Below, one piece after another: positions 1-64,000 of a stretch of 64,000 nt of DNA; within the stretch, counting starts at the first letter, position 1; every line of letters begins with the position of its first letter. The stretch is taken from NCBI RefSeq assembly GCF_001552595.1, contig NZ_BCRM01000007.1:62001-126000 (forward strand). Direction: 5' to 3'. Origin of the DNA: Rhodococcus erythropolis NBRC 15567 (GTDB lineage: Bacteria > Actinomycetota > Actinomycetes > Mycobacteriales > Mycobacteriaceae). The translations under genes were made by a program, and so were the position numbers. The notes beneath the pieces were generated by a model, which ran no database searches, was not told the origin of the DNA, and was given only the letters and a program-made list of their open reading frames with translations.

Positions 1-558
1 CGGGTAGCTGCCGGCGATATGGCGGACTGCCGCCTCGGTCTGCACCGAGACGAACTCCTCGTAGTCGTCCACCTGGAATGAGGCGAGCGCTGTGTCGGCA
101 ACTTGCCAGACGACCACCGCCGAGATCTCGATGGGATTTCCGTCGGCGTCGTTCACTTTCGCCTGACCGGTCTCGTGGTTTCGGATACGCGTAGAGATCG
201 ATCGACGGACCGTCAGCGGATTTGTCCATCGCAGGCCCGGCGTGCGCAGGGTGCCGCTGTACGAGCTTCCCAGGAGTTGAAGGACTCGGGCTTGATTCGG
301 TTGCACCAAGGTCAGGCCCATCAGCAGGGGGAGTGACGCGATGAACAGCACCACACCGACCGGAATCAGGGCGAAGAGTCCCAGAACTCCGCCAACGACG
401 GACAGCGCGATTCCGGCCAGGAAGAGAAGTACGCCGCCGAGGAGCATCCAGCTGCCGGACAGGTCCCAGCCTGGGCGTTCGGCGATCGTTGTGGTGGCGA
501 CTCCGGTCGGTTTCTCGGCCACGGTGGGTGTGCTGGTCATGCGGGACTCGCTTTCCAT
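1..558 (-). CDS. SPFH/band 7 domain membrane protein (partial, N-terminal part)
   Basis: The gene enters from the left edge, so only the first 186 codons are visible and the C-terminus is missing. It opens at an ATG at 556-558. An in-frame second ATG at 538-540 is an alternative start. After about 30 polar residues come two hydrophobic stretches (about residues 33-70, including GGVLLFLAGIALSVVGG). These are followed by the typical start of an SPFH/band 7 domain: LTLVQPNRARVLQLLGSYSG, then TPGLRWTNPL and TRIRNHETGQAKVNDADGNP. SPFH proteins form membrane-anchored oligomeric scaffolds, often with proteases or NfeD partners. The specific role here is unknown. It is divergent from nrdF. Confidence 0.85.
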   Translation of the reverse strand, partial: MESESRMTSTPTVAEKPTGVATTTIAERPGWDLSGSWMLLGGVLLFLAGIALSVVGGVLGLFALIPVGVVLFIASLPLLMGLTLVQPNQARVLQLLGSSYSGTLRTPGLRWTNPLTVRRSISTRIRNHETGQAKVNDADGNPIEISAVVVWQVADTALASFQVDDYEEFVSVQTEAAVRHIAGSYP

Positions 559-564
559 CGGTAA

Positions 565-585
565 GTGATATTTAATTGATATCAC
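565..585. repeat. Short AT-rich inverted repeat upstream of the SPFH gene
   Basis: GTGATAT at 565-571 and ATATCAC at 579-585 form a 7-bp inverted repeat with a TTAATTG centre, just upstream of the SPFH start codon and followed by a T run. It is strikingly AT-rich for this genome. It could be an operator or promoter element for the SPFH gene, but no regulator can be named. Confidence 0.45.
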
Positions 586-615
586 ATTTTTTGTACTCGT
601 GAAGGGGCGCGTGCG

Positions 616-663
616 ACACATGTTGTTGTGTTGGCATCGCGGACCCGACACAACGGGTAGTGT
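616..663 (+). promoter_or_regulatory. Tandem NrdR boxes upstream of nrdF
   Basis: Two 16-nt sites, ACACATGTTGTTGTGT (616-631) and ACACAACGGGTAGTGT (648-663), each keep the outer ACAC...GTGT arms of the NrdR consensus. Their starts are 32 bp apart, about three helical turns, with a 16-bp spacer. This is the paired layout known for NrdR, the ATP/dATP-sensing repressor of ribonucleotide reductase genes. They lie 48-95 bp upstream of the nrdF start. Assignment is by motif and spacing only. Confidence 0.75.
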
Positions 664-701
664 TCAGGCAAGCCAACATTCGGCAGTATCTCTCTCGCTA
701 G

Positions 702-1676
<975 letters not shown>

Positions 1677-1689
1677 AGCGACCTATATA

Positions 1690-1730
1690 CCGAAGCCCGA
1701 CTCCTGCACACGCGGGAATCGGGCTTCGGT
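1690..1730. terminator. Rho-independent-type hairpin after nrdF
   Basis: CCGAAGCCCGA (1690-1700) pairs with TCGGGCTTCGG (1719-1729), 14 nt after the nrdF stop. The next gene is convergent, so this can serve nrdF and possibly the Nudix gene on the other strand. Confidence 0.75.
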
Positions 1731-1749
1731 CGTCGATGGGGGGAGTGGG

Positions 1750-2223
1750 TCAGCGCAGAAACCACGCTTCCGGCTTGTCCAGCAATGCTTTTGCGAGGCG
1801 CAGACGCGAGGTTTCCGTCATGTCTGAAGGCAATTCGCTCGGCGCGAACCACGCGACCTCGAGGTTTTCGTCGTCCGCCACGTGTGCATCTCCGCCGGTC
1901 CACCTGGCCAGGAAGCAGACGTCGAGGTACTGAGTTACGTCACCATTGGGGTACGTAATGGGTTCTGTGACATCGACACTCGTGATCCGAATCAATTCGG
2001 CGTCGACGCCGGTTTCTTCCTTCGCCTCGCGCACCGCCGCCGACGACGGTTCCTCTCCGGGCTCGAGAACGCCGGACACGACGGCCCACTGACCGTTGTC
2101 GGCGCGGCGGGTGAGCAGGATCCGGCCGTCGTCGTCGCGGATCACGACGCTCACGCCGGACAGCCAGAGCGGCGCATGACCGACCTTCTCGCGCAAAGCG
2201 ACAATGAATTCCGGGATCGGCAT
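1750..2223 (-). CDS. Nudix hydrolase
   Basis: This 157-residue protein has a complete Nudix box at about residues 51-73: G-V-L-E-P-G-E-E-P, then REAKEETGV, matching GX5EX7REUXEEXGU. It is preceded by the usual beta strands (VSVVIRDDDGRILLTRRAD, GQWAVVSG). Nudix enzymes hydrolyse nucleoside diphosphates linked to another group. This one resembles small ADP-ribose or NADH/MutT-type members with a C-terminal W-F-A-P-S-E-L segment, and the substrate cannot be told from sequence. It is convergent with nrdF and separated by 66 bp from the lipoprotein gene transcribed toward it, so it could be the last gene of that operon. Confidence 0.92.
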   Translation of the reverse strand: MPIPEFIVALREKVGHAPLWLSGVSVVIRDDDGRILLTRRADNGQWAVVSGVLEPGEEPSSAAVREAKEETGVDAELIRITSVDVTEPITYPNGDVTQYLDVCFLARWTGGDAHVADDENLEVAWFAPSELPSDMTETSRLRLAKALLDKPEAWFLR

Positions 2224-2289
2224 GATCAGAACCCGACCGTCACAGTTGTGGCGAGCCGCCTCGAATGTGGGAGTAGTGGTTCGTTCCAG

Positions 2290-3384
2290 TCAGCTCGCAT
2301 ATCCGTTCAAGGTTCCCTTCAAGTCCGCCAATACGGCACGGGCGGCAGTCATCCCGTTTCCGTTCCAGATTTCGTCTTCAGCGACGAACACACGCCGGTC
2401 GGTGGCGGCGGCGAGGTCCTGCCACTGGTCGCTCTTCATGATCTCGGTGCCGTAGGTACGGCCGTTCGGCCCGTCGAAGAGTACGTAGATCAAGTCACCT
2501 TCGGCGGCGCTGAGATCGTCGGCCGGAATCGGTGCTGTGGTCGCATCGGTCAATCGCTGCGCCGGTGGGCGCCGGACGCCGACGTCGCTGAGGATCTGTC
2601 CGGCGAAGGATGCGGGACCCTCGATCTGCAGGTCCTTCGAACCGAACCGAACCACTGATGCCTGCGTCTGTGATGCATTCAATGCGTCGCCGAGCTGCAC
2701 GACGTCCTGCTGGTAGCGGTCCAGCTCCGTCGCAGCCGCGGACGAACGGCCAAGTGCCTGGCCGGCGAGGGCGAACTGCGCTTTCCAATACACGGGATCC
2801 GAGCCGGCGAACACGGTGGGGGCAATGGCGTCGAGTTGCCCGTACAAACCGTCGGACGCCGGACTGGACCCGAGGATCAAGTCCGGCGCGGCGGCCTTCA
2901 CGGCGTTGACGTCGGGTGCGCTCACGGGGCCGACGCTCGGAATCTCCGAGATGCCGAAACCGAGGTACGACGGTTGAGGCGAGTCGACACCGGTCGCGGC
3001 GCCCACTACCCGCTCCCACAGACCGAGGGCGCACACGGCGTCCATCGAGACGCTGTCGAGGACCACGATCCGTTGGGGATCGGAAGGAACCTCGGTTTCA
3101 CCCGCAGTGTGTACGACTCGACGCTTCACCCCGGGGCCCGCTCCCGGGTCGGCTTGCGTCGGCGTCGGGCACGCGGTGGCGGTGTCGCGTTCGATACCCA
3201 TCACGCCGGCACCGGCGATCGACGTAGTGGTCCGGACGATGGTGCTCGCGGGATCGTCCGACGAGTCGGACGAGCAACCACCGAGGACGAGCATCGTGGC
3301 GGCGATCCCCAGGATCGAGACACGACGAATGGACGTGCGGGCGGTCGTGCGTGAGAGAACAGACGTGCGTGAGAGAACAGACAA
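2290..3384 (-). CDS. Iron-siderophore ABC transporter substrate-binding lipoprotein (first copy)
   Basis: This 364-residue exported protein has an N-terminal signal with lipobox LVLGGC at about residues 32-37, so it should be lipid-anchored outside the membrane. The mature part is a FecB/FhuD-type periplasmic-binding (TroA-like) fold: RRVVHTAGETEVPSDPQRIV, VLDSVSMDAVCALGLWERVV, PDLILGSSPA, and a C-terminal DQWQDLAAATDRRVFVAEDE. The start is a TTG at 3382-3384 with AGGAAG 8 nt upstream. The first 18 codons include a perfect 18-bp direct duplication (SVLSRT twice). No permease or ATPase genes follow, so it must use partners elsewhere. It lies 49 bp downstream of the next lipoprotein gene and is probably cotranscribed with it. 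Confidence 0.9.
   Translation of the reverse strand: MSVLSRTSVLSRTTARTSIRRVSILGIAATMLVLGGCSSDSSDDPASTIVRTTTSIAGAGVMGIERDTATACPTPTQADPGAGPGVKRRVVHTAGETEVPSDPQRIVVLDSVSMDAVCALGLWERVVGAATGVDSPQPSYLGFGISEIPSVGPVSAPDVNAVKAAAPDLILGSSPASDGLYGQLDAIAPTVFAGSDPVYWKAQFALAGQALGRSSAAATELDRYQQDVVQLGDALNASQTQASVVRFGSKDLQIEGPASFAGQILSDVGVRRPPAQRLTDATTAPIPADDLSAAEGDLIYVLFDGPNGRTYGTEIMKSDQWQDLAAATDRRVFVAEDEIWNGNGMTAARAVLADLKGTLNGYAS
3346..3381. repeat. 18-bp tandem duplication in the signal-peptide region
   Basis: The 18-bp unit CGTGCGTGAGAGAACAGA occurs twice head to tail (3346-3363, 3364-3381), lying inside the first codons of the minus-strand lipoprotein gene and adding six residues in frame. It looks like recent replication slippage. 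Confidence 0.9.
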
Positions 3385-3433
3385 GTCGACGGCTTCCTGT
3401 GTGAGCGGGCGCCGTTCAGGTTAGCTGTTCGAC

Positions 3434-4429
3434 TCAGCTGTTCTGCTTGTCCACCTCGAACGTGTCCGAGAGGTCGTCGAGGATCATGTGGGCGCCCTGG
3501 ATGCTGACCGGCGACATCCAACGTGAATCGTCCACGTCGACCTTGCGTCCTCGAAGGGTCTGCCACAGCGGGCTCTCGAGGAACGGCTTCGCAGCTTCGG
3601 CGCTCTTGCCCTCGGCGTCTTGCCAGGTGCTGATGAAGATGACGTCCGCGTCGGCTTCGTTGATCAGCTCGGGGCTGATCTTCATCATGATGTTTCCGGC
3701 ATCGGCGGGGTCAGGTCCCTGGTTGTCCGGGCGCTTCAATCCGGCGTCCTGAAGGACGATGCCGCTGAACGAGGTGGTGCGGTAGAGGCGTGCCGTCGGT
3801 TCACCGGCGAATCGGACTACCGAGATGACCGGGTTGTTCGCCTTCTCGTTGATTTCCTTGCCGACGGTGGCTGCGCGGGTTTCGTACTCGGTGATCTTCG
3901 CCTCGGCCAGTGACTCCTTGCCCAGCGCTTGACCGACCAGGCGGATGTTGTCCTTCCACGTCGGGCCGGTCGTCTGAGTGAAGACGGTGGGTGCGATCGC
4001 GGACAGTTGTTCGTAGTTCTTCCCGTCGCGGACCTCGGCGGAGATGATGAGGTCCGGCTGCAGTGCGGCGATCTTCTCGAGGCTTGCACTGCTGACCGTG
4101 CCGACGGAGACGGCGTCCGCGGCGAATTCCTCCCGGGAGGATCCGAGGTAGTCGGGCAGACCGGGCTCGCGGTAGTCGACGTAGCCGACGAGCGGGGATT
4201 CGAGGAGAAGGACGGCGTCGGTGAAGCTGTTGTCGAGCGCGACGATCCGCTGGGGTGCTGCCGGGATTTCGGTGCTTCCACGGAAGTGTTCGATCGTGCG
4301 GGGGAATGCGCCCGACTCGGTCGAGGTGGTGGTTGCAGCGGGCTCGTCGTTACTCGAGCAGGCTGGAACGACCAAGGCGATCGAGGCTGCGACGGCTACC
4401 AGCGCGGCGCGGCGGGGAAAGAATTTCAC
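3434..4429 (-). CDS. Iron-siderophore ABC transporter substrate-binding lipoprotein (second copy, FecB-like)
   Basis: I start this at GTG 4427-4429, giving 331 residues, because AGGAG sits 6 nt upstream and the product then begins with a proper signal peptide (KFFPRRAALVAVAASIALVV) and lipobox VVPAC. A longer in-frame reading to 4651 adds 74 residues of no likeness. The mature domain is a siderophore-binding fold: EIPAAPQRIVALDNSFTDAV, LQPDLIISAEVRDGKNYEQL, IAPTVFTQTTGPTWKDNIRL and a C-terminal SPLWQTLRGRKVDVDDSRW. It shares its layout with the downstream lipoprotein, so the pair is probably an old duplication. Position before ctaD matches fecB of mycobacteria. An IdeR-like box lies just upstream, so iron repression is likely. 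Confidence 0.92.
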   Translation of the reverse strand: MKFFPRRAALVAVAASIALVVPACSSNDEPAATTTSTESGAFPRTIEHFRGSTEIPAAPQRIVALDNSFTDAVLLLESPLVGYVDYREPGLPDYLGSSREEFAADAVSVGTVSSASLEKIAALQPDLIISAEVRDGKNYEQLSAIAPTVFTQTTGPTWKDNIRLVGQALGKESLAEAKITEYETRAATVGKEINEKANNPVISVVRFAGEPTARLYRTTSFSGIVLQDAGLKRPDNQGPDPADAGNIMMKISPELINEADADVIFISTWQDAEGKSAEAAKPFLESPLWQTLRGRKVDVDDSRWMSPVSIQGAHMILDDLSDTFEVDKQNS

Positions 4430-4778
4430 TGAATACTCCTGAGGTGAGTTAGGCGAGGGTGACCTTATCAGTGGAGGAGATGGCCGAAAACGGACACCGG
4501 CCGAATTCTTCGACGGGTACGACACGCCGATTCGGATGTGGGTTCGGACTCCCGAGGGAACATAAACCGCAGGTCGTTCGTTTGGTGCCCCCAAAAACGG
4601 ATGCTCGAGTACGACGCAGAGTAGGACCGGGTCGCGGTGCCTCGGAGTCACGGTCTACGATTCGATGAGCGCAAGCCAGAAGCCGTTGTCCGCAGCCCGG
4701 GCGACGGACCCTGCGGGCGCAACCAAGGGCTCTTTGACGGAGTCTGCGGAGCGACCAAAGGCACATTCAGGAGGATCA
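4430..4778. other. Gene-free spacer between the siderophore-binding operon and ctaD
   Basis: This 349-bp region is the divergent promoter region. On the left edge it holds the ribosome binding site and an IdeR-like box for the minus-strand operon. On the right it ends with the AGGAGG of ctaD at 4769-4774. No small gene or other repeat is evident in the remainder. A possible -10 (TACGAT, 4656-4661) has no convincing -35. Confidence 0.6.
4449..4467 (-). promoter_or_regulatory. IdeR/DtxR-type iron box
   Basis: The 19-mer TTAGGCGAGGGTGACCTTA agrees with the IdeR/DtxR consensus TTAGGTTAGGCTAACCTAA at 14 of 19 positions, including both outer half-site cores. It lies 20 bp upstream of the siderophore-binding lipoprotein start. 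IdeR with Fe2+ would repress the operon in iron-replete cells. Confidence 0.7.
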
Positions 4779-6569
4779 GTGACTGCCGTAGCGCCCCAGC
4801 CAGTCCCCACGATAGCGCCGGCCAGGCCTTACCCGCCGCGGCAGGGACCCAAGGGCTCATTCATTTTCAAGATGATCACGACCACCGATCCCAAGGTGCT
4901 CGGAATCATGTACTTGGCGACTTCCATCGCCTTCTTCCTCATCGGTGGCCTCATGGCACTGATGATGCGTGCCGAACTTGCTGTACCCGGCATGCAGTTC
5001 CTTTCCAACGAACAGTTCAACCAGCTGTTCACCATGCACGGCACGATCATGCTGCTGCTGTACGCGACCCCGATCGTCTTCGGCTTCGCGAACTACATTC
5101 TTCCGCTCCAGATCGGTGCACCCGACGTCGCGTTCCCGCGTCTGAACGCGTTCAGCTACTGGCTGTACCTGTTCGGCGCGATCATCACGACGGCCGGATT
5201 CGTCACGCCCGGTGGCGCAGCAGACTTCGGTTGGACGGCATACACGCCGCTGACCAGCGCGCTGCACAGCCCCGGCGTCGGCGCCGACCTGTGGGTCTTG
5301 GGTCTGGCTGTCGCCGGCCTCGGCACCATCCTCGGTGGCGTCAACATGGTTACCACCGTGATCTGCCTGCGCGCACCCGGTATGACCATGTTCCGCATGC
5401 CGATCTTCACCTGGAACATCTTCATCACCAGCATCCTGATCCTGCTGGCATTCCCGCTGTTGACCGCTGCATTCATGGGCCTGTTCGTCGACCGCCATCT
5501 CGGTGGACACATCTTCGACCCGGCAACGGGCGGTGTGCTGCTGTGGCAGCACCTGTTCTGGTTCTTCGGTCACCCCGAGGTGTACATCATCGCGCTGCCG
5601 TTCTTCGGCATCGTCTCGGAGATCTTCCCGGTCTTCAGCCGTAAGCCGATCTTCGGCTACAGCGGCCTGGTGTACGCAACGTTGGCCATCGCCGCTCTGT
5701 CGATCGCAGTGTGGGCTCACCACATGTACGCGACCGGCGCTGTTCTCCTGCCGTACTTCTCGTTCATGACGTTCCTGATCGCCGTGCCGACAGGTGTGAA
5801 GATCTTCAACTGGATCGGCACGATGTGGAAGGGGCAATTGACCTTCGAATCGCCGATGCTGTTCTCGATCGGCTTCCTGATCACCTTCCTCTTCGGTGGT
5901 CTGTCGGGCGTCATCCTCGCGAGCCCGCCGCTCGACTTCCACGTCACGGACAGCTACTTCGTCGTCGCCCACTTCCACTACGTGGTCTTCGGTACGGTCG
6001 TGTTCGCCACGTACGCCGGTATCTACTTCTGGTTCCCGAAGATGACCGGCCGCATGATGGACGAGCGCCTCGGCAAGTGGCACTTCTGGACCACGTTCGT
6101 CGGCTTCCACGGCACGTTCCTCGTCCAGCACTGGCTCGGTGCCGAAGGTATGCCGCGTCGTTACGCCGACTACCTGCCCTCGGACGGGTTCACGGTTCTG
6201 AACTCGGTGTCCACGATCTTCGCGTTCGTACTCGGTGCCTCGACGCTCCCGTTCATCTGGAACGTCTTCAAGAGTTACCGCTACGGCGAAGTGGTCACCG
6301 TCGACGATCCGTGGGGCTACGGAAACTCGCTCGAGTGGGCGACAACCTGCCCGCCGCCGCGTCACAACTTCACCGAGTTGCCGCGCATCCGCAGCGAGCG
6401 TCCGGCCTTCGAGCTGCACTACCCGCACATGGTGGAGCGAATGCGCGCAGAAGCGCACGTCGGCCCCGGTCACGGTGGGAAGAACGCCAGCACCGTGCTC
6501 GAAGATGCTCGTCACGAGCCGCTCACAGTCGGGGACGAAGGCGACCCCGGCACCGACAGCCGCTCCTGA
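4779..6569 (+). CDS. ctaD: Cytochrome c oxidase subunit I (aa3-type)
   Basis: This is the catalytic membrane subunit of the haem-copper oxidase that reduces oxygen and pumps protons. I choose GTG 4779 because AGGAGG lies 4 nt upstream, giving 596 residues. An ATG at 4665 would add 38 residues that do not look like the family. Twelve hydrophobic spans are evident. Metal ligands can be read off: the haem a histidine in [29 protein letters not shown] with the CuB His and cross-linked Tyr, [12 protein letters not shown] with the CuB His pair, and [19 protein letters not shown] with the haem a3/haem a histidines. As usual in actinobacteria it stands alone, away from ctaC/ctaE and the qcr genes. 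A strong terminator follows. Confidence 0.97.
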
Positions 6570-6586
6570 GCGAAGTAACACACTGA

Positions 6587-8706
<2,120 letters not shown>

Positions 8707-8743
8707 AGACCTAACCGACCAGTCCAGTATCGACAACTTGGCT

Positions 8744-9538
8744 ATGGATGAACAGTCCAGTGGCCTTCAAGATAGTCGAGTGTTGATACGGAGATTCGCC
8801 TCGCTGTTCGTTGGTCTGTGGTTGTACGGCTTCTCGATGGCCATGATGATCACAGCCGGCCTCGGACTGGACCCCTGGGATGTGTTCCATCAGGGCGTGG
8901 CCGAGCATGTTTCGCTCAGTTTCGGCGTGATCACTGCGATTACCGGTGCGGTGGTCCTGCTGCTCTGGATTCCGATCCGTCAGCGGCCAGGGTTCGGCAC
9001 GGTCGCCAATGTCGTGGTCATTGCAATCTCGGTGGATACTTCACTGGCCTTCTTGCCGGTCTTTGATTCCATGCCAGTTCGCGCCGCGATCATGGTCGCG
9101 GGAATCCTCCTCAACGGACTGGCCAGCGTTCTCTACATCGGGGCAGGCATGGGGCCGGGTCCCCGCGACGGGTTGATGACAGGACTGGTGGCGCGCACCG
9201 GCTTGTCGGTCAGGCTCGTGCGTACCAGCATCGAAATCGCGGTCCTCGCTACCGGATGGCTCCTCGGTGGAACGGTTGGCGTCGGAACAGTGTTGTACGC
9301 CTTCGGGATCGGGCCGACCATTCAATTACTGATCAAGTTGCTGCCGGATTCCATGACAGCAGCGGTTACCGGCGGACGTGTCACGGAACGTAAGGCCAAG
9401 ACCGTGGGTCCGGTCAATGAGATCTCCGTGCCGACGGGAACTTCGGCCGTGGAGGCGGGTTCGCCGGTCGGTGACGCCGAATCGAACGATGCAGTCAAGG
9501 TGCCGTCGAACCATTCCGGAGTGCCGACGGTGACCTGA
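8744..9538 (+). CDS. YczE/YitT-like integral membrane protein
   Basis: I start at ATG 8744 (264 residues). The longer reading from a TTG at 8693 overlaps the previous gene and adds non-membrane sequence. The first ~200 residues carry about five hydrophobic spans with family-type motifs: FVGLWLYGFSMAMMITAGLG, LDPWDVFHQG, YIGAGMGPGPRDGLMTGL, and VGVGTVLYAFGIGPTIQLL. These match the membrane protein family of Bacillus YczE/YyaS, whose function is not known in detail. The last ~60 residues are polar and lie on DNA that also codes the end of glgX on the other strand. It follows the PTH2 gene by 37 bp and is probably in the serB transcription unit. Confidence 0.85.
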   Translation: MDEQSSGLQDSRVLIRRFASLFVGLWLYGFSMAMMITAGLGLDPWDVFHQGVAEHVSLSFGVITAITGAVVLLLWIPIRQRPGFGTVANVVVIAISVDTSLAFLPVFDSMPVRAAIMVAGILLNGLASVLYIGAGMGPGPRDGLMTGLVARTGLSVRLVRTSIEIAVLATGWLLGGTVGVGTVLYAFGIGPTIQLLIKLLPDSMTAAVTGGRVTERKAKTVGPVNEISVPTGTSAVEAGSPVGDAESNDAVKVPSNHSGVPTVT

Positions 9539-11493
9539 ACCGGTCCACCGGAATGCAGGATCAGGAGCCAACTGTCGTCACCGAGTGGGCGCCCGGTCCG
9601 AGTGTGAGACCGAACGTCGGCTCCGTCGATCCAGGCCTGCAGCGTTCGGTGACTCTCGTCGTACCATGCGGTGTCGTCGAACTCGACGCCGGCAGCGTCG
9701 AACCAGACGAGGTCCGGGTGTTCCAGTCTTCTTCTGCCTTCGAAGAATTCGGGCTGACGCAACGCCGGTGCCGCTCGGCGTAATCCGAACGCTCGGGAGA
9801 CGAACTGCACCAACGACTGATCGGCCGCCGTCCAGTCCAGGGCCCACGAATCGGCTGGGGAGGCAAGTGTGGGAACACAATACGCGTTGTTGTTTCCGCC
9901 GAGACTGTGGCCGAACTCGTCTCCGGCGGTGAGCATCGGTGTGCCTGTCGACAGCACGAGCGTGGCCAGTAGCGCCCGTACATGACGTGCCCTGGCGTCC
10001 TGAATCTCGGGATCGGTGCTGGGGCCTTCGATTCCGTGGTTGAACGAATCGTTGTGATCGGCGCCGTCACGATTGTCTTCACCGTTGGCTTCGTTGTGCT
10101 TGTGGTTGTACGCGACCAGATCGGCGGCGGTGAACCCGTCGTGCGCTGTGACGAAGTTGATCGACGCCCATGGGCGACGGCCGCTGCCGGCAAAGATGTC
10201 CTCGGAACCGGCGAGGCGCGACGCGACCTTCCGGACGCTGGAGCCGCCGTTCCAGAACTGGCGAATAGTGCTGCGGTACTTGTCGTTCCATTCCGACCAT
10301 TGGAGTCCGAAGTTTCCGACCTGGTAACCGTCGGCAGTGGCATCCCACGGTTCGGCGATGAGCTTGCACCGGGTGAGTACCGGATCGGAGGAGATGGCCG
10401 ACAAGATGGACGCCCGCTGGTCGAAGCCGCCGCCGCGCGGCCTACCCAACGCGCTCGCGAGATCGAATCGGAAGCCGTCGACACCCATTTCGGTGGCCCA
10501 GTAGCGGAGGCTGTCGGTGATCATGCGGACGGCGATGGGGGAGCAGGCGTCGACCGTGTTGCCGCACCCGGTCAGGTCGATGTCGCGGCCGTCGCCGTCG
10601 AGAAGGTAGTAGCCGGGGCCGTCCAAACCTCGCCAGCTGACGCTGATTCCGTCGACACTCTGCTCGCAGGTGTGGTTGTAGACGACGTCGAGGATGACCT
10701 CGATGCCTGCCGCGTGTAGTGCGTCGACCATGATCCGGAACTCGGTGACTTCGCCGCCCGGAGTTGCCGCGTATCCGGGATGCGGGGCGAAGTACGACGC
10801 CGTCGAGTATCCCCAGTGGTTGCGCATCCCTCGCTCGCGGACGCTCTGTTCGGTCAGAAACGCCTGTACGGGAAGCAGTTCCACGGCGGTGACGCCGAGT
10901 GAGACGAGGTGATCGATCACGGCCGGTGCCGTCAGGCCGAGGTACGTTCCGCGGTGGGCGGCGGGTACTCCTGGATGACTGGCGGTGTACGCGCCCACAT
11001 GCAGTTCGTAGATCACGCTTTCCTCCCACGGCGTCTCGAGGCGGGCTCCGGCGGGCACGAGGCCGGGAGTCACCACGGACAGCGGCACGTGGCCGAGCGA
11101 GTCGAGGGTAGACGGGTCGCCGAAAGGATCGTCGGCGTACGACAGGAGGGCACGGTGGTCACCGAGTTCCCCCTCGATGCGGCACGCCCACGGATCGATG
11201 AGCAGCTTGTGTGGGTTCAGTCTCAGTCCGGCGCGCGGATTCCACGGGCCGCTTGCCCGAATTCCGTATCGCTGCCCCGCACCGATCCCGGCGATGATCC
11301 CGTGCCAGATTCCGTACGTGTGTTGCCGGAGTTCGACGCGATCTTCGTTTCCGTCCTGGTCGATCAGGCAGATCTGGACGCTCGACGCAGCTGGTGCGTG
11401 GACCGCGAACTGGGTTCCGGAGTCCACGATGTTGGCGCCGAGTGGGAACGGAGACCCGGGCGTCGGGGTGCGAGTTTCGATGAGAGGCGACAC
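9322..11493 (-). CDS. glgX: Glycogen debranching enzyme GlgX (isoamylase type)
   Basis: This 723-residue GH13 enzyme cleaves alpha-1,6 branches of glycogen or limit dextrin. It starts at GTG 11491-11493. An N-terminal CBM48 (PFPLGANIVDSGTQFAVHAP) is followed by the (beta/alpha)8 domain with the four GH13 regions: DVVYNHT, GFRFDLAS (nucleophile Asp), AEPWDA (acid/base Glu) and FVTAHDG. The GlgX-type NGEDNRDG and GDEFGHSLGGNNNAYC are also present. The natural family end is near SLTGPTVLAL. The last ~20 residues (TRPPVTAAVMESGSNLISN) extend into the convergent membrane-protein gene. The two genes share 217 bp tail to tail. Confidence 0.95.
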   Translation of the reverse strand: MSPLIETRTPTPGSPFPLGANIVDSGTQFAVHAPAASSVQICLIDQDGNEDRVELRQHTYGIWHGIIAGIGAGQRYGIRASGPWNPRAGLRLNPHKLLIDPWACRIEGELGDHRALLSYADDPFGDPSTLDSLGHVPLSVVTPGLVPAGARLETPWEESVIYELHVGAYTASHPGVPAAHRGTYLGLTAPAVIDHLVSLGVTAVELLPVQAFLTEQSVRERGMRNHWGYSTASYFAPHPGYAATPGGEVTEFRIMVDALHAAGIEVILDVVYNHTCEQSVDGISVSWRGLDGPGYYLLDGDGRDIDLTGCGNTVDACSPIAVRMITDSLRYWATEMGVDGFRFDLASALGRPRGGGFDQRASILSAISSDPVLTRCKLIAEPWDATADGYQVGNFGLQWSEWNDKYRSTIRQFWNGGSSVRKVASRLAGSEDIFAGSGRRPWASINFVTAHDGFTAADLVAYNHKHNEANGEDNRDGADHNDSFNHGIEGPSTDPEIQDARARHVRALLATLVLSTGTPMLTAGDEFGHSLGGNNNAYCVPTLASPADSWALDWTAADQSLVQFVSRAFGLRRAAPALRQPEFFEGRRRLEHPDLVWFDAAGVEFDDTAWYDESHRTLQAWIDGADVRSHTRTGRPLGDDSWLLILHSGGPVQVTVGTPEWFDGTLTASFDSASPTGEPASTAEVPVGTEISLTGPTVLALRSVTRPPVTAAVMESGSNLISN

Positions 11494-11544
11494 GCAAGAT
11501 GATCCTGCCGTGAACGGCCGGAGAATGTGCGGGAAGATGTTCGG

Positions 11545-12366
11545 GTGCCGCTACCTGATCCAGATCTGCTCATCGATTTCGACAACGTACTCATCCGTCG
11601 GGGAGGGTCCACTCTGGTGGGGCCCGTCACCTGGAAAGTGGAGCTGGACGAGCGATGGGTGGTGCTCGGACCCAACGGTGCCGGCAAGACCTCGCTGCTG
11701 CGCATCGCGGCCGGTGAGACTTTCCCGACCAGTGGTTCTGCCCACCTCCTTGGCGAAGTTCTCGGCAAGGTCGACGTCAACGAGTTGCGCCCGCGAATCG
11801 GTTTGTCCTCGTCGTCGTTGGCGAACCGCGTGCCCGGCGACGAGAAGGTCAGCGACCTAGTCGTGTCGGCGGGCTACGCCGTTCTCGGTCGGTGGCGCGA
11901 GGAGTACGAATCCATGGACACCTCGCGCGCTGTGGAGATGCTCGAAAGCCTCGGCGCCGAGCACCTGGCGGATCGGACGTACGGGACGCTTTCCGAAGGC
12001 GAGCGCAAGCGCGTCCTCATTGCGCGAGCCTTGATGACCGATCCCGAACTTCTTCTCCTGGACGAGCCCGCCGCCGGGCTCGATCTCGGTGGACGTGAGG
12101 AACTTGTGGCCAGACTCGCCGAACTGGCTGCCGATCCGGACGCCCCGGCTACCGTTCTGATCACCCATCACGTCGAGGAGATCCCGCCGGGATTCACTCA
12201 CGCACTCCTTCTCAAGGAAGGTGAGGTCGTCTCTCAGGGCCTTCTGGACGACGTCATCACCGCCGAAAATCTGAGCGCGGCATTCAGCCAGTCCATCAGC
12301 CTCGACAAGGCGGACGGCCGATACTTCGCGCGCCGCGCGAGGCCGTCCGGAGCTCATCGCGCGTGA
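11545..12366 (+). CDS. ABC transporter ATP-binding protein (orphan ATPase)
   Basis: This is a single ABC nucleotide-binding domain of about 273 residues. All motifs are intact: Walker A GPNGAGKTSLL, Q/S-loop region RIGLSSSSLANRV, signature TLSEGERKRVLIARAL, Walker B LLLLDEPAAGLDLGG and H-switch VLITHHVEEIPPGF. I prefer GTG 11545 (GGGAAG 8 nt upstream). A GTG at 11527 would add six residues. No permease is nearby, and the short proximal strand arrangement resembles ModF/YheS-like cytosolic ATPases as well as transport ATPases, so the cargo is unknown. The order ABC - Nudix - enoyl-CoA hydratase - methyltransferases matches the mycobacterial Rv3041c-Rv3037c run as I recall it. Confidence 0.9.
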   Translation: MPLPDPDLLIDFDNVLIRRGGSTLVGPVTWKVELDERWVVLGPNGAGKTSLLRIAAGETFPTSGSAHLLGEVLGKVDVNELRPRIGLSSSSLANRVPGDEKVSDLVVSAGYAVLGRWREEYESMDTSRAVEMLESLGAEHLADRTYGTLSEGERKRVLIARALMTDPELLLLDEPAAGLDLGGREELVARLAELAADPDAPATVLITHHVEEIPPGFTHALLLKEGEVVSQGLLDDVITAENLSAAFSQSISLDKADGRYFARRARPSGAHRA

Positions 12367-12422
12367 GCTTCAGTGGGACCTGAAATGCGTTCCAGATCAC
12401 AGATCGCGTAGGTTCGCGAAGC

Positions 12423-13241
12423 ATGGCTAACGAGAATGCAAACGCTGTCCCCGAGCCCAAGGATGCGTCGACCGTCATCTTGGTGCGCGATGCCGAATCC
12501 GGGATCGAGATCTTCCTGCTTCAACGAGTACAGGGGATGGCGTTTGCCGGGGGCATGACAGTCTTCCCCGGCGGCGGCGTCGACAAGTCCGATGCGACGG
12601 CAGAGGTCGAGTGGGCCGGACCGTCTGTCGAGTGGTGGGCCGAGCGGTTCAGCACGGACGTGGCTCGGGCGAAGGCTCTCGTCTTGGCTGCGGTGCGGGA
12701 AACGTTCGAGGAGTGCGGCGTCCTACTCGCCGGACCGACCGCGGACACCGTCGTCGCGGACACGGCCGGCTACGCACAGGACCGAGTAGCTCTCGAAAAG
12801 CACGAGCTGTCGTTCAGCGATTTCCTGAAGAAGGAGAACCTGGTCCTGCGAACGGATCTGCTGCGGCCGTGGGCGAACTGGATCACGCCGGTGGGCGAGA
12901 CCCGCCGCTACGACACGCGCTTCTTCGTCGCAGCGTCACCGACCGGACAGATCGCGGACGGGGTCACCTCCGAGGCCGCCGAGGTGCGTTGGCAGAGCCC
13001 GCAGGACGCGCTGGCGCATTGGCGGGAGGGTGGCAGCATCCTGTTGCCGCCGACGTGGAGTCAGCTGACCGAATTGGCCAAGTTCAGTTCGGTGGCGGAG
13101 ATACTCGCAGCCGAGCCGGAGATTCCCGTCATCCTGCCTACGTTGATCACCGACGAGGAGACTCTGCGCGTCGAGTTCCCGAATCAGGACGGTTACTACG
13201 TCGCCGGGCCGCATCCGTGGTCGGTCAAGGCGGCAAAGTAA
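12423..13241 (+). CDS. Nudix hydrolase (long, CoA-pyrophosphatase-like form)
   Basis: This 272-residue protein opens with ASTVILVRDAESGIEIFLLQ and GMAFAGGMTVFPGGGVDKSD, then the Nudix helix AAVRETFEECGVLLAG (RE..EE.G). The glycine-rich lead-in and the long insertion between it and the RE..EE helix are typical of the NUDT19-like group, which acts on acyl-CoAs. The C-terminal part includes WQSPQDALAHWREGG and the late PHPWSVKA. Its position directly before an enoyl-CoA hydratase gene (10 bp) fits a CoA-related role, but the substrate is inferred only. Confidence 0.88.
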   Translation: MANENANAVPEPKDASTVILVRDAESGIEIFLLQRVQGMAFAGGMTVFPGGGVDKSDATAEVEWAGPSVEWWAERFSTDVARAKALVLAAVRETFEECGVLLAGPTADTVVADTAGYAQDRVALEKHELSFSDFLKKENLVLRTDLLRPWANWITPVGETRRYDTRFFVAASPTGQIADGVTSEAAEVRWQSPQDALAHWREGGSILLPPTWSQLTELAKFSSVAEILAAEPEIPVILPTLITDEETLRVEFPNQDGYYVAGPHPWSVKAAK

Positions 13242-13251
13242 CCTCTCGATC

Positions 13252-14031
13252 ATGGCTGAATTTGTGACTCTCGAGGTTTCCGAAGGCATCGGCACCATCC
13301 GTCTGGCGCGCCCGCCCATGAACGCTCTGAACCGTCAGGTCCAGGACGAGTTGGCTGCTGCCGCACACGCTGCGACCGTCGACAAGGCAGTCAAGGCCGT
13401 CATCGTCTACGGCGGCGAGAAAGTCTTCGCAGCAGGTGCCGACGTCAAGGAAATGGCCGAGATGGATTACGGCCAGATCCGTGACGCCATCGGTGGCATG
13501 CAGGCCGGGCTCGGCGCCGTGGCGTCCATCCCGAAGCCGACCGTTGCCGCGATCACCGGATACGCACTCGGTGGCGGACTCGAAGTTGCACTCTCGGCCG
13601 ATCGCCGGATCGTCGGAGACAACGCCAAGCTCGGAGTTCCGGAGATTCTGCTCGGAATCATTCCCGGTGGCGGCGGAACGCAGCGCCTGGCTCGTCTGAT
13701 CGGACCGGCCAAGGCCAAGGATCTGGTCTTCACCGGCCGTTTCGTCGGGGCTGACGAGGCGTTGGCCATCGGTTTGGTCGACGAGGTCGTCGCTCCCGAC
13801 GACGTGTACACCGCCGCTCGCACGTGGGCCTCGCAGTTCGTCGGGGGAGCGTCACGTGCGTTGGCTGCTGCCAAGGCAGCCATCGACGAGGGTCTGAACA
13901 CCGACCTGGAATCCGGGCTCAAGATCGAGCAGCATCTGTTCGCCGGATTGTTCGCGACCAAGGATCAGGCGATCGGCATGGAGTCGTTCATCGCCAACGG
14001 TCCGGGCAAGGCCGAGTTCACGGGCGAGTAG
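13252..14031 (+). CDS. Enoyl-CoA hydratase/isomerase family protein (EchA17-like)
   Basis: This 259-residue crotonase-fold enzyme has standard length. Oxyanion-hole segments are visible at AAGADVKEMAEMDY and GYALGGGLEVALSADRRI. The Glu in VPEILLGIIPGGGGTQRLAR corresponds to a catalytic Glu of true hydratases, so hydration of 2-enoyl-CoA in beta-oxidation is likely. It follows the Nudix gene by 10 bp and precedes two methyltransferase genes, as echA17 does in mycobacteria. Specificity for chain length or for sterol side chains cannot be read from the sequence. Confidence 0.92.
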   Translation: MAEFVTLEVSEGIGTIRLARPPMNALNRQVQDELAAAAHAATVDKAVKAVIVYGGEKVFAAGADVKEMAEMDYGQIRDAIGGMQAGLGAVASIPKPTVAAITGYALGGGLEVALSADRRIVGDNAKLGVPEILLGIIPGGGGTQRLARLIGPAKAKDLVFTGRFVGADEALAIGLVDEVVAPDDVYTAARTWASQFVGGASRALAAAKAAIDEGLNTDLESGLKIEQHLFAGLFATKDQAIGMESFIANGPGKAEFTGE

Positions 14032-14043
14032 GCTCCCCTAAAC

Positions 14044-14057
14044 TAGAACTTGTTCAT
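14044..14057. promoter_or_regulatory. Possible KstR-like operator within a leaderless promoter
   Basis: TAGAACTTGTTCAT resembles the KstR core TnnAACnnGTTnnA, with the last position mismatched. It overlaps a candidate -35 (TTGTTC, 14050-14055), which is 16 bp from a -10 (TAGGAT, 14072-14077). Transcription would then start about at the ATG at 14085, giving a leaderless mRNA. This is motif resemblance only. Confidence 0.3.
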
Positions 14058-14084
14058 CTCTTACCAGCGAGTAGGATAGCCGCC

Positions 14085-15101
14085 ATGACAGCCAGCCCGA
14101 ATGACGACGCAACCGTCACGCCGCCCGCCGCTACCGACACCTCGGTAGTCGACCCCGCGCCGCGGCCGCACGCCACGGCCGAAGAGGTCGAGGCCGCTCG
14201 TAAGGACACCAAGCTCGCCCAGGTGCTCTACCACGACTGGGAAGCCGAAACCTACGACGACAAGTGGTCCATCTCGTACGACGAGCGCTGCATCGACTAC
14301 GCACGTGGTCGTTTCGACGCCGTCGCGGGCGATCAGCCGCTCCCGTACGAGCGCGCCCTCGAACTGGGTTGCGGCACCGGATTCTTCCTCCTGAACCTGA
14401 TGCAGGGTGGAGTCGCCAAGACCGGTTCGGTCACCGACCTCTCGCCCGGCATGGTCAAGGTCGCACTGCGCAATGCAGAAAGCCTCGGCCTTCCGGTCGA
14501 CGGCCGTGTTGCCGATGCCGAGACCATTCCGTACGAGGACAACACCTTCGACCTGGTCGTCGGCCACGCCGTGCTGCACCACATTCCCGACGTCGAGAAG
14601 TCGCTGCGCGAGGTCCTTCGTGTCCTCAAGCCCGGCGGCCGTTTCGTCTTCGCCGGTGAGCCCACGACTGTCGGTAACTTCTACGCCCGCTGGCTCGGCC
14701 GCGCGACGTGGGAAGCAACCACACGCGTGACCAAGCTGCCGTTCCTGGCAGATTGGCGTCGCCCGCAGGAAGAGCTCGACGAGTCCTCTCGCGCAGCAGC
14801 GCTCGAAGCAGTCGTCGACATCCACACGTTCGACCCCACCGACCTCGAGAACATGGCGAAGTCCGCGGGAGCCGATCAGGTCCACGCTGCCACCGAGGAA
14901 TTCGCCGCGGCGCTTCTCGGATGGCCGGTCCGTACCTTCGAAGCAGCTGTTCCGCCGGAGAAGCTCGGTTGGGGCTGGGGACGTTTCGCTTTCGGTGGTT
15001 GGAAGACGCTCAGCTGGGTCGACGAGAAGGTGCTCCGCCACGTCGTTCCTCGCGGATTCTTCTACAACGTCATGATCACCGGCGTGAAGCCCGGCAACTG
15101 A
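14085..15101 (+). CDS. SAM-dependent class I methyltransferase
   Basis: I start at ATG 14085, giving 338 residues. The reading frame is open further upstream but only as antisense-like noise over echA. After a variable ~40-residue N-terminus, the Rossmann methyltransferase motifs are clear: ALELGCGTGFFLLNLMQGG (motif I, SAM binding), SVTDLSPGMVKVALRNAESL (motif II), VADAETIPYEDNTFDLVVGH (motifs III/IV) and REVLRVLKPGGRFVFAGEP. The position corresponds to mycobacterial Rv3038c, near the polysaccharide (methylglucose lipopolysaccharide) genes. The true acceptor is unknown. It is followed one base later by a second methyltransferase-fold gene. Confidence 0.9.
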   Translation: MTASPNDDATVTPPAATDTSVVDPAPRPHATAEEVEAARKDTKLAQVLYHDWEAETYDDKWSISYDERCIDYARGRFDAVAGDQPLPYERALELGCGTGFFLLNLMQGGVAKTGSVTDLSPGMVKVALRNAESLGLPVDGRVADAETIPYEDNTFDLVVGHAVLHHIPDVEKSLREVLRVLKPGGRFVFAGEPTTVGNFYARWLGRATWEATTRVTKLPFLADWRRPQEELDESSRAAALEAVVDIHTFDPTDLENMAKSAGADQVHAATEEFAAALLGWPVRTFEAAVPPEKLGWGWGRFAFGGWKTLSWVDEKVLRHVVPRGFFYNVMITGVKPGN

Positions 15102-15102
15102 A

Positions 15103-16260
15103 TTGGGTTATGACTTCACCCTCGGCGACGTCGACTATCTCGGAAGTGATTCCGGCGTAGCTGCCTTGGCCGAGGTGGATCAGCTCGAACTGTCCACGCG
15201 TACGCGTCTGGCCGACATCGGCCGGGCGCGTACGCGTTTCGGTGATCACATGCCTGCGCTCGTGGACACCGTCCTGCTTCGACGCAAGGCCGCTACGAAA
15301 CTGCCCGGCAGTGATCAGTGGTTGTTCACGGACGACGCGATGCAGCAGGCCACTCCCGGCGTTGTGGCGGCGCACCGCGCGCAGCGTCTGATCGGGCGCG
15401 ACGTCCACGACGTGACGTGCTCAATCGGCGCCGAACTGCATGCCTTGACCGGAGTTGCGCATCGCGTGATCGGCAGCGACATCGATTCCGTTCGCCTGGC
15501 GATGGCACAGCGCAATGTGCCGAGCGCAGCGTTGTTGCGGGCCGACGCGCTCCGCCCGACGACACGCGACACCGTCGTACTGGCGGACCCCGCCCGGCGA
15601 TCGGGCGGTCGCCGCACTCACGATCCGGCAGCGTTGATGCCACCTCTACCGGACCTCATCGAGGCGTACTCCGGCCGTGATCTCGCGGTGAAGTGTGCTC
15701 CCGGACTCGATTTCGACAATCTGGGCTGGGACGGGGAAGTCGAGGTCGTCTCGCTCGACGGCGGCGTCAAGGAAGCCTGCCTGTGGTCGACGGGACTGGC
15801 CGAGTCCGGCGTCACGCGTCGAGCTTCGGTGCTTCGCTCCGACGGGAGCGGGTGGGCGATCACCGACGCCGAGGACGACGTGATTCCGGAGCAAGCTCCG
15901 GGGGAGTGGATCATCGACCCGGACGGAGCGGTAGTGCGAGCAGGCCTCGTGCGCCACTACGCGGCCAGACACGGCCTCTGGCAGCTCGATCCACGCATCG
16001 CTTATCTGACCGGTGACAGCGTCCCTGAGGGAGTTCGCGGATTCCGGATCCTCGAGCAGATCAAGTACTCGGAGAAACTGCTCAAACAGACACTGTCCAA
16101 GCGGGACTGCGGTGTGGCCGAAATTTTGGTGCGAGGAGTCGACGTGGACCCGGCAGTGCTGCGTCCACGGCTCAAGCTCAAGGGCTCGCTTGCACTGAGC
16201 GTCGTGATCGTGCGGATCGGACGATCGGCGTCGGCCTTCATCTGTGAGGCGTCCCGCTAG
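15103..16260 (+). CDS. Methyltransferase with THUMP-like C-terminal domain
   Basis: This 385-residue protein is read from a TTG at 15103, one base after the previous stop. No better start is obvious, so the N-terminus is uncertain. A class I methyltransferase core is seen (DVTCSIGAELHALTG, RVIGSDIDSVRLAMAQRN, LRADALRPTTRDTVVLADPA) with a DPAR motif in place of the NPPY/DPPY of nucleic-acid methyltransferases. The C-terminal ~100 residues (IAYLTGDSVPEGVRGFRILE, YSEKLLKQTLSKRDCGVAEI, RLKLKGSLALSVVIVRIG) match the THUMP-like domain of the Rv3037c type. Family members have been proposed both as RNA methyltransferases and as polysaccharide methyltransferases. I cannot decide between them. Confidence 0.85.
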   Translation: MGYDFTLGDVDYLGSDSGVAALAEVDQLELSTRTRLADIGRARTRFGDHMPALVDTVLLRRKAATKLPGSDQWLFTDDAMQQATPGVVAAHRAQRLIGRDVHDVTCSIGAELHALTGVAHRVIGSDIDSVRLAMAQRNVPSAALLRADALRPTTRDTVVLADPARRSGGRRTHDPAALMPPLPDLIEAYSGRDLAVKCAPGLDFDNLGWDGEVEVVSLDGGVKEACLWSTGLAESGVTRRASVLRSDGSGWAITDAEDDVIPEQAPGEWIIDPDGAVVRAGLVRHYAARHGLWQLDPRIAYLTGDSVPEGVRGFRILEQIKYSEKLLKQTLSKRDCGVAEILVRGVDVDPAVLRPRLKLKGSLALSVVIVRIGRSASAFICEASR

Positions 16261-16261
16261 C

Positions 16262-17572
16262 TCACTTGAAGACGAACAGCTCACCGATTGCGCTGGGCGT
16301 CAACACTTCGCCCTTGGGGCCGATCGAGGTGCCGACGGTGAAGCCGACTGCTCCCGGCAACGTGTCCTGATCCACCGTCTCACCGGTTTCGGTGTCGAAG
16401 GTGATCAGGCTCAGTCCGTTCTCACCCTCACGGACGACGGTGTATCCGGTGTTGCCGGCGGTCTGCGCCGGAACACCCAGTTGCAGAAGGTCTTTACGTT
16501 CCCAGGCCAGTTCGGCGTGATCTCCCTCGTCGCGCACGGCAAGGAGGTGGCCCTTGTCGCCGCCGGCGGGAATGATCAAACCGTCGTCGGACGTCGAGGC
16601 ACTACCGGCCGAGTTGAAGCCGATGTCGTAACTCCACCTGGTGTCACCGGTTTCGGCGTTCACTGCCCAGAGAGATCCGTTGTTGTCGGTGGCGTACACG
16701 GTCTTGCCGTCCTTCGACAGGTCCGGGCTCGACGCCGTTCCACCGGGAAGCGCGTCGGTGGACCACTCGCGGGTGATGGACGGATTGTCGCCGCCCGTGT
16801 ACTTCATGGCGACCAGATCGGCTGCCCGAGAACTGGGTCCGTAGAAGGTGAAGTAGAACTTGCCGGTGCCCAGGTCCACTGCCGGCGTATTGGCCACCGG
16901 GCAGCCGGACGTGCCGAGGAAGCACTCGTTCAAACCCTTGTTGTCGGGAATGAGTTCTGCATTTGCGCCCTGGTCGATCGACGGCGGCGGGATCAGGTCG
17001 AACGACGGAACCACTTTGGCGCCGGTCTGCGGGTCGAGCACGTTGATCTGACCCAATTGGGTGATGAACAACAGGTTTCCGTCGCCGGTGAACTGTGACG
17101 AGAGAGGAGTGCCCACAACGAGCGTGCGCCAACGCAATTGACCCGTCTCGGTGAAGGACATCATCGCGCCGCTCTCACCGACGTAGACATTGGTGGCCGT
17201 GTCGACGATGGGCGTCGAGGCGACTACTCCGTCGTTGAGTCGAGCGCACCACTTCTTGCGACCCGTATCCATCTGGAACGAGAAGAGATTGCAGCCGTTC
17301 TCGGTGCGGGCGGTGACGAAGCTCTGGCCGTTCGCGGCCACCGAGGCGTACGCGGCAACCGGACCGCCGAGAGGGCGTGACCATGCGAACTCGACATCGC
17401 GTGATCCGGTGACCGGGCTCGTGTCGCTGTTGCGGGCGTCGGCATGCATGGCCGGCCAACCCGCCGACGCGTACCGGTCCACCCGTCCGTCGTCGCTGCC
17501 GCAACCGGCGATCAGGGCCGCAGCGATCGCCGTCGACACCATCACGGACGACCGTAGGACCCGCCGCATCAC
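16262..17572 (-). CDS. PQQ-repeat (beta-propeller) lipoprotein
   Basis: This 436-residue secreted lipoprotein has signal peptide RRVLRSSVMVSTAIAAALIA with lipobox LIAGC. The rest is built of beta-propeller blades of the PQQ/BamB type: repeated aromatic-glycine motifs such as SFQMDTGRKKWCARL, SFTETGQLRWRTLV, AVNAETGDTRWSYDIG and TFDTETGETVDQDTL. Two Cys pairs (NGCNLF...KKWC; ECFLGTSGC) may form disulfides outside the membrane. No dehydrogenase catalytic residues are evident, so it is more likely a binding or scaffold protein than an enzyme. It corresponds in position to mycobacterial Rv3035. Its stop lies 1 bp from the convergent methyltransferase stop. Confidence 0.87.
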   Translation of the reverse strand: MMRRVLRSSVMVSTAIAAALIAGCGSDDGRVDRYASAGWPAMHADARNSDTSPVTGSRDVEFAWSRPLGGPVAAYASVAANGQSFVTARTENGCNLFSFQMDTGRKKWCARLNDGVVASTPIVDTATNVYVGESGAMMSFTETGQLRWRTLVVGTPLSSQFTGDGNLLFITQLGQINVLDPQTGAKVVPSFDLIPPPSIDQGANAELIPDNKGLNECFLGTSGCPVANTPAVDLGTGKFYFTFYGPSSRAADLVAMKYTGGDNPSITREWSTDALPGGTASSPDLSKDGKTVYATDNNGSLWAVNAETGDTRWSYDIGFNSAGSASTSDDGLIIPAGGDKGHLLAVRDEGDHAELAWERKDLLQLGVPAQTAGNTGYTVVREGENGLSLITFDTETGETVDQDTLPGAVGFTVGTSIGPKGEVLTPSAIGELFVFK

Positions 17573-17706
17573 AATCTCCCTGCCTTCACTTGATCAAGAG
17601 CCCTCGGTAACTGCACAAGCCCGGACCAGAGACTATCCCGACCGGGGCAACGTGACGGGGCACACCCCGAGGGTCGGTGAGTCGGCCCCACGTAGGCTGA
17701 ACACTC

Positions 17707-18462
17707 ATGACGAGCATGTGGGGCGCACCGTTGCGCACTCGATGGCGGGGATCACGCCGAGGCGACAGCGATCAGGCCAAGTTCTTGACGGTCGATTCCC
17801 TCAAATGGGTTCTGGCGAACAAGGCGTACACACCCTGGTATCTGGTGCGGTACTACCGTCTCGCCAAGTTCAAGATGGCCAACCCGCACGTGATCCTGCG
17901 TGGCATGGTGTTCCTCGGCAAGAACGTCGAAATCCATTCGACCCCGGACCTGTCCCGCCTCGAGATCGGGCGCTGGGTACACATCGGCGACGGCAACGCG
18001 ATCCGTTGCCACGAAGGCTCGCTGCGCATCGGCGACAAGGTCGTCTTCGGCAAGGACAACGTCGTCAACACCTATCTCGACATCGAAATCGGTGCGTCGA
18101 CGCTCGTAGCCGACTGGTGCTACATCTGCGATTTCGACCACCGCATGGACGACATCAACACACCGATCAAGGACCAGGGCATCGTCAAGGGCCCCGTCCG
18201 TATCGGCCCGGACACCTGGGTGGCAGCGAAGGTCACCGTGCTGCGAAATACCCGCGTCGGACGCGGTTGTGTCCTCGGTGCGCACGCCGTCGTCAAGGGA
18301 GACATCCCGGACTACAGCATCGCGGTCGGCTCGCCCGCGAAGGCGGTCAAGAACCGCAAGTCCGATTGGGAAGCCGGCGCTGCCGATCGTGCAAAGTACA
18401 TCGCGGCGCTCGAGGACATCGCACGCAAGAAGGCTGCTGCGGACGCTGCCGACGCGTCGTAG
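17707..18462 (+). CDS. Hexapeptide-repeat acyltransferase (left-handed beta-helix)
   Basis: This 251-residue protein has a ~65-residue N-terminal helical part followed by hexapeptide rungs ([LIV]-G-x4): VFLGKNVEIHSTPDLSRLEI, RWVHIGDGNAIRC, GSLRIGDKVVFGKDNVVNTY, then IGPDTWVAAKVTVLRNTRVG, the PDYSIAVGSPAKAVKN cap, and a short C-terminal helix. The family (Maa/WbbJ-like) transfers acetyl or other acyl groups to sugars using CoA donors. The location next to GT4/GH57/methyltransferase genes matches Rv3034c, which has been proposed to act in methylglucose lipopolysaccharide acylation. That role is inferred here from synteny. Confidence 0.88.
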   Translation: MTSMWGAPLRTRWRGSRRGDSDQAKFLTVDSLKWVLANKAYTPWYLVRYYRLAKFKMANPHVILRGMVFLGKNVEIHSTPDLSRLEIGRWVHIGDGNAIRCHEGSLRIGDKVVFGKDNVVNTYLDIEIGASTLVADWCYICDFDHRMDDINTPIKDQGIVKGPVRIGPDTWVAAKVTVLRNTRVGRGCVLGAHAVVKGDIPDYSIAVGSPAKAVKNRKSDWEAGAADRAKYIAALEDIARKKAAADAADAS

Positions 18463-18488
18463 CTCACTTTTTGGCAGAACCAGCGATT

Positions 18489-18534
18489 ACTTTCGGCGCC
18501 GCCACCGGTCTGTATCGGTATCGGCGCCGAAAGT
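18489..18534. repeat. 13-bp inverted repeat upstream of the mycothiol-type enzyme gene
   Basis: ACTTTCGGCGCCG (18489-18501) and CGGCGCCGAAAGT (18522-18534) are perfect complements with a 20-nt loop. It sits 27 nt after the acyltransferase stop and 25 nt before the next start codon. Without a T tail it could be a terminator, an operator or an mRNA hairpin. Confidence 0.6.
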
Positions 18535-18559
18535 CTGCGCCGGTGAAAGGAGTGCCGAC

Positions 18560-19195
18560 ATGAGCGAACAGACACCCGAATGGGTCGTGGCGCAGCGCCG
18601 CGAACTGGTGGGGTTTCTCGAAGGCCTGAGCGCGGAGCAGTGGAACGCGCCGACCCTGTGCGACGGGTGGCGGGTCCGCGAAGTGATCGCGCACATCACC
18701 ATGCCCTACCGATACTCGGCGCCGCGATTCGTCGTGGAAATGGTCAAGTCACGCGGAAACTTCAACAAGATGTCGAATCGGCGAGCGCTCGCCGACGCGT
18801 CGGAAGTCGGTGAGCAACAACTGCTTGCCTCGCTTCGCGACAACGTCGCACACCCGTGGAAGCCGCCGGGCGGTGGCTTCGAGGGCGCACTCTCACACGA
18901 CGTGATTCACGGTCAGGACATTCGCGTGGCACTCGGCGACGACTACGTGGTGCCCGAAGACCGGCTCACTCGTGTGCTCAGCGGACTCTCGCCCAAAACC
19001 GTGAAGTATTTCGGAACTGACCTCGACGGCGCTCGGTTGCGCGCCGACGACCGAGACTGGACGTACGGCGCCGGCGCCGAGGTTCACGGAGCGGCGCAGG
19101 ACTTGTTGCTGGTGTTGTGTGGCCGGATGTTGCCACCAGGCCATCTGCTCGGGGATGCGAGTTCTCGCTTCACCGCGCCCCTCCCGACCCGCTGA
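18560..19195 (+). CDS. Maleylpyruvate isomerase/DinB-like mycothiol-dependent enzyme
   Basis: The start is ATG 18560, with AAAGGAG 9 nt upstream (211 residues). The N-terminal four-helix DinB/MDMPI domain is clear: ELVGFLEGLSAEQWNAPTLC, DGWRVREVIAHITMPYRYSA with the first His, and ALSHDVIHGQDIRVALG with the second metal His pair. A C-terminal DWTYGAGAEVHGAAQDLLLV segment (sterol-carrier-like MDMPI_C) ends with LLLVLCGR. Members of this family bind Zn2+ and often use mycothiol as a cofactor, which fits an actinobacterium. The substrate is unknown. It is convergent with the GT4 gene, 10 bp away. Confidence 0.85.
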   Translation: MSEQTPEWVVAQRRELVGFLEGLSAEQWNAPTLCDGWRVREVIAHITMPYRYSAPRFVVEMVKSRGNFNKMSNRRALADASEVGEQQLLASLRDNVAHPWKPPGGGFEGALSHDVIHGQDIRVALGDDYVVPEDRLTRVLSGLSPKTVKYFGTDLDGARLRADDRDWTYGAGAEVHGAAQDLLLVLCGRMLPPGHLLGDASSRFTAPLPTR

Positions 19196-19205
19196 GGTCA
19201 GCGCT

Positions 19206-20450
19206 TCAGCGACCAGGGAGCGGCCGCTCGGGAATCTGCGGCCGCGCCAACGGCTGCCGCACCCGACGCTTTGCGCCCGCGTAGACGTGAGCAGTCTCCT
19301 CGGCGACCTGATGCCAGTCGAAGTCCGACGTCAGGCGTGCCCGGGCGGCCACTGCCCGTTCCTGCGCCCCGGCGGGATCGTCGAGAACTTCGCGGACCGC
19401 CGAGGTGAGCCCGGCGATGTCACCCGGTTGGAACGACATCCCGGTCACCCCGTCGACTACCGCTTCGCCCAGTCCGCCTGCGGTGGACGTGATCAGCGGA
19501 GTGCCGGCTGCCGCCGCTTCGAGGGCGATGATCCCGAACGGCTCGTAGCGCGACGGCAGGACGATGGCGTCCGCTCCGTGCAGCCAGCTGAGCAGTTCCG
19601 TGTGATCGAGGTTGCCGAGAAAGTCCACTGCCCGCGCGACGCGATGTGTGCGCGCCTGTTGGTAGAGCCAGGTGAACTGGGTGCCTTCGCCCGCGATCGC
19701 GAGGGTCGTGCCGGGGTGGCTACGACGGATTCGGGGGAGTGCCGCGATAGCGTCCTGCACACCCTTCTCGTATTCCAGGCGGCCGACGAAGAGGAGCTTC
19801 GGCGGCCCTGACCGCGGGCCACGTTCGCGAAAGTTCCACGTGGTCACGTCGATTCCGTTGCGGATGACGGTGATCGGCGGCAGCGTCGGACCGTAGAGTT
19901 CGGTAACTTCTTCCTGCATGGACGCCGAACAGGTTATGAGAGAGTCGGATTCGTTTGCCAGCCACCACTCGACCGAGTGGACCTGGCGGTTGATGCGTCC
20001 GGAGATCCAACCGCTGTGGCGACCCGCCTCGGTGGCGTGAAGGGTGGAAACCAGTGGGACGTCATAGAATTCGGCCAAGGCGATCGCCGGATGTGCGACC
20101 AGCCAGTCGTGTGCGTGCACGACGTCCGGTTGCCAGCCCTCGCCCACTCCGGGCTTGTACAGCGCCATCCCGGCACGGATCATCGCGTGACCCATCGCGA
20201 GGGTCCACGCGAGCATGTCCTCGCCGAAGACGAAGTGTGCCGGGTCCTCGGCCACTGCGACGACCAGTACGCCTTCGGAGATGTGCGTGACCGTCGGGTG
20301 CGTCGACGCATCGGTGCCGGAGGGGCGGCGCGAGAGAACCACGACCTCGTGGCCTGCAGCCGCAAGCTCGGTGGCGAGATGGTGGACGTGTCGGCCGAGG
20401 CCGCCGACGACGACCGGTGGGTACTCCCACGAGACGATGAGAATCTTCAC
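19206..20450 (-). CDS. GT4 glycosyltransferase, alpha-1,4-glucan type (Rv3032-like)
   Basis: This 414-residue retaining glycosyltransferase has N-terminal VSWEYPPVVVGGLGRHVHHL, the acceptor loop of glycogen-synthase-like GT4 enzymes. It also has LLFVGRLEYEKGVQDAIAAL for the donor nucleotide and the EX7E motif in PSRYEPFGIIALEAAAAGTP. It starts at GTG 20448-20450, overlapping the GH57 stop by 4 nt. Together with the GH57 branching enzyme and methyltransferase upstream in the same operon it mirrors Rv3030-Rv3032. In M. tuberculosis Rv3032 elongates alpha-1,4-glucan of methylglucose lipopolysaccharide and contributes to glycogen. The same role is inferred here. Confidence 0.92.
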   Translation of the reverse strand: MKILIVSWEYPPVVVGGLGRHVHHLATELAAAGHEVVVLSRRPSGTDASTHPTVTHISEGVLVVAVAEDPAHFVFGEDMLAWTLAMGHAMIRAGMALYKPGVGEGWQPDVVHAHDWLVAHPAIALAEFYDVPLVSTLHATEAGRHSGWISGRINRQVHSVEWWLANESDSLITCSASMQEEVTELYGPTLPPITVIRNGIDVTTWNFRERGPRSGPPKLLFVGRLEYEKGVQDAIAALPRIRRSHPGTTLAIAGEGTQFTWLYQQARTHRVARAVDFLGNLDHTELLSWLHGADAIVLPSRYEPFGIIALEAAAAGTPLITSTAGGLGEAVVDGVTGMSFQPGDIAGLTSAVREVLDDPAGAQERAVAARARLTSDFDWHQVAEETAHVYAGAKRRVRQPLARPQIPERPLPGR

Positions 20451-22015
20451 GACGCGCTCCCGTTCACCAGTTCTGTGTCAGGCAGACGGCGAGCATCCAG
20501 CCCCGGGAACAATCCGTCGGCGCGATTCCAGCCTTCGGCCAGCCGCTCGGCCACGGCATCGCGGCCGGAAACGAGCGCTTCGGAGATTTCCCTGGTCGCG
20601 TGGGCGTGCTTGTGTGCGCGTTCGCGGGCGTACTCCGCGGCCGAATCCTTGCTCACCATGAATGCCCAATCGCTCGAAACTGTCATCAGTGTCTCGCGAA
20701 GGACCTGATCGTTGACCCGGTTTCGCAGTTCCGGTCGGCCGGGTGCGTTGTCGCGGCCGCGAGACTTGTCCACGGTGGTGAGGGCGGTATCGACCACCTC
20801 GGAGTTCAGTTGCACGAGGTCGGACACCTGATCGCCGGCCCATACGCGCCAGTCCTTGCCCGATCCCCAGGACGAATCCTCGAGCTGAACGGGTTCGCCC
20901 ACGTATCCCGATTCCTTGGCGTCGGCGAGGGTGCCGACGCGAATTCCGGCTTCCGGAAGCGCGCGCAGGAGCTTCTCGAGCCACTGCGGGCCTTCGTGCC
21001 ACCAGTGCCCGAACAGTTCGGTGTCGAATGCTGCGACCACGAGGGCGTCGCGGCCGATGCGGGTGGATTCACTGCGCAGACGCGCCCGAACGGTTTCGAC
21101 GAAGTCGGCGACGTGCTTGTCGACGGCGGCGGCGGCGAGTTCGGGGTCGTACGGCAACTTGTCGGCGGAGTCGACGGTCCGTCCGGTGACCCGCGACGGC
21201 TTGAGGCCCGTCTCGTGGTCGTAGGTGTGGAAATCGCGGTAAGCAGCGTGACCCGGATATCCGGATTTCGGGGACCAGACGCGGTAGCTGACCTGCAGGT
21301 CGCGGCCGAAGGCAACCACGTCGGATTCTCGAACCGGGCGACCGAGGGACGTGTCGCCGCGCAAGGCGGGACCGTCGACCATGAAGTGGGTGACGCCCGC
21401 TTCGGCGTACCCGCGCTCCATGCCCGGGGTGTACCCGCACTCGGGCCCCCAGATCCCGGTCGGAGTGTGGTTCCACCGGGCATGCGCGTCGGCGAGACCT
21501 TCGCGGAGGGAGAACGCACGCAAGCGAGGGTCGAGCAGTGGTTGGAACGGGTGGGCCAGCGGCCCGCCGAGAAGCTCGAAGGCCTCGCGGTCGATGAGGT
21601 CGCGGAACACGGGTGAGGCGCCGTGCTGCCAATGAGTCTCGAAATCTTCGAGAGCCGCTGCGGACGCTCGGTGTTCGCGCGCTCCGAGTTCGCGGTGCGC
21701 TGCGTCCGGCATGCCGGCGGCCTCGTGTGCACGGATCTGCCAGTTGCCGAGCCAGTGATGCATACCGGCGAGGCAGTGGGGATCGTCCAACTGGGCCGCG
21801 AGCACCGGCGTGATTCCCAGCGTCAGCAGGTGCGATCGGCCCTCGTCGGCTAGGCGTCGTAGCGCGGCGGCGAGCGGAATGTACGACGCAGCCCAGGACT
21901 GGTAGATCCATTCCTCGCCGACGGGCCATCTGCCGTGGTTGGCGAGCCACGGCAGATGGGAGTGCAGAACCAGGGCGAACATCCCCGGTTCGGTGACGGG
22001 TGTTGCGTTACTCAC
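20447..22015 (-). CDS. GH57 1,4-alpha-glucan branching enzyme
   Basis: This 522-residue glycoside hydrolase family 57 protein has its conserved regions: HSHLPWLANHGRWPVGEEW (region 1), GIWGPECGYTPGMER with the nucleophile Glu (region 3), AAFDTELFGHWWHEGPQWLE with the acid Asp (region 4), and the late RDLIDREAFELLGGPLAHPF loop. GH57 branching enzymes transfer alpha-1,4-glucan ends to alpha-1,6 positions. The start is GTG 22013-22015, overlapping the methyltransferase stop by 4 nt, and its own stop overlaps the GT4 start, so the three genes are translationally coupled. It is the counterpart of Rv3031. Confidence 0.93.
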   Translation of the reverse strand: MSNATPVTEPGMFALVLHSHLPWLANHGRWPVGEEWIYQSWAASYIPLAAALRRLADEGRSHLLTLGITPVLAAQLDDPHCLAGMHHWLGNWQIRAHEAAGMPDAAHRELGAREHRASAAALEDFETHWQHGASPVFRDLIDREAFELLGGPLAHPFQPLLDPRLRAFSLREGLADAHARWNHTPTGIWGPECGYTPGMERGYAEAGVTHFMVDGPALRGDTSLGRPVRESDVVAFGRDLQVSYRVWSPKSGYPGHAAYRDFHTYDHETGLKPSRVTGRTVDSADKLPYDPELAAAAVDKHVADFVETVRARLRSESTRIGRDALVVAAFDTELFGHWWHEGPQWLEKLLRALPEAGIRVGTLADAKESGYVGEPVQLEDSSWGSGKDWRVWAGDQVSDLVQLNSEVVDTALTTVDKSRGRDNAPGRPELRNRVNDQVLRETLMTVSSDWAFMVSKDSAAEYARERAHKHAHATREISEALVSGRDAVAERLAEGWNRADGLFPGLDARRLPDTELVNGSAS

Positions 22016-22806
22016 TCGCCGGATTCCTTCACGGCAGTTTCTTTCACGGCGATAGCGACGAGGTCGAGGCTGTCGTCGATGTCGGGTTCGCTGATGCTGA
22101 AGTCGTCGACGGTGATGCCTTCGACGTCGCGGGTGAGATCTTCGGGCCAGGGCTCACCGGCCAACGCGCGGTCGATCTGCGCGTTGATGAACGATCCGCC
22201 GTGCTTGGCGTCGAGTTCCTTCAGGCGTGAACCGTGGTGGACGCCGGTCATCAACTGAACGCGGAATCCGGCGTCTTCGAGCAACTCGGTCATTTCGGCG
22301 GCGTTGAGCTCACGAGTGTGGAAGGGGTTCAGCGGCGTGTCGCGGCCGGGGGAGAACGTGATCCGGTTGGGGGTACTGATCAGAAGTTCACCGCCGGGAG
22401 CGAGAACTCGGAAGCACTCGCGCAGGAACTGACCCTGATCCCACAGGTGCTCGATCACCTGGAAATTGACGACGACGTCAACCGAGTTGTCGGCCAGTGG
22501 AAGCTCGGCGAGGTTGCCGTGGAGCATCTCGACGCGGGGGTAGCGCGCGCGGACGTGTTCGACCGCGGAGATGTCGTAGTCGAGGCCGGTAACCTTCGTT
22601 GCGACATCCGCAATCATGTTGGCGCCGTAGCCTTCTCCGGATCCGGCCTCGAGGACTCGGCGGTCCGTGCAGCGCTCAAGAAGTGCGCGGTACACCACTT
22701 CGTGGCGTCGGAACCAGTAGTTCTCCTCGGGGATTCCTGGCACGGTTCGTTCGCCCGTCAAGGGCAGGGGTGCGTCCTCGTGGTTGCTGACACTCGTTTC
22801 ACTCAC
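22012..22806 (-). CDS. SAM-dependent methyltransferase (Rv3030-like)
   Basis: The product is a class I methyltransferase with motif I VLEAGSGEGYGANMIADVA, acidic loop GLDYDISAVEHVRARYP, and DVVVNFQVIEHLWDQGQFL plus ELLISTPNRITFSPGRDTPL, typical of sugar methyltransferases. I start at GTG 22806 (264 residues); an ATG at 22869 adds 21 residues. TAATCT lies 7 nt before this GTG, so a leaderless transcript is possible. It is the first gene of the GT4/GH57 operon and is proposed, by synteny with Rv3030, to O-methylate glucose in methylglucose lipopolysaccharide. Confidence 0.88.
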   Translation of the reverse strand: MSETSVSNHEDAPLPLTGERTVPGIPEENYWFRRHEVVYRALLERCTDRRVLEAGSGEGYGANMIADVATKVTGLDYDISAVEHVRARYPRVEMLHGNLAELPLADNSVDVVVNFQVIEHLWDQGQFLRECFRVLAPGGELLISTPNRITFSPGRDTPLNPFHTRELNAAEMTELLEDAGFRVQLMTGVHHGSRLKELDAKHGGSFINAQIDRALAGEPWPEDLTRDVEGITVDDFSISEPDIDDSLDLVAIAVKETAVKESGE

Positions 22807-22901
22807 CCGTGCGAGATTAGTGCCATCCGGGTAGAACGTGTTCGCCGTGGTCCAGATCACTGCTGTCAATTCCTGTTCGTGCCGTTATGGTGGACGAGGT
22901 T

Positions 22902-22935
22902 CCACGTTAAGTTACCCACCGGTAACTTAACGTGG
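22902..22935. promoter_or_regulatory. Perfect 15-bp inverted repeat (operator candidate) upstream of fixA
   Basis: CCACGTTAAGTTACC (22902-22916) and GGTAACTTAACGTGG (22921-22935) are exact complements around CACC. A -10-like TAATCT follows at 22938-22943, so the repeat covers the -35 region of a rightward promoter toward fixA. It also lies upstream of the leftward methyltransferase operon. The size and symmetry suit a dimeric repressor such as a TetR-type protein. Confidence 0.65.
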
Positions 22936-23077
22936 GGTAATCTAACGCACAGCCGACGTGAACCGAGAAATTCGCCCGTGGGGAGACCTGTCGGACTCTC
23001 TTTTCGGACGCTCGGACTGCGCGAGCACCACAGACGATTTATCAGGTGAATTACACACAGGAGGTCGACGAAGACCC

Positions 23078-23878
23078 ATGACGAATATCGTTGTTTTGAT
23101 CAAGCAGGTCCCCGACACATGGTCCGAGCGCAAGCTGACCGACGGCGACTACACGCTTGACCGTGAAGCCGCCGACGCAGTCCTCGACGAGATCAACGAG
23201 CGCTCCGTCGAAGAAGCACTCCTCATCAAGGAAGCTCAGGGCGGTGAGGTAACGGTGCTGTCCGCAGGTCCCGACCGCGCCACCGACGCTATCCGCAAGG
23301 CTCTGTCGATGGGCGCCGACAAGGCCGTCCACATCAACGACCCGGCACTGCACGGCTCCGACGCGATCCAGACCGCATGGACGCTCGCTGCTGCTCTCGG
23401 ACAGATCACCTTCGAGAACGACGAGCCTGCCGACCTGATCATCGCCGGCAACGAGGCCACCGACGGCCGCGTCGGCGCTGTTCCGGCCATCATCGCCGAG
23501 TACCTGGGCATCCCGCAGCTCACGCAGCTGCGCAAGGTCGTCGTCGCCGACGGCAAGATCACCGGTGAGCGCGAGACCGACGAGGGCGTCTTCGGCCTCG
23601 AGGCTTCGCTGCCCGCGATCGTCTCGGTCACCGAGAAGATCAACGAGCCGCGCTTCCCGTCCTTCAAGGGCATCATGGCCGCGAAGAAGAAGGAAGTTCT
23701 CGTTTACACGCTGGCCGACCTCGGAGTCGACCCGGAGACCGTCGGAGTTGCCAACGCCGGCACCACCGTGACGTCCTCCACCCCGAAGCCCCCCCGTACC
23801 GCTGGTGAGCGCATCGCCGACGAGGGAGACGGTGGCACCAAGATTGCCGCTTACCTCGTCAGCAACAAGGTCATCTGA
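23078..23878 (+). CDS. fixA: Electron transfer flavoprotein, beta subunit
   Basis: This 266-residue subunit begins VVLIKQVPDTWSERKL and has the ETF-beta signature region EYLGIPQLTQLRKVVVADGK plus SLPAIVSVTEKINEPRFPSF. ETF collects electrons from acyl-CoA dehydrogenases and passes them to the quinone pool through ETF-QO. GGAGG-like sequence (CAGGAGGTCG) precedes the ATG at 23078. fixB follows 48 bp later. The long 5' region carries a strong operator-like inverted repeat, so expression is probably controlled. Confidence 0.96.
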   Translation: MTNIVVLIKQVPDTWSERKLTDGDYTLDREAADAVLDEINERSVEEALLIKEAQGGEVTVLSAGPDRATDAIRKALSMGADKAVHINDPALHGSDAIQTAWTLAAALGQITFENDEPADLIIAGNEATDGRVGAVPAIIAEYLGIPQLTQLRKVVVADGKITGERETDEGVFGLEASLPAIVSVTEKINEPRFPSFKGIMAAKKKEVLVYTLADLGVDPETVGVANAGTTVTSSTPKPPRTAGERIADEGDGGTKIAAYLVSNKVI

Positions 23879-23926
23879 TCGCGCCCTTCTAGACATCCAG
23901 CAGAAGAACTCAGGGAGAGTTAAGTC

Positions 23927-24883
23927 ATGGCAGAAGTACTTGTGCTCGTAGAGCACGCAGAGGGTGCGCTGAAGAAGGTCAGCACCGAACTCATCACCGC
24001 TGCACGCGCACTCGGTGAGCCGTCGGCAGTTGTCGCCGGCCCCGCGGGCACCGCAGCAAAGCTCGCCGACGCTCTGGCAGCAGCCGGAGCCGAGAAGATC
24101 TACGTCGCCGAGTCCGACGACATCGACGGCTACCTCGTCACCCCCAAGGTCGACGTTCTCGCCGCTCTGGTCGAGTCCACCAGCCCGGCAGCAGTCATCA
24201 CCGCAGCCGGCACCGAGGGCAAAGAGGTTGCCGGTCGTCTGGCTGCACGTCTGGGCTCCGGACTGCTGACCGACGTCATCGAGATCAAGGCTGACGGCAC
24301 CGGCGTCCACTCCATCTTCGGTGGCGCGTTCACCGTCGAAGCCAAGGCCAACGGCGACGTTCCCGTCTACTCGGTTCGTCCGGGTGCAGTCGAGGCTGCT
24401 CCGCAGGCCGGCGCAGGCGAGCAGATCACCGTCGAGGTTCCGGCTCAGGACGAGAGTGCCGTCAAGGTCACCTCGCGTGAGCCCATTGTCGGCGGCGACC
24501 GCCCCGAGCTCACCGAGGCGTCGGTTGTCGTCTCCGGTGGACGTGGCGTCGGCAGCGCGGACAAGTTCTCCGTCGTCGAAGAGCTGGCCGATTCCCTCGG
24601 TGCTGCAGTCGGTGCTTCGCGTGCCGCTGTGGACTCGGGTTACTACCCCGGACAGTTCCAGGTCGGTCAGACCGGTAAGACGGTCTCCCCGCAGCTGTAC
24701 ATCGCGCTCGGCATTTCCGGTGCCATCCAGCACCGCGCCGGCATGCAGACGTCCAAGACCATCGTCGCGGTCAACAAGGACGAAGAGGCACCCATCTTCG
24801 AGATCGCCGACTTCGGCATCGTGGGCGACCTGTTCAACGTCGCACCGCAGCTCACCGAAGCTGTGAAGTCCCACAAGGGCTAA
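23927..24883 (+). CDS. fixB: Electron transfer flavoprotein, alpha subunit
   Basis: This 318-residue partner of FixA binds FAD between the two subunits. The C-terminal FAD domain shows [60 protein letters not shown] (signature), [20 protein letters not shown] and [24 protein letters not shown] precedes the ATG. A copy of the 44-nt hairpin repeat follows 13 nt after the stop and probably ends the operon. Confidence 0.96.
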
Positions 24884-24896
24884 AAAGCACAAACTG

Positions 24897-24940
24897 CTGT
24901 GCGCCTTTATCAACCCCCCGCGGTTGATAAAGGCGCACAG
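24897..24940. repeat. 44-nt hairpin repeat, copy 1 (after fixB)
   Basis: CTGTGCGCCTTTATCAACC and GGTTGATAAAGGCGCACAG form a perfect 19-bp stem around CCCCGC. AAAGCA (24884-24889) and TGCTTT (24941-24946) add an outer stem. Compared with copies 2 and 3 it carries C/G instead of T/A at one stem pair, a compensatory change. It probably acts as a terminator. Confidence 0.9.
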
Positions 24941-25018
24941 TGCTTTATTCACCCGGCCTGCATCGGCATGTCACTTCGTCGATACCGAGACGCCGTTCGC
25001 GCTCGATAAACCTTGCGC

Positions 25019-25855
25019 ATGACAATTACGTCAGTCCTTCGCTCCGCGAGTGACAATCTCGGCCGTGAGGTCGCCCAGCCGAGATATTCCCTGATCGTCT
25101 CCTCCGACCGCGAGCATCGTGTCGCAGCGCAGCGCCTTCGATACCGAGTGTTCGCCTCCGAGCCAGGCTTCTCCCTCCCGGCCTCGGCCGGGGTCTTCGA
25201 ACTCGACGCCGACGGCTTCGACGAATTCTGTGATCATCTACTCGTTCGTGACAACATCACCGAGGAGTACGTCGGCTGCTACCGAATGCTGCCGCCGGAT
25301 TCCGCGGCGGCGGCGGGTGGGTATTACACCGCAACCGAATTCGACATCTCCGCGCTCGATCCGGTGGCGAACAGGATCGTCGAAATGGGTCGCGCTTGCG
25401 TCGATCCCGCGCACCGCACCGGATCCGTCCTGAGCCTGATGTGGTCGGGCATTCTGCACTACCTCGAACTGACCGGATACGAATGGGTGATGGGCTGCGT
25501 CTCCGTGCCCATCCTCCCGAACCCCGATTCAATTGCCGGCGCCGATGTCCGCGGCGTCCGTGACTTCGTGATGAACAAACACGCCAGTCCGGGGTCGCGG
25601 CGGGTGACGCCACGAAACCCGGTGGTCCTCGGCGGTCTGACGCTCGACGAGATTGCCGCACCGGAACGCGTGACGATGCCGCCGTTGCTCCGTGGCTACT
25701 TGCGGATGGGCGCGATGATCTGCGGGGAACCTGCTCACGATCCCGAGTTCGGTGTGGCCGATTTTGTTGCGCTGCAAGGCCTTCACTCCGCCAACAAGCG
25801 CTATCTGGAACGGCTGCGATCGGCGGCCGCCGCACACGAATCGGGGATCGGCTGA
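25019..25855 (+). CDS. GNAT-fold N-acyltransferase (OlsB/hemolysin-like)
   Basis: This protein has 278 residues from ATG 25019; a TTG at 25013 is also possible. It contains an Acetyltransf_5-type domain: SLIVSSDREHRVAAQRLRYR, EEYVGCYRMLPPDSAAAAGG, NRIVEMGRACVDPAHRTGSV and GYEWVMGCVSVPILPNPDSI. This is the family of OlsB, which transfers 3-hydroxyacyl chains from ACP to ornithine. It overlaps the following PlsC-type acyltransferase at TGATG, the same pairing as OlsB-OlsA. An aminolipid product is inferred, and the amino acid acceptor is not known. Confidence 0.85.
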   Translation: MTITSVLRSASDNLGREVAQPRYSLIVSSDREHRVAAQRLRYRVFASEPGFSLPASAGVFELDADGFDEFCDHLLVRDNITEEYVGCYRMLPPDSAAAAGGYYTATEFDISALDPVANRIVEMGRACVDPAHRTGSVLSLMWSGILHYLELTGYEWVMGCVSVPILPNPDSIAGADVRGVRDFVMNKHASPGSRRVTPRNPVVLGGLTLDEIAAPERVTMPPLLRGYLRMGAMICGEPAHDPEFGVADFVALQGLHSANKRYLERLRSAAAAHESGIG

Positions 25856-26754
25856 TGACCGCGACGGTGCCGTACTGGGTGCCGACGAGCCCCTGCGGCG
25901 ACGGGTGCCTACCTACGGACGCACCCGGTGTGTCGAGTATCACCGTGATGGCCCGCGGGATCATGGTCGGCGCCGCACTGGTGACTGCGCCGGTGCTCTC
26001 GGCCGGCTGGCTGCTCCCGCGCACCTGGCGTACGGAGATGCAACGCGGATACTCGCGCGCGTTGCTGCGTTGTCTGGGAATGAAGCTCACGGTCGACGAT
26101 CAGCGGTTGGGGCGCGCCGAACCGGCGGGCGTGATGGTTGTCGCCGGTCACGTGTCGTGGACCGACGTCCTCGTCGCGAGTGCCGTTGCCCCGGCCAACT
26201 TCGTCGCCCGTGCCGACCTGCTCGACTGGGCAGTGCTCGGTGGTCTCGCGCGCCGGATGCGCGTAGTGCCCATCGATCGCGCCCGACTGCGTGAACTTCC
26301 CGGAACCGTCGACGTCGTTCGCGAACGACTTCAGCGTGGTGTCCGCGTAATGGTGTTTCCCGAGGGAACGACCTGGTGCGGGCGGGCGTACGGAGGTTTT
26401 CGCCCGGCAATGTTCCAAGCTGCCGTCGACGCCGAATGCCCGGTTCAGCCGATGGCGATCCGCTACGAGAACGCCGACGGTTCCCTGTGCACCGGACCGT
26501 GCTTTGTCGGCACCGAAACTATCGGTCAGTCCATCCGTCGGATCCTGCGTCAGAAGAACGTCGAGGTGAAGGTCAGGCTGGCTCCGCTCGAGGAGGCAGG
26601 GGAGTGTCGAGTCGACCTCGCGCAGCGATGCGAGAGAGCCGTACGTGGCGTCGAAACCATCGATTTGGCAGCTCACGACATCTTCGACCCCGCACCGGAA
26701 CTCGTGACACAAGCCGTGGGACAGATCGATACCTCCCCGGCAATGACCGCTTAG
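25855..26754 (+). CDS. 1-acyl-glycerol-3-phosphate acyltransferase (PlsC/OlsA-like)
   Basis: This 299-residue membrane-associated acyltransferase has a hydrophobic segment at [20 protein letters not shown], the catalytic HX4D in [17 protein letters not shown], and the second motif [20 protein letters not shown]. Such enzymes acylate lysophosphatidate or lyso-aminolipids. The start ATG overlaps the stop of the GNAT gene (TGATG), so the two are coupled. Position corresponds to Rv3026c. With the GNAT partner, synthesis of a diacylated amino-acid lipid is a reasonable alternative to phosphatidate synthesis. Confidence 0.88.
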
Positions 26755-26806
26755 CCTGCTGAGCGAGGCTGGGCGAACTCTCGTGCTGGGCTATCCTTGT
26801 CAAGCC

Positions 26807-28036
26807 ATGACTCTGCCTGCACCCAGTGCCCACGCCGGATTTCCGGTGTACCTCGATCATGCCGCCACGACTCCGATGTCGGCAGCCGCTATCGAGGCGA
26901 TGACCGATACCTTCAAAACCGTGGGCAACGCGTCCTCGCTTCACGGTTCCGGCCGTGCGGCCCGGCGCCGCGTCGAGGAGTCGCGGGAATCGATCGCTGC
27001 CAGCCTGGGTGCGCGGCCTTCGGAGGTCATCTTCACCTCCGGCGGAACCGAGAGCGACAATCTCGCGGTCAAGGGCATCTACTGGGCTCGCCGTGACGCC
27101 GATCCGCGACGCACTCGCATCCTGGCCAGCTCCGTCGAGCATCATGCGGTGCTCGACGCCGTCGAGTGGCTCGAGCAGCACGAGGGTGCGCGCGTGACGT
27201 GGTTGCCGGTCGACGAGAACGGTGTCGTCGACCCGCGGACCCTGCGCGACGAGCTTTCCGTTCACGCCGACGAGGTAGCACTCGTTACGGTGATGTGGGC
27301 CAACAACGAGGTCGGCTCCATCATGCCGATCGTGGAGTTGGCGGAGATTTCGGCTGAGTTCGAGATTCCGATGCACAGCGACGCGGTCCAGGCCGTTGCG
27401 CAATTGCCGGTCGATTTCGCGGCGAGCAAGTTGTCCGCGCTGAGCATCGCGGCGCACAAGTTCGGTGGTCCGCACGGCGTCGGCGCACTGCTGCTCGGAC
27501 GCCAGGTTCCGTGTGTGCCGCTCCTTCACGGCGGCGGACACGAACGTGATCTGCGTTCGGGCACTCCGGATACTGCGGGCGTTGTCGGGATGGCTGCGGC
27601 GCTGCGCGCAAACGTCGAGAACTTCGATTCCAGCACAAGGGAATTGGCGCAGTTGCGTGACCGTTTGATCGACGGAGTCCTGGAGATTCTTCCCGAGTCG
27701 GTGCTCAACGGCCCGACCGGATCCGATCGGCTTCCCGGTAACGCGCACTTCACCTTCCCCGGCTGCGAGGGCGATTCGTTGCTGATGCTGCTCGACGCCG
27801 CCGGTATCGAATGTTCCACCGGTTCGGCGTGCACCGCCGGTGTGGCCAGAGCCAGCCATGTCTTGATCGCGATGGGCGTCGAATCGCCCGTCGCGCGTGG
27901 CTCACTGAGATTTTCGCTCGGACATACGTCGAGTGTCACCGATGTGGACGCGCTGATCGCTGCGCTTCCACAAGTAGTAGAGCGCGCTCGGGCCGCCGGT
28001 CTTGCCGGTGCCGGTTCGCGTGGAGGGGATCGCTGA
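26807..28036 (+). CDS. Cysteine desulfurase (IscS/NifS family)
   Basis: This 409-residue PLP enzyme removes sulfur from cysteine. It begins [20 protein letters not shown]. The PLP-lysine is in [20 protein letters not shown] and the persulfide-forming Cys is in [20 protein letters not shown], on a long class-I-type loop. The start ATG 26807 fits the family better than an in-frame GTG 24 nt upstream. It overlaps mnmA by 1 nt (TGATG), which points to supply of sulfur for tRNA 2-thiouridine, in addition to Fe-S or other uses. Confidence 0.94.
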
Positions 28037-29148
28037 TGCGAGTACTCGCAGCCATGAGCGGAGGTGTCGACTCCGCTGTCGCCGCCGCCCGCGCAGTTGC
28101 CGCCGGACATGACGTCGTCGGCGTTCATCTTGCGCTGTCCACGGCGCCGGGTGCATTGCGGACGGGTTCGCGTGGATGCTGCTCGAAGGAAGATGCCGGC
28201 GACGCCAGGCGCGCTGCCGACGTCCTCGGAATACCCTTCTACGTCTGGGATTTCGCCGATCGCTTCAAGGAAGACGTGATCGACGACTTCGTGGCGTCGT
28301 ACGCAGCGGGTGAGACCCCCAATCCGTGTCTGCGGTGCAACGAGAAGATCAAGTTCACCGCACTGGCCGACCGTGCGGTCGCTCTCGGCTTCGATGCCGT
28401 GGCGACCGGTCATTACGCGCGCCTCGAAGACGGCGTCCTACGCCGGGCGGTCGACGCGGACAAGGACCAGTCGTATGTCCTCGGTGTGCTGACGGCTGAT
28501 CAGCTTTCGCGAGCGATGTTCCCGATCGGTGACACACCGAAAGAACAGATCCGTGAGGAAGCCGCCGAGCGCGGTCTGGCTGTGGCGAACAAGCCTGACA
28601 GCCATGACATCTGCTTCATCCCGACCGGCGATACCCGAGCATTCCTGGGTGCGCGCATCGGCGTTCGTCCGGGAAGCGTCGTCGATGCCGATTCGGGTGA
28701 GGTCCTCGCTGCACACGACGGCGTACACGGCTTCACGATCGGACAGCGCAAGGGGCTCGGCGTCGAAGGTCCCGCAGGTGACGGCCGTCCGCGGTACGTG
28801 ACCGCGATCGAGCCCGAAACCGGAACGGTGCGAGTCGGTTCGGCCAAGAATCTCGACGTCTGGGCCATCTCGGCCCAGCGCGCGATCTGGACCTCGGGCC
28901 AGGCGCCGGAGGGCCCCGTCGAGTGCATGGTGCAGGTTCGTGCGCACGGCGGACTGGCGCAGGCCGTTGCGGAGGCCGTCGACGACGGTACTTCGGGCGG
29001 CGGCATCTCCATTTCGTTGCGCGAACCACTGACCGGCGTCGCGAAGGGCCAGGCCGTCGTGCTGTATCGCCCCGACAGCGAACTGGGCGACCAGGTTCTC
29101 GGCAGTGGCACCATCTCCGGCACCGAATCCGAGCCGAACACACTGTGA
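28036..29148 (+). CDS. mnmA: tRNA-specific 2-thiouridylase MnmA
   Basis: The enzyme (370 residues) makes 2-thiouridine at position 34 of tRNA Lys, Glu and Gln. The PP-loop ATP site is [18 protein letters not shown], the catalytic cysteine is in [16 protein letters not shown], and the second, persulfide-bearing Cys is in [18 protein letters not shown]. The C-terminal beta-barrel follows. It is coupled to the cysteine desulfurase upstream and overlaps the next start by GTGA. Confidence 0.96.
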
Positions 29149-30167
29149 CACAGCAGGTTTCCATCGGTGGCCTCGTCACCGGAATCGGATCCTGGCCGGG
29201 CACGGACGCCCGCGAAAGCGCCGCAACCATCCTTGGCGAACTGGGCGGTTTCCCACACCTGGTGGAGTTGCCGAGCCGCGGTCTCGGCGCTGACATGGTC
29301 GGCCGAGCAGGCGCCATTCTGGTCGACATCAACCTCGACGCCTCGACCCGCGCCTATCGCGTCGTGCCTCGGCGGGGCAACGTCGCGAAGCGAGCCGAGG
29401 ACTTCCTGAATCAGGATCTCGACGCACTCGAGGAAGCCTGGGAATCGGCCCGTCTGGTCGGCGGAGACCACGTCGTCAAGCTCCAAGCTGCCGGCCCGCT
29501 GACACTCGGCGCCGAGATCGAGGTTGCAAACGGTTCGCGAGTTCTCGTCGACCGTGGGGCACTCCGGGACATCGCCGAATCACTTGGTGAGGGGCTCGCG
29601 CGCCACGCCGCCGAGGTCACTCGTCGTACCGGTGCCCGAGTGGTGATCCAATTGGACGAGCCGCAGATCGCGGCAGTGCTGGCCGGTTCACTACCCGGGC
29701 GCACCAAGATGGAGAGCGTTCCGGCTCTCCCGGAACCCGAGGCGCTCGCCGTTCTCGACTCGACGATCAGCGGTTGCGGACTGCCCACAATCGTCCACAG
29801 TTGCGGCGCCGACATGCCGTGGGATCTGCTGAGGCGAAGCCAGGCGTTCGGCGTGAGCTTCGACATGTCGCTCATCGGCTCGCGTGATCTGGACGGCATC
29901 GGCCAGTTGTTCGACGCCGGCAAGGAATTGGCGCTCGGTCTGGTTCCTTCCGCCCCGCCGGAAAAGCCGGTGACGTGGAAAGAGTGCGCGATGCCCGCCG
30001 TCACCCTGATCGATCGTCTCGGCTTCTCGCGTGAACTCCTGCAGAACCAGGTCGCGGTAACCCCAAGCTGTGGTCTTGCGGGTGCGAGCCTCGAGTGGAG
30101 TCGAGCCGCCCTTCGGCTGTGCACAGACGTCGGCAAGGCATTGGTGGACGATCCGTCGGCGTTCTGA
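29145..30167 (+). CDS. MetE-like cobalamin-independent methionine synthase C-terminal-domain protein
   Basis: This 340-residue protein corresponds to only the catalytic (C-terminal) half of MetE. It begins [20 protein letters not shown]. Zinc-ligand-like residues are seen at [14 protein letters not shown] (His, Cys) and [14 protein letters not shown] (Cys), with [16 protein letters not shown] between. Short MetE-like proteins are common in actinobacteria (Rv3015c type) and their methyl donor is unproven. It starts at GTG 29145, overlapping the mnmA stop by 4 nt, so it lies in the sulfur-related operon. Confidence 0.88.
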
Positions 30168-30210
30168 TGTGTTGCGTTCTGACGTGGAGTCGTGTGGTGT
30201 GTCGGTGTGA

Positions 30211-32331
<2,121 letters not shown>

Positions 32332-32378
32332 CTTTGTCCGATTTCTGAGATTGGTGTGCTGGGTGCGATAGTGACGCC

Positions 32379-32867
32379 ATGATCGAGATTCGTGAAGTTC
32401 TACCGGCTGAGTTCGAGACCGTCGGGGAACTGACTGTGCAGTCGTACGTGGGTGGCGGATTTGTCGCCGGCGGATCGCCGTACGCGGAGCGCCTGCGAGA
32501 CACCGCAACTCGGGTGGAGCAGGGGCGGGTGCTGGTTGCCGTTCTCGGCGAAGAGGTCGTGGGTTCTTTGACGATCGCCGAACCCGGCACGCCCTTCGCG
32601 GATGTTGCGCAGAAGGGCGAACTCGAGTTCCGCATGCTCGCGGTCTCGCCGCAGGCTCGGGGATCGGGCGCCGGAACCGCATTGGTTCGCGCAGTGATCG
32701 CCGAAGCCTACGACCGAGGCGATCACTCGGTGGTCATCTCGACGCAGCCCGAGATGGTCGATGCTCGTCGTATCTACGACCGCAACGGGTTCGTCCCCGA
32801 TCCGGAGCGCGCGTGGGAGCCGATTCGCGGTATGGAGCTGACGGTCATGGTTCGCGGTCTGGCCTGA
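32379..32867 (+). CDS. GNAT family N-acetyltransferase
   Basis: This 162-residue single-domain acetyltransferase has the acetyl-CoA binding region FRMLAVSPQARGSGAGTALV (Q/RxxGxG/A) followed by VRAVIAEAYDRGDHSVVIST and an AARRIYDRNGFVPDP-like ending. The substrate cannot be inferred. It is convergent with the ACT-domain gene, 13 bp away. Confidence 0.9.
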   Translation: MIEIREVLPAEFETVGELTVQSYVGGGFVAGGSPYAERLRDTATRVEQGRVLVAVLGEEVVGSLTIAEPGTPFADVAQKGELEFRMLAVSPQARGSGAGTALVRAVIAEAYDRGDHSVVISTQPEMVDARRIYDRNGFVPDPERAWEPIRGMELTVMVRGLA

Positions 32868-32880
32868 TTACCCAGCCTGG

Positions 32881-33531
32881 TCAGCCCAGCACTGTCGCGA
32901 CGATTCCGGCGAGATAGCCGAGGCGGGCTATCTCCGAAGGGCGAAATTCGGGTCCTCCGGGACGACCGAGCATGAGGACGCGATTGCCGGAGCCGAGCGG
33001 TGCGGCAGCGAGGCTGGTGTTCATCTCTCGCCAGACGTCCGGAACCCAGTCGGCCTCGCCGTCGAGGGCGGTGGGCTTGTCCAGTGGCATCCACGGAATG
33101 TCGGTGGCATGGGTTTCCGGCGCGCCGGCGCTACCGACGACGCGGTACGCACCGTGCTTGCCGATGTCCGCGACGACGCACCAGCCGACTCGCAGTACAC
33201 GCGGCGCGCCGTCGACGAGGACCTGTAGTCGATCGTTTCGGGCTGTCGCAACGGAATCGATGAGTTCGAGCTCACGATGGGTGTCGAGAATCCCGGCGTA
33301 GGGGCGGATCGAATCGACCAGCACGTCGGGCAGATGCTCGGCAGCGGTGATCAAGGTGTCGGGCAGTGCGCCCGGTTCGACGTCGACCACGAGGTCGTCG
33401 ATGGCAAAACCGTCGCCTCGCTCCACGACGTCGAGGGAGAGGATGTCTGCGCCCACGGATCCGAGGGCTACGGCGAGCGCGCCGAGGCTGCCGGGTCGGT
33501 CGGGCAGTTGGACGCGAAGCAGGTACGACAC
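32881..33531 (-). CDS. ACT domain-containing regulatory protein
   Basis: I start at GTG 33529-33531 with GAAAGG upstream (216 residues). The longer frame to 33609 adds 26 residues without likeness. The first ~75 residues are an ACT domain: YLLRVQLPDRPGSLGALAVA, SVGADILSLDVVERGDGFAI. The rest resembles a degenerate GAF-like sensor (RVGWCVVADIGKHGAYRVVG). It is the counterpart of Rv3013. It probably binds an amino acid; the target is unknown. It is divergent from gatC. Confidence 0.85.
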   Translation of the reverse strand: MSYLLRVQLPDRPGSLGALAVALGSVGADILSLDVVERGDGFAIDDLVVDVEPGALPDTLITAAEHLPDVLVDSIRPYAGILDTHRELELIDSVATARNDRLQVLVDGAPRVLRVGWCVVADIGKHGAYRVVGSAGAPETHATDIPWMPLDKPTALDGEADWVPDVWREMNTSLAAAPLGSGNRVLMLGRPGGPEFRPSEIARLGYLAGIVATVLG

Positions 33532-33809
33532 GTGCGTGCCTTTCGCTGATCGGTTCTCGCCCGGATCACGTCGACCCGGGCCACACCCATCTTTGCACTT
33601 GCTCAGCACGCGTTGGTGGGCGCCGCGGCGGGGTCACACCGGGTGCACATGCTTGTCACACGAGCGAAACACGAGGTGGATTCGACGTGGCGGTGGACAC
33701 AGTAGGCGTGCGTACCGGTCGACACAGCAGGCGTGCTTACAGGTCTGTCGCGGCGAGGAACTAGGCTGGACCGGCAATGTTCACGTCCTCTTCCGAAAGG
33801 GGCCCCGCG

Positions 33810-34109
33810 GTGCCTGCCATCTCCCGTGACGAGGTCGCGCACCTCGCGCGGCTGTCCAGACTCGCCCTGTCCGATGCCGAACTCGACGAGTTCGCCGGTC
33901 AGTTGGATTCGATTCTCAACCACGTCAAGGTGGTCACCGAGGTTGCGGCCGACGACGTCCCGCCCATGGCGAACCCCAATGCCGTCACCAACGTGACGCG
34001 CCCCGACGTGATCGTGCCCGGGTTGACCCCCGAGCAGGCATTGTCCGGAGCACCCGCAGTCGAACAGGATCGCTTTGCGGTTCCGCAGATCCTTGGAGAG
34101 GGCGAATGA
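33810..34109 (+). CDS. gatC: Asp-tRNA(Asn)/Glu-tRNA(Gln) amidotransferase subunit C
   Basis: This 99-residue small subunit stabilises GatA in the GatCAB complex. The start is GTG 33810; the in-frame ATG 33777 would add 11 residues. Motifs: [20 protein letters not shown] and [19 protein letters not shown], then the [13 protein letters not shown] belt. It overlaps gatA by ATGA. Confidence 0.93.
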
Positions 34110-35584
34110 CCGATCTGACCACGCTGGACGCCGCTGAGCTGGCCGGCAAGATCCACTCGCGTGAGGTGTCCTCGGTAGAGGTCACGCAGGCGCATCTCGA
34201 CCGCATCGCTGCCGTCGACACCGAGTACCACGCCTTCCTGCACGTTGCCGGTGAACAGGCTCTCGAAGCCGCCGCAGCAGTGGACAACTCGCTCGCAGGC
34301 GGAAACGAACCCGCTTCGGCACTCGCCGGAGTTCCGATTGCGTTGAAGGACATCTTCACCACGACGGACATGCCGACCACCTGTGCGTCGAAGATTCTCG
34401 AAGGCTGGGTTGCGCCGTACGACGCGACCCTGACGAGCAAGCTTCGCGCTGCGGGCATCCCGATCCTCGGCAAGACGAACCTCGACGAATTTGCGATGGG
34501 CTCCTCCACGGAGAACTCCGCATTCGGTCCGACGCGTAACCCGTGGGATGTCACCCGCATCCCCGGCGGATCCGGTGGTGGTAGCGCTGCAGCGCTCGCG
34601 TCCCGTCAGGCCCCGTTGGCCATCGGCACCGACACCGGCGGGTCGATCCGTCAGCCCGCTGCGGTCACCGCGACGGTCGGAACCAAGCCGACGTACGGAA
34701 CTGTCTCACGCTTCGGGCTCGTCGCGTGCGCCTCCTCTCTCGATCAGGGTGGCCCCTGTGGTCGCACCGTGCTCGACACCGCTCTGCTGCACGAGGTCAT
34801 CGCCGGGCACGATCCGCGTGACTCCACGTCCATCGACGCCCCCGTGCGTCCGGTGGTCGCTGCGGCACGGGAGGGTGCAGCCGGCGACCTGCGCGGCGTC
34901 AAGGTCGGTGTGGTCAAGGAACTTCACTCCGACAGCTACCAGCCCGGTGTCATCGCTTCCTTCGACGCTGCTGTCGAGCAACTCAAGGCTTTGGGCGCCG
35001 AAGTTGTCGAGGTTTCGTGCCCGAGCTTCGAGCACGCGCTCGCGTCGTACTACCTGGTGCTGCCCAGTGAGGTCTCGTCCAACCTGGCCCGCTTCGACGC
35101 CATGCGCTACGGACTGCGTGTCGACGAAGGCAACATGAGTGCCGACCAGGTCATGGCGGCAACCCGCGCCGCCGGTTTCGGCCCGGAGGTCAAGCGCCGC
35201 ATCATGATCGGTACCTACGCACTGTCCTCGGGCTACTACGACGCCTACTACGGTTCGGCGCTCAAGGTTCGTACCCTCATCGCACGCGATTTCGACAAGG
35301 CCTACGAGAAGGTAGACGTACTGGTCTCGCCGACCAGCCCGTTCACGCCGTGGAAGTTGGGGGAGAAGGTCGGCGATCCGTTGGCCATGTACCTCTCCGA
35401 CCTGTGCACGCTGCCGACCAACCTGGCCGGACACTGCGCGATGTCGGTGCCATCGGGTCTGTCCGCGGACGACAACCTGCCGGTGGGCTTGCAGATCATG
35501 GCGCCCGCCATGGCTGACGAGCGCCTCTACCGTGTCGGTGCCGCCTACGAAGCTGCTCGCGGCCCGATTGCAACTGCAGTCTGA
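34106..35584 (+). CDS. gatA: Asp-tRNA(Asn)/Glu-tRNA(Gln) amidotransferase subunit A
   Basis: This 492-residue amidase supplies ammonia from glutamine to GatB. The Ser-cisSer-Lys triad is visible: the Lys in [12 protein letters not shown], and the two Ser in [19 protein letters not shown] and [19 protein letters not shown]. Translationally coupled to gatC. gatB lies 5.4 kb downstream, separated by an inserted block and pfkA. A copy of the 44-nt hairpin follows. Confidence 0.97.
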
Positions 35585-35592
35585 CCTGTTTG

Positions 35593-35636
35593 CTGTGCGC
35601 CTTTATTAACCCCCCGCGGTTAATAAAGGCGCACAG
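35593..35636. repeat. 44-nt hairpin repeat, copy 2 (between gatA and the hydrolase gene)
   Basis: CTGTGCGCCTTTATTAACC and GGTTAATAAAGGCGCACAG form a perfect 19-bp stem around CCCCGC; TG/CA extend it to 35591-35638. It lies between convergent genes, 8 nt after gatA and 6 nt before the hydrolase stop, fitting a bidirectional terminator. Confidence 0.9.
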
Positions 35637-35641
35637 CAGTT

Positions 35642-37030
35642 TCAGGAGCAAGTCCCCAAAGCTGTTCCCTGATCGGTTCCGTAGCGGTGGCCGTGACCGG
35701 CGGGTACACCGAGCGAACCGAGCATGTCGACGGTGGTCTGCAAGAACGTGACGCCCGGGATCCACTGCGGGATCGGGCCGTCCTGCACGGCACGGCTCAG
35801 ATCCGGCTTCTGCGTCGCGAGGGCGGGGGACCACCACACCACTGGGTCGGACGTGTTCGCTAGGACGGTTGCGCCGTCCGTCCGTGTCGCGCCGGCCGGG
35901 GGACCGGCCCACAACACGTCGCACGGGACGGTGGCACTGCTCTCGGTCAGTGCGGCGCTGCCGCCGACGGCGCCGAGGCTCTGTCCGTAGAGGAACAGGT
36001 CCGGTCGCTCTTCGGCAGGCATCGCGGCAATGTGGCTTCCGACAGCTGTGAACAGGGCGGTGGCTGATTCTTCGGCGTCGTCGCGGCTGAACAGGAATGT
36101 CGCCCAACTGGGTGCGTCGGAGTATTGCTGCCCGACTATCGCGACGTCTCCGCCGAACCGTTGCTCGATACCGTCGACTGCGTGGGTGTCGATCCACCCC
36201 GAGCCGGTCGGAACGGCCACCACGACGCTGTTGCGGGCGAAGCCGCCGACGCGATCGAGTTCACTCACGGCGAGAGCGGCACGCGATGCGGTATCGGGTG
36301 CGGAATCCACACCGGCGTAGACGCGCACCGAGTCTTCACCTGCAGCGATGAATTTGCGTCCCTCCGCGCCCATCGAGGTCCACGAGATGAGCGATTCGGA
36401 GCTGCCTGTCGCAGAGGCCGAAAGTGGCTGTGTCAGAGCGGTGTCGATGTACGCGTTGGACTTGTCGAACGAATCGGCGAGGCCGTTCCAGACGGCGGGA
36501 CCGACGACCAACTGCACGCCGAGGACTCCCATGACCAGTGCGCCCACGCTCCGCGCGAAACCCATCCACCGCAGCGCCTTCGAAAGTCCGACCCCGAGGC
36601 CCCAGAGTGCAAGGGCGGTCAGCGAGGCAATGCACCCCGCCTCCGCCCAGTGGATCAGCCCGGCAGGCGGTGCGCCCATCGCTGCTCGCAGCGAGTTCTG
36701 CCAACCGGCGGCGGCGAACATCGCAACTGCGGTGCCGGCAGTCGACAACCCGAACGCGGTGATGCGCCAATGACGTTCGTCGAATCGGGCCTTGGCCCGG
36801 TCGGGGACGAGCCGACGGGCTACCGCGGAGAACGCCCACATCGCCAGTAGCCCGACCGCGACGAGCAGACCGCTGAATACCCCTTGGAGTACGGCTGATC
36901 TCGGCAGGAGTCCGGGAGCTAGCGAGATGGCGGACATCGCTGCCACGGCGACGCTCGTGGACACCCGGGGGAGTGCGAGCGCCCCGACTCGGGCGAGAAC
37001 GGGGGTCCGTGACGCATTCAGAACGCTCAT
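35642..37030 (-). CDS. Membrane alpha/beta hydrolase (Abhydrolase_9 type)
   Basis: I start at ATG 37028-37030 (462 residues), which overlaps the upstream stop by ATGA. A frame running to 37234 adds no plausible sequence. Four or five hydrophobic spans occupy the first ~200 residues (AISLAPGLLPRSAVLQGVFS, GVFSGLLVAVGLLAMWAFSA). A hydrolase domain follows with the nucleophile elbow LFLYGQSLGAVGGSAAL (GxSxG), ANTSDPVVWWSPAL and a terminal GHGHRYG histidine. This two-part layout (membrane N-domain plus hydrolase) is a known actinobacterial family of unknown substrate, probably a lipid esterase at the membrane. It is coupled to the phospholipase-like gene. Confidence 0.88.
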   Translation of the reverse strand: MSVLNASRTPVLARVGALALPRVSTSVAVAAMSAISLAPGLLPRSAVLQGVFSGLLVAVGLLAMWAFSAVARRLVPDRAKARFDERHWRITAFGLSTAGTAVAMFAAAGWQNSLRAAMGAPPAGLIHWAEAGCIASLTALALWGLGVGLSKALRWMGFARSVGALVMGVLGVQLVVGPAVWNGLADSFDKSNAYIDTALTQPLSASATGSSESLISWTSMGAEGRKFIAAGEDSVRVYAGVDSAPDTASRAALAVSELDRVGGFARNSVVVAVPTGSGWIDTHAVDGIEQRFGGDVAIVGQQYSDAPSWATFLFSRDDAEESATALFTAVGSHIAAMPAEERPDLFLYGQSLGAVGGSAALTESSATVPCDVLWAGPPAGATRTDGATVLANTSDPVVWWSPALATQKPDLSRAVQDGPIPQWIPGVTFLQTTVDMLGSLGVPAGHGHRYGTDQGTALGTCS

Positions 37031-37701
37031 GCTGCAATCGCTTTCGGGGAGAAGGAGAACTCGTTCGACGGATCGAGGCGCCGCGATCGCATCAGGGTGA
37101 AGCCGAGGGCGGAAACTGCCAGAACTCCGGCCGTGCCGTAACCGAACCCCGATTCCGCGACCGGAGTCAGATAGCTTTGGCGCCAAGAGTTTCCGTTCAC
37201 CGCTGTGACGGCGACATCGGCCATCGCGAAGCAATACCCACGTGAGAGAAAGGACGTGCGGTCTTCACAGGCCGCATGCATTCGCTCGTCGAGCTGACCG
37301 TCGAGGACCTGGCGGGCCCACGGCCCCAGTTCCGTTCCGTGCGAATGCGCGTAGCGGAGTAGGTCGTACCCGAGATCGTGTGCTTTGCAGGCCGAGTCGA
37401 ATTCGTCGGGAAGCGGAATCGGTGACGAGCAGTCGCCGTGGGGGTTGGCGAGGTATCCGTCGAAGACGGTAGGCGTGTAGCCGGCAAATGCGGCGAAATC
37501 CGACGGGATGGTGGTCGCAGCATCAGAGGCATCCGCGGTAGTCACAGTGGCGATCGCCCTGGATGCGTTCGAATTCTCGGTGCGCGGCGGCTCGGCTCCG
37601 CTCGCTCCGGCAGTGACGGTGATCGCTGCCGTTGCCGCCAGCGCCAGGGCAGCCCAGGTGCCGGCGCTTCGAGAGAGGTCTTTCACTCGTGTGATCCGCA
37701 T
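37027..37701 (-). CDS. Secreted phospholipase A2-like protein
   Basis: Read from ATG 37699-37701 it has 224 residues; starts at GTG 37710 or TTG 37725 are possible. A signal peptide (RSAGTWAALALAATAAITVT) precedes the mature part. FDSACKAHDLGYDLLRYAHS carries the C..HD.GYD catalytic motif of prokaryotic phospholipase A2 (His-Asp dyad). Further cysteines (GDCSSP, HAACEDRTS, RGYCFAM) could form disulfides. A C-terminal hydrophobic segment (YGTAGVLAVSALGFTLMRSR) followed by Arg may anchor it. Its stop overlaps the start of the membrane hydrolase, so the pair forms a lipid-hydrolase operon. Confidence 0.82.
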   Translation of the reverse strand: MRITRVKDLSRSAGTWAALALAATAAITVTAGASGAEPPRTENSNASRAIATVTTADASDAATTIPSDFAAFAGYTPTVFDGYLANPHGDCSSPIPLPDEFDSACKAHDLGYDLLRYAHSHGTELGPWARQVLDGQLDERMHAACEDRTSFLSRGYCFAMADVAVTAVNGNSWRQSYLTPVAESGFGYGTAGVLAVSALGFTLMRSRRLDPSNEFSFSPKAIAA

Positions 37702-37865
37702 GCCGTTCACGCTATGAACGGACAATCCTGGCGGTCATCGCTCTGGAGAGGGGTTCTCCGACGTGCGATCGGGTGAGAATTCCCTCCCCTGTGATACCTC
37801 GGAGGTAGGGGGATCTCACTCTGCAGTATGAGGACTTTCCGGGTTCGCCTTCATAGGCTTGACGG

Positions 37866-39140
37866 GTGATCAAGGTCCGAAGGAAGAACAGAGGCGCACC
37901 GGGTGTGCCCGCGCCGACATACACCACTGCCGGGTCGGTGCTGTCCGGCCTCGACGGGGCGGTCGTACATTCGGAGAAGGTGCGCCGGGCAACCAGTTTC
38001 GTGGCCCGCGGTCAGTTCTGGAACATCGTCATCGTAGTGATCACTCTGATCCTCTATTCGATTGCCTGGCCGACACTGCAACTGACGCATCATGTTTCGC
38101 CGCCGATCATGCCCTTCGTCGCCGCGTTGGCCGCCTTTCCGTTTGTCCTGATCCGGATCAACGCTCCGTTGGGATGGGCGGTGTCGGCGGTGTCGGCACT
38201 GATCATCCCGTTGGTGTTCGACAACACGACTGGTTACGACTACCCGTGGCAGGTCGTCCACATCATCGTGCTGATGTCGTTGCTGGCCGCGGTGAGTCTG
38301 CGAGCACCCATTCAGGTTGTCGGTGTCGCCTGGATCGCCACGGTGCTGCTTTTCCTCGGCAACGCTCCGGGAAGCGACGGAGCCGGTTGGGCCGTCGGGC
38401 TGAGCGCCCTGGTGGTCTTCTGCCTGCTGATCCGCTGGTTGGTTCTCTCGCGCCGTCAGTTGGCCAAGCAGGAGGAAGTCAGCGAACTCGAACGCACACG
38501 GCGCACGATCCTCGAGGAGAAGGCGCGTATCGCCCGCGACTTGCACGACATCGTGGCCCACCACATGTCGATGGTGGTCGTGCAAGCGCAGAGTGCGCCG
38601 TACCGACTCGATGCGGTCACTCCCGAGATCCGGACCGAATTCGAATCGATAAGTGAGACAGGGCGAGCAGCGCTCAACGAGATTCGTGGTCTCCTCGGAG
38701 TGCTGCGCAGCGACGGTGACTCCGTGGTGACGGCCCCGCAACCGGGCGTCGATCAATTAGACGACCTGCTGCTCGGCAGTACCCGTGCGGGACTTCCGGT
38801 GTCGTGGCGAGTCGACGGAGATCGGGCGTCGGTCTCGGAATCCACGGGCCTTGCGCTCTACCGGATCATTCAGGAGTCGATTACCAATGCGGCCAGGCAT
38901 TCACCAGGCGGACCCATCGAGGTCGCCGTGGCGTTCGGCCCGCAATCGGTGAGCGCGCTCGTGAACAACGGGCCTTCGCCATTGGGTGGCAATCAGCACT
39001 CGGCGTCGGAAACCACTGGTGGCAACGGAATACGCGGAATGCGTGAGCGGGCTTCGGCGGTGGGCGGCATGCTGTTGGCAAACCGGCGCGAGGACGGAGG
39101 GTTCGAGGTCCGGGCCGAGTTGCCGTCGATGCCCGCCTAG
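37866..39140 (+). CDS. Two-component sensor histidine kinase (NarL-partner type)
   Basis: This 424-residue kinase starts at GTG 37866. Five to six membrane spans (GQFWNIVIVVITLILYSIAW to LSALVVFCLLIRWLVLSRRQ) form the sensor with little extracytoplasmic domain. A HisKA_3 dimerisation domain carries the phosphorylated His in KARIARDLHDIVAHHMSMVV, followed by HATPase with IIQESITNAARHSPGG (N box) and GNGIRGMRERASAVGG (G box). The response regulator follows 9 bp later. The signal is unknown. The divergent neighbour is the phospholipase operon, a possible target. Confidence 0.93.
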   Translation: MIKVRRKNRGAPGVPAPTYTTAGSVLSGLDGAVVHSEKVRRATSFVARGQFWNIVIVVITLILYSIAWPTLQLTHHVSPPIMPFVAALAAFPFVLIRINAPLGWAVSAVSALIIPLVFDNTTGYDYPWQVVHIIVLMSLLAAVSLRAPIQVVGVAWIATVLLFLGNAPGSDGAGWAVGLSALVVFCLLIRWLVLSRRQLAKQEEVSELERTRRTILEEKARIARDLHDIVAHHMSMVVVQAQSAPYRLDAVTPEIRTEFESISETGRAALNEIRGLLGVLRSDGDSVVTAPQPGVDQLDDLLLGSTRAGLPVSWRVDGDRASVSESTGLALYRIIQESITNAARHSPGGPIEVAVAFGPQSVSALVNNGPSPLGGNQHSASETTGGNGIRGMRERASAVGGMLLANRREDGGFEVRAELPSMPA

Positions 39141-39149
39141 GCTGTCCGA

Positions 39150-39812
39150 GTGCCCATCACAGTATTCATCGCAGACGACCAGGCGATGGTTCGACAAGGG
39201 TTCGGAGCCCTACTCTCCGCCCAGCCCGACATCAGCGTGATCGGCGATGCGCCGGACGGGAAGATCGCCGTCGCCGAGGTCGCGCGATTGCGTCCGGACG
39301 TGGTGTTGATGGATGTTCGTATGCCCGAGATGAACGGACTCGACGCTGCCCGCCAGATTCTGTCCGCCGGATGGGAGCCGCCGGTGCGAGTCCTCATGCT
39401 TACCACTTTCGACATCGACGATTACGTCTACGAGGCCCTGAGCGTCGGAGCGAGCGGGTTCATGCTCAAGGACGCACCGGCTGAGGAACTGATTCGGGCG
39501 GTGCGCGTCGTCGCCGAAGGGCAGGCCTTGCTGGCGCCGACGGTGACGCGTCGCCTGATTGCCGATGTGACCAGCCGGCGGGCCGCACCGCGCGCACGGC
39601 CCGCAGCGCTCGATGCGCTGACCCCGCGTGAGCGCGAGGTCCTCGAACTGATTGCCCGCGGATTGTCCAACGTCGAGATTGCCGAGCGGCTGTTCGTCGC
39701 CGAGCAGACCGTCAAGACCCATGTCGGGAAGGTGCTGTCCAAGCTCGATCTGCGCGATCGCGCCCAGGCAGTCGTGTTGGCGTACGAAAGCGGGCTCGTC
39801 ACGCCGGGTTAG
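39150..39812 (+). CDS. NarL/FixJ-family response regulator
   Basis: This 220-residue protein has a receiver domain with the acidic pair FIADDQAMVRQGFGAL, phosphoacceptor Asp in DVVLMDVRMPEMNGLDAA, and Thr/Lys in VLMLTTFDIDDYVY and GFMLKDAPAEELIRAV. Its C-terminal LuxR-type HTH is DALTPREREVLELIARGLSN and VAEQTVKTHVGKVLSKLDL. It is encoded right behind the kinase. DNA targets are unknown. Confidence 0.95.
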   Translation: MPITVFIADDQAMVRQGFGALLSAQPDISVIGDAPDGKIAVAEVARLRPDVVLMDVRMPEMNGLDAARQILSAGWEPPVRVLMLTTFDIDDYVYEALSVGASGFMLKDAPAEELIRAVRVVAEGQALLAPTVTRRLIADVTSRRAAPRARPAALDALTPREREVLELIARGLSNVEIAERLFVAEQTVKTHVGKVLSKLDLRDRAQAVVLAYESGLVTPG

Positions 39813-39927
39813 GGGTCCCGTGCGGCGCGGCGTTGCGGCTCGGCAACGCCGCTATCCTGCGGCAATACGGTGACTGGGGGAAGATGGACACCAAGATCCA
39901 CAATCCGGTCACGAGAGGTGCTGCACT

Positions 39928-40959
39928 ATGCGAATCGGAATCCTCACGGGCGGCGGCGACTGCCCGGGCTTGAACGCGGTCATCCGCGCCGTCGTACGTA
40001 CGTCGGCCGGTCGTTACGGCAGTACCGTGGTCGGATTCCGGGACGGCTGGCGAGGATTGCTCGAGGACCGCAAGGTCCCGCTCGACTCCGATGACCGCAT
40101 CAACCGCATCCTCACCCGCGGCGGCACGATCCTCGGCACCGCTCGCGTGAACCCCGACAAACTCCGTGCGGGCCTCGATCAGATCAAGCAGACCCTCGAC
40201 GACAACGGGATCGACGTCCTGATCCCGATCGGCGGCGAAGGCACACTCACCGCGGCCAGTTGGCTTTCCGAGAGCGGCGTACCCGTGATCGGTGTGCCCA
40301 AGACGATCGACAACGACATCGATTGCACCGACGTGACTTTCGGTTTCGACACCGCCTTGGCTGTCGCCACCGACGCCATCGACAGGCTCCACACCACGGC
40401 CGAATCGCACCAGCGCGTCATGCTCGTCGAGGTCATGGGCCGGCATGCGGGCTGGATCGCGCTGCAGGCCGGACTGGCGTCGGGGGCACACCTGACTCTG
40501 GTTCCGGAACAGCCGTTCGACGTCGACGAGGTGTGCGCGATGGTCAAGAAGCGCTTCCAGCGTGGCGACTCCCACTTCATCTGCGTCGTGGCTGAAGGTG
40601 CGATGCCCGATCCCGCGTCGATGACTCTGCGCGAAGGTGGCATCGACGAGTTCGGCCACAAGATCTTCACCGGTGTCGCGCAGCAGCTCGGAAACGAGAT
40701 CGAGCGCCGGATCGGCAAGGAAGTTCGCACCACCGTCCTCGGACACATCCAGCGCGGTGGCACCCCGACGCCGCACGACCGCATCCTCGCCACTCGCTTC
40801 GGCGTTCATGCCACCGACGCAGCTCACCGCGGAGATTTCGGTCAGATGGTCGCGTTGCACGGAACGTCCATCGACCTCGTTCCGCTCGCCGAGGCGACCC
40901 GCAAACTCAAGACGGTGCCCAAGGAGCGCTACGAGGAGGCAGCCGCATTCTTCGGCTGA
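39928..40959 (+). CDS. pfkA: 6-phosphofructokinase
   Basis: This 343-residue enzyme phosphorylates fructose 6-phosphate. The N-terminal [20 protein letters not shown] binds the nucleotide. [15 protein letters not shown] keeps Gly at the position that favours ATP over pyrophosphate, while [20 protein letters not shown] has Lys where Gly is found in E. coli PfkA, the usual actinobacterial ATP-PFK combination. [15 protein letters not shown] and [15 protein letters not shown] complete the sugar site. Upstream AGAGGTG precedes the ATG. gatB follows 25 bp later. Confidence 0.95.
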
Positions 40960-40984
40960 GCCGCAGACGCATAAACTGATCACC

Positions 40985-42496
40985 ATGACTGCTGTCGATG
41001 CGCCCGACATCCTCGATTACGACGAAGTACTGACCAAGTACGAGCCTGTGATGGGTATGGAGGTGCACGTAGAACTCGGCACCGCGACCAAGATGTTCTG
41101 CCCGTGCCCCACCGAGTTCGGTGCCGAACCCAATACCCAGGTGTGCCCGGTCTGTCTGGGCATGCCCGGTTCGTTGCCGGTGGTGAACGCAGCCGCTGTC
41201 GAGTCCGCGATCCGGATCGGCCTTGCGCTCAACTGCTCCATCACGCCTTGGGGCCGATTCGCGCGCAAGAACTACTTCTACCCGGATCAGCCGAAGAACT
41301 ACCAGATTTCCCAGTACGACGAGCCGATCGCAACCGAGGGATACCTCGACGTGATCCTCGACGACGGGACGACGTGGCGTGTCGACATCGAGCGCGCACA
41401 CATGGAGGAGGACACCGGTAAGTCCCTCCACGTCGGTGGCGCTACGGGCCGTATCCACGGTGCGAGCCACTCACTGCTCGACTACAACCGTGCGGGTGTG
41501 CCGCTGGTGGAGATCGTCACCAAGACCATCCACGGTGCCGGTGAGCGCGCTCCCGAGGTTGCCCGCGCCTACGTGACGGCGCTTCGTGATCTGCTCAAGT
41601 CTCTCGACGTCTCGGACGTGCGGATGGATCAGGGATCGATGCGCTGCGACGCCAACATCTCGCTGATGCCGATCGGCGCCAAGGAACTCGGAACGCGTAC
41701 CGAGACCAAGAACGTCAACTCCCTCAAGAGCGTCGAGGTCGCAGTTCGCTACGAAATGCGCCGTCAGGCAGCAGTTCTCGACGCCGGCGGCGAGGTCATC
41801 CAGGAGACCCGCCACTTCCAGGAAGCCGACGGCACCACGGCCGCCGGACGCCGCAAGGAAACGGCCGAGGACTACCGCTACTTCCCGGAACCGGATCTCG
41901 AGCCTGTTGCTCCGAGCGCCGAGTGGGTCGAAGAACTGCGCGGCACCTTGCCGGAGCTTCCCTGGATTCGCCGCGCGCGGATCCAGAAGGACTGGGGAAT
42001 CTCCGACGAGGTCATGCGTGACCTCGTCAACGCCGGCGCCATCGATCTGGTGATTGCGACCACCGAGGCCGGTGCTTCGCCCGAGGCAGCGCGCTCCTGG
42101 TGGCTGTCCTACCTGTCGCAGCAGGCCAACACCCGCGGCGTCGAACTCGGCGCTCTGCCGATCACCCCGGCGCAGGTTGCGCAGGTCGTAGCTCTCATCG
42201 ACAGCGGCAAGCTCAACAACAAGGTCGCTCGCCAGGTCGTCGATCACGTCCTCGACGGCGAGGGTGACCCGGAGCAGGTTGTCGCGGCCCACCCGGAGTT
42301 GGTCGTCGAACGTGACGAAACCAAGCTCAAGGCAGCCGTCGACGAGGCACTCGCAGCCAACCCCGACATCGCGGACAAGATCCGCAGCGGCAAGGTCCAG
42401 GCCGCCGGAAAGATCGTCGGCGACGTCATGAAGGCCACCAGAGGACAGGCAGACGCGGCTCGTGTGAAGGAACTTGTCATCGAGGCGTGCAGCTAG
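40985..42496 (+). CDS. gatB: Asp-tRNA(Asn)/Glu-tRNA(Gln) amidotransferase subunit B
   Basis: This 503-residue subunit activates Glu-tRNA(Gln) with ATP and amidates it. It begins [20 protein letters not shown] with the zinc cysteines in MFCPCPTEF and [12 protein letters not shown], continues with [19 protein letters not shown] and [11 protein letters not shown], and ends with the YqeY-like tail domain ([40 protein letters not shown]) that contacts tRNA. ATG 40985 is chosen; the open frame upstream is antisense-like noise over pfkA. Confidence 0.97.
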
Positions 42497-42516
42497 CGCA
42501 CACTGAATCTCTGACA

Positions 42517-42553
42517 CTGATGCCCGGCCGAATCTAATTCGGCCGGGCATCAG
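42517..42553. terminator. Bidirectional terminator between gatB and the alcohol dehydrogenase gene
   Basis: CTGATGCCCGGCCGAAT and ATTCGGCCGGGCATCAG are exact complements around CTA. It lies between convergent genes. A 13-bp sequence TTTACCGCTGTCG is repeated directly downstream (about 42556 and 42571). Confidence 0.9.
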
Positions 42554-42584
42554 TATTTACCGCTGTCGTTTTACCGCTGTCGGT

Positions 42585-43631
42585 CTACAGACCAGGGACC
42601 ACAACCGCACGGCCGCTTAGCGTTCCGGCAGCCAGTCGTCGATACGCTTCGGCACCGTTGTCGAGACTGAAGGTCTCCACCGCGATGTCGAAGATGCCGG
42701 CGTGGGCGAGGTCGATCAATTCGATCAACTCGTTGCGGGCACCCCAATACGGAACTGTCACCGAAGCCTCGTAAGGACTTTGGAAGAACCCGACTTTGGC
42801 GTGGGCCTGGCCGTCCCCGATCCCGACGATCGTGACGTCTGATCCGACGCCGGCGACAGCCATCGCGGTGTCGATGGTGGGCTGGTAGCCGACGAAGTCG
42901 AGAACCAGTGCGGCGCCTTGACTTCCAGTGATCTTGCGGACGTTCTCGGCCGCGTCCTTGTCGGACAGAACCACTTCGTGAGCGCCTACCTTGGTTGCCA
43001 GTTCGAGCTTGTCCGCGCTCACGTCCAAAGCGATGACCGTTGCCGCCGAGAGGTGACGGAGGAGCTGAATAGCGACGTGGCCGAGACCGCCGGTACCAAT
43101 GACAACCGCGAACGAGCCTCCGCGAAGTTTCGGCAGAGAACGCTTGATCGCGTGATACGGCGTCAGACCGGCGTCGGTCAGCGGCACCGTCTTGACCGGG
43201 TCGAGGTCACCGATCGGGACAAGGTGGCGAGGAGAATCGACGATCATGAACTCGGCCAACGCGCCGGGTGCACCGAGACCGGGAGGATTGATTCCGAGTT
43301 CTTGGGCGCGAGAGCAATAGTTCTCGAGTCCTTGTGAGCAGTGCCAACAGTTGCCGCAACCCCAAGGCCCGTAGACGACGACATTGGTTCCGATGTCGAG
43401 ACCTTCGACACCCTCGCCGACGGCGGCGACCTTGCCTGCGCCTTCGTGGCCGAGCGTGAGCGGAAGGCCGTAGGTGTACTGCTCTTCGGGCAGGCTCATG
43501 ATGAAGTCGTCCGAGTGGCAGACGCCGGCAGCGGTGACTTCCAGGAGCACTTCACCTGGACCGGGCTCGGGCTTGGGAATCTCCGTGAGTTCGGGTTCCG
43601 CGCCGATTCTCGTGTACTGGATTGCCTTCAT
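42585..43631 (-). CDS. NAD(P)-dependent zinc alcohol dehydrogenase
   Basis: Start ATG 43629-43631 has AAAGGAG just upstream (348 residues). This medium-chain dehydrogenase shows catalytic zinc ligands in TAAGVCHSDDFIMSLP (Cys) and GLPLTLGHEGAGKVAAVGEG (His-Glu), a structural-zinc-like cluster GPWGCGNCWHCSQGLENYC, and the coenzyme Rossmann motif VIGTGGLGHVAIQLLRHL. The Asp in IALDVSADKLELA suggests NAD+ preference. The substrate is probably a primary alcohol or aldehyde. The gene is not part of the mycobacterial synteny I recall and looks inserted. Confidence 0.92.
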   Translation of the reverse strand: MKAIQYTRIGAEPELTEIPKPEPGPGEVLLEVTAAGVCHSDDFIMSLPEEQYTYGLPLTLGHEGAGKVAAVGEGVEGLDIGTNVVVYGPWGCGNCWHCSQGLENYCSRAQELGINPPGLGAPGALAEFMIVDSPRHLVPIGDLDPVKTVPLTDAGLTPYHAIKRSLPKLRGGSFAVVIGTGGLGHVAIQLLRHLSAATVIALDVSADKLELATKVGAHEVVLSDKDAAENVRKITGSQGAALVLDFVGYQPTIDTAMAVAGVGSDVTIVGIGDGQAHAKVGFFQSPYEASVTVPYWGARNELIELIDLAHAGIFDIAVETFSLDNGAEAYRRLAAGTLSGRAVVVPGL

Positions 43632-43717
43632 ACCGACTCCTTTGTCGTGGTTGGCCAACCGCTCCTGGCACATGCGGAGTGATTAGCCCCGCTAATAAAA
43701 GAGTACGCATCTGTGCA

Positions 43718-43746
43718 TGTTCGGTCACGGGATCCGTGACCGAACA
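43718..43746. repeat. 13-bp perfect inverted repeat upstream of the alcohol dehydrogenase
   Basis: TGTTCGGTCACGG and CCGTGACCGAACA are exact complements around GAT. It lies 26 nt after the LppZ-like gene stop on the minus strand and 87 nt before the dehydrogenase start. There is no T tail, so an operator is as likely as a terminator. Confidence 0.7.
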
Positions 43747-43771
43747 GACATGGCGCTTCGGCGATCGCGGC

Positions 43772-44902
43772 TCAGTCGATCCCGCCGCTGCCACTCGGCA
43801 TCGGGATCTTGACCACCTTGTCGTCGTTCGGCCCCGGCTCGCCCGCGGTCTTGTTGATCGTGCTCGCCCACATCAAACCGTCGGATCCGAGCGCCAAACC
43901 GCCCAGTTGGCCGTACGTGTCTTTCGCCACTGCCGACGGCGCGGTGGTGATCGCTCCCGTTCCGGGGTCAGCGGCCAATGCGGAGATCGCTTTGCCGGCC
44001 CCCAACGCGACAGCTACCACTCCCTGCGCCGCAATGCACCCCCCGACGCCGGGCCGGTCGGGCCAGGTCCAAGCGGGCGACGTCACTGTGCCGTCGGAGC
44101 CGACGCGTTGGAGGCGATCTTCGAGAGTGGTTCGGTCGGTGACCCAGGTCGCGATGCCGGGATCGACACACACGCCGCCGCCGTTACCGATTCCGGACAG
44201 AACAACTTCCGGGCGAGGCGGCGAAGCGTTTGGCGTCAACGATCGGACTCGCAACAGTTTCCCCGCCAACGAGCCGGGATCCTGAGCAACCGCAGGGTTG
44301 CCGGTATCGCCTGTCAGGACCATGAGCTGGTCCGGGGCCGCGAACTCAAGTGATCCGCCGTTGCCGCTTGCACCGCGCGGGATTCCGCCGAGGACCTCCT
44401 TGGCGGTGTCACCGGGAGCAATGCGGACCACCCGGTTGTCGGTTCCGGTGGTGACGTAGGCATAGATCAGGTTGTCTTCGACAAATGTGGGGGAGAGGGC
44501 GATGTCGAGCAGTCCGCCGTCGCCGCTGCCGTCGACATCGATCTTGGCAACCTCGACCGGTGTCGTGTTGGGGGCTACCTGCATGATTCGGCCGGTTCGC
44601 CGTTCGGCCACCAGCCCGGAGTTCCCGTCCGGGAGTGTGACGAGGCCGCCGGTGGTGTCGAGACAGGTTGCGATCACGGCGGTGTCGGCGTCCTGACACG
44701 GCCCGAGGGGGCCGGTCCGCGGCGCCGGCGGCGTGGTCGACGGCGGCGGGTTCTCCGGCTGCACTTCGGCGCTTGCCTGGTTGGTCGGTTCGGGTGTGAA
44801 CGGCGAGGCAGTCGATTCGTCGAAGTCCGCGCAACCTGCGAGCAACGATGTCCCGAGCACCAGAGCCAGTGCGCCCAGCGCTGCATGCCTACCCGTAGTC
44901 AT
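43772..44902 (-). CDS. LppZ-like lipoprotein with sorbosone-dehydrogenase-type beta-propeller
   Basis: Start ATG 44900-44902 gives 376 residues with signal GALALVLGTSLLAGC (lipobox LLAGC). A Pro/Thr-rich linker follows (NPPPSTTPPAPRTGP). The propeller shows GNSGLVAERRTGRIMQVAPN, GDGGLLDIALSPTFVEDNLI, GGIPRGASGNGGSLEFAAPD and LGGLALGSDGLMWASTINKT, like soluble glucose/sorbosone dehydrogenases. PQQ use is not proven. It matches the position of mycobacterial lppZ (Rv3006) and is divergent from the DoxX gene as there. Confidence 0.88.
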   Translation of the reverse strand: MTTGRHAALGALALVLGTSLLAGCADFDESTASPFTPEPTNQASAEVQPENPPPSTTPPAPRTGPLGPCQDADTAVIATCLDTTGGLVTLPDGNSGLVAERRTGRIMQVAPNTTPVEVAKIDVDGSGDGGLLDIALSPTFVEDNLIYAYVTTGTDNRVVRIAPGDTAKEVLGGIPRGASGNGGSLEFAAPDQLMVLTGDTGNPAVAQDPGSLAGKLLRVRSLTPNASPPRPEVVLSGIGNGGGVCVDPGIATWVTDRTTLEDRLQRVGSDGTVTSPAWTWPDRPGVGGCIAAQGVVAVALGAGKAISALAADPGTGAITTAPSAVAKDTYGQLGGLALGSDGLMWASTINKTAGEPGPNDDKVVKIPMPSGSGGID

Positions 44903-44992
44903 GCCCAAGACGTTACGTAACCCACGGCAGATGCCGCCACGCCGGACCAAGGTTCCCCGTCGAGTTCGTGAATCGGCCATAGGCTCACCTAC

Positions 44993-45820
44993 GTGACTGA
45001 CGAGCGAAAAGATCCCAGCGAGTTGTCGGATGCGGACAAGCCGACGGGCAACGTGTCCAGTCCGTATGACTCGCCCACCGAACAATTTCCGACGGTGAGC
45101 GCCAAGAATCCGTTGCCGCGGACCGACGACGATCTCGATTTCGGTTCCACGAACGCCAACTCGCTGACCGAACAGATACCGACATACCGAGCGCCGGGCG
45201 CGGATCAGCCGACAGTGGCTCTCGAGCGAGAGACGGCGTACGACGCTCCGATCGCCGCCGTCCCCACCGCCGAAGCCGTGGCAGGGACCACCGAGACTCC
45301 GCGGGGCCGAGGCACTCTCGACCTCGGTTTGCTTGCACTGCGTTTGGCCGTCGGCGGAACGGCACTGGTGCACGGTCTGCAGAAGTTGACCGGTATCTGG
45401 AACGGGCCGGGTCTGGGCGGTTTCGAGACGATGCTGGCGGACGCCGGGTTCCAGCAGGCGAAGTGGATGGCGATCCTCGGCGCCGTCGGTGAGGTCGCAG
45501 GTGGCGCCCTCCTGATCCTGGGGTTGCTGACTCCCGTTGCGGCAGCATCGGTTCTGGCCGTGATGATCAATGCGTGGGCGCTGCGTCAGGCGAGCGCACC
45601 TGGACTGGAGTACTTCGCCCCGGCCGGTACCGAGTACGAGATGCTGCTCGGAATCTGTGCGGGCGTCATCATTTTGACGGGTCCCGGCCGTATTTCGCTC
45701 GACGGTCGTCGTGGCTGGGCAACCCGCCCGTTCGTCGGATCGCTCGCGGTCTTGATCCTCGGCATCGCTGCGGGCGTCTGCACTTGGATCTTCCTGAACG
45801 GTGCCAATCCGCTCATCTGA
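44993..45820 (+). CDS. DoxX-family membrane protein with acidic N-terminal extension
   Basis: This 275-residue protein starts at a GTG near 44993. The first ~105 residues are polar, acidic and low in structure, with a recurring TEQ[FI]PT motif (PTEQFPTV, LTEQIPTY). The C-terminal ~165 residues form four hydrophobic spans of the DoxX family: LALRLAVGGTALVHGLQKL, FQQAKWMAILGAVGEVAGGA, LLILGLLTPVAAASVLAVM and ILTGPGRISLDGRRG. DoxX proteins work at the membrane in thiol/oxidative-stress contexts in mycobacteria. The cytosolic tail is of unknown use. It is the counterpart of Rv3005c. Confidence 0.9.
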   Translation: MTDERKDPSELSDADKPTGNVSSPYDSPTEQFPTVSAKNPLPRTDDDLDFGSTNANSLTEQIPTYRAPGADQPTVALERETAYDAPIAAVPTAEAVAGTTETPRGRGTLDLGLLALRLAVGGTALVHGLQKLTGIWNGPGLGGFETMLADAGFQQAKWMAILGAVGEVAGGALLILGLLTPVAAASVLAVMINAWALRQASAPGLEYFAPAGTEYEMLLGICAGVIILTGPGRISLDGRRGWATRPFVGSLAVLILGIAAGVCTWIFLNGANPLI

Positions 45821-45839
45821 AACTCGCGCCGTCGAACAA

Positions 45840-45878
45840 ACGAACCGCCGCTCTCCGAATCGGAGAGCGGCGGTTCGT
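45840..45878. terminator. Bidirectional terminator between the DoxX and permease genes
   Basis: ACGAACCGCCGCTCTCCGA and TCGGAGAGCGGCGGTTCGT pair perfectly around one A, between convergent genes. Confidence 0.9.
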
Positions 45879-45888
45879 CTGTGAAGGA

Positions 45889-47424
45889 TCAGTCCTTGAC
45901 GAGTACCGGGTCGGCGTTCGCGGACGGGATGGCTGTTCCGTCCTTGAGCTTGCGACCGAGGACCGACTTGCGGTGACCGTAGGCGAAGTACACGAGCACA
46001 CCGATGGCCATCCAGACGAGGAACCGGATCCAGGTCTCGACCGAGAGGTTGAGCATCAGCCAACCGCAGGCGAGCACGGCGACGATCGGCACGAAGGGCA
46101 CCAGTGGGACGCGGAATCCGCGCGGCAGGTCGGGGCGGGTGCGGCGTAGGACGATGACACCGACACAAACCAGGACGAATGCGAACAGCGTTCCGATGTT
46201 GACCATCTCTTCGAGCGTGCCCATCGGGAAGAAGGCTGCCAGGACGGCGACGATGCCACCGACGATCAACGTGATGCGCATCGGGATGCCCTTGGCGTTG
46301 GTCTTGGCCAGGCTGCGCGGCATGAGGCCGTCACGGGACATTGCGAAGAGGACGCGGGTCTGGCCGAGCATCATGACCATGACAACTGTCGTGAGGCCGG
46401 CCAGGCCACCGAAGTTGATGGCGGTTTGTGCCCAACCGATTCCGTTGGCCTCGAATGCGGTTGCGAGGGTGGCGCTGGAATCGCCGACCAGAGGACTGCC
46501 GTCCTTGAGTTCGGTGTACTTGACCATGCCGGTCAGGACGAGTGTGACGGCAACGTAGAGAACGGTGACGATGGCGAGCGAGCCGAAGATTCCGCGTGGC
46601 AACGACTTCTGCGGGTTCTTGGTTTCCTCGGCCGTGGTGGCGACGACATCGAAGCCGATGAAGGCAAAGAACACGAGGCTGGCTGCGGCGAGCAATCCGT
46701 AGGCGCCGTAGCTACTTCCGCCTGCACCGGTCAGCCAGGAGAACAAGGTCTGATGGATTCCGCTTGCAGAGCTCTCGGATCCTTCGGACGGCGGGATGAA
46801 GGGAGAGTAGTTCTCCTTCTTGATGTAGAACGCGCCCACGACGATGACGAGCAGGACTACTGCGATCTTGATCGCGGTAATGATCGCGGAGACTCGCGAG
46901 GAAACCTTGGTGCCGATCGCGAGAATCAGGGTGATCGCGCCGATGATGAGCAGTGCGCCCCAGTCGAAGCTGATCGACCCGATGTGGGCGGTGGTGCTGC
47001 CGCTCGCCCCGATGACGTTGCCGAGGTACAGCGACCAACCCTTGCCGACGACGGCGGAGGCGAGAGCAAACTCGAGGATGAGGTCCCAGCCGATGATCCA
47101 GGCTGCGAACTCACCGAACGTCGCGTAGGAGAACGTGTATGCGCTGCCTGCGACTGGAACGGTGGAGGCGAACTCCGCGTAACACAGCGCGGCAAGGCCA
47201 CAGGCGATCGCAGCGAGAACGAATGCCAGTGAAATCGAGGGTCCTGCGACATTGCCTGCGGTTCGAGCAGTCAGCGTGAAGATGCCTGCGCCGATGACGA
47301 CGGCGACTCCGAATACCGTGAGGTCCTTCGCGGTCAGTTCCTTCTTGAGCTTTGTCTCAGGCTCGTCTGTGTCCGCGATCGATTGCTCGACGGATTTGGT
47401 GCGCCATATGCCGACTCCGGGCAT
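45889..47424 (-). CDS. Amino acid permease (APC superfamily, CAT-like)
   Basis: Start ATG 47422-47424 with AAGGAG 6 nt upstream gives 511 residues. Twelve or more spans can be seen. The APC signature region is TVFGVAVVIGAGIFTLTART, followed by AGPSISLAFVLAAIACGLAA and CYAEFASTVPVAGSAYTFSY. AFIGFDVVATTAEETKNPQK is the conserved helix 6-7 loop of cationic-amino-acid-type (YfnA/CAT) permeases. The C-terminal DGTAIPSANADPVLVKD is polar. The exact substrate is unknown. The gene is absent from the mycobacterial order at this point. Confidence 0.92.
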   Translation of the reverse strand: MPGVGIWRTKSVEQSIADTDEPETKLKKELTAKDLTVFGVAVVIGAGIFTLTARTAGNVAGPSISLAFVLAAIACGLAALCYAEFASTVPVAGSAYTFSYATFGEFAAWIIGWDLILEFALASAVVGKGWSLYLGNVIGASGSTTAHIGSISFDWGALLIIGAITLILAIGTKVSSRVSAIITAIKIAVVLLVIVVGAFYIKKENYSPFIPPSEGSESSASGIHQTLFSWLTGAGGSSYGAYGLLAAASLVFFAFIGFDVVATTAEETKNPQKSLPRGIFGSLAIVTVLYVAVTLVLTGMVKYTELKDGSPLVGDSSATLATAFEANGIGWAQTAINFGGLAGLTTVVMVMMLGQTRVLFAMSRDGLMPRSLAKTNAKGIPMRITLIVGGIVAVLAAFFPMGTLEEMVNIGTLFAFVLVCVGVIVLRRTRPDLPRGFRVPLVPFVPIVAVLACGWLMLNLSVETWIRFLVWMAIGVLVYFAYGHRKSVLGRKLKDGTAIPSANADPVLVKD

Positions 47425-47764
47425 GTATTGCTCCTTGGTTGTTTCCCGTCGACCTTGTGGGTGGCGGGCGGTGGCTGACTGTCGTCGTTGTGATGTGCGT
47501 CTCAGCGACCTGATGAGGGAACCACTGGTGAGCGCCGTGTGCAAGTCAGCTCGCTCGAACTGACAAAAATGATCACCTGACTGGAAGTCATCCCCCCTCA
47601 TGTATCTGAATTGATCAGCTGGTGTCTGGAACCCTACGTCCAAGTGAATTCGCTCACGAGCCGGACGCGCGATTCAGTCTGAAATGTCTGATAGCTCATA
47701 TCGTTCCGTTCGTGCTCCGCGTGTCGGCCGAATATTCGGTACCTGTCGGTCGGTCTTGTGGTCG
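47425..47764. other. Gene-free region upstream of the permease
   Basis: This 340-bp stretch holds the permease ribosome binding site at its left end and, presumably, its promoter. I see no conserved small reading frame, hairpin or repeat in the rest. It runs into a decayed radical-SAM gene. Confidence 0.5.
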
Positions 47765-48149
47765 ATGAGTCTCACAGTTGCGGTACGTCCGTACCAGAAT
47801 TACGTATATGTGTATCCGCGCAAGACGGCTGACAGGCCACTGCACCCACTACGACGCAGTGGCGTTCGGTGGTGGTACTCCGACGTCTCTCGACGCCTCC
47901 GGACTCGACCGACTGTGCGACATCGCGGAACTCCTTATGGGCGCTGACCTTTCATCCGTTCTCGTGTGAAAGAAGTCCCTGGACGCTGCGCCGGCTCAGG
48001 TCGCCATGCGCAAGTTCCTACGTGTCGGCGTGGTTGTCGAAGGTGCTGCCGACGATGCGTACCAAACCGACGCGATGATCGGATTGGGTTGTGGTGCATG
48101 CTCGTACAACACGGATGAAGATTTTCCGGAGGAACTGGCGTGGATCTGA
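47765..48149 (+). pseudogene. Decayed radical-SAM gene (STM4012/HemN-like), heavily deleted and frameshifted
   Basis: Three pieces of one protein family survive in order. First, ATG 47765 opens SLTVAVRPYQNYVYVYPRKT, like the start of STM4012-type radical-SAM proteins. Then, in another frame from about 47856, comes AVAFGGGTPTSLDASGLDRL, the GGGTP motif of HemN-like enzymes, ended by TGA at 47967-47969. In the same frame after that stop comes DAMIGLGCGACSYNTDEDF and a final TGA at 48147-48149. The CX3CX2C iron-sulfur motif expected between the first two pieces is deleted, and most of the ~400-residue body is missing. It cannot make an active enzyme. Family assignment is by motif memory. Confidence 0.7.
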
Positions 48150-48175
48150 TCCCGATTCATCTCGCACGCTGACAG

Positions 48176-48211
48176 AAAAGATCCCCGGCCGAAAGCGGCC
48201 GAGGATCTTTT
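48176..48211 (-). terminator. Terminator after ilvD
   Basis: AAAAGATCC...GGCC (from 48176) pairs with GGCC...GGATCTTTT (to 48211) around GAAAGC, 18 nt beyond the ilvD stop on the minus strand, with A/T flanks giving a T tail in either direction. Confidence 0.85.
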
Positions 48212-48229
48212 GTCCGTTCGTGGCAGAAC

Positions 48230-50071
48230 TTACGGAACGTAGCGAACCGCGCCCTTGTCGGCGGACGTTGCCAGAGCGGCGTAGGCGCGCAGGGCTGTCG
48301 TCACGGTGCGCTGACGATCGACCGGCTGCCACGGGCGCTCGGAGGCCTCCATCTTCGCGCGTCGCTCGGCGAGGACGTCGTCGTCGACCAGGATCTCGAG
48401 CGTGCGCGAGGCGACGTCGATGCGGACCTGATCGCCGTTCTGGACGAGTCCGATGACTCCGCCTGCGGCAGCCTCGGGGGAGATGTGACCGATGGACAGT
48501 CCGGAGGTTCCGCCCGAGAAACGACCGTCGGTGATCAGTGCGCATTCCTTGCCGAGGCCTGCGCCCTTGAGGAAGGCGGTGGGGTGCAGCATTTCCTGCA
48601 TGCCGGGGCCACCCTTGGGGCCTTCGTAACGCACGACGAGAACGTCGCCGGCCTTGATCTTCTTCTGCAAGATGACCGAGACGGCTTCTTCCTGAGATTC
48701 GACGACGAGCGCCGGGCCCTGGAAGGAGAACAGTTCCTCGTCGATGCCGGCCGTCTTGAGGATTGCGCCGTCGAGTGCGATGTTGCCGCGCAGGACAACC
48801 AAGCCGCCTTCGACGGTGTAGGCGTTCTCGACGTCGCGGATGCAGCCGCCGGCCGCATCGGTGTCGAGAGCAGACCAACGGTTGTCCGTGGAGAACGGTT
48901 CGATGGTGCGCACGCCGCCGGGAGCCGCGTGGAAAAGCTCGATTGCCTCGTCGGTTGCCTTGCCGGAGCGGATGTCCCAGTCGTCGAGCCACTGGTCGAA
49001 GCTCTTGGTGTGCACGGTGGACACGTCGGTTTCGAGGAGTCCGCCGCGGCGAAGCTCACCGAGCAGCGCGGGGATTCCGCCGGCGCGGTGGACGTCCTCC
49101 ATGTGGTAGTCCGAGTTGGGGGAGACCTTGGACAGGCACGGCACCTTGCGGCTGATCGCGTCGATGGTGTCGAGGTCGAAGTCGACCTCGCCTTCCTGTG
49201 CCGCAGCCAGCGTGTGCAGGACGGTGTTGGTGGAGCCGCCCATGGCGACGTCGAGAGCCATCGCGTTGCGGAACGCTGCCGGGGTCGCGATGTTGCGCGG
49301 CAGCACCGACTCGTCGCCGTCGCGGTAGTACTTGAGGGCAGCCTCGACCACGGTGGTGCCCGCACGAGAGAAGAGTGCGTGACGAGCCTTGTGAGTTGCC
49401 AGCGTGGAGCCGTTGCCCGGCAATGCGAGGCCGAGGGCTTCGGTCAGGCAGTTCATGGAGTTGGCGGTGAACATGCCCGAGCACGACCCGCACGTCGGGC
49501 ACGCGCTGCGCTCGACCTCGTCGAGGCCTTCGTCGGACACGGCATCGTTGGCAGAGGCCGAGATCGCGGTGATGAGATCGGTGGGGGCTTGGGCCACGCC
49601 GCCGACGACCACTGCCTTGCCTGCTTCCATCGGACCGCCGGAGACGAACACGGTCGGGATGTTCAGACGCATCGCGGCGTTGAGCATGCCGGGAGTGATC
49701 TTGTCGCAGTTGGAGATACACACCAGTGCGTCGGCCGTGTGGGCGTTTGCCATGTACTCGACCGAATCGGCGATGATCTCGCGGCTCGGGAGCGAGTAGA
49801 GCATGCCGCCGTGGCCCATTGCGATGCCGTCGTCGACTGCGATGGTGTGGAACTCACGAGCGACGCCGCCGGCCGCACTGATGGCCTCGGCAACGATCTC
49901 GCCCACGTTCTTGAGATGCACGTGGCCGGGTACGAACTGGGTGTACGAGTTCGCTACGGCGACGATCGGCTTTCCGAAGTCGGAATCCGTCATTCCTGTG
50001 GCGCGCCACAGGGATCGGGCTCCGGCAGCATTACGTCCGATGGTGGTGGTGCGTGACCTCAACGGGGGCAT
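48230..50071 (-). CDS. ilvD: Dihydroxyacid dehydratase
   Basis: This 613-residue Fe-S enzyme is the third step of valine/isoleucine synthesis. Cluster and active-site motifs: [40 protein letters not shown] (cysteines), [20 protein letters not shown] and [20 protein letters not shown]. It starts at ATG 50069-50071. It faces away from ilvBNC, separated from it by a PH-domain gene. In mycobacteria ilvD is located elsewhere, so its position here differs from that backbone. Confidence 0.97.
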
Positions 50072-50143
50072 GGGCGTGTTCCTTATGTGATCGTTGCTGG
50101 TCCACTCAAATAGAAGCGAGGGCCTTTCAACGCTACTCGCGTG

Positions 50144-50686
50144 CTACGGGCGCTTCTCTTCGGGCTGGTCCTGTGAGTTCTCGGCGACCTCGGATTCTGC
50201 TTCTGCTTCTGCAGCTGCTTCTTCCTCTTCGGCTTCCTTGGCGGCGAAGGCTTCTGCCGCCGATGCATAGGGATCAGTGATGCGGCCGCCGCTGGCGATC
50301 GCGATCTCGGGAAGCCTGACGAAGCTGACCGCAGGCAGGGTCACCTCGGTTCCGTCGGTGAGTTCCGCGCGCGCCCAGCTGCGCTTCGGGAAGCGGAAAC
50401 CCTTGACATCGTCCCAGGCGAGGGTGCGCTTGGAGAACGTCGAGCGGACCTCGAGGCCGTCAGGGCTGACGGTGGTGCGCAGTCGCGCGACGAGATACAC
50501 GGCGATGATCGGAAGGATCAGCAACCAGCTGAAGGCGACGGGCCACCCGAAGATCGGGAAGCTGACCGCGAACAGGAGGAACGCGCACGCCATGTAAGCG
50601 AGCTGCGAAATGCGGATGACGTGCCGAAGTGGTTTCGGCGTGTGGGATGATTGAGCCGGTGGCACGGGCTGCTGCGAAGTTGACAC
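50144..50686 (-). CDS. PH-domain membrane protein (Cfp6-like)
   Basis: This 180-residue protein has two hydrophobic spans (SQLAYMACAFLLFAVSFPIF; VAFSWLLILPIIAVYLVARL). A bacterial PH domain follows (RTTVSPDGLEVRSTFSKRTL, AWDDVKGFRFPKRSWARAEL, TDGTEVTLPAVSFVRLPEIA). The tail is a ~35-residue Glu/Ala-rich segment (EEEEAAAEAEAESEVAENSQ), low complexity. It is the counterpart of M. tuberculosis low-molecular-weight antigen 6 (Rv3004), next to ilvB as there. Molecular function is unknown. Confidence 0.9.
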   Translation of the reverse strand: MSTSQQPVPPAQSSHTPKPLRHVIRISQLAYMACAFLLFAVSFPIFGWPVAFSWLLILPIIAVYLVARLRTTVSPDGLEVRSTFSKRTLAWDDVKGFRFPKRSWARAELTDGTEVTLPAVSFVRLPEIAIASGGRITDPYASAAEAFAAKEAEEEEAAAEAEAESEVAENSQDQPEEKRP

Positions 50687-50747
50687 CTCTACATCTTCGC
50701 ATTGCAGCCGATGTATCTCAGATTCTGGGACGGTCGACTCACCAAGT

Positions 50748-50776
50748 TTGCCGTTCGCGACTAGCGCCTCTACTGT
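50748..50776 (+). promoter_or_regulatory. Promoter of the ilvBNC leader
   Basis: A -35 element TTGCCG (50748-50753) and a -10 element TACTGT (50771-50776) are 17 bp apart. The expected start, about 7 nt downstream, falls at the GTG of the leader peptide (50784), so the leader mRNA would be leaderless. Confidence 0.65.
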
Positions 50777-50783
50777 CGAGTGC

Positions 50784-50831
50784 GTGAAACAGAATGAGTT
50801 GCTCGTAATCGGCCGGCGCGTCGTCGCCTGA
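50784..50831 (+). CDS. ilvB leader peptide (branched-chain amino acid attenuator)
   Basis: A 15-codon frame, GTG to TGA, encodes MKQNELLVIGRRVVA. Six of 15 residues are Leu, Val or Ile, in a cluster (LLVI, VV) as expected for a peptide that senses charged branched-chain tRNAs. No Shine-Dalgarno is present and the promoter places the transcript start at the GTG. A hairpin (GGCGCGTCGT 50815-50824 with ACGACGCGCC 50856-50865) overlaps the Val codons, and a terminator follows. Similar leaders precede ilvBNC in Corynebacterium. Confidence 0.8.
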   Translation: MKQNELLVIGRRVVA

Positions 50832-50899
50832 GTCGATTTTTCAACTCACCAGATAACGACGCGCCACCCTCGCTCAGCAGATGCTGACGGGGGTTTTTT
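50815..50899 (+). terminator. ilvBNC attenuator (alternative hairpins and terminator)
   Basis: The terminator stem pairs ACCCTCG-TCAGCA (50866-50879) with TGCTGA-CGGGGGT (50882-50894), then six T to 50899. Upstream, 50815-50824 pairs with 50856-50865 right up to the terminator foot. TGAGTCG (about 50829-50835) can instead pair with CGCTCA (50871-50876) and would open the terminator. Ribosome stalling in the leader peptide would select between these forms. Confidence 0.75.
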
Positions 50900-50931
50900 G
50901 TTGCCCGGAGCCAGAATCAGAGGATTTCCCA

Positions 50932-52872
50932 GTGAGCGCACCAACAGCACGGCCTCAACCCACGCCGCGCAAGTCAGGGACACCGAGCCCGACAACCGCG
51001 GCTGCCGCAACCCAGACGGCCAACCGTCGCCAGCTCCCGCCTGAGCGGGTAACCGGCGCGCAGTCTGTGGTTCGAGCCCTCGAAGAGCTCGAGGTCGACA
51101 CGGTATTCGGCATTCCCGGCGGTGCCGTGCTCCCGGTTTACGACCCACTCTTCGATTCGGTCAAGGTCCGCCACGTGCTCGTGCGCCACGAGCAGGGTGC
51201 AGGCCACGCTGCCACCGGTTACGCCCAGGCGACCGGCAAGGTCGGCGTCTGCATGGCTACCTCGGGTCCCGGTGCGACCAACCTGGTCACGCCACTGGCC
51301 GACGCGCAGATGGACTCCGTTCCGATCGTCGCGATCACCGGACAGGTGGCGCGCTCGCTGATCGGTACCGACGGCTTCCAGGAAGCCGACATCTCAGGCA
51401 TCACGATGCCGGTCACCAAGCACAACTTCCTGATCACCGACGCGATCGACATCCCGCGCATCATGGCCGAAGCCTTCTACCTCGCGGCCAGCGGTCGCCC
51501 CGGCGCCGTCCTGGTCGATATCCCCAAGGACATCCTGCAGTCGCAGACCACGTTCTCGTGGCCGCCGGAGATGCGTCTGCCGGGCTACCGCCCGGTCACC
51601 AAGCCGCACGGCAAGCAGGTTCGTGAAGCTGCACGTCTGATCGCCGACGCCAAGTCGCCGGTTCTGTACGTCGGTGGCGGCGTCATCAAGTCGGACTCCT
51701 CGCCGGAGCTGCTCGAATTGGCAGAGCTGACCGGTATCCCCGTCGTCACCACGCTGATGGCCCGCGGCGCGTTCCCGGACAGCCACGACCTCAACTGCGG
51801 TATGCCGGGAATGCACGGCACCGTTGCCGCAGTTGCCGCTCTGCAGCGCAGCGATCTCCTGATCACCCTCGGCGCGCGTTTCGACGACCGCGTCACCGGC
51901 CAGCTGAATTCCTTCGCGCCCGACGCCAAGGTCATCCACGCCGACATCGATCCGGCAGAGATCGGCAAGAACCGCTACGCCGACGTCCCGATCGTGGGCG
52001 ACTGCAAAGAGGTCATCACCGAACTCATCGAGGCTATCCGTGCCGACATGGCCACGGGCACCACGTTCGAACTCTCGGAATGGTGGGCGTACCTGAACGA
52101 CATCCGTCGTACCTACCCGCTGAGCTACGACCGTCCCACCGACGGTCAGCTGAGCCCGGAGTACGTCATCCAGACCGTCGGCAAGCTCGCCGGACCGGAT
52201 GCCATCTACTGCGCTGGCGTCGGCCAGCACCAGATGTGGGCCGCGCAGTTCGTCGGTTACGAGAAGCCGCGCACGTGGCTCAACTCGGGCGGGCTCGGCA
52301 CCATGGGGTACGCGGTTCCCGCAGCCATGGGTGCCAAGATGGGCATGCCCGACACCGAGGTGTGGGCGATCGACGGCGACGGCTGCTTCCAGATGACCAA
52401 TCAGGAACTCGCAACCTGCGCACTCGAAGGTATCCCGATCAAGGTTGCCCTCATCAACAACGGCAACCTCGGCATGGTGCGTCAGTGGCAGACACTCTTC
52501 TACGAAGAGCGCTACTCCAACACCAACCTCGGAACGCACGGCGCCATCCGCATCCCGGACTTCGTCAAGCTCGCAGAAGCATTGGGCTGCCACGGAATTC
52601 GTGTCGAGCGTGAAGAAGACGTCGAAGCTGCGATCCGTGAGGCGCAGTCCATCAACGACAAGCCTGTCGTGATCGACTTCATCGTCACCGCTGACGCACA
52701 GGTGTGGCCGATGGTCGCTGCCGGAACGAGCAACGACGAAATCATGGCGGCCCGGGGCATCCGGCCGCTGTTCGACGACGACGAGGCAGTTGCCGAGCCC
52801 GCCGTCATCCACGAAGCCATGTCACGCGAGCAAGCCGGACCCGCCGCGGGCACAGGGGAGGATCAGAAGTGA
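50932..52872 (+). CDS. ilvB: Acetolactate synthase, large (catalytic) subunit
   Basis: The true start is GTG 50932 after AGAGGA; an ATG at 50881 lies inside the attenuator terminator and is rejected. 646 residues. The enzyme condenses pyruvate (or pyruvate and 2-ketobutyrate) with ThDP and FAD. The N-terminal 35 residues are Pro/Thr-rich. The catalytic Glu is in [20 protein letters not shown]. The FAD domain is mid-protein. The ThDP/Mg site is [20 protein letters not shown] with NN in [13 protein letters not shown]. It overlaps ilvN by GTGA. Confidence 0.97.
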
Positions 52873-53372
52873 GCACCAGTCACACCCTCAGTGTTCTCGT
52901 CGAGGACAAGCCAGGCGTGCTGGCCCGCGTCTCCGCACTTTTCTCCCGCCGCGGATTCAACATCGAATCCCTTGCGGTGGGCGGAACCGAGATCCCCGAG
53001 ATCTCACGTATGACCATCGTCGTCACGGTCGACGAGTTCCCTCTCGAGCAGGTGACGAAGCAGCTCAACAAGCTGATCAACGTCATCAAGATCGTCGAGC
53101 AGGACGGTGAAGCATCCGTCGCTCGCGAGCTCGTGCTCATCAAGGTGCGCGCAGATGCAAGCGTGCGCACGCAGGTCATCGAAACGGTGAACCTGTTCCG
53201 CGCCAAGGTGATCGACGTCTCCCCGGAGTCCGTCACCATCGAGGCGACCGGTACTCGGTCCAAGCTGGATGCACTGCTGCGGATGCTTGATCCGTACGGT
53301 ATCCGGGAGATCGTTCAGTCCGGGGTCGTGGCAGTCGGTCGAGGGCCGAAGTCGATCACGGCCACCCGCTAG
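52869..53372 (+). CDS. ilvN: Acetolactate synthase, small (regulatory) subunit
   Basis: This 167-residue subunit confers valine feedback. The N-terminal ACT domain reads [20 protein letters not shown] and [20 protein letters not shown]; the C-terminal part reads [20 protein letters not shown] and [17 protein letters not shown]. The GTG start overlaps the ilvB stop, so the subunits are translationally coupled. Confidence 0.96.
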
Positions 53373-53389
53373 TACTTTTAGACACGTAA

Positions 53390-54427
<1,038 letters not shown>

Positions 54428-54466
54428 TTCGTAGTTTCACGCTCCACGTCTCCACTGGCCTGATGT

Positions 54467-54495
54467 CGCGCCGGTTCAATTACGTTGAACCAGCG
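54467..54495. terminator. Hairpin after ilvC
   Basis: GCGCCGGTTCAA pairs with TTGAACCAGCGC around a short loop, about 40 nt after the ilvC stop. No T tail, so termination is only probable. A second imperfect GC-rich repeat (GCCGGAGTC / GGCTGAGTCCGG) follows. Confidence 0.55.
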
Positions 54496-54623
54496 CGGCA
54501 TTGGGCCGGAGTCGTTTTCCGGGCCGGCTGAGTCCGGATTCATATTCCATCGAGAATTCGCCCGCGAAAGTGTCCACTATGTGGTATCGCCTACCGCGTT
54601 GTGGATTCGAAGTGAGCGCGCAC

Positions 54624-54647
54624 TAAACTGTCGGTGGTTAAACCACC
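54624..54647 (+). promoter_or_regulatory. serA promoter -10 and adjoining inverted repeat
   Basis: A candidate -10 (TAAACT, 54624-54629) is followed at 54633-54647 by GGTGGTT-A-AACCACC, a perfect 7-bp inverted repeat placed at the expected transcript start. Either a repressor operator or a 5' mRNA hairpin upstream of serA. Confidence 0.5.
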
Positions 54648-54677
54648 TTCACACCCACCTAATCAGGGAGTTTGCAC

Positions 54678-56270
54678 GTGAGCCAGCCTGGCCGTCCCGT
54701 TGTTCTGATCGCCGACAAGCTCGCGCCGTCCACAGTCGAGGCGCTCGGTGACGGTGTGGAGGTGCGTTGGGTCGACGGACCCGACCGCCCGGCGCTGCTC
54801 GCCGCGGTACCCGAGGCCGACGCGATTCTCGTCCGTTCCGCCACCACCGTCGACGCCGAGGTTCTGGCCGCAGGCACCAAGCTGAAGATCATCGGCCGCG
54901 CCGGTGTCGGCCTGGACAACGTCGAGATCCCCGCAGCCACCGAGCGCGGCGTGATGGTCGTCAATGCACCGACCTCCAACATCCACTCGGCAGCCGAGCA
55001 CGCAGTTGCTCTGCTCATGTCGACCGCTCGCCAGATTCCCGCAGCAGACAAGACCCTGCGTGAGAACACCTGGAAGCGAAGCAAGTTCAACGGCGTCGAG
55101 ATCCTCGGCAAGACCGTCGGCGTTGTCGGACTCGGCCGCATCGGCCAGCTGTTCGCGCAGCGTCTCGCCGCGTTCGAAACCACCATCATCGCGTACGACC
55201 CCTACTTGCCCGCAGCTCGCGCCGCGCAGCTCGGCATCGAACTGGTCACCATCGACGAGCTCGTCGAGCGCGCCGACTTCATCTCCGTGCACCTGCCCAA
55301 GACCAAGGAAACGGCCGGCCTGATCAACGCCGAGCGTCTCGCCAAGGCCAAGGACGGCGTCATCATCGTCAACGCCGCCCGCGGTGGTCTGATCGACGAA
55401 GACGCGCTCTACGACGCACTGGTCTCCGGCAAGGTCCGCGGCGCCGGTCTCGACGTGTTCAGCACCGAGCCGTGCACCGATTCCAAGCTCTTCGAGCTCG
55501 ACAACGTCGTCGTCACCCCGCACCTCGGAGCATCGACGTCCGAGGCTCAGGACCGCGCAGGCATCGACGTGGCGAAGAGTGTTCTCCTCGCTCTGGCGGG
55601 CGAATTCGTTCCCGAGGCTGTCAACGTCTCCGGCGGCCCCGTCGGAGAAGAAGTTGCTCCGTGGCTCGAGCTGGTCCGCAAGCTCGGTCTCCTCGCTGCG
55701 ACGTTGTCGCCCGAAGCTGTGCAGACCGTGCAGGTTGTCGCCACCGGCGAGCTGTCTGCCGAAACCGTCGACATCCTCGGCCTGGCCGCACTGCGCGGCG
55801 TGTTCTCCGCCAGCAGCGACGAGGCCGTCACGTTCGTCAACGCTCCGGCACTGGCCGAGCAGCGCGGCGTGACCGTATCGGTCGAGAAGCACTCCGAGGC
55901 TCTTGCTCACCGCAGCGCGGTCGAGGTTCGCGCAGTTGCCGCGGACGGCACGGTCACGTCGGTCACGGGCGCACTCACCGGTCTGCAGCAGGTCGAGAAG
56001 ATCGTCAACATCAACGGACGCAGCTTCGACCTGCGCGCCGAGGGTCACAACATCGTCGTTCACTACAGCGATCGCCCGGGCGTTCTCGGTGTCCTCGGCA
56101 CCGTTCTCGGCAACGCGGGCGTGGACATCCTCGCCGCAGCACTGAGCCAGGATGCCGAAGGCGAAGGCGCAACGGTCATCTTGCGCGTCGATCGCGTCGT
56201 CGGAGACGCCGAGGTCGAGGCTATCGTCTCGCAGCTCGACGCTCGCGTCGCCCAGGTCGACCTTTCCTGA
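54678..56270 (+). CDS. serA: D-3-phosphoglycerate dehydrogenase
   Basis: This 530-residue long-type PGDH catalyses the first step of serine synthesis. GTG 54678 follows CAGGGAG. Domains: substrate-binding, then NAD-binding (VGVVGLGRIGQLFAQRLAAF), catalytic residues in NAARGGLIDEDALYDALVSG (Arg), DVFSTEPCTDS (Glu) and VVTPHLGASTSEAQDRAG (His). The ~140-residue ASB domain and C-terminal ACT (VHYSDRPGVLGVLGTVLGNA) give serine control, as in the mycobacterial enzyme. The 44-nt hairpin repeat lies just downstream, before leuB. Confidence 0.97.
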   Translation: MSQPGRPVVLIADKLAPSTVEALGDGVEVRWVDGPDRPALLAAVPEADAILVRSATTVDAEVLAAGTKLKIIGRAGVGLDNVEIPAATERGVMVVNAPTSNIHSAAEHAVALLMSTARQIPAADKTLRENTWKRSKFNGVEILGKTVGVVGLGRIGQLFAQRLAAFETTIIAYDPYLPAARAAQLGIELVTIDELVERADFISVHLPKTKETAGLINAERLAKAKDGVIIVNAARGGLIDEDALYDALVSGKVRGAGLDVFSTEPCTDSKLFELDNVVVTPHLGASTSEAQDRAGIDVAKSVLLALAGEFVPEAVNVSGGPVGEEVAPWLELVRKLGLLAATLSPEAVQTVQVVATGELSAETVDILGLAALRGVFSASSDEAVTFVNAPALAEQRGVTVSVEKHSEALAHRSAVEVRAVAADGTVTSVTGALTGLQQVEKIVNINGRSFDLRAEGHNIVVHYSDRPGVLGVLGTVLGNAGVDILAAALSQDAEGEGATVILRVDRVVGDAEVEAIVSQLDARVAQVDLS

Positions 56271-56279
56271 TTGTTTTTG

Positions 56280-56323
56280 CTGTGCGCCTTTATTAACCGC
56301 CCGCGGTTAATAAAGGCGCACAG
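56280..56323. repeat. 44-nt hairpin repeat, copy 3 (between serA and leuB)
   Basis: CTGTGCGCCTTTATTAACCGC and GCGGTTAATAAAGGCGCACAG pair over 21 bp around CC. It differs from copy 2 by one loop-side base (G for C), which extends the stem. A TTTTT run precedes it. It lies 9 nt after serA and 21 nt before leuB, on the same strand, so it should separate the two transcripts. Confidence 0.9.
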
Positions 56324-56344
56324 TTCTACTGAGATGAGGACTCC

Positions 56345-57358
56345 ATGAAGCTTGCGGTCATTCCGGGCGACGGAATCGGTGTCGAGGTCACAGCCGAAGC
56401 ACTCAAGGTGCTCGGCAAGTTGGTTCCGGATCTGGAAACCACCGAATACGATCTCGGTGCCCGTCGCTACAACGCCACCGGCGAGTTGCTCCCGGCGGAC
56501 GAGCTGGACCAGATCCGTCAGCACGACGCAATCCTGTTGGGCGCCATCGGTGACCCGCGGATCGTCGCCCCCGGCATCCTCGAGCGTGGTCTGCTGCTGA
56601 ACATGCGTTTCCAGCTCGATCATCACGTGAATCTTCGCCCCGCACAGCTGTACCCGGGTGCGCTGTCGCCATTGGCGGCCCAGCCGGAGATCGACTTCGT
56701 CGTGGTTCGTGAAGGCACCGAAGGCCCGTACACCGGTAACGGTGGAGCAATCCGCGTCGGCACCGATCACGAGATCGCGACCGAGGTGTCGATCAACACC
56801 TGGTTCGGCGCCGAGCGTGTTGTTCGTTATGCATTTGCGTTGGCGCAGACACGTTCCAAGCACCTCACACTGATCCACAAGACCAATGTGCTCTCCAATG
56901 CGGGCGCAATCTGGACGCGTGCGATCGAGACAGTCGGGGCCGAGTACCCGGACGTCGAGACCGCGTACTGCCACATCGACGCTGCCACCATCTACATGGT
57001 GACCGACCCGTCGCGGTTCGACGTCATCGTCACGGACAACCTGTTCGGTGACATCATCACCGACCTGGCCGGTGCCGTGACCGGTGGAATCGGTTTGGCC
57101 GCAAGCGGAAACATCGACGCGTCCGGTACCAACCCGTCGATGTTCGAGCCCGTGCACGGCAGTGCTCCGGACATCGCCGGCAAGGGAATCGCAGATCCCA
57201 CCGCCGCGATCCTCTCGGCCGCACTGCTTCTTCGCCATCTCGGACGCGAGGACGACGCCGCTCGCGTCGAGGCTGTGGTCGCTGCCGACCTGGCAACGCG
57301 CGGCGAAGGCCCCATCTCCACGACCGAGATCGGCGACCGGATCACCGCAGCGCTGTAA
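56345..57358 (+). CDS. leuB: 3-isopropylmalate dehydrogenase
   Basis: This 337-residue NAD+-dependent enzyme oxidises 3-isopropylmalate in leucine synthesis. It begins [20 protein letters not shown]. Substrate-binding arginines occur in [20 protein letters not shown] and EGPYTGNGG. The Mg2+ Asp residues are in [20 protein letters not shown], and the adenine loop is [20 protein letters not shown]. It is separate from leuC here, which is 6 kb away. Confidence 0.96.
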
Positions 57359-57374
57359 GGATTTCTTTCACGAG

Positions 57375-57412
57375 ACTGACGCGCGTAAGCCTTACGGCTT
57401 GCGCGCGTCAGT
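57375..57412 (+). terminator. Terminator after leuB
   Basis: ACTGACGCGCGTAAGC (57375-57390) pairs with GCTTGCGCGCGTCAGT (57397-57412) with one wobble pair, followed by CGTTTCC. It separates leuB from the FAH-family gene. Confidence 0.85.
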
Positions 57413-57442
57413 CGTTTCCGACACCCCGATAGACTGGCCAGT

Positions 57443-58216
57443 ATGCGTCTTGGTCGAATTGCCAGTCCCGATGGTGTTGCGTTCGTCAGTATCGAAGGTG
57501 AAGAGGATGCCCTCGTCGCCAAGGAAATTGCGGAGCACCCGTTCGGGAACCCCACCTTTACCGGCCGTAGTTGGCCGCTTGCCGATGTTCGTCTGCTGGC
57601 TCCGATTCTCGCCAGCAAGGTGATCTGTATCGGCAAGAATTATGCAGATCACATCGCGGAGATGGGCGGCGAGGCGCCGGCTGATCCGGTGATCTTCCTC
57701 AAGCCCAATACGTCCATCGTCGGCCCGGGCGCCCCGATCGTCTTGCCTCCGACGTCCAACGAGGTGCATTTCGAGGGTGAACTCGCGGTGGTCATCGGTC
57801 AGCCTTGCAAAGCCGTACCCGCGGCGAAGGCGTTGAGCGTGGTCCTTGGCTACACGATCGCCAACGACGTATCGGCGCGAGATCATCAGCGTCACGACGG
57901 GCAATGGACGCGCGCGAAGGGCCACGACACCTTCTGCCCGCTCGGTCCGTGGATCGAAACCAGCCTCGATGCGTCCGACGTCGACATCAAGACCGAGGTG
58001 AACGGTCAGGTCAAGCAGGACAGCAGCACCGCCTTCCTGCTTCACGACATTCCGAAGATCATCGAGTGGATCTCGGCGGTGATGACCCTCCTGCCCGGCG
58101 ACGTCATCCTCACCGGCACCCCCGCCGGAGTCGGCCCGATCGTCGACGGCGATTCCGTGTCGGTCACGGTCTCGGGGATCGGCACGCTCACGAACCCGGT
58201 GACCGCCAAGAACTGA
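57443..58216 (+). CDS. Fumarylacetoacetate hydrolase (FAH) family protein
   Basis: This 257-residue protein consists of a short N-domain and an FAH domain: KVICIGKNYADHIAEMGGEA, PPTSNEVHFEGELAVVIGQP with the metal-binding Glu pair, GYTIANDVSARDHQRHDGQW, RAKGHDTFCPLGPWIET, and LLPGDVILTGTPAGVGPI. The family includes 2-hydroxyhepta-2,4-diene-1,7-dioate isomerases, acylpyruvases and oxaloacetate decarboxylases; the substrate here is not resolved. Position corresponds to Rv2993c, which in mycobacteria lies directly beside gltX. Confidence 0.92.
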   Translation: MRLGRIASPDGVAFVSIEGEEDALVAKEIAEHPFGNPTFTGRSWPLADVRLLAPILASKVICIGKNYADHIAEMGGEAPADPVIFLKPNTSIVGPGAPIVLPPTSNEVHFEGELAVVIGQPCKAVPAAKALSVVLGYTIANDVSARDHQRHDGQWTRAKGHDTFCPLGPWIETSLDASDVDIKTEVNGQVKQDSSTAFLLHDIPKIIEWISAVMTLLPGDVILTGTPAGVGPIVDGDSVSVTVSGIGTLTNPVTAKN

Positions 58217-58605
58217 TCTGACCCGGTTCGTCCGTCATGTGACTACGGAGGCCCCATCCCCACCGGATGGGGCCTCTGTCGTGGTGTGAGTCGAGAGGTG
58301 TCTGTCAAAGAAAAGTTGCAAGATGGTAACTAACGCTGGATGGCCGATTGGGATTGCCTTCCGGTTCGAGGTAATCAGGCCCTGGGACTGACCTGCGGGT
58401 TTCATGAGCCAGGCGAAGCTTCACCAATGACCCTCCTGGCGTTATGTCTGATTTGGTGAGGTTGGGAGGGTTCGCCTCGCGGTTTGCTGCCGCGGCTCGT
58501 AACAGACCAAATTCCCTGAAATGTAACGCTGAGCAGTAGGGTGGCCGATAACTGGATAGAAGCCGATGGGGCAATCGAGTGGATTGCGCAGAAACGTGGT
58601 GATAC
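58217..58605. other. Gene-free region between the FAH gene and alkB
   Basis: This 389-bp spacer holds the FAH-gene terminator at 58248-58276 and the probable promoter and control region of alkB. I see no convincing reading frame. A loose direct repeat (TAACGCTG followed by GGCCGAT) occurs near 58331 and near 58524; it is too imperfect to name. Confidence 0.5.
58248..58276 (+). terminator. Terminator after the FAH-family gene
   Basis: GAGGCCCCATCC and GGATGGGGCCTC are exact complements around CCACC, 32 nt after the stop codon. Confidence 0.85.
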
Positions 58606-59766
58606 ATGACGACCTTCGCGGAAGGCTCCCGGACAGCGGCAGCGCACGCGCGGAACGGGCAGCGGCCGGTGTGGCGAGACAAGAAGCGCTACCTGTGGCC
58701 ACTGGGTTTGCTGGTTCCTCTCAGTCCGTTCGCTGCGTGGTTTCTGGTCGACAAGTTCAGTCTCGGGCTCTTCTGGGCCATCGGGGCCTGGCTCATCGTG
58801 ATCGTCATTCCCCTGATCGATCTACTGGCGGGCGAGGACGGTAACAGCCCACCGGACGAAGCGATCCCTGAATTGCAAGAGGATCGTTTCTACCGCTGGT
58901 GCACGTATCTGTTCCTGCCCCTCCAATACGTCGGTCTCGTGTTCGTCGCCTGGTGCTGGGTGAATGCGCCGATGGCGGCGGGGGAGAAGTTCGCGCTCGC
59001 GATGACTGCCGGCGTGGTTGCCGGTGTTGGGATCAACGCGGCGCATGAATTGGGGCACAAGAGCGAAAAGCTCGAGAAGTGGCTCGCGAAAGTAGCGCTG
59101 GCACAGTCCTTCTACGGCCATTTCTACGTCGAGCACAACCATGGTCACCACGTCCGTGTCGCGACGCCGGAGGATCCGGCCAGTTCGCGATACAAGGAAA
59201 ACTTCTGGTTCTTCTTGCCGCGCAGTGTCATCGGCGGCCTGCGCTCGGGATGGCGGATCGAAAGCGCTCGCCTGCAGCGTCAAGGCAGACGGACCTGGAG
59301 TTACCGCAACAACATCCTGAACGCGTGGGCGATGAGTGTGGTTCTGTTCGGGAGTCTGATCGCCGCATTCGGGTGGGAAATCGCACCGTGGCTGGCCGTT
59401 CAGGCGATCGCCGGATTCACGTTCCTCGAGACCGCCAACTATCTCGAGCACTACGGCTTGCTACGTGCGAAGCGGCCTGACGGCTCGTACGTTCGCTGCT
59501 CGCCCGAGGACAGCTGGAACAGCGACCACGTCGTCAGCAATCTGTTCCTCTATCAACTTCAGCGTCACAGTGACCATCACGCGAATCCGCGTCTGCGGTA
59601 CCAGAGCCTGCGCAGTGCGGCCGAAGCGCCGCAACTTCCAGCGGGTTACGCGGTCATGATCGTGTGCGCGTGGGTGCCGCCGCTGTGGCGAAAGGTCATG
59701 GACAAGCGACTACTCGCCTACTACGACGGTGACATGACACGTATCAACGTCTTGCCGGGTAAGTGA
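58606..59766 (+). CDS. alkB: Alkane 1-monooxygenase (AlkB, non-haem diiron, membrane)
   Basis: This 386-residue integral membrane hydroxylase attacks the terminal carbon of alkanes. Six membrane spans are indicated (ATG 58606). All histidine clusters of the family are present: NAAHELGHKS, VEHNHGHHVRVATPEDPASS, the NYLEHYGLLRAKRPDG signature and LQRHSDHHANPRLRYQ. No rubredoxin gene follows, unlike R. erythropolis alkB1 and alkB2; this resembles the orphan alkB3/alkB4 type, which must take electrons from rubredoxins made elsewhere. The gene splits an FAH-gltX pair that is adjacent in mycobacteria. Confidence 0.95.
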   Translation: MTTFAEGSRTAAAHARNGQRPVWRDKKRYLWPLGLLVPLSPFAAWFLVDKFSLGLFWAIGAWLIVIVIPLIDLLAGEDGNSPPDEAIPELQEDRFYRWCTYLFLPLQYVGLVFVAWCWVNAPMAAGEKFALAMTAGVVAGVGINAAHELGHKSEKLEKWLAKVALAQSFYGHFYVEHNHGHHVRVATPEDPASSRYKENFWFFLPRSVIGGLRSGWRIESARLQRQGRRTWSYRNNILNAWAMSVVLFGSLIAAFGWEIAPWLAVQAIAGFTFLETANYLEHYGLLRAKRPDGSYVRCSPEDSWNSDHVVSNLFLYQLQRHSDHHANPRLRYQSLRSAAEAPQLPAGYAVMIVCAWVPPLWRKVMDKRLLAYYDGDMTRINVLPGK

Positions 59767-59839
59767 TCGGCGGGATGGAGGAAGCGCTGCGGGACTAACC
59801 TGTAGTACGACCATCCATCATCGCCGAGCCAAGTGAGCC

Positions 59840-61315
59840 ATGACCAACAGCGAAGTACGCGTCCGTTTCTGTCCGTCACCCACCGGAACCCCGCACGTAG
59901 GTTTGGTGCGCACCGCCTTGTTCAACTGGGCATTCGCACGACACCACGGCGGCACGTTCGTGTTCCGTATCGAAGACACCGATGCGCAGCGCGACAGTGA
60001 AGAGTCCTACCAGGCCATCCTCGACGCCCTCCGCTGGTTGGGGCTCAATTGGGACGAGGGCCCGGAGGTCGGTGGGCCGCACGCACCGTATCGCCAGTCC
60101 GAGCGTCGCGACCTGCATCTCGACGTCGTTGCCAAGTTGCTGGCCGCGGGCGAGGCCTACGAGTCCTACTCGACCAACGAAGAAGTGGAAGCGCGACACA
60201 AGGCGGCCGGACGCGACCCGAAGCTCGGATACGACAACTTCGATCGCGACCTCAGCGACGAGCAGCGCGCTGCCTACGTCGCCGAGGGTCGCAAGCCGGT
60301 CGTCCGCCTCCGGATGCCCGATCACGACCTGACGTGGAACGACCTGGTTCGCGGCGAGACCACGTTCAAGGCAGGCACCGTTCCGGACTTCGCGTTGACT
60401 CGCGGGAACGGTATTCCGCTGTACACGCTGGTCAACCCCGTCGACGACGCGTTGATGAAGATCACCCACGTACTGCGCGGTGAGGACCTGCTGTCCTCGA
60501 CCCCGCGTCAGCTCGCGTTGTACGAGGCTTTGATCCGCATCGGTGTCGCCGATTTCACACCGTCGTTCGGGCACCTGCCGTTCGTGATGGGTCAGGGCAA
60601 CAAGAAGCTTTCCAAGCGCGATCCCGAGTCCAACCTCTTCATTCACCGCGATCGGGGCTTCATTCCCGAGGGACTGCTGAACTACTTGGCTCTGCTCGGG
60701 TGGAGCATTGCCGACGATCACGATGTCTTCTCACTCGACGAGATGGTTGCGGCCTTCGACGTTTCGAAGGTCAACTCCAACCCTGCCCGCTTCGACCAGA
60801 AAAAGGCCGACGCGATCAATGCCGAGCACATTCGCTTGCTCCAGCCGGCCGACTTCGCGGCCCGCCTGAAGTCGTTCCTGGTGGAGCACGGCCACATCAG
60901 CGCCGACGTCGATGAAGCCACGTTCACTGTTGCGGCGGACCTCGTGCAGACGCGCATCGTCGTCCTGTCCGACGCGTGGGATCTGCTGAAGTTCCTGTTC
61001 GTCGACGAGGCGTCGTTTGCTCTCGATCCGGCCGCGGCGGCAAAGAACCTGAAGGAAGACGCTGGTCCGGTTCTGGATGCGTCTCTTGCGGCACTCGAGG
61101 CAACCTCGGAGTGGACTGCGGCCAGTATCGAGGAAGCACTCAAGAAGGCCCTCATCGAGGATCTGGAGCTCAAACCGCGTAAGGCCTTCGCTCCGGTTCG
61201 GGTCGCGATCACCGGCTCTCACATCAGCCCTCCGCTGTACGAGTCGATGGAATTGCTCGGTCGTGAGGTCTCGATTGCTCGGTTGCGCGCCGGTAGGGCA
61301 GCGGTAACTGCCTAG
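59840..61315 (+). CDS. gltX: Glutamyl-tRNA synthetase
   Basis: This 491-residue class I synthetase has the HIGH-like motif in [20 protein letters not shown] and KMSKS-like in [20 protein letters not shown]. The C-terminal helical anticodon domain is complete. As GatCAB is encoded in the same window, and no glutaminyl-tRNA synthetase is seen here, the enzyme is probably non-discriminating and charges both tRNA(Glu) and tRNA(Gln). Both such tRNA genes follow directly. Confidence 0.96.
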
Positions 61316-61327
61316 ATCGGACTGTCT

Positions 61328-61414
61328 TCCGGCCGAAAATGAAGCAAAAACCTTCCGTGACCATACGATTTGGTATTTGGGGCAGGGGTACTGGTAATCT
61401 TCTTTTCGGCCGGA
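61328..61414. repeat. 12-bp inverted repeat flanking the tRNA promoter region
   Basis: TCCGGCCGAAAA (61328-61339) and TTTTCGGCCGGA (61403-61414) are exact complements 63 nt apart, just after gltX. They could pair in the gltX 3' end as a long hairpin, or mark a control region for the tRNA genes. Confidence 0.5.
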
Positions 61415-61471
61415 GACGAGCCGCCGAGCACAACAGCGAAGCGGATCGGGCAAGGCTGGTGAGCAAGACCT

Positions 61472-61543
61472 TGGGGTATGGTGTAATTGGCAACACAGCG
61501 GTTTCTGGTACCGCCATTCTAGGTTCGAGTCCTGGTACCCCAG
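61472..61543 (+). tRNA. tRNA-Gln (anticodon CTG)
   Basis: The 72-nt cloverleaf closes fully: acceptor TGGGGTA/TACCCCA, D-arm around GTGTAATTGGCAACAC, anticodon stem GCGGT/ACCGC with loop TTCTGGT (CTG), and T-arm TAGG-TTCGAGTC-CTGG, discriminator G. CCA is not encoded. It lies 156 nt after gltX. Confidence 0.95.
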
Positions 61544-61638
61544 CGGAAATCCGGTCGATTTTGTGGCCGGACTCAGACAAGCTAAGCTTGCTGAGCATCC
61601 AAGAGCAAGACTGAATACCACGTTTAAAAGCGTGTCCT

Positions 61639-61711
61639 GGCCCCGTCGTCTAGCGGCCTAGGACGCCGCCCTCTCAAGGCGGTAGCGCGGGTTCGAATCC
61701 CGTCGGGGCTA
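61639..61711 (+). tRNA. tRNA-Glu (anticodon CTC)
   Basis: The 73-nt tRNA has acceptor GGCCCCG/CGGGGCT (with a G-U first pair), D-arm with TAGCGGCCTA, anticodon stem CCGCC/GGCGG with loop CTCTCAA (CTC), and T-arm CGGG-TTCGAATC-CCGT, discriminator A. CCA is not encoded. It lies 95 nt after tRNA-Gln, probably one transcript. Confidence 0.96.
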
Positions 61712-61718
61712 CAAAGGA

Positions 61719-61751
61719 AAGACCCTCCGATCATTGATCGGAGGGTCTTTT
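61719..61751 (+). terminator. Terminator after the tRNA genes
   Basis: AAGACCCTCCGATCA pairs with TGATCGGAGGGTCTT around one T, ending in TTTTC, 8 nt beyond tRNA-Glu. Confidence 0.9.
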
Positions 61752-61786
61752 CGTATGTATGGGAAATGTTTCCGGCGATGCGAAAA

Positions 61787-61824
61787 ACGATCACCCCCAG
61801 TCGAATTCGACTGGGGGTGATCGT
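61787..61824 (-). terminator. 38-nt perfect palindrome, terminator of the DUF5302 gene
   Basis: ACGATCACCCCCAGTCGAA and its exact complement TTCGACTGGGGGTGATCGT abut with no loop base left over, 27 nt past the DUF5302 stop. AAAAA on the left gives a T tail on the minus strand. Confidence 0.85.
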
Positions 61825-61850
61825 CATCTCACTCTGTTGTCCGTGATCGG

Positions 61851-62048
61851 CTATCCGCTCTTACGGCGGAACTCTCGCTTGTGATCGGCCGGGCCATGCG
61901 TGTTGTGGACCTTGGACTGTCCGTCGCGATGGTCGGTCGATTTGGCGTTCTGATGATTCTTCCGTTCGAGGGCTTCACGGAACTTTCGTTTGGTTTCCTC
62001 CGATTGGGATTCGGGTTCCGACGGGGTGTTGCTGTCGAGATCGCTCAT
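61851..62048 (-). CDS. DUF5302 small hydrophilic protein
   Basis: This 65-residue protein starts at ATG 62046-62048 with AGGAG 7 nt upstream. It is almost wholly polar: an acidic start (SDLDSNTPSEPESQSEETKR), then KRKFREALERKN and a basic C-terminus ending DHKREFRRKSG. This matches the DUF5302 family of actinobacteria, whose function is unknown. It lies beside the PPOX gene on the same strand. Confidence 0.88.
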   Translation of the reverse strand: MSDLDSNTPSEPESQSEETKRKFREALERKNHQNAKSTDHRDGQSKVHNTHGPADHKREFRRKSG

Positions 62049-62137
62049 ATGCTCACTCCTTGTTGTTGGGCCTGTTGGTGAAACTACGCCGGCCCGAATT
62101 CGAAAGCTCGTGAATTTCGCTTCACGAATCTCGGGGT

Positions 62138-62635
62138 CTACGGCGATGGTGCAGTAGAACCGGAAAGAGGCATCGCAGGCATCCCGAGCTTGCGGTGATC
62201 CCACGAACGAGTTCGATCGGGAACGAACCGTACCGCGACGCGCTTGTGGAGCATCGCTTCGACGGCCGGGCGGAGATCCTCCGTGTACGGGCCCGTGTAT
62301 CGCTCCCAGACACTGATTCCCACGGCGAAGAGAGCTTCCGGATCCTCGACGATCACTCCGGTGCCCTCCATCGAGACTCCTCGCAGCGTGTCGTACGTCA
62401 GACCGTCTTCGATCAGGACGGACATTCGGGTGTCCCGGCGAAGATTGACCGCCTTCTGCGACTTGGCTTTGGTTTCGAACCAGATTTCGCCGTCGACTAT
62501 CGCGAACCACATCGCGATCAGGTGAGGCATTCCGTCGGCGCTCAACGTCGCCATCGTTGCCGTACGGCTCTTTTCGACGAAGCTCGAAATCTCGGCCTCG
62601 GTCATCGTGATCTGACTACGCTGCTTTCCTGCCAT
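62138..62635 (-). CDS. PPOX-class flavin/F420-dependent oxidoreductase (Rv2991-like)
   Basis: This 165-residue split beta-barrel protein of the pyridoxamine-5'-phosphate-oxidase-like fold shows SRTATMATLSADGMPHLIAM, GEIWFETKAKSQKAVNLRRD, and TRMSVLIEDGLTYDTLRGVS, then a C-terminal RSWDHRKLGM. In mycobacteria related proteins bind F420 or FMN/FAD; the cofactor cannot be settled here. It is encoded between the DUF5302 and IclR genes, the same order as in M. tuberculosis. Confidence 0.9.
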   Translation of the reverse strand: MAGKQRSQITMTEAEISSFVEKSRTATMATLSADGMPHLIAMWFAIVDGEIWFETKAKSQKAVNLRRDTRMSVLIEDGLTYDTLRGVSMEGTGVIVEDPEALFAVGISVWERYTGPYTEDLRPAVEAMLHKRVAVRFVPDRTRSWDHRKLGMPAMPLSGSTAPSP

Positions 62636-62690
62636 GGTCGCGTCGTACTCCTACGTGCTCGAGGATCTGAAGGCCTTACTGTGTCACGAA

Positions 62691-63392
62691 TTACAGACGC
62701 TTGTGGAGCGCTTCGGCAGCTGCGAGAAGGTCTGCCGCCCAGCGGGCTCCCGGTCGTCTGCCCATCCGATCGATGGGGCCGGAGACCGAAATCGCGGCAA
62801 TGACAGCGCCTGCCGAGTCTCGGACGGGAGCCGCGACGCTGGCGACACCCGGCTCACGTTCGGCTGCACTCTGTGCCCAGCCGCGCCGGCGAACCTCGAG
62901 GAGCACTCGTTCGCCGAACGACGCATCGGCGAGAACGGTCCGTTGGGTTTGTGGATCTGCCCATGCGAGAAGGACCTTGGCGCCGGAACCGGCATTCATC
63001 GGCAGCCTGGCCCCGACGAGAACTGTGTCGCGAAGGCCCGTGGGCGGTTCCATCGACGCGACGCAGATGCGTTGGGTGCCTTCCCGGCGGTACAGCTGGA
63101 CGCTTTCGCCGGTGATTTCGCGAAGGCGGGGGAGGATGAGTCCGGCCGCCGCAATGAGTGGATCATTAGCGGTGGCAGCGAGTTCGGCGAGTCCGGGTCC
63201 TGGGCACCACTGACCGTCCGAGTCGCGTGTGAGGAGTCGATGGACTTCGAGACCGACGGCGAGTCTATGGGCGGTCGCGCGCGGCAAACCGGTTCGTGCA
63301 CAGAGTTCGGTGAGGCTGCACGGTTCCTCAGCTACTGCATGAAGAACGCCCATTGCTTTGTCCAGGACGCCGATGCCGCTATGCTGTCTCAT
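62691..63392 (-). CDS. IclR-family transcriptional regulator (LtbR/NdgR-like)
   Basis: This 233-residue protein has an N-terminal winged HTH (GVLDKAMGVLHAVAEEPCSL, TELCARTGLPRATAHRLAVG) and an IclR effector domain (LVGARLPMNAGSGAKVLLAW; APVRDSAGAVIAAISVSGPI). It is divergent from leuC, the arrangement of LtbR in Corynebacterium and NdgR in Streptomyces, which control leuCD and other amino acid genes. The start is ATG 63390-63392. Direct repeats in the 187-bp divergent region are likely binding sites. Confidence 0.93.
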   Translation of the reverse strand: MRQHSGIGVLDKAMGVLHAVAEEPCSLTELCARTGLPRATAHRLAVGLEVHRLLTRDSDGQWCPGPGLAELAATANDPLIAAAGLILPRLREITGESVQLYRREGTQRICVASMEPPTGLRDTVLVGARLPMNAGSGAKVLLAWADPQTQRTVLADASFGERVLLEVRRRGWAQSAAEREPGVASVAAPVRDSAGAVIAAISVSGPIDRMGRRPGARWAADLLAAAEALHKRL

Positions 63393-63425
63393 AGGTCGAT
63401 ACCAGTTTCTCGCATAGTGGGATGA

Positions 63426-63484
63426 TAGCGCATTTCCTGGTGGACTAGCGCATTTACTGAAGGGCTAGTGCATTTCCTAGGGGC
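63426..63484. promoter_or_regulatory. Three 20-bp direct repeats between the IclR regulator and leuC
   Basis: Units start at 63426 (TAGCGCATTTCCTGGTGGAC), 63446 (TAGCGCATTTACTGAAGGGC) and 63466 (TAGTGCATTTCCTAGGGGC). All share TAG[CT]GCATTT[CA]CT at a period of 20 bp, about two helical turns, so they face the same side of the DNA. They lie in the divergent control region and may bind the IclR regulator or another activator. Confidence 0.75.
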
Positions 63485-63579
63485 AGCCTGCATCTGCTGC
63501 GAGGGCTGGGGACCTACTTCACGCGCGGCGGGCCAGCCCGTAGTCCGCCGACGCGAGGCTACGTACAGAGGTGGAAGAC

Positions 63580-64000
63580 ATGGCACAGAAAGCACGCACT
63601 CTCGCCGAGAAGGTGTGGGACGACCACGTTGTCGTGAAAGGGGAGGGGCAGGATCCCGACCTCATCTACATCGATCTCCACCTCGTTCACGAAGTGACGA
63701 GCCCGCAGGCCTTCGACGGACTTCGCTTGGCAGGACGCCCGTTGCGCCGTCCCGACCTGACGATCGCCACCGAGGACCACAACGTTCCGACGATCGACAT
63801 CGACAAGCCGATCGCCGATCCCGTGTCCAAGACTCAGGTCGACACCTTGCGCCGAAATTGCGAGGAGTTCGGAGTTCGCTTGCACCGCATGGGCGATCTC
63901 GATCAGGGCATCGTGCATGTGGTCGGACCGCAGCTCGGCCTGACTCAGCCGGGAACCACCGTGGTGTGCGGCGACAGTCATACGTCGACGCACGGCGCAT
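63580..64000 (+). CDS. leuC: 3-isopropylmalate dehydratase, large subunit (partial)
   Basis: The gene runs off the right edge; the first ~140 codons are present. ATG 63580 follows GAGGTGGAAG. It begins [20 protein letters not shown] and contains [31 protein letters not shown] and [14 protein letters not shown], where the first cluster-region residues of the aconitase family appear. With LeuD it isomerises isopropylmalate in leucine synthesis. Control is likely by the divergent IclR protein. Confidence 0.96.

Follow-up and report, generated by a model that had tools for sequence, protein, structure and literature searches.

The window, i.e., the whole stretch of 64,000 nucleotides of Rhodococcus erythropolis NBRC 15567 that was analysed, contains three nearly identical hairpins, each located shortly after the stop codon of a gene (Table 1). 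The names gatA and serA are taken from the preliminary description of this DNA and are to be considered putative; the gene downstream of the third hairpin is taken by us to be leuB.

Table 1. Hairpins and neighbouring genes, with positions numbered from the first nucleotide of the window
Feature	Position	Strand	Details
fixB (electron transfer flavoprotein alpha)	23927..24883	+	upstream of copy 1; ETF and ETF_alpha domains
Hairpin copy 1, type A	24897..24940	+	CTGTGCGCCTTTATCAACC-CCCCGC-arm; genome copy L009; read directly and in the inverted-repeat list
Core of copy 1, GTGCGC-N28-GCGCAC	24899-24938	+	
Putative gatA	34106..35584	+	upstream of copy 2; orthologues in other genomes
Hairpin copy 2, type A	35593..35636	+	core 35595-35634; genome copy L010
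Convergent gene past copy 2	35642..37234	-	stop codon 5 nt beyond copy 2
Putative serA	54672..56270	+	upstream of copy 3
Hairpin copy 3, type A	56280..56323	+	core 56282-56321; genome copy L011; between serA and leuB
Putative leuB	56345..57358	+	downstream of copy 3, same direction

Direct reading and the inverted-repeat list both place the 44-nt hairpins where the preliminary description had put them, and in each copy the 19-bp stem is without mismatch and the loop is of 6 nt. The two variants reported there are also present in the sequence: copy 1 has C/G in place of the T/A of copies 2 and 3, in both arms, and in copy 3 the loop starts with a G and ends with a C, and pairing of the two can lengthen the stem. 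In copy 2, which has convergent genes on either side, pairing reaches 35591-35638. The stop codon precedes copies 1, 2, and 3 by 13, 8, and 9 nt, in agreement with the 8-13 nt given before; on folding, the copies have z-scores of -8.5, -10.2, and -8.1, respectively, and for none of them did any of 200 dinucleotide shuffles reach the same stability. The exact arm GTGCGCCTTTA is found six times in the window, each time as an arm of one of these hairpins; the other hairpins of the window, judged by eye, are unrelated in sequence, as had been stated, and this agrees with the inverted-repeat list. A comparison of positions 24500-57000 with the 4227 models of Rfam gave no match at the hairpins and two sub-threshold hits elsewhere.

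The suspected dispersed repeat family exists; in fact, the possibility raised at the outset that the genome holds only these three copies was checked genome-wide, and at least 44 nearly identical type-A copies were found, with 0 matches for a control pattern read backwards. The placement is terminator-like, as had been proposed: a gene end lies within -30 to +60 nt of 38 of the 44 copies, the other 6 being without a nearby gene end according to the gene caller used, and convergent gene pairs flank 21 of these 38. In 35 of the gene-end copies the GTGCGC core is 4-18 nt from at least one gene end. The copies stand beside 58 gene ends, and of 20 upstream proteins that were scanned 14 were assigned to a family, including ETF alpha, GMP synthase, dihydroorotate dehydrogenase, thiolase, and MFS and MMPL transporters; one resembles a menaquinone reductase with a score below the curated cut-off. 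The hypothesis of a regulon was rejected, as the 20 scanned proteins look unrelated.

Type A is the largest type within a wider class, GTGCGC-N28-GCGCAC, that occurs 74 times in this genome versus 2 for the reversed control and whose inner-stem types A, B, and C have the foot and the length in common. At least 15 copies with the exact spacing are found in 22 of 28 genomes of the genus, and the other 6 have just 1-4 copies of exact length, near the control level; the exact-arm pattern of type A is present in 10 of the 28 and in 0 of 33 other genomes. The core is nearly always 40 nt long within the clade, the exceptions being one copy of this genome (39 nt) and several copies of a second clade member, G008 (39 or 41 nt). 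A spacing of 40 nt is preferred in Rhodococcus, Prescottella-like, and Antrihabitans-like genomes; at the loci inspected in a distant family belonging to that order, the spacing is 45-47 nt.

In G008, 18 of 20 sampled copies are located at orthologous gene ends, with flanks that are 69-95% identical. The serA site carries type A in all 10 clade genomes and a GTGCGC hairpin with a different inner stem, spanning 35-40 nt, in 13 of 17 other genomes of the genus. In other Rhodococcus clades, by contrast, the hairpin is present at the gatA site in 0 of 12 genomes and at the fixB site in 0 of 11, which suggests that these copies arose in or near the clade ancestor. The best reading is that the copies are passed on vertically at fixed gene ends and would not be jumping at present, their origin being apparently lineage-specific.

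The foot of the stem and its inner part differ in constraint. In 22 copies located through their neighbour gene, the foot TGTGCGCC/GGCGCACA has 0 changes in 352 positions and the inner stem has 30 in 440. Compensatory change, claimed on the basis of the three copies of the window, is confirmed on a larger set: among 33 distinct type-A sequences, 18 cells of two-sided change were counted versus a shuffled mean of 6.4, with 0 of 500 shuffles as high, and the pairs changed on both sides were 4, a number matched by 24 of 500 shuffles. Over the inner 28 nt, the paralogues of this genome agree at 0.93 versus 0.86 with the G008 orthologues; core positions 11 and 30, which pair with each other, are different in 10 and 9, respectively, of 15 G008 orthologue pairs. 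The match of these orthologues is above that of shuffled pairs (p 0.004 for the inner part and 0.026 for the loop), so wholesale gene conversion is not rampant. Where only one strand is sense, the mismatched pairs, in a set that includes orthologues, are G-U in 18 cases, A-C in 20, and others in 12; this lack of a G-U skew counts against a purely sense-RNA function, which would predict it. The invariant foot favours a site that a protein may recognise or that may undergo processing as RNA.

As in canonical Rho-independent terminators, the hairpins are GC-rich and close behind the stop codon. A U-tract after the stem was considered and rejected: in the copies of this genome T accounts for 43 of 170 positions on the sense side versus 38 of 170 on the antisense side (p 0.61), and although 12 of 69 tails contain 5 or more T in 10 positions, versus 3 of 69 on the other side, in a set pooled with orthologues, this excess is inflated by orthologues counted repeatedly and is gone in the own-genome set. 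A simple scan of positions 24000-36500, a range that does not extend to copy 3, listed copy 1 and not copy 2. The available part of a review of termination describes I-shaped terminators of actinobacteria as strong U-less hairpins within 50 nt of the stop codon (PMC12288462), and the hairpins described here, being stable, close to the stop codon, and devoid of a U-tract, are grouped with them. The I-shaped terminators are defined there by structure, whereas in Rhodococcus the sequence of the foot is shared over dozens of copies.

The preferred reading, to which a probability of roughly 60% is assigned, is that these are bidirectional U-less 3'-end hairpins with sequence-constrained feet, inherited vertically and candidates for a role in termination and/or as a block to exonucleases. 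The RNA transcribed past the stop codon would fold into a stable stem of 19-21 bp at which RNA polymerase would pause and end; alternatively, Rho would end the RNA further on, and trimming back to the stem would leave a capped transcript. Being palindromic, a single 44-bp element could act for the two genes of a convergent pair. The foot TGTGCGCC/GGCGCACA is fixed in the copies tested, and the inner stem may vary provided that its two arms do so together. For termination by a hairpin alone an invariant foot would be unnecessary, and the explanation therefore depends on a putative reader, either a protein or RNA polymerase together with its factors; such reading is the likeliest reason for the invariance, and termination or end protection is the function suggested by the sequences. 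A possible, still tentative extension is a sequence-addressed gene-end system in which a putative factor of Rhodococcus and its relatives reads GTGCGC...GCGCAC at the preferred spacing, making factor-dependent 3' ends; if so, the changes of the inner stem across whole lineages (types A, B, and C, and the pair that differs in G008) would reflect its co-evolution with the factor.

The constraint on the foot could also act on DNA, with a dimeric protein bound to the 40-bp palindrome between gene ends, its GTGCGC half-sites 28 bp apart, as a transcription roadblock or a supercoiling or nucleoid site, the RNA hairpin being incidental. This is rather unlikely: the fixed foot with its preferred exact spacing, common with the length to three inner types, the symmetric use in convergent pairs, and the absence of a G-U preference over A-C in the sense RNA are in line with it, but the middle of the stem changes in sequence yet keeps its pairing, which two half-sites would not need, the spacing is variable at serA in other clades, and the placement of the copies follows gene 3' ends (at 4-18 nt in 35 of the 44). 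If quasi-palindrome repair (template switching) maintained the perfect arms and the copies were homogenised among themselves, without selection on sequence, this would explain why paralogues are more alike than orthologues, as in concerted evolution, and why a single core pair (11/30) has diverged in most comparisons with G008. Ordinary hairpins of this kind are nevertheless very improbable, since arm repair cannot account for an unchanged foot, serA keeps its GTGCGC foot despite different inner stems, and orthologues resemble each other beyond shuffled pairs.

The mobile element of MITE or REP type that had been suggested would be a palindrome spread in the clade ancestor and recruited at gene ends, an origin that is improbable here. 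REP elements, associated with RAYT/Y1 transposases, are dispersed extragenic palindromes behind genes, and the hairpins are similarly dispersed; moreover, the copies are near-identical, type A is restricted to the clade, types B and C have the same length, and the gatA and fixB sites of other clades lack this hairpin. In contrast to REP elements, 18 of the 20 sampled sites are orthologous and no Y1/REP transposase (Y1_Tnp, PF01797) was detected in the genome by a search that was positive in 5 of 14 control genomes, which ruled out a REP/RAYT system. A short query of 48 nt with an E-value limit of 1e-5 matched 0 of 50,697 phage records and one of 72,556 plasmid records, and with this query a phage or plasmid element was rejected as well. 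The hosting of 38 of the 44 copies by gene ends and the presence at serA of a GTGCGC hairpin that predates the clade further argue against mobility.

Among known systems, the TRIT motif of Mycobacterium tuberculosis, reportedly described in the RNIE paper of Gardner (2011) and used as a model in another publication, is conserved, structured, and over-represented after gene ends; these hairpins may resemble it as structured motifs behind actinobacterial gene ends. The Bi-TEPs of Streptomyces clavuligerus end transcripts on both strands by long stems (PMC8269248), and long stems with a two-way placement, known here from sequence alone, are found also in Rhodococcus; unlike the latter, no common stem sequence is described for them in the accessible text. 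DNA uptake sequences form the stems of terminators in Haemophilus influenzae and Actinobacillus, according to the part available of PMC5217627, whose authors called a repeated terminator sequence unexpected. The Rhodococcus stem is likewise made of a repeated sequence; however, an uptake sequence was ruled out, as neither the window nor 800 kb of the genome contained unpaired arms; in the latter the arm was found 13 times, always within seven type-A hairpins. The same source reports, in A. ebreus and B. japonicum, dozens of palindromic pairs of spaced motifs, many of them convergent or near gene 3' ends, with termination suggested for those near gene 3' ends (PMC5217627). These pairs are comparable in number and location but have other sequences in other organisms, and the part available does not mention for them conservation among relatives or paired change, both of which are seen in the hairpins of Rhodococcus. 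A description of this Rhodococcus family was not recognised in the literature, searched mostly outside subscription journals.

Terminators are usually thought of as structures, whereas in Rhodococcus the same foot recurs in dozens of gene-end hairpins and is unchanged in the 22 copies tested. Termination without a U-tract is disputed in actinobacteria: among the reference titles of the review, as far as it was available, one says that the mycobacterial polymerase requires the U-tract and another that it is dispensable (PMC12288462). The hairpin set offers defined sites, natural variants included, for testing if transcripts end at U-less hairpins and if these are recognised by a factor, and its members are candidate two-way terminators for the engineering of Rhodococcus.

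The hairpins behind fixB, gatA and serA in the window belong to a real family of gene-end hairpins, spread over the whole genome and conserved in the clade, that has a preferred length and whose foot (the outer stem segments, GTGCGC and GCGCAC) is constrained. Direct reading and an inverted-repeat listing bear out the three copies of the preliminary description, including the 19-bp stem, the 6-nt loop, the distances from the stop codon, the change on both arms of copy 1 (C/G instead of T/A) and the G in the loop of copy 3 that adds one pair. All 200 shuffles of each copy were far less stable, and copy 2 is flanked by convergent predicted ORFs with stop codons 8 nt and 5 nt away.

Positions and properties of individual hairpin features
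Feature	Sequence	Position	Distance from stop codon (nt)	Fold z
Copy 1, fixB	window		13	-8.5
Copy 2, gatA	window		8	-10.2
Copy 3, serA	window		9	-8.1
Type-A copy L033	source genome (G000)	C1:957968		
Type-A copy L028	source genome (G000)	C1:959117		
Hairpin copy with IS481-family element inside, first stretch	L335 (NZ_AP023173.1)	1501-1530		
Hairpin copy with IS481-family element inside, second stretch	L335 (NZ_AP023173.1)	about 2823-2853		

The kind represented by these copies, type A, has a 40-nt core, GTGCGC-N28-GCGCAC. In the source genome of the window, a draft of 6.59 Mb in 67 contigs, a 42-mer with up to 3 mismatches matches 41 forward and 42 reverse places, versus 0 for the control pattern read backwards, and a strict gapped pattern matches 42 places; merging both searches of this draft gives at least 44 distinct copies, in agreement with the dispersed family suspected earlier. 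The consensus is TGCTGTGCGCCTTTATTAACC-N-CC(C/G)GC-GGTTAATAAAGGCGCACAGCA, and the 43 equally long copies all share the 5' arm GTGCGCCTTTA and the 3' foot GGCGCAC, much of both being fixed by the search patterns. According to gene ends called by our own codon-usage gene caller, convergent gene ends enclose 21 of the 44 copies, 17 more stand behind one gene and 6 are without a nearby gene end. Of the 38 copies with a gene end, 35 have at least one at a distance of 4–18 nt from the core; in the remaining three, predicted ORFs overrun the hairpin (two copies) or the gene end is 49 nt off (one copy). Copies L033 and L028 are 1149 bp apart, with equal spacing in the compared genome G017, and L033 has no gene end nearby by the same caller.

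The type-A arm pattern is present in 10 of 28 genomes of the genus and in 0 of 33 others, the clade being that of Rhodococcus sp. P-2 and R. qingshengii. serA was located in 27 of the 28; type A accompanies it in all 10 clade genomes, and 13 of the other 17 have the GTGCGC foot with a different inner stem (e.g., CACTGTGCGCGTGCCACGAC...), the remaining 4 being without that foot. The 13 serA hairpins with this foot outside the clade measure 35–40 nt foot to foot, so the length is not fixed there, and no hairpin with a GTGCGC foot was found at the second serA copy of genome G012. Among 80 named serA loci, a GTGCGC hairpin occurs in 9, namely five of the P-2/qingshengii kind and those of R. wratislaviensis, R. 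opacus, R. tibetensis and R. koreensis, and in none from Rhodococcoides, Gordonia and Tsukamurella. Type A is found at fixB in 6 of 6 clade genomes whose fetched stretch has the gene and in 0 of 11 others, which by eye have a different GC hairpin at that place; at gatA, all 6 clade genomes compared have type A, against none of 12 others. By these three comparisons, a clade-specific sequence type can occupy an old gene-end position. A different hairpin, GGTGGCCGCGACC...GGTCGCGGCCACC, recurs in the serA–leuB gap (L171–L195) of most loci resembling Prescottella and R. ruber.

Within the family the foot is constrained and the length is preferred. In 33 distinct type-A 40-mers, 97.1% of cells are paired versus 94.6% in shuffled sets; 18 cells are changed on both sides versus 6.4 (0 of 500 shuffles as high) and four pairs show two-sided change (equalled in 24 of 500 shuffles), counts that are inflated by relatedness, slid controls being much lower. 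A separate permutation of our own agrees, and this excess over shuffles upholds the claim that pairing is kept through compensatory change. In a motif-independent set of 22 copies located via the neighbour gene (serA 10, gatA 6, fixB 6), the foot TGTGCGCC/GGCGCACA has 0/352 changes and the inner arms 30/440 (p 2.5e-8, indicative only because the genomes are related).

The same foot and length characterize two other types in the source genome, type B (GTGCGC-N6-GGTAG-N6-CTACC-N6-GCGCAC, 15 by pattern) and type C (e.g., GTGCGCGGTTAGGGAGTCC...). There the foot pattern matches 136 places with a variable gap (control 29) and 74 with a gap of exactly 28 nt (control 2). The exact-length pattern reaches at least 15 copies in 22 of the 28 genus genomes, the weakest being G022 (17 vs 5) and G026 (15 vs 0), and just 1–4 in six (G002, G007, G009, G011, G013 and G027), with controls of 0–5 across all 28. 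An 800-kb stretch of one contig has 114 convergent gene pairs with a gap of ≤400 nt, 34 of them with a strong hairpin; read by eye, 7 are GTGCGC...GCGCAC, 1 is type-C-like with GTGAGC and 26 are apparently unrelated. Type B has a gene-end distance of 13–14 nt in 9 of 30 cases, and in some copies a small hairpin, e.g., GGGGC-TTCG-GCCCC, separates the stop codon from the foot. At L156, L158, L096, L107 and other type B loci, the small hairpin, directly behind the stop codon, seems by eye to share its second half with the foot of the main one, an overlap by which the two structures would be mutually exclusive; some are mirrored, again by eye, on the opposite side with a convergent stop codon.

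In a wider survey of 251 genomes, TGTGCGC-N10..38-GCGCACA matches 29 places (control 1) in G142, whose serA locus is the same as that of Rhodococcus triatomae, 40 (control 1) in G174, whose closest serA relatives are Rhodococcus sp. OK519, R. hoagii and Prescottella, 16 (control 0) in G092, closest to Antrihabitans, 19 (control 0) in G215, and up to 18 in genera of a distant family, f16, all of them clearly exceeding the control; many genomes have few matches, the control being higher in some (G212, 1 vs 32). Of 20 palindromic-looking places hand-picked among the f16 matches listed, shorter coding-like matches being dropped, 16 lie ≤25 nt from a gene end predicted by the caller trained on Rhodococcus, and the foot-to-foot distance of 45–47 nt is partly a result of choosing. 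In these order-level relatives (L310–L329; G186, G238, G232, G202 and G244) the inner stems vary between copies.

Of the mobile MITE- or REP-like family initially proposed, the dispersed family stands and current mobility is not supported by the orthologous sites of G008, which belongs to the clade and has a serA identity of 96%. Of 24 non-serA type-A-like copies counted there, picked by the motif TGTGCGC...GCGCACA so that lost or altered feet would escape, 20 were fetched; 18 have at least one flank directly adjoining a type-A copy of the source genome (flank identity 69–95%), and 2 have no match in the sequence searched (copy-centred loci, the window and 800 kb). The inner 28 nt agree at 0.86 in orthologue pairs of equal length (15 of 18) and, in the better orientation, at 0.93 among paralogues of the source genome, 0.82 among those of G008 and 0.85 in non-orthologous cross pairs. 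Orthologues beat shuffled pairs in the inner part (p 0.004) and the loop (p 0.026); together with the orthologous sites, this indicates that inheritance of the type-A copies is vertical. At the base pair of core positions 11 and 30, the first position differs in 10 of the 15 orthologue pairs and the second in 9. The copies of the source genome are more uniform than expected, a near-homogenisation.

The location at gene ends argues for the formation of transcript 3' ends in both directions, and a terminator or end-cap is the likely predicted function. No U-tract is found behind the hairpins in the source genome; whether U-less hairpins terminate in mycobacteria is disputed, according to a review (PMC12288462) and the titles it cites, and a study of Streptomyces clavuligerus (PMC8269248) describes many of its mapped 3' ends as highly structured and U-poor and takes them as I-shaped terminators or trimmed ends of Rho-terminated RNA. 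Such ends need no common foot, whereas the type-A family has one; since this exceeds their needs, a reader is proposed, a putative factor that would recognize the foot. The sense-strand wobble test (18 G-U vs 20 A-C) lends no support to a constraint acting on the RNA alone, which leaves a DNA-level site as a less likely but live alternative.

In plasmid RQCS_2 of R. qingshengii CS98, an IS481-family element lies within a hairpin copy behind acs and is flanked on both sides by the 15-bp apex TAACCGCCCGCGGTT, as if the hairpin apex were its insertion target.
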